Below, piece by piece: positions 1-38,795 of a stretch of DNA of 38,795 nucleotides (position 1 is the stretch's first letter; every line of letters begins with the position of its first letter). Made by a program: the position numbers and the translations under genes. The notes under the pieces were generated by a model. That model saw only the letters and a program-made list of their open reading frames with translations. It was not told where the DNA came from and made no database searches. Source of the stretch: Bacteroidota bacterium (lineage in GTDB: Bacteria > Bacteroidota > Bacteroidia > Chitinophagales > LD1); NCBI GenBank assembly GCA_947478005.1, contig CANJVG010000019.1, positions 1 through 38,795 of the forward strand. Reading direction: 5' to 3'.

Positions 1-1
1 T

Positions 2-74
2 GCGGGAGTAGCTCAGTTGGTAGAGCGACAGCCTTCCAAGCTGTAGGTCGCGGGTTCGAGCCTCGTCTCCCGCT
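2..74 (+). tRNA. tRNA-Gly (anticodon TCC)
   Basis: The segment folds as a complete cloverleaf. The acceptor arms gcgggag (2-8) and ctcccgc (67-73) pair over seven bases, and the D arm gctc/gagc and the T loop ttcgagc are present. The anticodon stem acagc/gctgt (28-32, 40-44) encloses the loop cttccaa, which puts TCC at 35-37. The 3' CCA is not encoded. It lies about 100 bp before tuf on the same strand. A tRNA run before tuf is common in Bacteroidota, so further tRNA genes may lie just left of the window. Confidence 0.96.
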
Positions 75-176
75 CACATTGATTTAGGTATTGAATGAAG
101 ACGGTGGATACCGGAAATGATAGTAGTAAATCGTAAACTTTTAAATATTTAAACACAACAATTAAAAACAATAACA

Positions 177-1373
177 ATGGCTAAAGAAAAGTTCATTAAA
201 GACAAGCCGCACGTAAACATCGGTACTATCGGACACGTGGATCACGGCAAAACAACATTAACTGCCGCAATCACTACGGTTCTTTCTAAGAAAGGTCTTG
301 CAGAAGTGCGCGACTATTCTTCAATTGATAACGCCCCTGAAGAAAAAGAAAGAGGTATCACTATTAATACCGCTCACGTTGAATATCAGACGCTTAAACG
401 TCACTACGCGCACGTTGACTGTCCGGGTCACGCGGATTATATTAAGAACATGGTTACGGGTGCTGCCCAAATGGACGGTGCTATCTTAGTTGTAGCTGCG
501 ACAGATGGTCCTATGCCTCAAACTCGTGAGCACATCCTTCTTGCCCGTCAGGTGGGTGTTCCTCAAGTGGTTGTTTTCATGAATAAAGTTGACTTGGTGG
601 AAGATCCTGAGTTCCTTGAATTGGGAGAAATGGAAATCCGTGACCTTTTGACTTTCTATAAATATGACGGGGCTAACATTCCAGTTATTCAGGGTTCTGC
701 CTTGGGTGCTTTGAATGGTGAACCAAAATGGGTTGCTAAGATTGAAGAGTTGATGGATGCTGTGGATAGCTTTATCCCGGTTCCTCCAAGAGCAACTGAA
801 CTTCCATTCCTGATGCCGGTAGAAGATGTATTCTCTATCACAGGTCGTGGAACAGTAGCAACAGGTCGTATCGAAAGAGGGGTAATTAACTCTAACGATC
901 CAGTAGAATTAATCGGTTTGCAAAAAGAAGGCGAAAAAGCTTTGACTTCTACTTGTACCGGGGTTGAAATGTTCCGTAAGATTCTTGACAGAGGTGAGGC
1001 TGGCGATAACGTAGGTCTTCTTCTTCGTGGTATTGAAAAAGAGCAAATCAAGAGAGGTATGGTTATCGTGAAGCCGGGTTCTGTAACTCCGCACACTGAA
1101 TTCAAATGCGAAACTTACGTGTTGAGCAAAGAAGAAGGTGGACGTCACACTCCATTCTTCAACCAATATCGTCCTCAGTTCTATTTCCGTACAACTGACG
1201 TAACAGGTGAAATTACTTTGCCTGCAGGTGTGGAAATGGTTATGCCTGGTGATAACGTAACTCTTTCTGTAAAATTGATCTACCCTATCGCTATGGAAAA
1301 GGGTCTTCGCTTCGCTATCCGTGAAGGAGGAAGAACAGTAGGTGCCGGTCAGGTTACTGAAATTCTTAAGTAA
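177..1373 (+). CDS. tuf: elongation factor Tu
   Basis: EF-Tu is the GTPase that delivers aminoacyl-tRNA to the ribosomal A site. At 398 residues it is full length. The G1 loop GHVDHGKT sits at residues 19-26, followed by the G2 motif RGITI, G3 DCPGH, G4 NKVD and a G5-type SAL. The two C-terminal beta-barrel domains run through to [11 protein letters not shown]. The start is fixed by the conserved MAKEKF beginning. The upstream sequence is A-rich with no Shine-Dalgarno motif, as is usual in Bacteroidota. It probably shares a transcript with the tRNA-Gly. A strong terminator follows within 50 bp, so it is not linked to a secE-nusG-rpl operon here. Confidence 0.98.
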
Positions 1374-1411
1374 GATAACGAACGACAGGTAACTGTCCAA
1401 GTAAAATAAAA

Positions 1412-1443
1412 AAGCGTCCCGCAGAAATGTGGGACGCTTTTTT
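1412..1443 (+). terminator. intrinsic terminator after tuf
   Basis: A GC-rich stem gcgtccc (1414-1420) pairs with gggacgc (1431-1437), extendable by two pairs around the loop agaaat, and is followed by a run of eight T. The A tract on the left makes it bidirectional, so it can also serve the minus-strand LRR gene. A nearly identical hairpin ends the FnIII-like gene at 15344-15368. Confidence 0.93.
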
Positions 1444-1483
1444 TATGGGTAATTGTAAGTAAAAGACTTCTTCTTCCTGCAGT

Positions 1484-4021
1484 TTATTGTTTCACTAACT
1501 TCTTCGTAACTCTTCCGGTTTTGCTTTCGAGGGTGACGAAGTAAAGGCCATGGGATAGATTGCGGATGTCGAATTGCGGATTGCGCCCGCCCGACTGAAC
1601 GTCATCAGTCGTTCGGGCGGGGATTTGAATAGCCGAATGCAGGACTTCTCTTCCTGTGATGTCGGTAATCGTAAGATTGCATCCAACCATACTTTCATCA
1701 ATTGATATTCTAACCGACTCAGTAGCGGGATTGGGATTCAATCCGAAATCCGCGTTCCGCAATCCGAGATTAGCAACGCTTGTTGCAAGAGCAATTGTAT
1801 TGCTCGTAGTATTCGTCACCACGGGAGCATTGAAATCGAAATAGATAAAGGCGGTGTTGTTGATGTTTGTTCCTACTGGCAGATTGTCTTTTAGCTTGAC
1901 TTTGTATTGCACATAGCCGTGACTTAGTGGTTCATTGGTGTTGCTATCAGGCAGGTTGATGTTGGGGAAGTTGAAGCGTAGGCTATTGCCTTTTAGCTGC
2001 ACCATGGGTTGGTGACTGTAGGCGAGTAGCTGAAAGCTGGCGGCATCTATATTACTATCTAATGTGTCGGTAAGATAGATATGCTGCGCCTCGGCTGTGC
2101 CGGTGTTTTGGAAATGGATGGTGTAGGTGAGCCAATGGGTAGCGGTATCTATATTGCCTGCGGGGTACACTTCTTTTTCGTTAGGGTCGAAGGAACTAAC
2201 TACCGTGAAGCAATGTGTAAGAATATTATTGGCAGGATTATTATCTCCGGCTATTGGGTTTACGATGAGCGTAAAGCAAATCTGTGAACCCAAGACAGCG
2301 GTAGTATCGGTAGCTACATTGATATTAAAATCATGAAAGAAATTGGCTGTTCCAAAGTCAGCAATATCCCATGTGGCGGTATCGTTAACTACGCTTGTTG
2401 GTGTAATTGCACCACTTGCAGTAGAAGCATAATGCGCTGCACCGCCAATTATTAATTGAACACTGCCGCTAACTCCATTTACACAATGTGCACCATAGAA
2501 ATTGGTCGCATCGCCAGCAGATATATTAACTGTTACAATATTTGCAGGTTGGAAACCAATAGCGGAAATACTTTGGGCTGCTAAATCGAACCCCGGTTTG
2601 CAACGCAAACCGAAATTCATATCAGCGTCAAAAGAATCAAGGACCGTAATATTAGAAGTGTAATAGCCGATAGAAGGGCAGGCAACCAACAAAGGAAAAC
2701 TGCTTGTGTCAATCGAATAATGATACACAGACAAATCTGTGTTTATTGAATAAACACCACCTTTTGAGCTAAAGATTTGTTGTTCCAAAACACCATTTTC
2801 ATACAGTTGGACTTTGAGGTTACCAAATGTATTTTCTGCTACATCATATAAGCAATTCGTACTGGTGTCTCCATAAATTTTGCCGCTAATATTCCAATAA
2901 GCAGCACAACCGAAAACATTATAAGACGAGGTATCGCAAAGAGGATAAGTGATAAAGGAGGGAGTGCTTGTAATATTGTTCTGTGGATAATTTGGCAAAC
3001 AGGTAATACCGGTGTTTGTAAAGGTGAAGTTCCTGATTTTTTTTAATTGAGGTAAGCAATGCAGATAAAGATTGTCGGAGCAGTTAAAAATTAGCAAAGA
3101 GTCTGGCAATATAGATAAACTGCTCAGTTGATTAGCATTGCATAATAGTTTACTCAACGAATTCGGCAAGGCTGGTAAACTACTGAGATGGTTAGAATTA
3201 CAATCAAGGTAGTTCAACGAACTGGGTATGGCTGGTAAACTACTGAGTTGGTTAGAATTACAATCAAGGTAGTTTAACGAATTCGGGACGGCTGGTAAAC
3301 TATCGAGTTGGTTAAGGCTACAATCCAGATAAGTCAACGAACTCGATAAAGCAGGTAGGGAGTTAAGATGGTGGTTGTCATTGCAATGAAGTGTCTTCAA
3401 CGCATTTGGCAACACAGGCAAATTACTGAGTTGGTTCCCATCGCAATTAAGTAGTGTCAATGAATTGGGTAAGGTAGGTAAACTGGCTAGTTGGTTGTAA
3501 GGGCAAATAAGGGAAACCAACGAACCGGATAGGGAAGGTAAATTAGTTAAGTAGTTGGATGCGCAATTAAGGAACGTCAACGAACTGGGTAAGGCTGGTA
3601 AAATACTGAGATGGTTGTTGTCGCAATAAAAGCCTGCCAGGGCATTGGGCAAGACAGGCATAGAGGTTATGTAGTTCCTTGTGCAGGAAAGGTAAGTCAG
3701 CGAATCGGATAAGACTGGTAGAGTGGTAAGGTGGTTTTGCACGCATGAAAGTGAGTGTAAATTATCAAAGTATTGTATGCCAGTGAGGTCTTCAATTAGG
3801 CGATAGCTACAGTCAACTTGAGTAGCGGTTATTACAGCATTGCATGTTGTATCCATCTGCCAACCAACAACACTATCTCCTTGTAAACATTGGCTGTAGC
3901 CATTATAGAAAAGCCACTTCCCAAAATTACTATCCGGAATACTCACCCACTGCGCCTTTGTAATTAAAAATGAAGAATTAAAAATGAGCAGCAGAGCAGT
4001 AGTTCGCAGTAGATTCTTCAT
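1484..4021 (-). CDS. secreted leucine-rich repeat protein with T9SS C-terminal sorting domain
   Basis: This 845-residue exported protein starts with a signal peptide (about residues 1-23, ending TKAQ). Residues about 60-350 hold roughly a dozen 20-21-residue leucine-rich repeats of the type LPxLPxSLTYLDCSxNQL. The middle contains a DUF7619-like region starting at SFDPNEKEVYPAG, which is often found in Bacteroidota surface proteins. The last ~85 residues are a type A T9SS sorting domain (start GLNPNPATESV, end HGLYFVTLESKTGRVTKKLVKQ). Substrate recognition or adhesion at the cell surface is inferred, not shown. About 14 residues inside the sorting domain (ARTTDDVQSGGRNP) look like an in-frame insertion caused by a palindromic DNA element at 1586-1622. 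The ATG at 4021 is supported by the signal peptide. Confidence 0.9.
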   Translation of the reverse strand: MKNLLRTTALLLIFNSSFLITKAQWVSIPDSNFGKWLFYNGYSQCLQGDSVVGWQMDTTCNAVITATQVDCSYRLIEDLTGIQYFDNLHSLSCVQNHLTTLPVLSDSLTYLSCTRNYITSMPVLPNALAGFYCDNNHLSILPALPSSLTFLNCASNYLTNLPSLSGSLVSLICPYNQLASLPTLPNSLTLLNCDGNQLSNLPVLPNALKTLHCNDNHHLNSLPALSSSLTYLDCSLNQLDSLPAVPNSLNYLDCNSNQLSSLPAIPSSLNYLDCNSNHLSSLPALPNSLSKLLCNANQLSSLSILPDSLLIFNCSDNLYLHCLPQLKKIRNFTFTNTGITCLPNYPQNNITSTPSFITYPLCDTSSYNVFGCAAYWNISGKIYGDTSTNCLYDVAENTFGNLKVQLYENGVLEQQIFSSKGGVYSINTDLSVYHYSIDTSSFPLLVACPSIGYYTSNITVLDSFDADMNFGLRCKPGFDLAAQSISAIGFQPANIVTVNISAGDATNFYGAHCVNGVSGSVQLIIGGAAHYASTASGAITPTSVVNDTATWDIADFGTANFFHDFNINVATDTTAVLGSQICFTLIVNPIAGDNNPANNILTHCFTVVSSFDPNEKEVYPAGNIDTATHWLTYTIHFQNTGTAEAQHIYLTDTLDSNIDAASFQLLAYSHQPMVQLKGNSLRFNFPNINLPDSNTNEPLSHGYVQYKVKLKDNLPVGTNINNTAFIYFDFNAPVVTNTTSNTIALATSVANLGLRNADFGLNPNPATESVRISIDESMVGCNLTITDITGREVLHSAIQIPARTTDDVQSGGRNPQFDIRNLSHGLYFVTLESKTGRVTKKLVKQ
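1586..1622. repeat. near-palindromic insertion inside the LRR gene
   Basis: The arms cccgcccga and tcgggcggg (read inward from both ends) enclose ctga/tcag-type inner arms, giving an almost perfect 37-bp inverted repeat within coding sequence. It falls in the T9SS sorting domain and adds about 14 residues with no counterpart in the usual pattern of that domain, while keeping the frame. No second copy was seen in the window. Confidence 0.6.
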
Positions 4022-4125
4022 AGCCGGTTTTGGTTTTGGTGAAACTAAAGTAGGATTGTTTTTGGCAACGCAACTATTTTAAACCTCAAAAACGGTTAGT
4101 GGTCGTGCCGTGCGCCCGATGAGGG

Positions 4126-4333
4126 CTAACCGACTGGTTTGCCTTCGTTGGCTGCTTCGAGAACGACTAACCGGGTGGTTTGCCTTCATCGGATGCTCCC
4201 GATGACCACTAACCGACTGGTTAGCCTTCGTTGGCTGCTCCAAGAGCGACTAACCGAGTGGTTTGCCTTAATCGGATGCTCCCAATGACAGCTAACCGAG
4301 TGGTTTGCCATTTTCAGGAGTTCGCGACAATGG
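4126..4333. repeat. tandem repeat array A (period 41-42 bp, super-period 83 bp)
   Basis: The string ctaaccg recurs at 4126, 4167, 4209, 4250, 4292 and 4334, so spacings are 41, 42, 41, 42 and 42. Each unit begins ctaaccgNgtggtttgcctt. The second halves alternate between a type built on tcgtt...aacga and a type built on tcatcgg...ccgatga. Both are inverted repeats (for example 4186-4192 against 4199-4205). A third palindrome ctaacc-gact-ggttag sits at 4209-4224. Because 83 is not a multiple of three, the array cannot be a protein repeat. It fills the 497-bp gap (4022-4518) between the 3' end of the E2 gene and the 5' end of the LRR gene. The remainder of the gap holds a terminator at 4465-4498 and no recognisable gene. 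Confidence 0.88.
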
Positions 4334-4464
4334 CTAACCGCCTTTTTTGGTCATAAATTACGAAAAAGAACACAAGATTCAATCTATTCTGAACATTGCA
4401 TCCTTTCCTTTTTCCCTGAAATCATCTTGTTTTCTGCTATCGAGACCAGTTCAGCTTTTAGCAA

Positions 4465-4498
4465 AACAAAAAACCATGCAATTGCATGGTTTTTTGTT
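4465..4498 (-). terminator. intrinsic terminator of the E2 gene
   Basis: A perfect palindrome with arms ccatgcaa and ttgcatgg is bordered by A6 on the left and T6 on the right. It lies 20 bp past the stop of the minus-strand E2 gene and works on paper in both directions. Confidence 0.88.
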
Positions 4499-4518
4499 TA
4501 AAAGAACCTTTTGGGCCC

Positions 4519-5832
4519 TTAAATATCGCGATTGAAGTCGAATTGTTCTAAATAATCGGCCACTTTGCGGACAAAAGAGCCACCGAGCGCGCCATCTACA
4601 ATGCGATGGTCGTAGGAATGGGACAGGAACATCATGTGGCGAATGCCGATGGTGTCGCCCTGTTCGGTTTCAATCACCACGGGTTTCTTTTTGATGGCTC
4701 CGGTAGCCAGAATAGCCACCTGCGGCTGCAGGATAACGGGTGTGCCCATCACATTTCCAAAGGTTCCTACATTCGAAACGGTGTAGGTGCCGCCTTCAAT
4801 TTCATCAGCTTTCAATTTGCCCAAGCGCGCACGACCCGCCAGGTCATTTACCTTCTTAGCAAGGCCAACCATATTTAACTGGTCAGCATTTTTAATAACA
4901 GGCACAATCAGATTGCCCGATGGAAGCGCAGCCGCCATACCCACATTGATGTCCTTTTTGACAATGATATTCGTTCCATCCACCGAGGCATTCACCAGCG
5001 GAAAATCGCGCAAGGCTTTGGTTACGGCTTCTATAAAAATAGGCGTGAACGTAAGGTTCTCACCATACAGGTCCATAAATTTCTTCTTCACCTTATTGCG
5101 CCACAACACGATATTGGTTACATCGGCTTCTACAAAGGAAGTGACATGGGCAGAAGTCTGTTTGCTCTTGACCATGTTGTCGGCAATCAATCTGCGCATT
5201 CTGTCCATCTCGATAATTTCCACATTGCCGCTATAAGATTTAGCAGGAGCCGGAGCGTTTGTCGTTTGTGGTTTTTCGTCTATCGTTTGAGGAGCAATGA
5301 CCGTTGGCTGATTATTGGTAGCCGTTGAGCGGTTTTGCACATAAGCAAGAATGTCTTTTTTGGTAACTCTTCCTTCGGCTCCTGTGCCGTTCATGGTTTC
5401 GAGCTCGGCCATTGATATTTTTTCCTGACGGGCAATGTTCAACACCAAAGGAGAATAGAATCTATCGGAAGAAGATTGGGGATTTTGCAAAGCCGATTGA
5501 GAATTAGAAACCACCGCAGTTTTAGTAACTGCTTTTTGTGTAACTACTTCTGCTTTCTGTACCGAAACAGGATTGGCCGTAGCGGCCGCAGCATCTGTTT
5601 CTAACACAGCAACCACTTTACCCACAGCAACCACATCGCCTTCTTTGTACAGTAATTTTTGAACAACACCAGCAACGGATGATGGCACTTCGGAGTCCAC
5701 TTTATCAGTAGCAATTTCCAAAACGGCTTCATCCAGTTTCACCATATCACCTTCCTTTTTCAACCATTTCAGGATTGTTGCTTCGGTAATACTCTCGCCC
5801 ATCTTGGGCATTATCAATTCAAATTGAGCCAT
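4519..5832 (-). CDS. 2-oxoacid dehydrogenase complex E2 (dihydrolipoyl acyltransferase)
   Basis: This 437-residue protein has the complete E2 layout: an N-terminal lipoyl domain with the modified lysine in ATDKVDSE (K44), an Ala/Pro/Thr-rich linker, a peripheral E1/E3-binding domain near residues 120-160 (FYSPLVLNIARQ...GAEGRVTKKDIL), a second linker and the acyltransferase core. The core ends with the active-site motif SYDHRIVDGALGG near residues 405-417. Such enzymes transfer an acyl group to CoA in the pyruvate, 2-oxoglutarate or branched-chain complexes. The substrate class cannot be fixed by eye, and no E1 or E3 gene lies in the window. The stand-alone context fits the E2 type often linked to branched-chain or pyruvate oxidation in Bacteroidota. 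Confidence 0.93.
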   Translation of the reverse strand: MAQFELIMPKMGESITEATILKWLKKEGDMVKLDEAVLEIATDKVDSEVPSSVAGVVQKLLYKEGDVVAVGKVVAVLETDAAAATANPVSVQKAEVVTQKAVTKTAVVSNSQSALQNPQSSSDRFYSPLVLNIARQEKISMAELETMNGTGAEGRVTKKDILAYVQNRSTATNNQPTVIAPQTIDEKPQTTNAPAPAKSYSGNVEIIEMDRMRRLIADNMVKSKQTSAHVTSFVEADVTNIVLWRNKVKKKFMDLYGENLTFTPIFIEAVTKALRDFPLVNASVDGTNIIVKKDINVGMAAALPSGNLIVPVIKNADQLNMVGLAKKVNDLAGRARLGKLKADEIEGGTYTVSNVGTFGNVMGTPVILQPQVAILATGAIKKKPVVIETEQGDTIGIRHMMFLSHSYDHRIVDGALGGSFVRKVADYLEQFDFNRDI

Positions 5833-5931
5833 GTCGGTTTGTTTACGGGGCTAAAATAATTTGATTGAGGAGAGTTGCAAAGGAAGAGCGATAAGCACAC
5901 AGTACGCGAGTTGCTATTTGCGATAGGAAGT

Positions 5932-7176
5932 TCAATTCAGTTTATCCAATACGAACAACCGAAGCAGATTCAAAGCAGCATTGGAAAACACACGAATGTT
6001 TTCCATGCGCGAAGGGAAGAAATGAAATTTCTTCGCTACCATCTTTTCCTTTGAACCAACGGCAATCCACACCGTGCCAACCGGTTTATCAGCAGTTCCG
6101 CAATCAGGTCCTGCAATGCCACTAATAGCAATGCCATAGGTAGTGTCAGTGATATGCAGCAAGCCCTGCAACATTTCTTTCACACACTCTTCGCTTACAG
6201 CACCTACCGAATTAAGTGTTTCGGTCTTTACACCAAGCAGTCGTTCTTTTACCTCATAGGAATACGAAACCACCCCTCCATCAAAATATCTTGAACTACC
6301 GGGAACGGATGTAAAGAGATGAGCAATATAACCACCGGTGCAGCTTTCGGCACAGCTTACTGTTTCCTCTTTTTGCAACAATATTTTGCCAACCACCACT
6401 TCCAGCTTCTCCTCGCCTTCTGCATATACATAGTTGCCGAGAATCTCTTTCATCTTTTCTATCTGCACCTGCACCACACCTTTCAATTCCTCCGTATCTC
6501 CATGAGCACTGAGGCGCAATTTCACGGTTCCTAAATCGGGTAGGTAAGCGAGTTTAATATTGGCAGGAAGTTCTTCTTCAAATTGGGCAAGCAGATTAGC
6601 CACGACCGATTCGCCCGCACCGGCTGTCATTATCGTAGAGTGAACAATTTTAGGAAAGGAGAATTTTTCCTGCAAGCGAGGAATGACCTGCTCTTCCATC
6701 AGATGTTTCATTTCGTGAGGAACACCGGGCATGGAAATAAATACCACCCCATCGCGTTCGAACCAGGTTCCCTGCGCTGTGCCCCGTTTGTTTGGCAACA
6801 TGATGCAATCTTTCGGAATCATAGCCTGAGAGCGATTCATCTCGAGCACCTTCAATCCTCGCTTTTCAAAAATCTGTTTCATTTTCTCCCACACTTCTTC
6901 GTTCAGAACCAGCTCTGTTTCGAAATAATCCACCAAAGTCTTCTTAGTTATATCATCTTTCGTGGGGCCTAGGCCACCTGTCATTAAAACTATTTGTGAA
7001 GATGCTTTTGCGCGATTGAGTGCTTCCACAATTTGCGCGGCATCGTCCCCGACAGAAATAATTTCGTGAAGCTTAACTCCCAGCTCCGAAAACTTTTGCC
7101 CTATCCAGGCGCTGTTGGTATCCACTATCTGTCCTATCAGGATTTCATCGCCTATGGTTATTACGGTTGCTTTCAT
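5932..7176 (-). CDS. cinA: CinA family protein (MoCF domain plus NMN amidohydrolase-like domain)
   Basis: This 414-residue protein matches the two-domain CinA family. The N-terminal half is a molybdopterin-binding-like domain (MKATVITIGDEILIGQIVD, then MTGGLGPTKDD). The C-terminal domain is the PncC/CinA type (ETVSCAESCTGGYIAHLF, YGIAISGIAGPDCG, KPVGTVWIAVG), which in characterised members deamidates nicotinamide mononucleotide in pyridine nucleotide salvage. The length is normal. It lies 100 bp from the E2 gene on the same strand; the gap shows no terminator, so cotranscription is possible. The DNA between it and recQ carries two copies of ttgagtattaag (about 7180-7212), a simple intergenic repeat. 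Confidence 0.93.
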   Translation of the reverse strand: MKATVITIGDEILIGQIVDTNSAWIGQKFSELGVKLHEIISVGDDAAQIVEALNRAKASSQIVLMTGGLGPTKDDITKKTLVDYFETELVLNEEVWEKMKQIFEKRGLKVLEMNRSQAMIPKDCIMLPNKRGTAQGTWFERDGVVFISMPGVPHEMKHLMEEQVIPRLQEKFSFPKIVHSTIMTAGAGESVVANLLAQFEEELPANIKLAYLPDLGTVKLRLSAHGDTEELKGVVQVQIEKMKEILGNYVYAEGEEKLEVVVGKILLQKEETVSCAESCTGGYIAHLFTSVPGSSRYFDGGVVSYSYEVKERLLGVKTETLNSVGAVSEECVKEMLQGLLHITDTTYGIAISGIAGPDCGTADKPVGTVWIAVGSKEKMVAKKFHFFPSRMENIRVFSNAALNLLRLFVLDKLN

Positions 7177-7236
7177 TTTTGAGTATTAAGTAGTTGGTAT
7201 TGAGTATTAAGATAACTGCCGTTCGAGTTTTCTGGT

Positions 7237-9402
7237 TCACATGCTTGCCATTACCGCGCGGATTTCGCCATAGGAATAATCGTCTCCAAGAAATTGTTTT
7301 ACCGGTGCAGTTGCAATGCCCGGGTTCAGTTTTCTAATCGCTGCTCTGATAGGTTCTATTTTGTGGACTGGAACCAACTGCTCAAGTTTCACTTCTCCAC
7401 TTTTTATGAAATGAATTAAATGTGTTTCAATAGTGGTTGTGGCCAATCCTCTTGCTTCTGCAATTGTGGAAATTGAGTCACCCTTCTTAAACATGTTTAG
7501 TGAAATGTTGTAAGTATCGCTTTCATTAGAGTTTCTTCTTGTTCGACTTTTACTTTTGCTTTCGCGTTTAGGTTCTTTCAGCTGAATGCGCGACTCCAGT
7601 TTATTGGTTTGGCAATAGGTTTTAATCTCTTTTAGAAATGCTTCGCCATATCGCTGTGCTTTTGCATCGCTAACGCCACTTATTTTTTTCATCTCGTCAA
7701 GAGACAACGGTAGATAGGTTGACATTTCTATTAAAGTGGCATCGGAGAAAATAATAAACGCAGCGATGTTCACTCTTTCAGCTATATGTTTTCTTACCTG
7801 TTTTAAAGAGGCAAACAGATCTCGGAAATAATCGCGCGTTCCTTCGCTTACCAGCGATTCTTTTTTCTCCTCTTTAATTTTTGTCTTTATTAAATCAACC
7901 TTTTCTGTTCCTTTTAAAACGGCATCGCTTTTTGCCGTGAGTGTAAGAATAGGATACTCGCCATCGGTTTGTTTGAGGTAGCCTTGGGCAATTAAATCCT
8001 TGATATAATCGAACCAGTTGTCTTTTGAAATGTCGGCTCCTACTCCATAAGTTTTCAATTCCTTGTGCTCAGCTTTAATCTTTTCTGATTTGCTGCCGCG
8101 CAGAAATTCAATTACATAGTTGGTCCCCCATCGCTGCTCCAATCTTTTCACTGCACTTAATGCCTTTTGCGCCAGGATGGTTCCGTCAAAGCGTTCGTAT
8201 TGGGTATTGCAGTTATCGCAGCTTCCGCAAATGTCTTTTGCTTCTTCTGAAAAATAATTGAGAAGGAATTTTCTCCGACATGTTTTCAAATCACCAAACT
8301 CGCCCATTTGGTTCAACTTCTTCAACATGATTTTGCTTTGTTCCTGGTTACCATCCACCGAGGCGAAGCTTTTCAACTTCACAACATCACCCCAACTAAA
8401 AAAGAGAAGTGCTGTACTTTGCAAACCATCTCTTCCCGCTCTACCTGTTTCCTGATAATAGCTTTCTACATTCTTTGGCAAGTCCATGTGCACCACAAAC
8501 CGCACGTTCGATTTATCAATACCCATTCCGAAGGCAATGGTGGCCACAATAATTTTTACATCATCTTTCAGAAACAGTTCCTGATTCTTTTCTTTTGTCT
8601 CTCTATCTAAGCCCGCGTGATACGGCAAGACACTAAATCCATCTTGCTTTAAATCCTTCGCGAGGTTTTCTACCGAGCTTCTGCTGAGGCAATAAATAAT
8701 ACCACTTTCGTTCTTGTGTTTTGAAAGATAGTTGAGTAACTGTTCATAAGACTTCCTTTTGGGCTCAACAGAATAAAAAATATTAGGGCGGTTAAAGCTC
8801 GAAAGAAAAAGAGCCGGTGATTTCAAGGCTAATTTCTCCATAATATCCTTCCGAACCAGTTTGTCGGCTGTCGCAGTAAGCGCAATGACAGGTATGCCGG
8901 AGAAATGAACTTTCAGTTTTGCCAACTGCATGTACTCCGGCCGAAAATCATGGCCCCAACTTGAAATACAATGCGCTTCGTCAATAGCAAAGAGAGAAAT
9001 ATTAAGTTTCTTTAGGTAATCGATAAACTGGTCTCCACTTTGCATTAAGCGTTCGGGAGCTACGTAAAGTAACTTTAGCTTTTGGCTTTCAATGGCTCGA
9101 AATACTTTTGATTGTTGCGAAGTGCTTTGCGTTGAATTGAGAAATGCCGCTTGTACTCCGTTGCTTACCAAGGCATCCACCTGGTCTTTCATTAAGGAAA
9201 TGAGTGGAGAAATAACAATGGCCAGCCCGTCCATCATCAGCGCGGGAATCTGAAAGCACAAGGACTTGCCGCCTCCTGTAGGCATAAGCACTACGCAGTC
9301 TTTCTTTTGCAACACGGTTTCAATAGCCTGCTCCTGATTCATGCGGAATGAATCGTAACCGAATTGATGCTTTAGAATTTCTTTGGCGCGGGCAATGCTC
9401 AT
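7237..9402 (-). CDS. recQ: ATP-dependent DNA helicase RecQ
   Basis: RecQ unwinds DNA 3' to 5' in recombinational repair. The protein (721 residues) has a Walker A motif PTGGGKS at residues 41-47, DEAH at 141-144 and the helicase C motifs ending YYQETGRAGRDG. The RQC zinc-binding cysteines are in CRRKFLLNYFSEEAKDICGS followed by CDNC. An RQC winged helix, an HRDC domain (about residues 510-595) and a C-terminal helix-turn-helix tail (about 630-721, SISTIAEARGLATTTIETHL) follow. This extended architecture is common in Bacteroidota RecQ. The start is supported by MSIARAKEILKHQFGYDSFR at the usual place. Confidence 0.96.
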   Translation of the reverse strand: MSIARAKEILKHQFGYDSFRMNQEQAIETVLQKKDCVVLMPTGGGKSLCFQIPALMMDGLAIVISPLISLMKDQVDALVSNGVQAAFLNSTQSTSQQSKVFRAIESQKLKLLYVAPERLMQSGDQFIDYLKKLNISLFAIDEAHCISSWGHDFRPEYMQLAKLKVHFSGIPVIALTATADKLVRKDIMEKLALKSPALFLSSFNRPNIFYSVEPKRKSYEQLLNYLSKHKNESGIIYCLSRSSVENLAKDLKQDGFSVLPYHAGLDRETKEKNQELFLKDDVKIIVATIAFGMGIDKSNVRFVVHMDLPKNVESYYQETGRAGRDGLQSTALLFFSWGDVVKLKSFASVDGNQEQSKIMLKKLNQMGEFGDLKTCRRKFLLNYFSEEAKDICGSCDNCNTQYERFDGTILAQKALSAVKRLEQRWGTNYVIEFLRGSKSEKIKAEHKELKTYGVGADISKDNWFDYIKDLIAQGYLKQTDGEYPILTLTAKSDAVLKGTEKVDLIKTKIKEEKKESLVSEGTRDYFRDLFASLKQVRKHIAERVNIAAFIIFSDATLIEMSTYLPLSLDEMKKISGVSDAKAQRYGEAFLKEIKTYCQTNKLESRIQLKEPKRESKSKSRTRRNSNESDTYNISLNMFKKGDSISTIAEARGLATTTIETHLIHFIKSGEVKLEQLVPVHKIEPIRAAIRKLNPGIATAPVKQFLGDDYSYGEIRAVMASM

Positions 9403-9456
9403 TTCATTACAATAATAAATCAGACTGGGTAAAACAATAAACCTTTAAGTTAGCGA

Positions 9457-12210
9457 CTACAAATCCTTCAGCGAGTTCTTTTTCTGCACCTTTAAATCTT
9501 TAAGTGTTGCAGATTTAGGTTGCAGGACAATAGTGAATTGCTGACGCGAGAAAGTGGGCAGGGCAGGTGTCCAATTGAAAGTGAGTTCCCAGCAATGCAA
9601 ATCGCGGATGACGGTAACGTTGGTAAGAGACAGCTGTTTTCTTGAAATATCGAATCCCGAGCTTATAGCTATTTTCCAATGCTTGGTTAGGTTAAAATCA
9701 AGACTACCCCGAATGGTTTGCACTGTAACAATAGTATCAGGGTTAAGGTATGTTCCTTTAGAAATATTGAAATTATAACCGAGTGAAAGATTCCATGGGA
9801 TATCGAAGTTATAAATCTGGTCGGGGTGATAAGCTACATAATCGCCCATAAATTTAGGGGTAGCATCGTAAGACGGATCAACCGGCTTAGGTTTTGAATG
9901 CAGAGCCATGGTGGCACTTATGTTTGCAGTGGCAAAACGCAGCAACTGACGACTTTTTGACCATTCAAATTTATTTATCTTACGATTAAAAGAATCGACC
10001 GCATACGGGTCAAACTGAGCACTGAAATTGAGGTTTATTAGATTAAAAATCCTGGCTGAAACAACCGACAAATTAAATGGCTGTAAGCGTAATGAATCAG
10101 CTATAAAATTATAGCCGCCTGAAAGAATTACCTGGTCGAGTAAACCCATTTTCTTTTCATGATTGACGGAGTCTTTCTTATCGAAGACCTTCATATCAAA
10201 GTTATTAGCTAAACTCCAATTAACAGAAGCGGTCTGTCCATATCCCGGAACTCCATAAACGGCATCCGGCTCGAACACGGAGTATTTTGTTCGTGCTCCT
10301 AAGGCATTACTCTGCACATATTTATTGTAGTGCCAAAAGTCAGAGCCGAAATCGGGATTGTATCCAAAAGAAACGCTCGGAGTGAAGATATGTCGTATAG
10401 CTTTCAGCTTGCCGGTTTTAAACTTATAGATACCCGTAACCTTTGTGCTAATAGACAAAGAAGCTGTGAAATTTCTGGCTGAATTGAGTTTCCAAATGGT
10501 ATCGGTAATTATATGCCCCCTGATAGTATCTACATGTCCATTGGCATTCGCTATATAAAATGTGTCGGCATCCCATGTCTTGGTTATACCCTTAAAATAG
10601 GTGCGTTCCTGATAACTGAATGAGGGAGTAATATTGAGGTATTTAAGCACTCGCAAAGGAGCATCAATGTTGAACTGTTGATTGATACCTAAGCGAAACT
10701 TATCAGCAGTTTCAGTGCGGAACAAGGTAGAATCATAGGTGCTCACGCGATTTTGAAACTCGAAGGAGTAAGACATACCAATGCTTTCATACCATTTAGG
10801 TTTGCCGGTTTGAATTTTGGCTTTGAAAGGAGTAACCCTCGACATAGAAAGTCGAACTGTAGGTAAAGAGAAACTAATAGTTCGGTTCAATAAATTCTGG
10901 TCATGGCGAAGATTGACAGAAAGCGAAAAAGGAGAGCCGGCAAACGTATGTGAGAAGTTAATAGCTGAATTGAAAGTGGTGCTCAGCAAACGAGTATCGG
11001 TGACTCTGCTTGCCTGATAAAAATCCGCACTCTGCATTTGCACACTGGCTCCGAAGTTGGAATTGGGGATAGAGCGCGCATCCTGATTATGAGACCAGGA
11101 AAGACTATAAGAGTTGGTAGATTTTGCGCGAGGTAAATCAGGATCATACGGTCTTGTCCTGATATAATTAAAGGCCAGGTTTCCGGTGAATTTATAGCGC
11201 AGAGCATATTGAGCATTCAATCCTGCTCCTAAGGTTCCATTAGTAGAGAATTGACCGAGGAATTTTAACCCAAGATAGTCATTGACTGCCCAGTAATAAC
11301 CTCCGTTACGAAGGAAAAACCCAAGCACCGCATCCTGACCGTATTCAGGCAAAACAATTCCCGAACGCTTACCTTGCTTGACAGGGAAAATACCGAAAGG
11401 TAAATACAAGGGAGTAGGGACATCACCCACCCAAAAATTGGTAGGCCCTGTTACCATTACTTTACCCGGAACTATCTTCACCTTCTTAGCTTTAAAATAA
11501 AAGTGAGGATGCTCCTGGTCGCAGGTAGTATACTTAGATGAAAGGCCATACCATTCATCATACTCATTCTTTTTTACCATTTCGCTATGGATGTATGAAT
11601 CACCTTCTTTGGTAATTACCCGATAGACAATTCCTTTTTTCGTTTTGAAATTATATTTCATCGAATCGGCTGTATAGTCTTTCCCATCATCTACAAAAAC
11701 AGGAGTGCCGTTTCGATAGTTTCCGTTGCTATCTAATGTGCCTTTAGCCGAAAGTGTAAAGCTGGTCCAATCAAAATTGACGAAATAAGATTTAAGGTTA
11801 ATTTTCTGATATTTTAGCTCTCCTTGATTGTAGAGGTACATTTTTTTAGTACCCATATCATACACGATGGAGTCAGTAGCTTTGTAGGTGATAATATCCT
11901 TGATTTCACTTTGGTTGGCCATATCAGCCGTGTCGTTGTTGTTAATAGAGTCAACTACTAGGAGACCGGTGGAATCATTTAAAACAATCGTATCGCTGGT
12001 TGACTGAACAGTTTGCCCGGCCCCCCCACCCTTCTGATTTATATTTAAACTATCCGCAGCTTCTACGGGTAAAGCGAAGAAATTTAGAGGGCGGGTAACA
12101 CTGTTCGCATTTAGTATATTAGACAGTACCAGAAGTGCTGTTGCTAAAAACAAAGTGGGGGTTAGCCTGTATTGCCTGCTACAAAAATATATTTGGTCGG
12201 AAAGGGTCAA
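9457..12210 (-). CDS. lptD: LPS-assembly protein LptD homologue (Bacteroidota type)
   Basis: LptD is the outer-membrane beta-barrel that inserts lipopolysaccharide into the outer leaflet. The 917-residue product has an N-terminal hydrophobic export segment, an OstA/LptA-like periplasmic beta region (DSIVYDMGTKKMYLY to the conserved SSKYTTCDQEHPHFYFKAKK) and a long barrel region rich in alternating aromatic and polar residues (VGDVPTPLYLPFGIFPVKQG, then GIVLPEYGQ). The ORF as given begins at a TTG that coincides with a consensus promoter (TTG, 18 bp, TATTTTTG at 12210-12182). The true start is therefore uncertain, with a TTG at 12153 the next plausible one; no in-frame ATG lies near. It is divergent from the cell-wall amidase, so both neighbours are envelope genes. 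Confidence 0.88.
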   Translation of the reverse strand: MTLSDQIYFCSRQYRLTPTLFLATALLVLSNILNANSVTRPLNFFALPVEAADSLNINQKGGGAGQTVQSTSDTIVLNDSTGLLVVDSINNNDTADMANQSEIKDIITYKATDSIVYDMGTKKMYLYNQGELKYQKINLKSYFVNFDWTSFTLSAKGTLDSNGNYRNGTPVFVDDGKDYTADSMKYNFKTKKGIVYRVITKEGDSYIHSEMVKKNEYDEWYGLSSKYTTCDQEHPHFYFKAKKVKIVPGKVMVTGPTNFWVGDVPTPLYLPFGIFPVKQGKRSGIVLPEYGQDAVLGFFLRNGGYYWAVNDYLGLKFLGQFSTNGTLGAGLNAQYALRYKFTGNLAFNYIRTRPYDPDLPRAKSTNSYSLSWSHNQDARSIPNSNFGASVQMQSADFYQASRVTDTRLLSTTFNSAINFSHTFAGSPFSLSVNLRHDQNLLNRTISFSLPTVRLSMSRVTPFKAKIQTGKPKWYESIGMSYSFEFQNRVSTYDSTLFRTETADKFRLGINQQFNIDAPLRVLKYLNITPSFSYQERTYFKGITKTWDADTFYIANANGHVDTIRGHIITDTIWKLNSARNFTASLSISTKVTGIYKFKTGKLKAIRHIFTPSVSFGYNPDFGSDFWHYNKYVQSNALGARTKYSVFEPDAVYGVPGYGQTASVNWSLANNFDMKVFDKKDSVNHEKKMGLLDQVILSGGYNFIADSLRLQPFNLSVVSARIFNLINLNFSAQFDPYAVDSFNRKINKFEWSKSRQLLRFATANISATMALHSKPKPVDPSYDATPKFMGDYVAYHPDQIYNFDIPWNLSLGYNFNISKGTYLNPDTIVTVQTIRGSLDFNLTKHWKIAISSGFDISRKQLSLTNVTVIRDLHCWELTFNWTPALPTFSRQQFTIVLQPKSATLKDLKVQKKNSLKDL
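12182..12210 (-). promoter_or_regulatory. candidate Bacteroidota promoter for lptD
   Basis: On the minus strand ttg (12210-12208) is followed after 18 bp by tatttttg (12189-12182), which matches the -33/-7 pattern TTTG and TANNTTTG with near-standard spacing. A transcription start near 12175 is inferred. It overlaps the longest reading of lptD and so argues for a later start codon. The divergent gap also has the perfect palindrome acagcgctgt (12241-12250), a possible operator. Confidence 0.5.
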
Positions 12211-12254
12211 TCGGTTAATTCGGGTTAATTCAATTAGATCACAGCGCTGTACTT

Positions 12255-12302
12255 ATGGAAAATCAAAAAGATCGCGTCAAAATTAAAAAATCCACAACGT
12301 GA
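12255..12302 (+). other. 15-codon upstream frame overlapping the amidase start
   Basis: ATG at 12255 opens a frame of 15 codons (MENQKDRVKIKKSTT) that ends at a TGA sharing bases with the amidase GTG (gtga at 12299-12302). A lysine-rich stretch directly before the hydrophobic export segment is what the n-region of a signal peptide looks like. A one-base indel, perhaps in the six-A run here, would fuse the two. It could equally be a coupled leader peptide. Confidence 0.35.
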
Positions 12303-13924
12303 GACTTCAATACATATTGTTTATTGCCTTTGTTTTTGCATTTGTTTTTGCCGATGCTAATAAGGCAGTTTTAATTAAAACGGTGGTAATTGATGCCGGA
12401 CATGGTGGCAAAGACCCGGGGGCTTCTTCTAAATCAGGTAAAATTCATGAGAAGGATGTAGCGTTGACTGTGGCTTTGAAACTGGGAAGTTATATTGAAA
12501 AAAACTTTCCGGAAGTGAATGTAATTTACACGCGAAAAACGGATGTATTTCTGGAGTTGCACGAGCGGGCTGAAATAGCCAACAAAGCCAAAGCCGATTT
12601 GTTCATCGCCATTCACTGCAATGCATCGACTAACGAAGATATATACGGAACGAGCACTTACGTTTTGGGATTGCACCGCACAGAAGCCAACTTAGAGGTG
12701 GCGAAACGGGAGAACTCGGTTATTTTATTGGAAGATGACCGCGATAAGAATTATGAGTTTGACCCCAACACACCCGAGGGGCACATTATCATGAGCATGA
12801 AGCAGAATGCGTTTCTCGATCAAAGTATTGATTTTGCTTCCAAGACAGAACATGAATTCGGAACTTATTCCAAGCGCAAGAGTTTGGGAGTGAAACAAGC
12901 TGGATTTTATGTGCTTTATAAAACGGCCATGCCGAGTTTGCTTTGCGAAATTGGTTTTATCTCGAACCCCGAGGAAGAAAAGTTTTTAGTATCCCCCAAA
13001 GGGCAGGAGCTGGTAGCTACCGGACTGTCGAATGCATTTGGAGGCTATAAGGAGCAAATGGAAGGAAGCCCGGCCGTTGATAAAACAAGCGAAGAAGAAC
13101 CTAAGCCCACAACCCCTGTTGCTGCCCAGGAGCCCGAAAAAAAGACAACTGCCACGGAAGAAAAAAAGGAAGAGCCTGTTGCTGAACATAAAACAACTAC
13201 AGCTACTCCAAAAAGAGAAACACCCGCACCGGCAAAAACCGAGCAACCTGAAGTAAGTAATACAAACAGCAAGAGCATTCGAAAGCCAATTGAAAATGCC
13301 AGTGGGGGAGGAGTAGCAAAAGCAACGGCTAAACCTGCTGAAGTGAAACCTGTAGCCAAGGTGGAACCGGCAACTGCCGCGCCAAAAGAACCGGTTAAGA
13401 GCAAGCCGGAAACCACGACTGTTTCTACCGAACCCAAAAAGAAACCGGAAGAGAAAGCAGAACCAAAACCTGCCGCACCGGTGGTGAAAGAAGAGAAAGC
13501 CACCACCACCGAAGCTGAACCTAAAAAGAAGCCTGAAGTAAAACCTGAACTTAAGAAAGAAGAGCCTGCCGTAGTCAAAGTGAAACCGGCTCCGGCAGTG
13601 AAGGAAGTGCAAACGGGCAGCAGCACCTCGATGCCTGCTCACACAGCCGAAAGCGGCACTGTTTTCAAAGTCCAATTGTTTGCCTTAAAGGGCGACATGA
13701 AGGAAAGGGACTACGCCAAAGTAACCAAGTTATTTAGTGTGTTCAGTGCTGAGTTGCTTCCTAATGGTTTTACACGCTATTATGCCGGGAATTTAAAGGC
13801 CTTTGTCGGTGCTAAAAAGCTTTTGACTATTGCATTGGATAACGGCTTTTCATCTGCCTTTATTGTAGGGTTTAAAGAAGGTAAGCGAATGAGCACCGAA
13901 CAGGTACTGGCGCTGGATAAATAG
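12299..13924 (+). CDS. N-acetylmuramoyl-L-alanine amidase (Amidase_3) with SPOR-like C-terminus
   Basis: This zinc amidase cleaves the bond between MurNAc and L-alanine in peptidoglycan, usually during daughter-cell separation. After a signal peptide (about residues 1-20), residues 27-250 form the Amidase_3 domain with zinc or catalytic residues in VIDAGHGGKDPGA, IHEKDVAL, FIAIHCNAS and LLCEIGFISNPEEE. A linker of about 190 residues rich in K, E, P, A and T follows. The last ~85 residues (FKVQLFALKG onward) resemble a peptidoglycan-binding SPOR domain. The start is a GTG; no in-frame ATG is nearby. An upstream ATG (12255) opens a 15-codon frame whose TGA overlaps this GTG, so either translational coupling or a one-base indel is possible. 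Confidence 0.93.
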   Translation: MRLQYILFIAFVFAFVFADANKAVLIKTVVIDAGHGGKDPGASSKSGKIHEKDVALTVALKLGSYIEKNFPEVNVIYTRKTDVFLELHERAEIANKAKADLFIAIHCNASTNEDIYGTSTYVLGLHRTEANLEVAKRENSVILLEDDRDKNYEFDPNTPEGHIIMSMKQNAFLDQSIDFASKTEHEFGTYSKRKSLGVKQAGFYVLYKTAMPSLLCEIGFISNPEEEKFLVSPKGQELVATGLSNAFGGYKEQMEGSPAVDKTSEEEPKPTTPVAAQEPEKKTTATEEKKEEPVAEHKTTTATPKRETPAPAKTEQPEVSNTNSKSIRKPIENASGGGVAKATAKPAEVKPVAKVEPATAAPKEPVKSKPETTTVSTEPKKKPEEKAEPKPAAPVVKEEKATTTEAEPKKKPEVKPELKKEEPAVVKVKPAPAVKEVQTGSSTSMPAHTAESGTVFKVQLFALKGDMKERDYAKVTKLFSVFSAELLPNGFTRYYAGNLKAFVGAKKLLTIALDNGFSSAFIVGFKEGKRMSTEQVLALDK

Positions 13925-14122
13925 GGTCCGTTTGTTGGCTCTCCTTTGTTTTTGGCCATTAACTTCTGTTTCGAAAACAGATAAAACAAAGCTAAATCGT
14001 TATGAAACTACTCAGCCAGTTATTGATAGGAAAGATAAGATTTTCCTTAGCGCGCCCAGCTATAATAAAGCCTTTCCTCGGCTCCCATCATTATGCTTAT
14101 AGCTTTTATTTTGGAAGGCAAT

Positions 14123-14141
14123 GGCTATATGAACTATAGCC
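14123..14141. other. perfect hairpin at the left edge of array B
   Basis: Arms ggctata (14123-14129) and tatagcc (14135-14141) pair perfectly around the loop tgaac. There is no T run on either side. It overlaps the stop codon of the heptad-coding minus-strand frame in array B. The rest of the 764-bp gap 13925-14688 outside array B shows no gene, only a near-palindrome near 13964-13982 and a ttcc...ggaa near-palindrome at 14615-14630. Confidence 0.5.
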
Positions 14142-14394
14142 GGTTCGTAATTTCCTCTATGTTTTCGTCTACTTTCTCTAGGTTCTCGCGGATTTTCACG
14201 AGGATATCGACAACTTCCTCTTGCTTATTGGTTATTTCCTCTTGCTTCTCGTCAATATCCTCGAGGAAGTTGTGACTTCCTCGAGGATATCGTCAGTTTC
14301 CTCTTGGTTCTTGATAGTTTCTTGGAGGAAATCGGTAGGCTCCTCTTGCTTATTGCCAATTTCCTCTAAGTTCTAGCCAACTTCCTCAAGGAAA
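14134..14394 (-). pseudogene. possible decayed coiled-coil gene within array B
   Basis: On the minus strand array B reads as seven-residue repeats with leucine or isoleucine and acidic positions, such as FLEDIDE KQEEITN and NLEKVDE NIEEITN, closing with RL and a stop at 14134-14136. The frame is broken by the 20-bp unit at 14270-14289 and by a stop at 14373-14375. Beyond the array the frame continues to about 14508 without a start ATG. A heptad coiled-coil pattern this regular is suggestive, but any 21-bp tandem repeat gives seven-residue protein repeats in every open frame. The DNA array may therefore be primary and the peptide accidental. Confidence 0.3.
14145..14394. repeat. tandem repeat array B (12 units of 21 bp)
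   Basis: Units start at 14145, 14165, 14186, 14207, 14228, 14249, 14270, 14290, 14311, 14332, 14353 and 14374. All spacings are 21 bp except two of 20. The shared core is a TTTCCTC or similar in the middle of each unit, preceded by tcg or ttg. From 14207 on, units beginning tcg and ttg alternate (one begins tag), giving a 42-bp super-period. Several units contain the palindrome ttcctcgaggaa or close forms of it. The array lies 290 bp upstream of a small FnIII-like gene. Read on the minus strand it encodes heptads with coiled-coil character, so a decayed gene cannot be excluded. Confidence 0.9.
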
Positions 14395-14688
14395 TTGAGA
14401 CCGAACACCTGATTTTCTTCTGTCTTAACTTGTTGGGCACAAGAAATTCTTTGAGGAACACAAATATTTTTTTGTTTATTCTTAATAAATGTAAATTGTA
14501 TGGGCGCTTAGCAACAATTTCATGGGTGTTTCGGTAAAATTATGCATCTGACCTAAAGGCCCCGCGCTTTAAAAAAACAGAAACGGTGCAGGCCGGCAGG
14601 GCAGATAAAAAAAGTTCCATGCGCACGGAATAGTAAGTAAACATTTTTTTAACCAGTATTTTTAAAACCATTTAATTTTTCAAAAGTT

Positions 14689-15312
14689 ATGAAAAAAAAT
14701 TATTTAGTATTTTTCTTAGTGAAGTTGGGTTTTTCAAAGTTAACCCCACTTAAAAAAGTAAAGAAAGCCAAAAGCGTTATTGGCAAAATGACAGGCAATT
14801 CACATTTCGCAACTCCCGAGCCTGCATTGGTAGATGTAGACAAAGCAGCCGATGATGTGCAGGATGCAGAGGACTCACTGGACGGCACTAAAATCAAGTA
14901 TGAAGAGCGCGATGAAAAGGTGCTGGTGCTGAACAGCAAAATGAACCAACTGCAAAGCTATGTGGACACCACAGCCAATGGCGACAAAACAATCATCCTG
15001 AGCAGTGGTATGGATTATCGCAATCCGCCATCAAAATCGGTGGTAGCGGGGCCGGTAGAAGGTTTAACGATTCAGCCAACTCTTAATGAAGGCGAAGCCT
15101 TTTTGAAATGGAAGCCTTTGGCTAAGTCGGGTATCAAAAAGATAAGCGTTTCTTATGACCTTATAACCTGGCAACTGAAAGGTGAAACCAGTAAGTCGAA
15201 AATTTTGCTCAAAGGCCTGACGAGCGGCACAATGGTTCACGTTCGGGTGGCTTGTGTAAACACAGCCGGCTCAGGCGACTGGAGCGATATTGCATCGTGC
15301 AAGGTGCTGTAA
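14689..15312 (+). CDS. small fibronectin type III-like protein
   Basis: This 207-residue protein belongs to a family common in Bacteroidota. It has a helical N-terminal half (about residues 45-100, DKAADDVQDAEDSLDG and KMNQLQSYVDTTANGDKTI), a turn IILSSGMDYR, then a single FnIII-like domain (about 115-207) with the pattern LTSGTMVHVRVACVNTAGSG ending DWSDIASCKVL. The first 15 residues are hydrophobic with an early lysine pair, but a cleavage site is not clear. It resembles the gene at 37564-38247 in layout and motifs. Array B lies upstream and a strong terminator follows, so it is a single-gene unit. No function is known to me; protein binding by the FnIII domain is inference. Confidence 0.8.
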   Translation: MKKNYLVFFLVKLGFSKLTPLKKVKKAKSVIGKMTGNSHFATPEPALVDVDKAADDVQDAEDSLDGTKIKYEERDEKVLVLNSKMNQLQSYVDTTANGDKTIILSSGMDYRNPPSKSVVAGPVEGLTIQPTLNEGEAFLKWKPLAKSGIKKISVSYDLITWQLKGETSKSKILLKGLTSGTMVHVRVACVNTAGSGDWSDIASCKVL

Positions 15313-15340
15313 AAATTGATGAACCTCCGCTCTTAAAACA

Positions 15341-15374
15341 AAAGCGTCCCGCAGAAATGTCGGGACGCTTTTTT
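15341..15374 (+). terminator. intrinsic terminator after the FnIII-like gene
   Basis: Stem gcgtcccg (15344-15351) pairs with cgggacgc (15361-15368) and is followed by six T. The left arm and loop (gcgtcccgcagaaatgt) are identical to the terminator after tuf. The two copies are 14 kb apart. Confidence 0.93.
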
Positions 15375-15496
15375 GTTTTGTCTTTGGTCTATTGTCTGCC
15401 GTCTTTTCTAAAAAGACGTAAATGCCGAAATTCTTACTAAAGACAAATACAATTGTTTTAGAGTTTTATATTTATACCACATAAAAACATAAACAC

Positions 15497-17233
15497 ATGA
15501 AAAAAACAATCTACACAGTAATTTGTGCTTTTGCGTTTCAATGCATCAGCGCACAAAATGCCTTTATGGTAAAAGATATTAAGATAGGCGGAAACAGCCT
15601 GCCGCAATATCTTACCACCTTTCAAAACAAAGTTTATTTCTCTGCCAACGATAGCATTGGCAATCAGGAATTATTTGTTTCGGACGGCACCGAGGTAGGA
15701 ACTTTTATGCTCAAGGACATTTGCGCAGGCGCATGCAGTGCCGACCCGCAATACCTATTCAACGGAGGCAGTAAACTATATTTCGATGCGGGTTCTTTTC
15801 CACGTAAACTATATGCCAGCGATGGCACATCCAGCGGCACCGATACCCTGAACACTACGGTTACCGAAGGCGGCACAGGGTTCGTGAATATGAATGGCGA
15901 AACGTTTTTTTCAGGCGGCACATTCAGCTCAACCGGCAACGAATTGTTTAAAACCAATGGCACCAGTGCCGGAACAGTTTTGGTGAAAGATGTTTACACG
16001 GGGGTTACCGGTGGGCTTTCGAGTGCTTTATATCCTGCTGGCAACAAACTCTTTTTTGCAGCCAATGATTTAGCGGGCTATGGATTGTTTGCAAGCGATG
16101 GCTCGGTAGGCAATGCCACCAAACTTCTGTCTATGAATTTTAATGTAGCTCAATTTAAATATCTGGGCACACACAACTCTATCTTTTATTTTTCGCAAAA
16201 CGACAGTGTGCATGGCAATGAACTTTGGGCCAGCGATGGAACCATTAGCGGTACAGTGCTGCTCGATTTGAATACCGAAGCAGAAGGTTCAAGCGACCCG
16301 AGAAATTTTACAGTAATGAATAACGAAGTATATGTAATAGCCAATGGCGGAAGTACCACTGGCAAAGAACTTTTTAAAACCAACGGAACGGTTGGAGGAA
16401 CTTCTTTAGTAAAAGACGCAGCACCGGGTGCTGATGATGGTATAAGGAATGATTTAGTGGCGGTGGGAAATAAAATTTATTTTCAGGGATATACTTCGGG
16501 TTTTAACAATACAGAATTGTGGAGCAGTGACGGTACCAGTGTAGGCACTGCTAAATTGGTGGAAGTAGCCGCTACTCAGCAGGATATCAGAGACATGGGT
16601 GCAGTAAACAACAAACTCGTTTTTATTTTAAAAGCTAACAACAGCGATGTTTGGGGAAGCGATGGAACGGTACTTGGAACCACGCTGCTTCGTGCTGCCC
16701 AGTTCACACAGAACATTGATGGTTTTACTGCAAGCAACAACCGCTTGTTTTTTGTTGGAAAGAACGATACCGCAGGTAGAGAACTCTGGACGACTGATGG
16801 AACTGTGAACGGAACCTTTATGGTCATTAACGCAGCTGATACCACCGAAAATTCAGACCCTCAGGATTTAGTAGATTTAAACGGAATATTGTTCTATACC
16901 TGCGATGACCGCAAGCATGGCCGCGAATTGTGGAGAGTAGATACAGTACAGTTGGCACTTAATAATCCAAGCGATATTAAAGAACAAAAAGCGAATGCAA
17001 TATTTGGTCTTTATCCTAATCCGGTTTCTCAAACTTTATTTCTACAAGTTGAAAACGGCTTGTTGAATACCGAAACACAAATGCGGATTTTTGATGTGAG
17101 CGGAAAACTGATTCGTGCAGAAAACATTTCTTCGAGCCGGGTAGATGTTTCTTCTCTGGCCAATGGATTCTATGTATTGACCTTAAACACAAACAACAAA
17201 CCGCTTCAGCAGAAGTTTGTTGTGCAGCATTGA
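15497..17233 (+). CDS. secreted ELWxxDGT-repeat protein with T9SS sorting domain
   Basis: The protein has 578 residues. A signal peptide (residues 1-19, ending ISAQ) is followed by many copies of a ~40-60-residue repeat with the signature ELWxSDGTxxGT (for example ELFVSDGTEVGT, ELWASDGTISGT, ELWSSDGTSVGT, ELWTTDGTVNGT). This repeat is expected to fold as a beta-propeller-like structure. The C-terminal ~80 residues (GLYPNPVSQTLF to NGFYVLTLNTNNKPLQQKFV) are a T9SS type A sorting signal, so the protein should cross the outer membrane and be attached or released. Binding or adhesion is inferred from the repeat type. A terminator follows at 17270. Confidence 0.92.
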   Translation: MKKTIYTVICAFAFQCISAQNAFMVKDIKIGGNSLPQYLTTFQNKVYFSANDSIGNQELFVSDGTEVGTFMLKDICAGACSADPQYLFNGGSKLYFDAGSFPRKLYASDGTSSGTDTLNTTVTEGGTGFVNMNGETFFSGGTFSSTGNELFKTNGTSAGTVLVKDVYTGVTGGLSSALYPAGNKLFFAANDLAGYGLFASDGSVGNATKLLSMNFNVAQFKYLGTHNSIFYFSQNDSVHGNELWASDGTISGTVLLDLNTEAEGSSDPRNFTVMNNEVYVIANGGSTTGKELFKTNGTVGGTSLVKDAAPGADDGIRNDLVAVGNKIYFQGYTSGFNNTELWSSDGTSVGTAKLVEVAATQQDIRDMGAVNNKLVFILKANNSDVWGSDGTVLGTTLLRAAQFTQNIDGFTASNNRLFFVGKNDTAGRELWTTDGTVNGTFMVINAADTTENSDPQDLVDLNGILFYTCDDRKHGRELWRVDTVQLALNNPSDIKEQKANAIFGLYPNPVSQTLFLQVENGLLNTETQMRIFDVSGKLIRAENISSSRVDVSSLANGFYVLTLNTNNKPLQQKFVVQH

Positions 17234-17266
17234 TTTACTTACCTGTTTAAAATACTAATTGACAAA

Positions 17267-17298
17267 AAAGCGCCCTGCAGCAATGCAGGACGCTTTTT
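17267..17298. terminator. bidirectional intrinsic terminator
   Basis: Arms 17270-17279 and 17284-17293 (gcgccctgca / tgcaggacgc, with one C-A mismatch) are bordered by A6 and T5. The hairpin sits between convergent genes and resembles the terminators after tuf and after the FnIII-like gene in length, A/T flanks and the gcg...cgc stem base. Confidence 0.88.
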
Positions 17299-17317
17299 GT
17301 TTTTAATAAACAAATCC

Positions 17318-17971
17318 CTAAGCCGCATGCATAGGCGCCACACTCAAAAAAGCAGCTAACCTTTCTTCGTTTATCTGCTGGCTGTTGTAGGTAATAGTTT
17401 CTCCATGGTGATCGAAGGTGACACCGTGGGCCTGATGCGAAAAACCACCGCTAAAGGCCGATGCGCCCCGGTGGAAATAATCCATATAACAATCGCCATA
17501 AGCTTCGCTGGCGCTTTGCGTGCCTCCATCGTGGTGTACGTGGCGCAGGAAATTCTGGCGCAGGGCAGTCATATTATCTACCGCATGGTAATGATGATCA
17601 ACCTTATGACCTATTTCATGCAGCAGGGTTTGGTTGTGTACCCGGTTATAGCGATTGTCGAGCGAAAATGGGCTGATATAAATATAGCCATCCTGCCCCG
17701 AGCCGCCCCCTACCCGCAGGTTGGGTCTTATCTTAATAATGTTCATCGCCACCACATCGCTCAGGTGCGATTCGGGCAACAGTTCGAGGGTGCGCACCAT
17801 AATATCGAAATAAGAAGAACGGATATTCACGCTTTCTTCAAACACCCTTTGTTCCACCACTCCGTGCACTCTACGCGTTTCTGTAAAAGTATGAGCCATG
17901 GTTTCTCCTTCGTGTTCTCTTAATCCGTCAATGCGGATAGTTACTCCCTTTATGACTACTGTTTCTACCAT
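17318..17971 (-). CDS. small zincin-like putative metallopeptidase
   Basis: This 217-residue protein of unknown function carries an HEXXH-type motif with a third histidine close behind: HEIGHKVDHHYH at about residues 140-151, then SASEAYGDCYMDYF about 25 residues later. That arrangement (HEXXH on one helix, an acidic residue on the next) is seen in zincin metallopeptidases of the gluzincin or lethal-factor-like type. The family here was not identified. There is no signal peptide or membrane segment, so it appears cytoplasmic or exported by other means. The N-terminal half contains regularly spaced charged and aromatic residues without a known motif. It is alone on its strand, and a perfect TANNTTTG box lies at 18013-18006. 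Confidence 0.72.
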   Translation of the reverse strand: MVETVVIKGVTIRIDGLREHEGETMAHTFTETRRVHGVVEQRVFEESVNIRSSYFDIMVRTLELLPESHLSDVVAMNIIKIRPNLRVGGGSGQDGYIYISPFSLDNRYNRVHNQTLLHEIGHKVDHHYHAVDNMTALRQNFLRHVHHDGGTQSASEAYGDCYMDYFHRGASAFSGGFSHQAHGVTFDHHGETITYNSQQINEERLAAFLSVAPMHAA

Positions 17972-18005
17972 CAGTTTTTGTTTTAAATTTTAAATCCGAT
18001 TGGCG

Positions 18006-18013
18006 CAAATCTA
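18006..18013 (-). promoter_or_regulatory. candidate -7 box for the zincin-like gene
   Basis: tagatttg on the minus strand fits TANNTTTG exactly and lies 35 bp before the start codon. A clear -33 element at the usual distance was not found, so support is partial. The rest of 17972-18241 shows no other site I could defend. Confidence 0.35.
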
Positions 18014-18241
18014 AAATACCGGAAACAACAGGCGATATGGCTCCCTATTTTTTTATTACCTGCGGAGAATCCCATTTATACAAAGGTGCTGCCAAAACCC
18101 TTTCTGAGCGGATTTTTGTCCCTCCTTGACATGAAATTCCAAAGCAGTAATGTCAACGGGAACGATTTTTTTATTTTTCTATAATCTATTGGCAAATTGG
18201 TTAAGTTCGCCCTTCAAATTTAACAGTATATAATCTTTAGC

Positions 18242-21200
18242 ATGATTCAAAAAATTACCCGCCTCGGCATCGCGTTAGTTTTTCTATTCGTCTTTGCTCC
18301 ATTTCAAAAAGCCAACGCTACCCACATCAACGGTTCCGATATTTCGTACCGCTGCCTCGGGGGCGATACCTATCAGATAGTGGTAAAAGTTTACCGCGAT
18401 TGCAGCGGTGTAGCCGTACCCAGCAGCATTAGTGTGGATGTAAGTTCCACTTGTGCTACCACATCCGTTTCTTGTGCGATGGATGTGAGTTTAAATAGCC
18501 CTCCCGGCTCCAGCACCGGTCAGGAAGTATCGCAATTGTGTCCGGGCTCCCTTGCTCTTTCTACCTGCAGCGGAGGTACCTTGCCGGGTGTGCAGGTTTA
18601 TACCTATGTAGGTACTGTGGTGGTTACACCGGGCTGCGGTCTTTACACCTTTAATTACAACGACTGCTGCCGAAATACATCCAACAATTTGCTCGACCCC
18701 TTTGCACCAAGTTTGGGTTTTGGAGTCCAGGCTACACTCAATAGCAGTTTAGTGTCTTGTGATGATGCGCCCACCTTTAGTTCCCTTCCGGTTCCTTACT
18801 TTTGTTTAAATCAGGGCGTCAACTATTCACACGGAGCAGCCGACCCCGATGGCGATTCATTGGTCTATTCGCTTATCGTTCCATCCGATGGAACAAACCC
18901 TTTAACCTATCAGGGAACCTATTCAGCCACTAATCCATTGCCCACCAACGGAGGGTTTGGTTTCGACCCGCAAAGCGGACAAATGACTTTTGTACCTACC
19001 AGTCAGGGAGTTTACGTGGTGGATGTGTTGGTGAGTGAGTATCGCAATGGAGTATTGATTGGAACCACCATGCGCGATATTCAGATTATCATTATCCCTT
19101 GCAATAACAGCGCTCCGCAGGTAAGCAACAGCCTATCGATGTTCAACGTTACAGGTGGAGTAGTGCTCGATAATAACTCATTGGGCGTTTGCCCCGGCAC
19201 AAACATTTCCTTTGCTATTGGCGCCAGAGACCCCGATGGTCAGGCAATCACGGTTAGTTCAAATATTGCTACTTCCATTCCCGGAGCTACTCTAACTACT
19301 ACTACGGTAGGTGGAACCGATTCGGTAAGAGTTGTATTTAGCTGGACACCTTCGGGCTTAGACACTGGCTTCCGCTACTTTACTGTTCAGTTTGAAGATA
19401 ATGCCTGCCCTATTACCGGCTTGCAGTTATTTACTTATGATATCAGCGTACTCACCGGCACCTATGCGGGTCCCGATAAAAATTATTGCCCGGCAGGAGG
19501 TCCTGTTCAGGTAAATGTGTATGGAGGAAATCATTTTAGCTGGACACCTACCAGTGGCATTGTTACCGCTAATCCCGATAGTTCCAAATTGACCATAGCT
19601 CCATTAGTTACCACCGATTACATAGTGCACAGCGATTTGATGGGCGGATGTAAAACGTTGGATACAGTAACTGTATTTGTAGTGCCGGATATAACTTCCA
19701 CCATCACTTCACCCGATGATACTATCTGTTTAAATTCAAGCACAACCTTGCTTGTAACAACCGGTCCGTCAGGTCAGGCTCCTTTTGTTTATTCCTGGGG
19801 GCCTGCAATCGGGGGTGTTATTTCTCCTTCATCAGCTAATACTGAAGTACGGCCTCTTACTACCACAAATTATACAGTCACGATTACTTCAAGTGCTGGG
19901 TGTATTATCAAAGATACTTTCCGGGTAGTTATTGAAGGTATAGGACCTAAAGTAAATATTTTAACCACTGGTAACTATTTGTGTCCCGGCACACCGGTAG
20001 TCCTTACCGCCTCAGTGAGCGCGCTTAGTTGCGGCCCGGTAGCCGACCCGCAAAATCCGTGTTTGCCAAACAGCAATTATGTATTGCAGGATCTGGGAAC
20101 CGGTACTGCCAACGGAAATTTTGGTATTACTCCTTATGCCGGTGCCTATGCCGATGCAAGGTCGCAATTCATTTATCGTGCTTCTGAATTGCAGGCATTT
20201 GGCCTTACTGCCGGTACTATTACCGACCTTGCCTTCAATGTGATTTTGCATGGAAGTACATCGCCTTACAATAACTTCAGCATTAAAATGGGTTGCACAT
20301 CCCTTAGCCAGCTCACCACTACTTTTGTGGGAGGCTTAAATACCGTATTGGCACCTCAACCCTATACAGCAGCTGCAGGATGGAACACGCATACACTCGA
20401 CACAGCTTTTAACTGGGATGGATTTTCTAATCTGATAGTGGAAGTTTGTTATGATAACACAATTTCAAATTCAGGATATGATGCGGTTTATTACACCACT
20501 ACACCTACGCTTAACTCTACCTTGTGGAGAGCTCAATCATTAAGCACCAGTTCGGGCTGTACAAGCTTCATTACCGGTACTGTAGCGCAAAACCGACCGA
20601 ATACCCGGTTTGTAATGTGTCAGGCTCCGGTCGACAACTTTTCCTTTGTATGGAACGGCTCCGATGGCTCGCAATTGCCAGATACATCCACCGTTACTTT
20701 CCCTTTAAATCATGATGTTGTCTACTCATTAACCGTAACGGACGGGATTTGTTCCGGTGATACCTCTATCAGCATGTTTGTCGATTCTTCAGTATTGATA
20801 AATGCTGGAAACGATACCGTTATTTGTAACTCCCAATCAGTTCAGTTGCACGCAGCTCTCTCAACCCCTACGATACCGTATTGTATTGCGGGTTATAACA
20901 TTGGCATTATCCCATACTCAGCAATAACTCCTGCCGGCAATGTTATTGCCGGACCAAGTGGCGATGATGTGGTGAGCAATGCGCTTTTATTGCCTTTCCC
21001 ATTCAAAGTTTTCTGTAGTTCTACCACTGCCATTTCAAGTACATTTTACATCTCCACCAATGGGTTCATTAGTTTTTCAGCTAACCAGGGCTCTGGATGT
21101 TGTTCAGGTCAAAACTTACCGAATACTGGAACGCCTAATAATGTAATAGCCTTAGCGTGGGAAGATTTGAATACCGGGGCGGGAGGCAGCATTGATTATT

Positions 21201-23308
21201 TCGTTTCTGGTAATGCGCCTAATCGCATTGGTGTTATTCGCTGGAACGGTGTTTCATATTATGGAGGTGGCGGAAATATTACCGGTCAGATACAGTTATA
21301 CGAAAACGGTAATGTTGTTGAAATACATGTATTCTCTCAAAATAACCCCGGGCAAACCAACACGCTTGGTATAGAAGATGCTACTGGTACAGCTGCGGCT
21401 GTTCCGCCAGGGTTCAATTCTTCTGCATGGGTGGTTTCTTCTCCTATTGCCTTTAGGTTTACTCCACAAAGTGGCGGCAACACAGTGTCCAGCTGGCAGT
21501 GGTCACCCAATTACAACGTAGATAATGATTCCGCTGCTACCACCATAGTATCACCCGATACATCGGTGAACTACGTTGTTACCGCCAATTTCGCGAGTGG
21601 ATGTGTTACCACAGATACGGTTCGGATAGACATTGGTAATTTCCCTTACACCCTTGTTGGAACCCCTGATTCTATTTGTGCTGGTGATACAGCTCATTTA
21701 GTGTTTACAGGAAATGGTTCTACTTATAACTGGACACCGGCTGCGTCTCTTTCCTCAGCTACTGTTTCCAGCCCTTATGCCTCTCCTTCAGCTACAACTA
21801 CCTATCGTGTGATTGCCACCGACTCACTGGGTTGTGGAATTACAGATACCGTGGTGGTGCATGTAAAAACTCATTTGCCTATTACACTTGGTAGCGATAC
21901 TATTATCTGTCCTGCCGATTCATTGATACTAAGCCCAAGTGGCGGACCTTATATTTCCTATTTATGGTCCAGAGGAGATACAGTTTCGACCATCAGCACA
22001 GGCGTTCAAGCTCAAAATACACAGAACTATTTTGTTCGTATAAATGATGGAACCTGCTTCTATAATTCGGATACTATTATTGTTTCAAAAAGAGTGCTGA
22101 GTCAGATTGTGGTGCAGCCTTCGGGCGATACGGCAGTATGTGTGGGCGATTCTATTCATATTTCAGGAGACCCAGGTTATCAGTCCTATTTATGGAGTAG
22201 TGGCGACACGACTCAATTGTTAACCATTAATACAGCCGGTAATTATTCTTACATCGCCATTGATTCCAACGGATGTGTGCTTCAATCGCAGGATACCGCT
22301 TTCGTTTTATCGCTTCAACATCCATCTGCTCTTATCAATACAACTGCCGATACGATATGCATAGGCCAAACAACGGCAATCCTTTCAGCAACTGCCGACA
22401 GCAGCATTGTGCATATTTGGAATCCGGGAAATGTCATTGCCGACACCTTGGTGGTAAGCAACGCAGGGACGTATTATTTGCTGGCAAACAATAAGGGATG
22501 TAGCAGCAATGATTCTGTGATAATATCAGCCGTACAGCCTCCTGTTTTAGATTTAGGAGCCGACCAGAATTTATGCGCTTGTGATACGGTGGTTTCACTT
22601 ACATCAGATGTGGTTGGAAACCATTATGCATGGTCTACTTCAGATTCTACACGAAGTATAGCTGTGCGCCAACAGGGCACGTACTCTCTTACAGTTACTG
22701 ATTTGAATGGTTGTTCGGCTAATGACGTGGTAACGTTAGCGTTCCATTGTTTAACGGTCGATGCAACCGTGGCTGACCCTGCCACGGCTACTGTGTTTGC
22801 CGGTCGAAATGCGGTATTGGATGCAAATACAGCTGACTATAGCAGCACGTTTACCTATCTCTGGACTCCTCCGGTTTCTTTGCAGGATTCAACCAATGAA
22901 CAGGCGCATGTGCAACAGGCGCAAACGACTACTACTTATTGGGTAAAGGTAACTGACCAGATTAACGGTTGTGTGGCTTATGACAGCACCATACTAACAG
23001 TTGTTCCACCGGGAGTTCCACCTATGCCTAATGCATTTTCGCCCAATGGTGATGGTTTGAATGATACTTACGGTCCTGCAATTCCACAAGGATTACAAGG
23101 CGTTTACACGATTGTTCAAATGCGTATTTACAACCGTTGGGGACAGTTGGTATTTAATACCAACACACCTTGGGATGGTAATTTTAACGGTACTCCGCAA
23201 CCGGCCGATACCTATGTATACTATATCACAATGTCGGGGCCTGACCAACACGACCCTAATCTAACTACTCAATATACCTTAACCGGTTCGTTTACCTTAC
23301 TTCATTAA
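18242..23308 (+). CDS. giant secreted protein with gliding-motility-type (T9SS type B) C-terminus
   Basis: This 1688-residue surface protein starts with a signal peptide (about residues 1-26, ending KANA) and the motif THINGSDISYRCLGGDTYQI found at the start of many large Bacteroidota adhesin-like proteins. The body is a chain of PKD/Ig-like beta domains, many with cysteine pairs and motifs such as YxVTATDSLGC, FLGSDTIICPAD-like starts and SYLWSSGDTTQ. The last ~90 residues (MPNAFSPNGDGLNDTY, then MRIYNRWGQLVFN and WDGNFNGTPQPADTYVYYI) are the gliding-motility-associated C-terminal domain that serves as a type B T9SS signal. A role in adhesion or surface coating is inferred. The reading frame is uninterrupted. 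Confidence 0.93.
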   Translation: MIQKITRLGIALVFLFVFAPFQKANATHINGSDISYRCLGGDTYQIVVKVYRDCSGVAVPSSISVDVSSTCATTSVSCAMDVSLNSPPGSSTGQEVSQLCPGSLALSTCSGGTLPGVQVYTYVGTVVVTPGCGLYTFNYNDCCRNTSNNLLDPFAPSLGFGVQATLNSSLVSCDDAPTFSSLPVPYFCLNQGVNYSHGAADPDGDSLVYSLIVPSDGTNPLTYQGTYSATNPLPTNGGFGFDPQSGQMTFVPTSQGVYVVDVLVSEYRNGVLIGTTMRDIQIIIIPCNNSAPQVSNSLSMFNVTGGVVLDNNSLGVCPGTNISFAIGARDPDGQAITVSSNIATSIPGATLTTTTVGGTDSVRVVFSWTPSGLDTGFRYFTVQFEDNACPITGLQLFTYDISVLTGTYAGPDKNYCPAGGPVQVNVYGGNHFSWTPTSGIVTANPDSSKLTIAPLVTTDYIVHSDLMGGCKTLDTVTVFVVPDITSTITSPDDTICLNSSTTLLVTTGPSGQAPFVYSWGPAIGGVISPSSANTEVRPLTTTNYTVTITSSAGCIIKDTFRVVIEGIGPKVNILTTGNYLCPGTPVVLTASVSALSCGPVADPQNPCLPNSNYVLQDLGTGTANGNFGITPYAGAYADARSQFIYRASELQAFGLTAGTITDLAFNVILHGSTSPYNNFSIKMGCTSLSQLTTTFVGGLNTVLAPQPYTAAAGWNTHTLDTAFNWDGFSNLIVEVCYDNTISNSGYDAVYYTTTPTLNSTLWRAQSLSTSSGCTSFITGTVAQNRPNTRFVMCQAPVDNFSFVWNGSDGSQLPDTSTVTFPLNHDVVYSLTVTDGICSGDTSISMFVDSSVLINAGNDTVICNSQSVQLHAALSTPTIPYCIAGYNIGIIPYSAITPAGNVIAGPSGDDVVSNALLLPFPFKVFCSSTTAISSTFYISTNGFISFSANQGSGCCSGQNLPNTGTPNNVIALAWEDLNTGAGGSIDYFVSGNAPNRIGVIRWNGVSYYGGGGNITGQIQLYENGNVVEIHVFSQNNPGQTNTLGIEDATGTAAAVPPGFNSSAWVVSSPIAFRFTPQSGGNTVSSWQWSPNYNVDNDSAATTIVSPDTSVNYVVTANFASGCVTTDTVRIDIGNFPYTLVGTPDSICAGDTAHLVFTGNGSTYNWTPAASLSSATVSSPYASPSATTTYRVIATDSLGCGITDTVVVHVKTHLPITLGSDTIICPADSLILSPSGGPYISYLWSRGDTVSTISTGVQAQNTQNYFVRINDGTCFYNSDTIIVSKRVLSQIVVQPSGDTAVCVGDSIHISGDPGYQSYLWSSGDTTQLLTINTAGNYSYIAIDSNGCVLQSQDTAFVLSLQHPSALINTTADTICIGQTTAILSATADSSIVHIWNPGNVIADTLVVSNAGTYYLLANNKGCSSNDSVIISAVQPPVLDLGADQNLCACDTVVSLTSDVVGNHYAWSTSDSTRSIAVRQQGTYSLTVTDLNGCSANDVVTLAFHCLTVDATVADPATATVFAGRNAVLDANTADYSSTFTYLWTPPVSLQDSTNEQAHVQQAQTTTTYWVKVTDQINGCVAYDSTILTVVPPGVPPMPNAFSPNGDGLNDTYGPAIPQGLQGVYTIVQMRIYNRWGQLVFNTNTPWDGNFNGTPQPADTYVYYITMSGPDQHDPNLTTQYTLTGSFTLLH

Positions 23309-23337
23309 TCTTTAAAAAGAGGGCAAAGACCGCAAAC

Positions 23338-23367
23338 AAAAAAGCCATGCTATAGCATGGCTTTTTT
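23338..23367 (+). terminator. intrinsic terminator after the giant T9SS gene
   Basis: Arms gccatgc (23344-23350) and gcatggc (23355-23361) pair, the loop is tata, and T6 follows with an A tract before. It resembles the terminator at 4465-4498. The remaining DNA to 23634 (about 265 bp) holds no frame or repeat that I can support; a short hairpin gacct-gtt-aggtc lies near 23580. Confidence 0.9.
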
Positions 23368-23634
23368 GTTTCTCAGGCAAGGCATACTTAGGCTCGTGTC
23401 CTTTTAGTTTTGACTTGTATTTGTGGTACTCAGGTTACGGTACATTGGACATAGGCTTTGTGAAAATCAAACAAGGTGAACAGTGTTTCATGGTAGTGTA
23501 GGCCAACTAACTGAAGCACCCCCCCAACAAGATTTAGCTAATACTAAAATGGTTTAGGAGGATGATTTTCAGACAACCGGACCTGTTAGGTCAAGATGTT
23601 TTATGCTTTGGTGTTCTTTAGAAAGAAATTCATT

Positions 23635-26600
23635 CTACTTGCATCTCAAAATCATGCCTCCTGCATTGCCGGGTTTGGAATGAAGTACCTTTGATAGTAC
23701 CGGTTTTTGAGAGACTACCCCTTTTTTACTTTGCTCTACTTCACCTTCATACACATCTATCTTCATCGTGTTTAGCCCGACTTTACCTTTGTTCCAGGCT
23801 TTGGCAATGATGTAGTTTTCGTTTCCCGGCAATAAAATAATCTGTCTGACAATGGCTCCGTGTTCTCTCAGTCGAATCATTTCGTGATTCACCAATATCT
23901 GCCCGTTAAAGATGATGGAGACAGTATCATTATCTTCTTCGCCATCGTCATAAAGCATTACTGTCAGGAAACACTCATCCACTTCGGCTTTGTGTTCGTA
24001 GTTAATAGCATCGTTACCTAAATTAAGTGCAGTTTCTATTTTTTCGGGAGCCACTATTGAAACTGGTGGCAAATCGTCCTTTACTATTACACTATATGTG
24101 CAGCTCTGGGTTTTTCCAAAATGATCAGTGGCCTTGAACGATAAAGGATTTACACCAACAGGCAGGAAACAACCATCATGTGTCCCCATCACTTGTTCTA
24201 TAGTATCAATCAATGCCGGGTTGCTCACTGTGGGCACAGCATAATGGTAAGCAACTCCCCTGCGGTTGGCGGCTAAATGGATGGTGGTATCAGGTTCACA
24301 ATTGAAATGCCATTCTTTAGCAGCTGCTTCTGCTGCAGCAGTAGCCTTATTTTTTTTAGAAGAAGTGCGCGTCTTAGCCTGTTCGCTATGGTCTTTCCAC
24401 GCCACCATTTCTTCTTTCACTGGATGCTTGTTTTTCGCAACAGGTAGCTTGTATTCTTCCAAAGCAGTTGCTGCATGTTTTTCTTCTTCAGGTTTTAATG
24501 GTTGTTCTTTCTTAGGTTCCACCACGACTTCTTTTGCTACTGGTTTTGTTTCGGCAATCGATGCTTTACGTTCTTCAGTCTTTACTACAGCCGGTGTTGG
24601 TTTTTCTTCCTTAAGTTTTACCGACTCTTCTTTCTTTGATTCAGCAATTGTCTTCGCTGGTTTGCTGTCTTCCACTTTTGCTGTGCTAAGTTTTTGTATT
24701 GGTGGAATAACTGTTGCTACGTCTTTCTTTACCTGTTTTTTTTCCACAACAGATCCTTTGAGTTCTTCTTCTCTCGCAACAGGCAACGTGGGTTTTTCTT
24801 CTTTAAACTTTGCCCGGTCTTCTTTCTTTGGTTCAGCAATTGTCTTAACAACTTTGGCCTCCTCTACTTTTACTGGATTACTCTTTGTTGAAGAAGGAAC
24901 AGCTACATCCACTTCTTTTATAGCCGCTTTGTTTTCTCTGTGAATTGAAATTACTTCATCTCCCTCTTTCAATTCAGGAGTAGTCTTTACTATTTTAGTT
25001 TCAGGACCTTTTATCAGAGTTTTTCTCTCATTTACCGTTACGGTGAAACTGCACTCGGTTCTATTACCCGAAGCATCGGTTGCCCGGTACTTTACAGTAG
25101 TAATGCCAAGCGGGAATTTATTCCCGCTTTTAAATCCGGTCACCATTTCAAGTTTTACATTCGGGCAATTATCGTAAGCATCTATTGACGGATACGCCAC
25201 CTCGGTACTTGGGAAACCGGAAATAGCTTCTGCCACAATATCTTTTGGACAGGTGAATCTTGGTGCTTCGTTATCGGTTACAGTAATACCAAAGGTGCCA
25301 AACTGTTTGTCTTTTAAAGTGCTTGCCTGATAGGTGACGGTATGTTTGCCAACTGTAAAGGCGGAGCCACTAAGAAATCCTTTTGCCAGTTTCAGTTGAA
25401 CCTTGCCTCCATCAGAGGATGTGGCCGTTGGTTGACCATAAACTACTTTTGCAAAGCATTTTCCATTATCGGTATTTTGTTCAATGCTTTCCGGAAGTTT
25501 AATTGTCAGTATAGGCTGAACTTGTTTTGTCGCAGCAACTGTTTCTTCTCTTGGTAGCGTTGCTAGTGTATCTTTCTTGTTTTGCTTAAGTGCTACTTCA
25601 GTTTTAGGTTTAATCACTATCGAGTCCTTTTTATCATGCTTCTTAGATAAATCGGCTTGCGTTTGACTAGTAACAGTATCCTTCTTAGCCTGTTTAGGGA
25701 ATAATTCAACGGTTGCTTTCCTTGCAATTGTATCTTTCTTCAGTTGCTTGATAGCTACTTCAACTTTTGGTTGACTCACTGCCAAATCCTTTTTAGCGTG
25801 CTTCGCAGATAATTCAGTTTGAGCTTGTTTAGCAACAGTATCTTTCATAGCATGTTTAACGGTTAATTCAACAGGTGCAAGTTTTGCTATCGTATCTTTC
25901 TTCGGTTGCTTAATAGCTATTTTAACTTTCGGCTGAATCAGTACGGAATCCTTCTTTGGTTGTTTAATATTCAAGTCATTTTGCGCTTGCTTGGCAACTG
26001 TATCTTGTTTTGGTTGTATAATGCTTATGTCAGCTTGCGGACTCTTAGTTGGAGTGTCATTGAAAAGAACAGATATTTCAGAAGCAGATAACCCACGATT
26101 GTATATGCGCAGGTCGTCCATGGAACCGCTGAAGTATTTTATTCCACCGATATTATCCCGTCCTATTTCGAGACCGGCATCGTTGGGCACGAATAATTTA
26201 TTGCTCATAGTTACCGCAGCCACTTTGCCATTGATATAGAGTTGCAGCCAATTTTCATCAAGCACCATTGCTACAAAACACCATTGATTAAATTCAAGCG
26301 GGTGGCTGTTGTAGTTATGATCCTGTAATGAAGACTCACTACTGGAAAAGATAATGCTTTTTGAATCCCCAAAAAGTCTTTTCAAGTAGAATCTGTATTG
26401 TGCCGAATTACTTTCTGCCGACTTAGATAGTAGCGGAAGACTCATATCGTTGGACGAAGCTTTTCCTTTTTCTAATTTAATCCAACTGCATATGGTTATA
26501 GAAACTTTGGGCTTGCGAAGTTCAGTAGAGCTGGCCACAGAAATGAACCCATCAACACCATTAAAATGAAGTGCTCCCTCTTTATTTCCAAAACGATCTT

Positions 26601-26769
26601 CAATAGGTTGGATACCACCGTTGATTTTTCCATTGTGCCCAAAAGGGCTGTTGTCGCTGGCATTGTTGTCAAATGTATAATGTGCCACTAAACCATTCAC
26701 GGGTAATTGTGAATAGGTTTGCAGGAAAAAGGCGGTAAGGAGAACAGAAAAAGATAATCGTATATTCAT
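23635..26769 (-). CDS. secreted LamG and HYR domain protein with long Lys-rich repeats
   Basis: The longest frame starts at 26832, but the ATG at 26769 gives a standard signal peptide (MNIRLSFSVLLTAFFLQTYS), so that start is preferred (1044 residues). A LamG-type concanavalin-like domain follows (LVAHYTFDNNASDNSPFG to MDDLRIYNRGLSASEI). Next come eight 18-residue Lys-rich repeats, two HYR-like domains (RFTCPKDIVAEAISG; YRATDASGNRTECSFTVTV) and a long K/E/P/A-rich segment. A third cysteine-containing HYR-like domain and a C-terminal beta domain (VMLYDDGEEDNDTVSIIFNG to NTMKIDVYEG) close the protein. No T9SS sorting domain is visible, so its final location is open. Carbohydrate or protein binding through LamG is inferred. 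Confidence 0.85.
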   Translation of the reverse strand: MNIRLSFSVLLTAFFLQTYSQLPVNGLVAHYTFDNNASDNSPFGHNGKINGGIQPIEDRFGNKEGALHFNGVDGFISVASSTELRKPKVSITICSWIKLEKGKASSNDMSLPLLSKSAESNSAQYRFYLKRLFGDSKSIIFSSSESSLQDHNYNSHPLEFNQWCFVAMVLDENWLQLYINGKVAAVTMSNKLFVPNDAGLEIGRDNIGGIKYFSGSMDDLRIYNRGLSASEISVLFNDTPTKSPQADISIIQPKQDTVAKQAQNDLNIKQPKKDSVLIQPKVKIAIKQPKKDTIAKLAPVELTVKHAMKDTVAKQAQTELSAKHAKKDLAVSQPKVEVAIKQLKKDTIARKATVELFPKQAKKDTVTSQTQADLSKKHDKKDSIVIKPKTEVALKQNKKDTLATLPREETVAATKQVQPILTIKLPESIEQNTDNGKCFAKVVYGQPTATSSDGGKVQLKLAKGFLSGSAFTVGKHTVTYQASTLKDKQFGTFGITVTDNEAPRFTCPKDIVAEAISGFPSTEVAYPSIDAYDNCPNVKLEMVTGFKSGNKFPLGITTVKYRATDASGNRTECSFTVTVNERKTLIKGPETKIVKTTPELKEGDEVISIHRENKAAIKEVDVAVPSSTKSNPVKVEEAKVVKTIAEPKKEDRAKFKEEKPTLPVAREEELKGSVVEKKQVKKDVATVIPPIQKLSTAKVEDSKPAKTIAESKKEESVKLKEEKPTPAVVKTEERKASIAETKPVAKEVVVEPKKEQPLKPEEEKHAATALEEYKLPVAKNKHPVKEEMVAWKDHSEQAKTRTSSKKNKATAAAEAAAKEWHFNCEPDTTIHLAANRRGVAYHYAVPTVSNPALIDTIEQVMGTHDGCFLPVGVNPLSFKATDHFGKTQSCTYSVIVKDDLPPVSIVAPEKIETALNLGNDAINYEHKAEVDECFLTVMLYDDGEEDNDTVSIIFNGQILVNHEMIRLREHGAIVRQIILLPGNENYIIAKAWNKGKVGLNTMKIDVYEGEVEQSKKGVVSQKPVLSKVLHSKPGNAGGMILRCK
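25570..26001 (-). repeat. in-gene 54-bp tandem repeat (8 copies, 162-bp super-period)
   Basis: Eight consecutive 18-residue units such as TVAKQAQTELSAKHAKKD occupy 432 bp. They fall into a three-unit cycle: units starting TVAKQAQ, then SVLIQPK or LAVSQPK, then TIAKLAP or TIARKAT. This gives a higher-order period of 54 residues, consistent with block duplication after the first expansion. Confidence 0.82.
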
Positions 26770-26854
26770 TTGGGTAAATGAAAGTATGAATATACAATAC
26801 AGCCCGTCATGTGCTTGTATATTACTATCCACTTTAGGTTGTTGAAAAAAGAGA

Positions 26855-26884
26855 TTGACAACAGTTTTCCTTGCACTATATTCG
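26855..26884 (+). promoter_or_regulatory. candidate promoter for the TPR gene
   Basis: ttg (26855-26857) is followed after 19 bp by tatattcg (26877-26884), one base off TANNTTTG. It lies about 75 bp before the TPR start codon. Confidence 0.4.
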
Positions 26885-26960
26885 ATTGGGGATATTAAAT
26901 AAGCATTGTTCTTTCTGGAAACAGCAAATTGATATTGATTCTTTCACCTAAATTTACACT

Positions 26961-28376
26961 ATGGAAGAAAATGAATCTATGGATTCCTCTTTTGGTGAGG
27001 TCATTGACTTGATTAAACAATATGAAGAGGCAGAAAAGGCGAAACAGAAAATTTTTCTCGAGGAAGAGCACTACGAACAGATAATTCAGTTTTATCAGGA
27101 GAACCGGGCGCCTCATAAAGCGTTGCGCGTCATTGAAGAGGCCCTGGAACAGCATTGTTTCTCGGCATTCTTTTACACCAAAAAGGCAGAGATACTCGCC
27201 AATAATAAAAAGTTTGAGGAGGCTCTGGCAGCTTTGGAAGAAGCACAGCGGTTAGATCCGCAAGACATTAATATCTTCTTAATTCGAGCGGATGTTTATT
27301 TGTGGGAAGGTAAGCATGAGGAGGCGTTATCAGAAACGGAGTTTGCGTTGACAATGGCTACAGACCCGGAAGATAAATGTGAATTGTATTTGGAGTTAGC
27401 AGATATCTGGGAAGATCAGGAAAAATATGATGAGGTGCGGGAGGCATTAAAAACGGCAGCCCGTTTTAATCCAATGAGTGAAGAGGCTTTGAATCGTTTT
27501 TGGTTTTGTACTGAGCTAACCGAAAAGTATGACGACAGCATAAGATTTCACGAAGAGCTTATTGAAGGGAATCCTTATTCCTATTTGGCTTGGTATAATC
27601 TGGGTCATGCATTTGCAGGCTTGGATATGTATGAGAAATCATTGGAGGCCTTCGAATACGTAATTGCAATTGATGATAAATATGATGCAGCCTACATTTG
27701 CTGTGGAGATGTAAAATATAACAATGGGGAATACGAAGATGCTCTTCAGTATTACAAAGATGCCATTCAACTTTCTAAACCAAATAAGGAATTGTTCCTG
27801 AAAACAGGAGAGACCTATGAAATGCTTGGCGATTTTTCAAAATCCCGCACCTATCTCCGCAAAGCGATTGCCGTTGACCCCTATTATGATGAGGCCTTTT
27901 TCAGAATAGGAGAAACCTATAGACAGGAAGAAAAGTGGAATAAGGCCATTTCTTCTTACGAGCGGGCGATAAAGTTGAACAGAGAGAATCTTGAATTCCT
28001 TGCTGCACTTGCGGATGCTTATATGAGCGTAAGTGAAGGGGAGAAGGCTCTGGATATTTTCGAACGGATATTTCAGCTGGATACTCAGGAAAAGCAAAAC
28101 TGGATAAACCTGGCCACCGCTTATTTTAATGTAGCGGATTTCAGAAAAGCATTTCAGGTGTTGCATGAAGCTGAACATAACTTCGAAAATAACGCTGATA
28201 TATTTTACATCAAATCAGTCTTCTATTTTCAAGTGGGGAATAAGCACGAAGCCGTACTAAACCTTGAGCGTGGTTTACTTATAAACTTTGAGGAGCACAT
28301 TCTTATTTTTGAATTAGATGATTCATTGCTCGATAACCCCTCATTTATACAGGTGATTGAGCAATATCGCAACTGA
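26961..28376 (+). CDS. tetratricopeptide repeat protein
   Basis: This 471-residue protein without a signal peptide is built of about a dozen TPR units (for example AYICCGDVKYNNGEYEDALQ, AFFRIGETYRQEEKWNKAIS, WINLATAYFNVADFRKAFQV), covering nearly the whole length. TPR superhelices are protein-binding scaffolds. The partner cannot be told from sequence. The acidic N-terminus (MEENESMDSSFGEVIDLIKQ) is typical of a cytoplasmic Bacteroidota TPR family usually annotated only by its repeats. It is divergent from the LamG protein and 46 bp upstream of the lipoprotein gene on the same strand, so the two may be cotranscribed. Confidence 0.9.
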   Translation: MEENESMDSSFGEVIDLIKQYEEAEKAKQKIFLEEEHYEQIIQFYQENRAPHKALRVIEEALEQHCFSAFFYTKKAEILANNKKFEEALAALEEAQRLDPQDINIFLIRADVYLWEGKHEEALSETEFALTMATDPEDKCELYLELADIWEDQEKYDEVREALKTAARFNPMSEEALNRFWFCTELTEKYDDSIRFHEELIEGNPYSYLAWYNLGHAFAGLDMYEKSLEAFEYVIAIDDKYDAAYICCGDVKYNNGEYEDALQYYKDAIQLSKPNKELFLKTGETYEMLGDFSKSRTYLRKAIAVDPYYDEAFFRIGETYRQEEKWNKAISSYERAIKLNRENLEFLAALADAYMSVSEGEKALDIFERIFQLDTQEKQNWINLATAYFNVADFRKAFQVLHEAEHNFENNADIFYIKSVFYFQVGNKHEAVLNLERGLLINFEEHILIFELDDSLLDNPSFIQVIEQYRN

Positions 28377-28422
28377 CATATTTATTGGCCCATCCGTTCA
28401 ATCGTATTATTAATCCCTCGCT

Positions 28423-29412
28423 ATGAAAAACTTCTTGCTCTTATTGCTTCTTGCTATTTCTTCATGTGCTTCTCTTCCTAAAAATTTTCAAACTAAAGAC
28501 GAAATTATCCCCGTGGCAATAGGTCCGGAGGATATGATAGTTGACTCTATCACTGAACAGCCCCGACTATTAATTGCCTGTAGTGAGCGCAGAAAGGAGA
28601 AGCCGCGCTACGGTGATATTTACGTCTATTATCCTGAAACAGGAGATCACAAAATACTGAAGAGAAGTAACGAACCTACGGGTCTTTCTTTTAATCCTCA
28701 CGGTATTGATTTGGTACAAGTGGGTAAGGACTTAATTCTACTCGTAGTGAATCATGAGCATGAAATGCACATAAACTCCATTTTGAGATATCGGGTTTTG
28801 AAGGATGAGATTGTGTTTCAGAATAAGATTGTCGACCCGCTTATCTCTTCTCCCAATGCGGTTACCGGATTTTCGGATGGAAGCCTATTAGTAAGCAATG
28901 ACGCTAAGAAGCCGGGTAATATCTGGGAGGTGCTTTTTAAACAACGCAAGACACAAATCATTTTTTGGGACGGAAATAAATGCGCTGTTTCTGCCGAAAA
29001 ATTTTGTTTCACCAATGGTATTACTAATAAGAGCGGAAAGGTTTACCTGGCATCAACCATGCAAAATAAAGTCTGGCAATTTGATTTTAAAGATGGAAAA
29101 ATGATGAACAAAGAAGTAATAGCCAAAGCAAAAGGAGCTGATAATCTTCGCTTTGATGGCGATGATTTGTTGGTTGCCTGTCATCTCCGGTTTCTCAAAT
29201 TTTTGAAGCATTATAAGGATGCAAAAAAATTGTCTCCATCCACAGTTTATCGAATAAATCCTTCAACGAAAACAAGAACCGTAGAATATTTTGATGATGG
29301 AAAACAGGTAAGCGCAGCATCTACAGCATTGGTATATCACGGGTGCCTTTATGTAAGCGGAATATTTGACGGTAAGATTGTAAAGCATACTCACTCGAAG
29401 GTATCTAAGTGA
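28423..29412 (+). CDS. lipoprotein with arylesterase/paraoxonase-like beta-propeller
   Basis: This 329-residue protein begins with a lipoprotein signal (hydrophobic LLLLLLAI, lipobox SSC with cysteine at residue 15). The rest shows beta-propeller features of the SMP-30/paraoxonase group: LSFNPHGIDLVQ, SPNAVTGFSDGSLLVSNDA, FCFTNGITNKSGKVYLAST, GADNLRFDGDDLLVACH. Known relatives hydrolyse lactones or esters using calcium held in the propeller centre. Here the metal-binding Asn and Asp residues in the PNAV and SND segments look preserved, but activity is not established. It would be anchored in the inner or outer membrane, facing the periplasm or the surface. Confidence 0.8.
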   Translation: MKNFLLLLLLAISSCASLPKNFQTKDEIIPVAIGPEDMIVDSITEQPRLLIACSERRKEKPRYGDIYVYYPETGDHKILKRSNEPTGLSFNPHGIDLVQVGKDLILLVVNHEHEMHINSILRYRVLKDEIVFQNKIVDPLISSPNAVTGFSDGSLLVSNDAKKPGNIWEVLFKQRKTQIIFWDGNKCAVSAEKFCFTNGITNKSGKVYLASTMQNKVWQFDFKDGKMMNKEVIAKAKGADNLRFDGDDLLVACHLRFLKFLKHYKDAKKLSPSTVYRINPSTKTRTVEYFDDGKQVSAASTALVYHGCLYVSGIFDGKIVKHTHSKVSK

Positions 29413-29448
29413 GATTTTCGTAAACTTTTTTTCTTACTACTCTTGTTA

Positions 29449-29477
29449 TTGACAAGCGGTTACTTTTAATATTTTTG
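29449..29477 (+). promoter_or_regulatory. candidate promoter for the small secreted gene pair
   Basis: ttg (29449-29451), an 18-bp spacer and tatttttg (29470-29477) match the Bacteroidota -33/-7 pattern. The box is 28 bp before the start at 29506, which suggests that this pair is transcribed apart from the lipoprotein gene. Confidence 0.5.
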
Positions 29478-29505
29478 TCAAAACAATCAACTAAACAATT
29501 TATTT

Positions 29506-29925
29506 ATGAAATCAATGTTCACTGGTATTTTAGTACTATCTACAGGCTTGATCTTTGCGCAAAGTGATGGAATTACTATTCCGGAAAGAACGCAAGTACC
29601 TATGGAGTCTACACAGGATTTAAAGGAAGGGAAAAACAAAACGGGCGAAGTTGCTCCAATGATTGTTTCTGAGAACGTTAAGGTTGGAGATGTAGTTGTG
29701 ATTGCAAAGGGCACTCCGGTTCATGCTATGGTTACAAACTCTAAGAACCGTGAACTTAGAGTCGATATTTATGACGTAAAAGCAGTAGATGGAAGCGTAG
29801 TAAAGTTAAACGATTGTTATATTTTTACCACAGCGGCTCAAAATTACAAAGGACATGGAGCATTGATAGTAAGTGGGACACGCAAAAGTTGTTTTACCAG
29901 CGTGGATGTACCATTAAAAAAATAG
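29506..29925 (+). CDS. small secreted protein of unknown function
   Basis: This 139-residue protein has a signal peptide (residues 1-19, ending IFAQ). The mature part is predicted beta-rich, with the segment VKVGDVVVIAKGTPVHAMVT resembling small barrel domains that regulate pore or envelope proteins, and a later cysteine pair (NDCYIF, KSCFTS). I do not recognise the family. It lies 50 bp before another small secreted gene on the same strand, with a candidate promoter in front, so the two probably form an operon. Confidence 0.75.
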   Translation: MKSMFTGILVLSTGLIFAQSDGITIPERTQVPMESTQDLKEGKNKTGEVAPMIVSENVKVGDVVVIAKGTPVHAMVTNSKNRELRVDIYDVKAVDGSVVKLNDCYIFTTAAQNYKGHGALIVSGTRKSCFTSVDVPLKK

Positions 29926-29975
29926 AGAGTCAATTGCAATTAGATATTAATTATTAACCGATAAAAACAAGCATC

Positions 29976-30314
29976 ATGAAATTAAAATCATTAGCGTTTT
30001 CAGCAGCTATTTTTGTAGCCTCTACCGGATTTATTAAAGCACAGGACAAGTATGACATAGCGGTACTAAGCTACCAGTATGATACACCTAAATCGCATAT
30101 CGTCTCTTCCATAAACGGAGATAAATTTGAATCCGTGGATGTTGAAAAAGAAGAATTACAAGGTAAAGTTTGGGGCATTAGTATGAATCCAATCATTAAG
30201 CGTGTAAATAAAATGCAGAATGAGGGATGGGAAGTGGTAGGCGGCCTGGAGTACAGTTATAACGTTTCTACAGGTGTTACTCAAATGTATTACAACCTAC
30301 GCAAGAAAAGATAA
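29976..30314 (+). CDS. small secreted DUF4177-like protein
   Basis: This 112-residue protein starts with a signal peptide (about residues 1-22, ending IKAQ). The C-terminal half, with INRV-type helix KRVNKMQNEGWEVVGGLEYS and a final strand MYYNLRKK, resembles the short DUF4177-type fold. In that fold a helix rich in lysine precedes EGWEVV and a terminal beta strand. No function is known. It ends just before a bidirectional terminator shared with the convergent gene. Confidence 0.72.
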   Translation: MKLKSLAFSAAIFVASTGFIKAQDKYDIAVLSYQYDTPKSHIVSSINGDKFESVDVEKEELQGKVWGISMNPIIKRVNKMQNEGWEVVGGLEYSYNVSTGVTQMYYNLRKKR

Positions 30315-30340
30315 GTACACTCTTTCACTTGTTACAAATA

Positions 30341-30371
30341 AAAAAGCCGACTCACATGAGTCGGCTTTTTT
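30341..30371. terminator. bidirectional intrinsic terminator
   Basis: Stem gccgactc (30346-30353) pairs with gagtcggc (30358-30365) around a four-base loop, with A6 on the left and T6 on the right. It separates convergent genes. Confidence 0.93.
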
Positions 30372-30389
30372 ATTTGTGTGAAGCAAAGA

Positions 30390-30959
30390 TTATTTTTTGC
30401 CTTTTGCATCTCCTGTTGTAGAGAAGCAAAATGCTATATTACCAGGAAGTACAATACCCCATTCAGTTCCAGGAGTTAGTGGTGTAGAAGGTACGAATTT
30501 GTAAACACCAGGTGCTACTTTTGTGAATTCAGCTTTGATGTCATCTCTTTGTACAGACTTTCCTTTACCACCACCGAACATCATTGCTCCAACTGCAGCG
30601 GACTGAGCTAACTCTAATTCACGTGTGTCCTTAGAAACGATAACCTTAGTGATGTAAAGAATTCCTTCAGGATCTGTTTCAGCATCGTTTAATTTGATGA
30701 TGAACTTAGCATCTTTCGGGTCAATTTTGATGGGAGAGTGACCGCCTAAGATATTCAAGAAAGTAACAGAGCTCGCACCATAACTGAAACCTTTAGTCTT
30801 TGACTTTACTTCGATGGTTGGTTTTTCTAATTTAGAAAGTGAACCATCTGCCTTAACCAATTGCGGACTCATTTTAAAATCCGGAATTTGTGCGTCTTGT
30901 GCAAATACGAATCCTGCGGAAATTACAACCGCCATTACCATTAACATTGTCTTTTTCAT
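30390..30959 (-). CDS. secreted protein of unknown function
   Basis: This 189-residue protein has a signal peptide (residues 1-20, ending FVFAQ). The mature part is beta-rich, with a central segment KDAKFIIKLNDAETDPEGIL and a glycine-rich turn GAMMFGGGKGKS, then a C-terminal beta region ending GNIAFCFSTTGDAKGKK. I recognise no catalytic motif. A perfect TANNTTTG box (tacatttg, 30987-30980 on the minus strand) lies 20 bp before the start, so it is probably a single-gene transcript. Confidence 0.75.
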   Translation of the reverse strand: MKKTMLMVMAVVISAGFVFAQDAQIPDFKMSPQLVKADGSLSKLEKPTIEVKSKTKGFSYGASSVTFLNILGGHSPIKIDPKDAKFIIKLNDAETDPEGILYITKVIVSKDTRELELAQSAAVGAMMFGGGKGKSVQRDDIKAEFTKVAPGVYKFVPSTPLTPGTEWGIVLPGNIAFCFSTTGDAKGKK

Positions 30960-30979
30960 AATTGTTTTTTTAGTTGGAG

Positions 30980-30987
30980 CAAATGTA
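30980..30987 (-). promoter_or_regulatory. candidate -7 box
   Basis: tacatttg on the minus strand matches TANNTTTG and is placed 20 bp before the start codon at 30959. No good -33 element was found. Confidence 0.4.
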
Positions 30988-31067
30988 TGAAAGTATTGAA
31001 AAGATGAAAATCGGGAGTAAGAATTTGTTGATTTTGGGATTTATTTAAGGAATTTTTACAGGTTAAA

Positions 31068-31925
31068 TCATCCCTGTATCTTCCTTATCAATCCCTGCAA
31101 AACATTACCCGGACCTACTTCTATAAACTCAGTAGCACCATCAGCCATCATTTGTTTTACCGATTGAGTCCAGCGTACTGGTGAGGTTAGTTGTGCTACC
31201 AAATTCTCTTTTATTTTTTCGGGACTTGTTTCTGCCTGTGCTGTCGCGTTTTGGTAGATGGGACAGGAAGGATTGGCAAATTTCATTTGATGAATAGCCT
31301 GTGCCAGTTCTTGTCTTGCAGGTTCCATTAATGGCGAATGGAATGCACCGCCTACGGGCAACTTAATTACCTTTCGGATTCTGGCTGCCTTAATCTTCTC
31401 CATAGCTTCATCAACACCCTTTACGCTGCCTGAAATTACCAATTGGCCCGGAGCATTGTAGTTAGCCGCAACCACTATTTCATCCTTTATTTCGGCACAT
31501 ATCTTTTCTATCTGCTCTTCGCTTTCATAGTTTAATACCGCAGCCATGGTGGAAGGTATTATTTCACAGGCTTTCTGCATTGCTAAGGCACGAACAGACA
31601 CGAGTTTAAGTGCATCTTCAAAGCTCAGGGTTTGGTTAGCAACCAAAGCAGAGAACTCTCCAAGCGAATGGCCGGCCACCATATCGGGTTTTGCATTTTC
31701 AAGGAGGGAGAAGGAGATAACTGAATGAAGAAAAACGGCAGGCTGTGTTACTTTGGTTTGCTTTAACTCTTCATCGCTGCCTTCAAACATGATTTGCGAA
31801 ATAGAAAAGCCGAGTATTTCATCGGCTCGTGCAAATAGCTGTTTAGCTACATCCGATTGTTCGAACAAATCTTTGCCCATTCCTTTGAACTGGGAGCCCT
31901 GACCGGGGAATACATATGCTTTCAT
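31068..31925 (-). CDS. fabD: malonyl-CoA:ACP transacylase
   Basis: FabD loads malonyl groups onto acyl carrier protein to start fatty acid elongation. The ATG at 31925 (MKAYVFPGQGSQFKGMG) is preferred. The longer frame from 31964 adds 13 residues coded by an intergenic repeat and has no support in the family. The 285-residue product has the oxyanion motif GQGSQ at residues 8-12, the nucleophile serine in GHSLGE (S87) and the catalytic histidine in GGAFHSPLM. Downstream motifs fit (EVGPGNVLQGLIRKI). It lies on the same strand as folE but is separated by a hairpin-forming repeat at 31926-31999. Confidence 0.96.
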   Translation of the reverse strand: MKAYVFPGQGSQFKGMGKDLFEQSDVAKQLFARADEILGFSISQIMFEGSDEELKQTKVTQPAVFLHSVISFSLLENAKPDMVAGHSLGEFSALVANQTLSFEDALKLVSVRALAMQKACEIIPSTMAAVLNYESEEQIEKICAEIKDEIVVAANYNAPGQLVISGSVKGVDEAMEKIKAARIRKVIKLPVGGAFHSPLMEPARQELAQAIHQMKFANPSCPIYQNATAQAETSPEKIKENLVAQLTSPVRWTQSVKQMMADGATEFIEVGPGNVLQGLIRKIQG

Positions 31926-31999
31926 AGTTGACGGTTGGCAGTTGACGGTTGGCAGTAAAGGCATTTGTATTTGCCATGAACTGCGAACCGAGAACTGCT
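31926..31999. repeat. intergenic gttgacggttggcag-type repeat
   Basis: Two direct copies of gttgacggttggcag are followed, after about 20 bp, by tgaactgcgaaccgagaac, whose reverse complement resembles the first arm. The whole can fold as an imperfect hairpin between fabD and folE. Related sequences occur at 33064-33176, 33540-33610, 34944-34975, 35953-35985 and 36898-36925. Confidence 0.65.
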
Positions 32000-32597
32000 A
32001 ACTTAATTTTGCTGATATCAGATTAATAAATTCGTTTCGGGTGGTTTGTTGTTCAAACTGACCGGTGAAGGCAGAAGTGGTCGTCACTGAATTCTGCTTC
32101 GAAACCCCACGCATCATCATACACAAATGTTTGGCTTCAATCACCACTGCTACGCCCAGCGGGCTCAATGCATCCTGCAGTGCATCGCGCACCTGGATGG
32201 TTAATCGCTCTTGCACCTGTAATCTTCTTGCAAACACATCGACCACTCTGGCCAGTTTGCTTAAACCAACGATTTTACCGTTTGGTATATAGGCTATATG
32301 GGCGCGACCATAGAAAGGAAGCATGTGATGTTCGCACAGCGAAAACAATTCGATGTCTTTAACAATGACCATTTGGTTGTGGTTCTCATCAAACAGGGCA
32401 CCACGCAGAATTTCCTGTGCATCCATTTCATAACCCTGAGTAAGAAAGTGCATGGCCTTGGCTGCACGCTCCGGAGTTTTCTCTAAACCATTTCGGTTTA
32501 CATCTTCTCCTAATGCAATCAGCATTTCACGGTAGCTGTTTTTGACCAACTCCAGGGAAGCAGGGTCGAACTGCTCTATTTTTTGATACTTTTTCAT
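31998..32597 (-). CDS. folE: GTP cyclohydrolase I
   Basis: FolE converts GTP to 7,8-dihydroneopterin triphosphate, the first step to folate and other pterins. The 199-residue product has the zinc ligands C88 and H91 in [11 protein letters not shown] and C159 in KHLCMMMRG, the substrate motif [15 protein letters not shown] and the C-terminal [11 protein letters not shown]. The length is normal. It is 57 bp from the PTPS/QueD-family gene, which uses the FolE product, so the pair probably acts in one pathway. Confidence 0.97.
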
Positions 32598-32654
32598 TTG
32601 TTGATTTTAGACAGTAGAAACATCCTGACAATGGATTTGTTCAACAGCTGTTAA

Positions 32655-33062
32655 TTATTCGCCAAAATACTCTACGTATATATTTTCTGTTTCTACCAGT
32701 TTAATACAATGCAACTGGCAACCTTTAATATGCGGCACTACCCATTTCCAAATCTGCTGCACCACGTTCTCGGTGCTTGGCAATACATTCTGAAACTCCG
32801 GAACATCCATATTGAAGTTCTTATGGTCGAGTCGTTCGACAATTTCGCGCTTCATTATTTTTGCAAGGTCGTGGGCATTGATGATAAAACCCGTGTCAGG
32901 ATTTGGAGTGCCTTTTACTGTGACAAATACATCGAAGTTATGTCCGTGCCAGTTCTTATTGGCGCATTTACCAAAGACCTCTACGTTCTTTTCTTCCGAC
33001 CAACTTGGATTGGCTAAGCGATGCGCTCCGTTAAAATGTTCTCTTCTTGTGAGGTATACCAT
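32655..33062 (-). CDS. 6-pyruvoyl-tetrahydropterin synthase / QueD family enzyme
   Basis: This 135-residue zinc enzyme acts on dihydroneopterin triphosphate. Zinc ligands are H14 (FNGAHRL) and H39 and H41 (NWHGHNF), and the catalytic cysteine is C33. The spacing CxxxxxHGH is that of PTPS-type enzymes rather than the CxxxHGH usual in QueD, so the product may be 6-pyruvoyl-tetrahydropterin or 6-carboxy-tetrahydropterin. Glutamates TEN and ETENIYVEYFGE complete the active-site pattern. It is immediately upstream of folE on the same strand, consistent with a shared pterin branch. No other queuosine or biopterin genes are in the window. Confidence 0.88.
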   Translation of the reverse strand: MVYLTRREHFNGAHRLANPSWSEEKNVEVFGKCANKNWHGHNFDVFVTVKGTPNPDTGFIINAHDLAKIMKREIVERLDHKNFNMDVPEFQNVLPSTENVVQQIWKWVVPHIKGCQLHCIKLVETENIYVEYFGE

Positions 33063-33063
33063 A

Positions 33064-33176
33064 GTTCGCGGTTCACGGTTGGGAGCTTAGTTCGCGGTTC
33101 GCAGTTCGCGGTTCATAGTAAAGACAGGTTTTGTATCTACTGTGAACTGTGAACCGTCAACTGTTAACTACTCCCT
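33064..33176. repeat. left flanking repeat of the four-helix-bundle gene
   Basis: Several copies of agttcgcggttc and the reversed tgaactgtgaacc form a hairpin-prone block. From about 33102 it aligns with the right flank at 33538 in the same order: gttcgcggttca, a spacer of about 25 bp, gtgaactg, then gtcaactgttaactactccc, which makes the flanks homologous direct repeats. Confidence 0.65.
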
Positions 33177-33524
33177 CAGTGAATTTCTTAATGCATTAAT
33201 TTGTTTGAATAAAACTTCATACTTCGAATACAAGTCTGCAAATTTTTCTTGATCAATATACTTTCTGTCTAAAGCCAAATAAAGACAGGAAATGACTTCT
33301 AAAGTAGAGCGCGAAGAAAAACTTAAAAATCTTTTAAACTCAACCTTGCTCAGTCCTGTTGACCCTTCGGCAATATTCAAATTTACTGAATCAGCTGCTT
33401 TCTTTATCTGAACCGTTAAACTGAATAACTCAACCTTCGGAAAAGTAAGAGATACCTCATGTATTTCATTTGACAATGAACGAGAGGTTTTCCAAACTTC
33501 AAGTTTCTCAAAATTGAATGCCAT
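33168..33524 (-). CDS. four-helix-bundle protein (S23 / 23S rRNA intervening-sequence family)
   Basis: This 118-residue helical protein has the family signature FEKLEVWKTSRSLSNEIHEV, QIKKAADSVNLNIAEGS and FKRFLSFSSRSTLEVISCL. These proteins were first noticed in intervening sequences of 23S rRNA genes and are frequent in Bacteroidota as free-standing, scattered genes. Members form pentameric helical bundles; the role is unclear. Here it sits between the PTPS gene and the thiolase, flanked on both sides by homologous hairpin repeats, which suggests that gene and flanks move or were inserted together. There is no transposase nearby. Confidence 0.9.
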   Translation of the reverse strand: MAFNFEKLEVWKTSRSLSNEIHEVSLTFPKVELFSLTVQIKKAADSVNLNIAEGSTGLSKVEFKRFLSFSSRSTLEVISCLYLALDRKYIDQEKFADLYSKYEVLFKQINALRNSLRE

Positions 33525-33530
33525 ACATCG

Positions 33531-33610
33531 TGTTTAATTGTTCGCGGTTCAAGGAAAATACAAGGGTATCTGGTTCAACCGTGAACTGCCATCCGTTATC
33601 TGTCAACTCC
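33531..33610. repeat. right flanking repeat of the four-helix-bundle gene
   Basis: The block gttcgcggttcaa, spacer, ggttcaaccgtgaactg, then tctgtcaactcccaactc matches the left flank in order and spacing. Its end overlaps the last codons of the thiolase gene, whose stop is at 33603-33605. Confidence 0.6.
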
Positions 33611-34889
33611 CAACTCTTTCCAAAATCATCGCATGTCCATGAGCTCCGGCTGCACAGGCCGATAGCAGGGCATACTTTCCGTTTTCTTTAATCAATCGGT
33701 TGGCAGCGGTGGTTACTAAGCGTGCCCCGGTAGCGCCAAACGGATGACCGAGGGATAAGGAACCTCCCCACAGATTGAGTTTCTCCATTGGCACCACACC
33801 TATTGCTTTATCACGGCCCAGTTTGTTCTTTCCAAAATCATCGCTGGCCATACACTTGAGGTTAGCCACTATCTGGCCGGCAAATGCTTCGTGAAATTCG
33901 AATACATCAATATCGTTGAAGGTGATTCCTGTTTTAGCAAGCAATTTCGACACTGCATAGGTAGGCCCTAACAATAGTTCCTCATTCAAATCGCAACCAC
34001 TGAAAGCATAAGAATGCAAATAAGCTTTTGGTTTCAAGCCTAGCTCTTTGGCTTTGTCTTCGGTCATCAACAAAACCACTGCGGCTCCATCGGTTAAGAA
34101 AGAGGCATTGGCTGCGGTGATAGTTCCGCCTTCTTTTACGAATGCCGGTTTCAGTTTCGAAATCTTTTCCATCGTTGTATCGGCACGGAAACCGTTGTCT
34201 TTTGATATGCGTTTGAACTTTGGTGCTGCTTCTACAGGCGCTATTTCATTAGCCAGCAAACCTTCGGCATCTGCCTTGGCCGCTAACTGATGGGAGCGGA
34301 CCGCAAACTCATCCTGCTCTTTACGTGTGGCATTATAACGGGCAGCCAGTATATCGCAGTCAAGACCCATCGTTTTACCGGTTAGGAACTCGGCAATAGC
34401 CGGAGCCTCGGGTTTAAAATCGGCCAGACGAAGGGTAGAAGCAAATTTGAGGGAGTCGGCAAGGCCTTTGAGTTTTTGTGCCTTGAAGAGTTTCTTGCGC
34501 ATGGGTTTGTTGAATAGGATAGGAGCATCGCTGGCGCAGTCGGTGCCACCGGCAATAGCCACATCGGCATCGCCATTTTGCAGAATGTGCATGGCGCTTA
34601 CTATCGCCTGGTTGGCGCTGATGCAAGCCATGGTAACGGTATGGCAAGGGGAGGTTTGCGGTATGCCCGCAGTGAGAGCCGCTTCGCGCGCTACGTTGCT
34701 GGTTTTTACATTGGTAATGACGGTGCCCATGACCACATAGCCTACCTGTTTAGGGTCTATGCCGGTTTTGTCGAGCAGGCCTTTGATGGCAAACTGCCCG
34801 AGCTGGTAGCTCATTAAATCCATATAATCGGTGCCTGAACGCAGGAAGGGAGTGCGCGCTCCGTCTATGACTACTATTCGTCTGCTCAT
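33603..34889 (-). CDS. acetyl-CoA C-acyltransferase (FadI-type thiolase)
   Basis: This thiolase carries out the last step of fatty acid beta-oxidation. The 428-residue protein has the nucleophile C89 in TMACISANQAI, a sequence typical of the FadI/trifunctional-protein beta subunit group. H382 in GHPFGATGAR and C412 in LLSACAAGAHGHA are the other catalytic residues. The length fits that group rather than the ~390-residue biosynthetic thiolases. No fadJ-like partner is in the window. Its 3' end abuts the S23 repeat flank. Its 5' side has a small hairpin (tccgaag...cttcgga near 34913-34931) and then the tandem duplication. Confidence 0.94.
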   Translation of the reverse strand: MSRRIVVIDGARTPFLRSGTDYMDLMSYQLGQFAIKGLLDKTGIDPKQVGYVVMGTVITNVKTSNVAREAALTAGIPQTSPCHTVTMACISANQAIVSAMHILQNGDADVAIAGGTDCASDAPILFNKPMRKKLFKAQKLKGLADSLKFASTLRLADFKPEAPAIAEFLTGKTMGLDCDILAARYNATRKEQDEFAVRSHQLAAKADAEGLLANEIAPVEAAPKFKRISKDNGFRADTTMEKISKLKPAFVKEGGTITAANASFLTDGAAVVLLMTEDKAKELGLKPKAYLHSYAFSGCDLNEELLLGPTYAVSKLLAKTGITFNDIDVFEFHEAFAGQIVANLKCMASDDFGKNKLGRDKAIGVVPMEKLNLWGGSLSLGHPFGATGARLVTTAANRLIKENGKYALLSACAAGAHGHAMILERVGS

Positions 34890-35043
34890 GGTTATTGTTT
34901 TTGTCCGAAGGACTTCTTCGGAGAGGGCGCGAAGATAGGAAAGTTAGCGGATGGCAGATGGCGGTTGACGGCAGGTAGGTGGAGATTGGCTGATGAAGTC
35001 TCTGAGTTTATTACTTTTATACTGCACTAACTCAGGCGCTTTC

Positions 35044-35874
35044 ATGAAATTGAAGTTTCTCTTTATAATCCTCCTATGTATTTGTAAATTAGAATCCGAA
35101 TGTCAGGATTGTAGATCTGTGAGGTCAATGCTTAGTCTAATGGAATCCGGTATAGGCGATACTTTAGTTACAATCTGGACTTTCGATGATACAGGTAGAT
35201 TGCTAAAGGAAAGGCATGAGCCTCAGCCAAGCCAGCTTTATCCTTCAACCTCCTACAATTACGCAAATGACTCAATATTAGGTATAGACAGTGTTGGAGG
35301 TAAAATTTTGATAGTGACTAATAAGAACGGTTTCCCGATACAAACTATAATTGCTAAGCCTACCTATTCTATTTCTTATTATGCTACTTATAGTAAGGAA
35401 GGTAATCTTCAAAAAATTACGGTTCACCATGAGCCACTTGTTCCTCCCTCTGCAAAAACTTCAACTTTAGATACCATTGATGAAGTTATTGATAGTATCT
35501 TATACAAGGAGGGAAATATTGTGTCCTATACTATTACTACTAGGCCCGTAAAGTATAAAACAATCGTAGCAAAGCATTATTGCATTTATTATAACAAGCC
35601 TTATTCACAGGCGTTTGACCCAACCTACAAAATGCTCGGTTTGTGTATTCAATCAGGTGGTGTAATGGGTATTTTCAATATACAGGCTTTTTGCATGAAC
35701 CTGTTGCAGTCAAATACTGATGACAAGAAAAATATCGTGCAAACTTTCGAGTATCAGTTTGATGAAACAGGTAGGGTAATCGAAATGACATCTACCAAAA
35801 TCAATAGGTTTGTGAAAGACAACAAAATAAGTAAGTGGACAGGAAGAACGAAATATGAGTATGCTTGTGAATAG
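35044..35874 (+). CDS. secreted protein of unknown function, paralogue 1
   Basis: The longest frame starts at 34993, but the ATG at 35044 matches the start of paralogue 2 at exactly 1008 bp and gives a signal peptide (MKLKFLFIILLCICKLESEC), so it is preferred (276 residues). Two YD-like segments (IWTFDDTGRLLKERHE near the start and FEYQFDETGRVIEMTST near the end) recall the strand pairs of RHS/YD beta repeats. Between them lie conserved blocks such as YSKEGNLQKITVHHEPLV and PYSQAFDPTYKMLGLC. Cysteines are conserved between the paralogues. I recognise no named family. Confidence 0.82.
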   Translation: MKLKFLFIILLCICKLESECQDCRSVRSMLSLMESGIGDTLVTIWTFDDTGRLLKERHEPQPSQLYPSTSYNYANDSILGIDSVGGKILIVTNKNGFPIQTIIAKPTYSISYYATYSKEGNLQKITVHHEPLVPPSAKTSTLDTIDEVIDSILYKEGNIVSYTITTRPVKYKTIVAKHYCIYYNKPYSQAFDPTYKMLGLCIQSGGVMGIFNIQAFCMNLLQSNTDDKKNIVQTFEYQFDETGRVIEMTSTKINRFVKDNKISKWTGRTKYEYACE

Positions 35875-36051
35875 ACTTTCGGAGTATCAATAAATAGAAC
35901 CGCCATCCTTCGACCACTCACCCTCCCACTACTTCCCCTTCCCCAACCAAATTCACGGATGACAGATGGCGGTTGGCGGCAGATAGGTGTCGGTAGGCGG
36001 AAGAAGTCCACCGATTTATTACTTTTATACTAACCGAAACAATTTAAATGT

Positions 36052-36882
36052 ATGAAGTTAAAACTTCTCATTGTTGTCATTGTAAGTATTTATGGTCTGC
36101 AAGCTAAAGCTCAGATATGCAGACCCGTAAAATGTAAATTAGAATCCGTTAATCCTGTTATTAATGATACTGTGGCAAAGGTTTGGACTTTTGACAATCA
36201 AGGTAGGTTAATAGAAGATTCATGGGTGCCATCTCAGTTACCGTCCTATTCATCTATGTTCTATAGTTATTCTAATGATTCTATAATGGGTAGGGACACG
36301 GTAGGACGTAAAATTTTGATTATTATCAATAAGAATGGACTTCCCATACAAAGCATCATTACTAATCCTACCTATTTCCTTTCTTACTATGCCATCTATA
36401 GCAAGGAAGGCAATATTCAAAAAATTACGGTTCACCATGAACCACTTGTTTCATTACCCGCCAAAGTTCCAACTTTAGATACCATTGATGAAGTTATTGA
36501 CAGAATCTTGTATCGCAAAGGGAATATTGTCTCCTATAATATTACCATGGTAACTGCGAAGCATAAAGCAAGTGTGAAAAAGTATTATTGCACTTATCAT
36601 CATAAGCCTTATTCGCAGGCTTTTGACCCAACTTATAAAATTTTAGGTTTGTGCAATCAACCGGATGGTGTACTGGGGATTTTCAATATACAGGCTTTTT
36701 GCATTAACCTGTTGAAATCAACTATTGATGACAAGAGAAATACTGTAAACACTTTCGAATATCAGTTCGATGAAAAAGGTAAAGTAATAGAAATGACTTC
36801 TACCTACAATCATAGGTTCGGCAAAGACAACAAAATACACACGTGGATAGATAGAAGAAAATATGAGTACGCTTGTGAATAA
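36052..36882 (+). CDS. secreted protein of unknown function, paralogue 2
   Basis: This 276-residue protein has a signal peptide ending LQAKAQ. It aligns with paralogue 1 over its full length without gaps: VWTFDNQGRLIEDS against IWTFDDTGRLLKER, YSKEGNIQKITVHHEPLV against the same block, and RRKYEYACE against RTKYEYACE at the end. The N-terminal 20 residues differ most. Both copies keep the upstream tttattacttttatac segment, a possible promoter part carried with the duplication. Retention of both intact frames suggests that both were under selection. Confidence 0.85.
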   Translation: MKLKLLIVVIVSIYGLQAKAQICRPVKCKLESVNPVINDTVAKVWTFDNQGRLIEDSWVPSQLPSYSSMFYSYSNDSIMGRDTVGRKILIIINKNGLPIQSIITNPTYFLSYYAIYSKEGNIQKITVHHEPLVSLPAKVPTLDTIDEVIDRILYRKGNIVSYNITMVTAKHKASVKKYYCTYHHKPYSQAFDPTYKILGLCNQPDGVLGIFNIQAFCINLLKSTIDDKRNTVNTFEYQFDEKGKVIEMTSTYNHRFGKDNKIHTWIDRRKYEYACE

Positions 36883-36936
36883 ACTTGCTTAGTGCCAATA
36901 CCGCGAACCGCTATCCGTCAACCGCTCACCCACCCC

Positions 36937-37281
36937 CTACTTCCCCATCCCCAACCAATCCTCCACCAACTTAGTTACTTCTTTTTTCTGTTCATCGATG
37001 CTGAGCGACTGTGATTTAATCAGGCGCATTTGTTTCATCATTGCTCTTTCCTTCTCGTCTAAAATAAGCGAGAGATCAACAATAGGAGTGAAGCTTTTAA
37101 TGACCTCTACCGGCACACCGTAAAGCTCCGATGCCACAATAAGGCAGTCATCGGGGATATCGCGGTTGTCGGTTTCGTAGCGGTTGTAAACCGGTTGGCA
37201 TTTGCCCATTTTATCGGCTACAAATTTCTGCGCATGGTTACTAATAACGCGCAGCAGTCTAAGGTTTTCGCATACAGCCAT
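36937..37281 (-). CDS. XRE-family helix-turn-helix regulator
   Basis: This 114-residue protein has a helix-turn-helix domain in the first ~65 residues (NLRLLRVISNHAQKFVADKM, then CQPVYNRYETDNRDIPDDCL and ASELYGVPVEVIKSF). A helical tail (about 70-114) may mediate dimerisation. The domain layout matches small Cro/C1-type repressors. It is divergent from the FnIII-like gene at 37564, and the 282-bp gap contains two palindromic boxes of the kind such repressors bind. Its last ~20 bp are duplicated at 35929-35950. Confidence 0.88.
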   Translation of the reverse strand: MAVCENLRLLRVISNHAQKFVADKMGKCQPVYNRYETDNRDIPDDCLIVASELYGVPVEVIKSFTPIVDLSLILDEKERAMMKQMRLIKSQSLSIDEQKKEVTKLVEDWLGMGK

Positions 37282-37437
37282 TGTGATATTGTTTAGGTGT
37301 TTATAAATGATCTCCTTTTGGCATTAACAACCCTAGGCAGTAATTGATAAATAAGCAGGTGTCTGAGCTGCAGGAGAATCTATGCTTATAAAAATATGAA
37401 ATGAAAACCTAATGCCATAGGTTCGGCAGGCATAAAT

Positions 37438-37480
37438 GCTGGTATAATTTATACCAGCATTTGGTATAAACTATACCAGC
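37438..37480. promoter_or_regulatory. paired palindromic operators ggtata-N3-tatacc
   Basis: The first site is a perfect 21-bp palindrome with 9-bp arms gctggtata and tataccagc around att (37438-37458). The second has ggtata-aac-tatacc at 37463-37477 with one outer mismatch. Centres are 22 bp apart, about two helical turns, so bound dimers would lie on nearly the same face. Position between the XRE gene and the FnIII-like gene suggests autoregulation and control of both. Confidence 0.78.
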
Positions 37481-37563
37481 TGATTGAACCGGAGAAGGAG
37501 GCTCCGCCTCTACTTTCACGTTCAATTCAATTATTCAACAACAAAACAAAAAAACAAACGACT

Positions 37564-38247
37564 ATGAAAACAAAGTTTAATGCCGTAATGCATGTTACGG
37601 TCAATCAGCCAAAGGAAATAGCTGAACTTGCTATGCGGGTGGGCACCGATATGGATGAGAACGATGATGTTTACACCGCGCCAAGTCCCCCATTAGCAGA
37701 TTTGGCTACCGAAAACGGAAAGCTGCTAACCCTGAACGGCCAGGCCAAGGGCAACAGCCTGAAGAAAGCCGAGCGCGATGCGCAGGCGATTAAGGTTTTT
37801 GGCATGCTGTCGAAGGAACTGGTGTATGTAAATGAGGTGGCAGACGGAGATTTAGTGAAAGTAGAGAAATCGGGTTTTGATGCGGAAAAGGCGCCCGAGG
37901 CGCATGATATTCCCGATACACCCGTTATTAAAAGAGTGGATGATGGTAAGGTGGCACATAGTGCTAAGATTTTTTTGGTAGGGCCGCTACTGGTAGGCGC
38001 ACGCTATAGTGTGCAGATAGTTAATTTAGATGCCGATACGCCTACCCCTCCCGGGCCGCCAACACCCGGTGGAGATGATTTTGACCCTGATGCTTTGCCT
38101 TGGTCTATGGCTCTGGAAAGTGTAAACAGTTTTGAACTGGTGGTGCTGAATCTGAAACGCGGAAAGGATATGGCTTTTCGAGTAAGGGCAGAGGATGGTT
38201 CAAAGAAAAGCAATTGGAGTGATCCTTATTTCTTCCTTCCAAGATAA
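37564..38247 (+). CDS. small fibronectin type III-like protein, second copy type
   Basis: This 227-residue protein has the same layout as the gene at 14689: a helical N-terminal part (LATENGKLLTLNGQAKGNSL, then RDAQAIKVFGMLSKELVYVN and EVADGDLVKVEKSGFDAEK), a hinge and an FnIII-like C-terminal domain (about 135-227) ending MAFRVRAEDGSKKSNWSDPY. A proline/glycine-rich loop (TPTPPGPPTPGGDDFDPD) interrupts the FnIII domain between strands. There is no signal peptide; the start MKTKFNAVMHVTVNQPKEIA is polar. The palindromic operators upstream and the divergent XRE gene suggest repressor control. Array C follows behind the terminator. Confidence 0.8.
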   Translation: MKTKFNAVMHVTVNQPKEIAELAMRVGTDMDENDDVYTAPSPPLADLATENGKLLTLNGQAKGNSLKKAERDAQAIKVFGMLSKELVYVNEVADGDLVKVEKSGFDAEKAPEAHDIPDTPVIKRVDDGKVAHSAKIFLVGPLLVGARYSVQIVNLDADTPTPPGPPTPGGDDFDPDALPWSMALESVNSFELVVLNLKRGKDMAFRVRAEDGSKKSNWSDPYFFLPR

Positions 38248-38268
38248 AATCAGCGCTTTTTTATTTTG

Positions 38269-38311
38269 AAAACTGCCGGTAGTTCGTCAAGAACTATCGG
38301 CAGTTTGCTTT
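38269..38311 (+). terminator. intrinsic terminator after the second FnIII-like gene
   Basis: Arms 38270-38285 and 38291-38306 pair (aactgccggtagttc with gaactatcggcagtt, one G-T pair) around the loop gtcaa, followed by a T-rich stretch gcttttaa. The stop codon is 22 bp upstream. Confidence 0.82.
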
Positions 38312-38334
38312 TAAGTAGCCTTGAGGTTTGGCAC

Positions 38335-38628
38335 CTTAACCTTAACTTTCTAAAACTTAACCTTAAGTCTTCACAAGTTGGCCTTAACTTTTTCCGACTT
38401 AGCCTCAAGTTTTCGCGACTTAACCTTAACTTTTTTGAACTTAGGCTTAAGTCTGCGTGACTTAGCCTTAAGTTTTTCGGACTTAAGCTTAAGTGTGCGG
38501 AACTCAAGCCTAACTTTTGGGAACTTAGTCTTAAGTCAGCGCAACTTAACCTTAACTTTTTTAGACTTAACCTTAAGTCCGAGCGCCTTAACCTTAAGTT
38601 TTTGGGACTTAACCTTAAGTCTGCGGAA
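38335..38628. repeat. tandem repeat array C (14 units of exactly 21 bp)
   Basis: Fourteen units of exactly 21 bp start at 38335 and every 21 bp to 38608. The first half of each is a form of cttaaccttaa, which contains the inverted repeat cttaa...ttaag when followed by g. The second halves alternate strictly: odd units are T-rich (ctttttt or gttttt types), even units are GC-rich (gtctgcg, gtgtgcg, gtcagcg, gtccgag types). The true period is therefore 42 bp in seven copies. Several reading frames stay open through it only because 21 is divisible by three. It lies between the FnIII-like terminator and the next gene; the rest of 38248-38724 shows no other feature. Confidence 0.93.
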
Positions 38629-38724
38629 GTTATCGTTTATTTACCAGTCAACCTCACCCAAAAAATGCCAACTTTTCTATTTTGGCACAATTATTAGGTC
38701 ATCCATCCAAAACAAAATAGAAAC

Positions 38725-38795
38725 ATGAAAAACAAGCTTGTCGTTATCGCGCTGATGCTGTGCAGCATAGCCACCTTTGCTCAACGTACCAAGAA
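38725..38795 (+). CDS. start of a secreted protein (cut by the window end)
   Basis: ATG at 38725 opens a frame running off the window. The 23 visible residues (MKNKLVVIALMLCSIATFAQ and onward) form a standard signal peptide with a cleavage site after FAQ. The identity of the mature protein cannot be seen. The upstream A-rich sequence is like that of other genes here, and array C lies 97 bp before the start. Confidence 0.72.
   Translation, partial: MKNKLVVIALMLCSIATFAQRTK

Follow-up and report, generated by a model that had tools for sequence, protein, structure and literature searches.

Intergenic tandem arrays in the genome of a Bacteroidota bacterium (Chitinophagales; LD1) keep one ruler while most of them lack detectable common sequence. 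In a sample of 832 kb (21% of the genome, 21 contigs), 39 of 42 such arrays have a best repeat period that is a multiple of 21 bp, give or take 1 bp; 21 bp is two turns of the DNA helix. Our best reading is that these may be MITE-type elements with 21-bp minisatellite cores, comparable with BrickBuilt of Porphyromonas gingivalis. The point of departure was the window, a stretch of 38,795 nt analysed whole (assembly GCA_947478005.1, contig CANJVG010000019.1, forward strand), for which a first-pass annotation had proposed that three arrays are built on a common 21-bp geometry.

These arrays, placed by the annotation at 4126-4333, 14145-14394 and 38335-38628, are present and slightly wider than it had them. 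As delimited by TRF and a lag scan, none is assigned to a strand; all three are intergenic and run head-to-tail without spacers. Array 1 (4111..4349) is flanked by two minus-strand genes identified through Pfam, a DUF7619/Por_Secre_tail gene (1484-4021) and an acyltransferase gene (2-oxoacid dehydrogenase, 4519-5832), the latter separated from it by a terminator-like hairpin (4464..4499, unstranded; a 36-bp self-inverted match, judged a terminator by eye). It has no 21-bp period: units of 41 and 42 bp alternate in an 83-bp super-period, and the match is 0.17 at lag 21, 0.52 at lag 42 and 0.72 at lag 83. Array 2 (14147..14401) consists of ~12 units of 21 bp, of the TTCCTCGAGGAA type, with matches of 0.54 and 0.51 at lags 21 and 42 and its strongest, 0.70, at lag 125, a super-period equal to six units of ~20.8 bp. 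It adjoins a minus-strand leader (14402..14556) defined by alignments with relatives of the array. Array 3 (38316..38642), with a CTTAACCTTAAG core in 21-bp units that alternate in 42-bp pairs, has matches of 0.65, 0.73 and 0.75 at lags 21, 42 and 84, and directly follows an inverted repeat resembling a terminator (38270..38306, unstranded; a 37-bp self-inverted match at 86%, also judged by eye). The common geometry fits array 3 best; for array 2 the unit stands and the 42-bp alternation is not clear; and array 1 retains only its 41/42- and 83-bp periods. That the three have no sequence in common is borne out by a comparison of all 57 arrays. The inner palindromes that had also been noted exceed column-permuted controls in array 3 (p 0.005, the smallest value that the test can give) and array 2 (p 0.015) and do not in array 1 (p 0.10), for which the test was framed at 42 bp and is ill-suited to an 83-bp array. 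An Rfam search of the window matched a tRNA-Gly alone and nothing in the arrays.

The period of 32 of the 39 concordant host arrays is an exact multiple of 21; if lags are taken as uniform, 39 of 42 against an expected 1/7 has a binomial p of 8e-30. The count among host repeats classed as coding is 2 of 13. With this clustering, and with 0 arrays in a Markov-1 random control of 832 kb, chance is ruled out as an explanation, and since arrays were found on 20 of the 21 sampled contigs (C15 is the exception), a single foreign contig does not explain them either. Their density, ~5 per 100 kb, extrapolates to ~200 arrays in the host genome. Many intergenic arrays, with unit sequences that mostly differ and periods clustered at 21 and 42, are what the annotation had expected a tandem-repeat scan to return, and this is what 21% of the genome gave; the outcome that it had named as refuting, these three arrays alone or scattered periods, did not occur. 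Gaps between genes that bear arrays (n=34) divide into 19 tandem, 8 divergent and 7 convergent, much as other gaps do (173/63/38). The rule separating intergenic from coding repeats is rough: two host arrays and one from a distant relative, G020 (L005, L148 and L164:18293-18856, all with lag 42), were classed as coding and excluded from the 42 host and the 16 G020 arrays, and they resemble the same kind of array.

Two of the window arrays, 2 and 3, have relatives at other places in the host genome. Those of array 2 number three (C12:20411, C69:5798 and C46:20753); over 264-265 columns they differ from it by 59, 68 and 77 substitutions, with 0, 1 and 2 indels, respectively. Its leader is common to these three and, more weakly, to three loci with a different type of array, so that related leaders precede two array types in the host; a profile built from the seven leader copies recovered these and added no full-length copy in the own-genome sequence searched. 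Array 2 is absent from 17 other genomes of the genus. Array 3 has a partial relative (C48:2864-3018, 72% over 154 bp) and no match among phage, and array 1, which matched only itself in the own-genome search, is single-copy. Loose pairwise alignments had suggested a constraint on array length, with 106 indels to 561 substitutions in leaders and a ratio of ~0.03 within arrays. The contrast vanished once alignment of the four copies of array 2 was improved (3 indels to 310 substitutions in the leader, 7 to 408 in the array; p 0.53).

The 21-bp preference extends to some relatives: 9 of 10 intergenic arrays in G004, of the same genus, all 16 in G020 and 4 of 5 in G021 have periods near multiples of 21. 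Window genes have almost no synteny with the relatives compared, and the 31 syntenic adjacent gene pairs in the host and G004 samples include 0 with an array.

In G020, arrays lie inside discrete elements of ~360-1200 bp with 12-bp inverted ends, for which the end sequences are GGGTCAAYGTCA and CCAGGGCAATCG. The end pattern GGGTCAAYGTCAWWWKC, with at most 2 mismatches, occurs at 41 sites in G020, as against 8 with a reversed control. Among eight complete elements at the loci examined, four have perfect 8-bp target duplications, two imperfect ones and two none. At least four array types are found within these eight elements of one end family, with a fifth beside the same tail; several array copies have a common flanking leader or tail, and one core type is present in two end families. 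The second end family, CCAGGGCAATCG, has 13 sites (control, 0), and the one element tested, around a GGGAAC-type array, has perfect 12-bp ends and an 8-bp duplication, scoring 20 where the null maximum is 16. The array at L164:18293-18856 is enclosed by an element that has both ends and a duplication. The G020 leader had no match among plasmids, and in the phylum sample it was met in 2 of 296 genomes as matches of 29-44 bp alone.

That the arrays are minisatellite cores, for the most part eroded, of small non-autonomous MITE-type elements, which settled between genes, is a reading to which we give about even weight. On this reading the ancestors of the host arrays would have been elements like those of G020. 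After insertion the core would turn over by gain or loss of whole units, usually two at a time (42 bp), and its sequence would drift fast, the spacing staying at two (or four) helical turns. The spacing would perhaps be kept as in-phase units hold the core bent or one-faced, which might help the ends of a short element to meet or let a host DNA-packing protein coat the core; this is the weakest step. The annotation's suggestion that one process makes the arrays gains support from the inverted ends and 8-bp duplications of G020, and such ends were not found in the host: around 36 host arrays no inverted ends or target duplications are convincing, and the best score, 18, sits inside an array. 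A MITE-type origin of the window arrays is therefore something that we infer. It counts against the reading that the sample contains no relative for 30 of 41 host arrays, which is unusual for a MITE, that array 1 is single-copy, that none of 10 ORFs near G020 ends, in the part of that genome covered, is a transposase, that array 2 shows no scarcity of indels relative to its leader, and that the excess of predicted bending is weak.

Helical phasing apart, the spacing could be held at 21 bp chiefly by plain inheritance of the period or, for some G020 cores, by a coding origin, and also by symmetric sites. Helical phase could itself be the selected trait in a class of bacterial intergenic or mobile DNA, the unit sequence being free as long as units recur at two turns, and a packing protein or transposition complex reading curvature and spacing; we rate this possible, though improbable. 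Predicted bending is 0.58 for arrays, 0.47 for column-permuted copies and 0.37 for random windows, a weak excess that is significant at p<0.05 in 9 of 46 arrays. Power in A+T is unusual at 10.5 bp in 11 of the 46 and at 5.25 bp in 12; the signal at the helical period is no more unusual than the other. Taken with the palindromes, the bend excess is compatible with a protein that reads spacing, without showing one.

It is improbable, in our estimate, that these are ordinary minisatellites born of replication slippage in place, whose period of 21 was inherited or is preferred by the replication machinery at the site, with some arrays carried incidentally by mobile elements. The absence of ends in the host and the many host arrays that lack a relative would fit such an origin, and the 11 arrays of G004 and G005, which match no array of the host or G020, are what birth in place predicts. 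Slippage predicts no single unit length, however, and at 78 other Bacteroidota loci only 1 of 17 arrays is near 21. Nor does it account for G020 arrays inside elements with target duplications, or for array 2 and its leader at four places.

An unlikely source of the period is protein coding: seven codons make 21 bp, and on this view the arrays encode, or derive from sequence that encoded, coiled-coil heptads. A precedent exists in 21-nt repeats of Mycoplasma pneumoniae (DUF16), as far as the available part of the source goes (PMC3472980). A frame in G020 is open from the leader through a GGGAAC array to a TGA in the terminal repeat; it contains heptads of the kind VGKLSKH, and 1 stop where 16.9 are expected; two such ORFs, out of eight array ORFs tested, pass the cut-offs of coiled-coil families, DUF16 included (E 8.6e-16 and 1.2e-11), matches that heptads of any origin would be expected to give. 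The remainder (ORFs of L170, L168, L017, L021, L008 and the minus strand of L171) fall below every Pfam cut-off. A 3-4 hydrophobic pattern stands above codon-shuffled copies (corrected p<0.05) in 6 of 15 arrays from G020, several of which belong to one family, and in 4 of 28 from the host, and codon-position entropy reaches p<0.05 in 7 of 46 (Fisher p 0.011). Open frames exceed column permutations (21 against 12.8 in 39 host arrays, 13 against 7.4 in 14 from G020), but the excess nearly disappears against a dinucleotide-shuffled consensus, whether open-frame arrays are counted (29 against 28.8 in the host, 14 against 13.7 in G020) or open frames (3.13 against 2.79, and 3.93 against 3.04). Synonymous changes are not in excess in the G020 frame (210 against 270) or over all open frames (1501 against 1535 in the host, 823 against 820.5 in G020); there is an excess in the best frame of each array (513 against 449 in the host, 246 against 186 in G020), but that frame was selected for it. 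Moreover, the period is other than a multiple of 21 in 10 of 42 host arrays, and among these periods 41, 83, 104 and 125 break frame. Every frame holds two or more stops in 14 of 39 arrays from the host; these include arrays 1 and 2 of the window, for which coding is unlikely as a present function, and array 3 has at least one stop in each frame. For some G020 cores a heptad frame is nevertheless a competing reason for the 21-bp spacing.

More doubtful is the proposal that the arrays are binding sites for a dimeric protein, with a palindrome in each 21-bp unit on one face of the helix, read by differing regulators or by one sequence-tolerant protein. The spacing of two turns speaks for it, and so does the palindrome excess, which reaches p<0.05 in 30 of 46 arrays and p<0.01 in 25. 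The other 16 have no excess, unit sequences differ at most loci, divergent promoters are not preferred, and conservation of the arms of predicted pairs exceeds expectation in only three of the 46 (L154, L169:1078 and L171). The want of general covariation, with no Rfam match in the arrays, also disposes of an RNA or hairpin function. Decay of heptamer runs, three making 21, is most improbable: there are heptamer runs in the window, and 14-bp-period repeats at other Bacteroidota loci, but as a general account it is ruled out by pooled matches near background at lags 7 and 14 (0.264 and 0.280 in the host, with 0.485 at lag 21; 0.278 and 0.274 in G020, with 0.706).

Sequence and geometry, which are usually conserved together, separate in these arrays. 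They offer a natural system in which to ask if DNA spacing is read by a bacterial protein or by a transposition complex, or if coding heptads have become mobile non-coding DNA. On the MITE-type reading, minisatellites borne by MITEs would no longer be limited to a single repeat of a single species but would include a system of exchangeable cores.

CRISPR arrays are likewise regular and lie beside a leader, but in them an invariant repeat alternates with unique spacers of uniform length. The present units vary along their length and have no constant part, and no window array has a constant repeat with unique spacers, so that a CRISPR assignment was rejected. (A CRISPR-like array does occur in a sister genome, at locus L135 of G009.) Among tandem repeats between genes, according to the available part of the SPADE survey (PMC6344855), heptamers outnumber all others across a broad span of prokaryotes. 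They are similarly intergenic, with a common period and a function that is unknown, but that period is 7, and the present arrays have no clear signal at 7 or 14. The eukaryotic transposons Tetris, Galileo and pearl also combine transposon ends with internal tandem repeats, which can seed satellite arrays and in Galileo hold extra transposase sites; their units are long (~220 bp in Tetris), and the accessible portion of the source mentions no fixed short period over unrelated units (PMC4079207).

Closer in period are the DUF16/RepMP1 genes of M. pneumoniae, in which head-to-tail 21-nt units are gained or lost singly or in pairs (42 nt) and encode coiled-coil heptads, as in the GGGAAC-core frame of G020. 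These repeats lie inside annotated genes of one family, and the part of the paper at hand does not mention inverted ends or duplications (PMC3472980). Window arrays 1 and 2, in contrast, have stops in every frame.

Among the matches listed from the open-licence literature (subscription papers lay outside its scope), none describes 21/42-bp intergenic arrays of varied sequence, and BrickBuilt, a MITE with a 23-bp minisatellite core, is, in the text available, the only bacterial minisatellite within a MITE (PMC4596501). The annotation had known of no named element of this kind; BrickBuilt is one. As far as its description was accessible, it too belongs to the Bacteroidota, is intergenic at many loci and varies in unit number, with spacer-free head-to-tail repeats between a leader and a tail and with small inverted ends. 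It has one 23-nt unit sequence at 19 loci and ends near those of IS5-family elements, whereas the present units are of 21 or 42 bp and of many unrelated sequences, G020 cores are common to two end families, and the G020 target duplications, at 8 bp, differ in length from those of BrickBuilt (PMC4596501).

The three intergenic arrays that the first-pass annotation had described in the window are confirmed by Tandem Repeats Finder and by a scan of lag match (the fraction of identical bases at a given offset within an array): array 1 at 4111-4349, array 2 at 14147-14401 and array 3 at 38316-38642. As it also held, they have no sequence in common by BLAST. The geometry that it assigned to all three, a unit of 21 bp (or of 41-42 bp) with a 42- or 83-bp super-period, fits best in array 3, the clearest of them, with paired alternating 21-bp units (lag match 0.65 at 21, 0.73 at 42 and 0.75 at 84). 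By lag match, array 2 has the 21-bp unit under a super-period of 125 bp, and array 1 has 41/42-bp units and an 83-bp super-period without any 21-bp signal. Terminator-like hairpins adjoin arrays 1 and 3, and an AT-rich segment beside array 1 (3961-4043) matches a second sampled locus (L148:17871-17955) at 74%. The neighbouring genes are ordinary ones (EF-Tu, a 2-oxoacid dehydrogenase acyltransferase, CinA, RecQ, LptD, a thiolase, proteins with type IX sorting tails) and an Rfam scan of the window yields a tRNA as its sole match. Further repeats in the window comprise 60-bp coding repeats within a DUF7619/LRR/Por_Secre_tail gene (3095-3751), 162/108/54-bp repeats in a gene that encodes HYR and Laminin_G_3 domains (25556-26040), and short runs of heptamers, which do not resemble the 21-bp arrays, at 5256-5289, 33090-33114 and 33139-33169.

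The host genome was sampled as two sets of 20 stretches plus the window (832,312 of 3,994,227 bases); match runs were scored at every lag from 8 to 199, clusters scoring at least 30 were retained, and arrays lying in a longer open frame (150 codons or more) were assigned, by this rough rule, to the coding class. The excess of periods at 21/42 bp, on whose genome-wide absence the first-pass proposal was to fall, is genuine, since 39 of the 42 intergenic-type arrays have a best lag no more than 1 bp off a multiple of 21 (32 of them exactly on one) and, at the score cut-off, no cluster emerges from a Markov-1 copy of the 832 kb. The best lags are 42 (24 arrays), 21 (six), 41 (three), 125 (two) and 63, 83, 84, 87, 102, 104 and 174 (one each). 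Lags of the 13 coding repeats are scattered; the two near a multiple of 21 look like misclassed arrays. For the 41 arrays that reach 120 bp, the pooled lag match is 0.485 at 21, 0.589 at 42, 0.469 at 63 and 0.530 at 84, whereas most other lags give ~0.26 (0.264 at 7, 0.280 at 14).

A same-genus relative, G004 (mean protein identity 77% over 74 reciprocal best hits, each of at least 50% identity), has 10 intergenic arrays in 436 kb, nine of them near multiples of 21. The other same-genus samples contain few: a single 41-bp array in 140 kb of G005, together with an 83-bp repeat that partly coincides with a tRNA gene; one array apiece, of periods other than 21-type, in G007, G009 and G012; and none in small samples (7-23 kb each) of G002, G006, G008, G010 and G011. 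The array in G012 consists of clustered tRNA genes, and the one in G009 (contig C2, L135:1-605, at the contig end) is CRISPR-like, with constant repeats and unique spacers at a period of ~77. In the distant genome G020 (MAG BWOrgControl_Nextera59_MAG1) all 16 arrays in 221 kb are near multiples of 21, with higher unit identity than in the host (0.706 at lag 21), and in G021 (Umea3_bin-1094) four of five in 85 kb; both genomes were chosen after arrays had been noticed there and are therefore not a random draw. Across 78 other Bacteroidota loci (1.38 Mb, a few from close relatives of the host), one of 17 intergenic arrays is near 21, and it adjoins a 14-bp-period repeat. The pattern is thus patchy in Bacteroidota, not phylum-wide. 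Five loci with Pedobacter titles (L053, L056, L091, L093, L100) carry intergenic 28-bp-period repeats at similar distances from an acyltransferase gene.

When 57 arrays (41 host, 16 G020) were compared all-against-all by BLAST, 11 host arrays matched another host array, 10 G020 arrays matched another of G020, and none matched between the two genomes; the 11 arrays of G004 and G005 matched none of the 57. The sequence of the units thus seems to change quickly. Array 2 forms a family with three host loci on contigs C12, C69 and C46, colinear with few gaps, and a leader (window 14402-14556) is common to all four; the family was not found in 17 other same-genus genomes. At L147, L149 and L153 a related leader precedes a different array type, and a profile built from the seven leaders recovered the same seven and no additional full-length copy in the host sequence searched. 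Array 3 has one partial relative in the host genome and array 1 has none.

In G020, a family with the unit GGGAACCTTGGGGAACATGTC gives 50 matches over 20 contigs, several per locus. L189-L192 represent a discrete element in which a left part of ~300 bp (92-98% identical) is followed by the array and then by a tail of ~70 bp. What L188 has in common with these is limited to the initial 40 bp and the tail; L171 and L196 are without that tail and have another flank in common. The element ends, GGGTCAACGTCA and TGACATTGACCC, are inverted repeats matching at 11 of 12 positions, and the end pattern occurs at 41 G020 sites versus eight for a reversed control. Among the eight complete elements at sampled loci, four (L164, L188, L197, L202) have perfect 8-bp flanking duplications, two (L204, L210) have imperfect ones and two (L189, L192) have none; a ninth, its halves at two contig ends (L213, L217), has identical 8-bp flanks on both sides. 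The cores are of GGGAAC type (L188 among the carriers), AAAGGTTTGAAG type (L197), GATAAAGTGTGTATAGAATGT type (L204, and ahead of the GGGAAC core in L188), TTTCCTTGCAAT type (L210) and, next to the same tail, AAGCATAATGGATC type (L165). The two distinct 21-bp array types of L188 are adjacent, as if one core were replacing the other. A second end pair, CCAGGGCAATCG, perfect over 12 bp and accompanied by an 8-bp duplication, flanks a further GGGAAC array (L171); these ends occur at 13 sites versus none in the control. Since several cores occur within one end family and GGGAAC occurs in two, ends and cores are interchangeable in G020 while the 21-bp spacing stays constant. Of 10 ORFs near G020 element ends, none proved to be a transposase.

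For 36 host arrays, no end pair with duplication exceeded mismatched flank pairs, apart from L151, a candidate (score 18 versus a null maximum of 16) rejected for lying inside its own array. Host copies of the array 2 family diverge at ~20-30% of array positions, so that any ends of theirs would probably be eroded. Gene orientations at 34 array-bearing host gaps resemble those of other gaps, which fits insertions and not terminators or promoters. The window arrays probably work like MITE-type cores; because neither inverted ends nor target duplications were found for them, we call them probable remnants of such elements rather than proven members.

In some cores the source of the period may be coding. 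The GGGAAC cores of G020 have an open frame with V/L heptads, ending in the terminal repeat and holding one stop versus 16.9 expected; at L164, L188, L189, L192 and L202 one frame is open from leader through array to a TGA inside that repeat (heptads such as VGKLSKH). G020 core ORFs match coiled-coil families including DUF16 (Pfam matches of the element frame were checked in L189 and L202), and M. pneumoniae DUF16 genes are described as containing 21-nt tandem repeats that encode coiled-coil heptads (PMC3472980). A hydrophobic 3-4 pattern appears in six of 15 G020 arrays, some of which are not independent of one another, versus four of 28 host arrays. For window arrays 1 and 2 coding is rejected as a present function, since they have at least two stops in every frame, as do 14 of 39 host arrays; 10 of the 42 periods in the host do not divide by 21, no preference for synonymous changes was detected in the arrays, and most of their open-frame excess is lost against a dinucleotide-preserving null.

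Helical phasing agrees with the off-register host periods (41, 83, 104, 125 and 87, or 10.25-10.9 bp per turn), but an inherited 42-bp unit that had undergone small losses would give an identical picture, and a shortage of indels in arrays, a sign of length selection, was not confirmed. Bending predicted by a model is 0.58 for arrays, 0.47 for column-permuted controls and 0.37 for random windows; it is individually unusual in only nine of 46 arrays, some bending being expected from any 21-bp repeat, and A+T power at 10.5 bp is indistinct from that at 5.25 bp. In 30 of 46 arrays there are more palindromes than in column-permuted controls; the excess is real and may stem from dimeric proteins or from how the units arise. 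As for RNA stems, no general covariation was found in the arrays.

Of named elements, BrickBuilt of P. gingivalis comes closest; it is described as an element with small inverted ends in which 23-nt repeats lie between a leader and a tail, present at 19 intergenic loci (PMC4596501). The arrays here have the same architecture; what goes beyond BrickBuilt as there described is the variety of unit sequences that follow a single ruler, the cores common to different end families and the density of arrays seen in the host.
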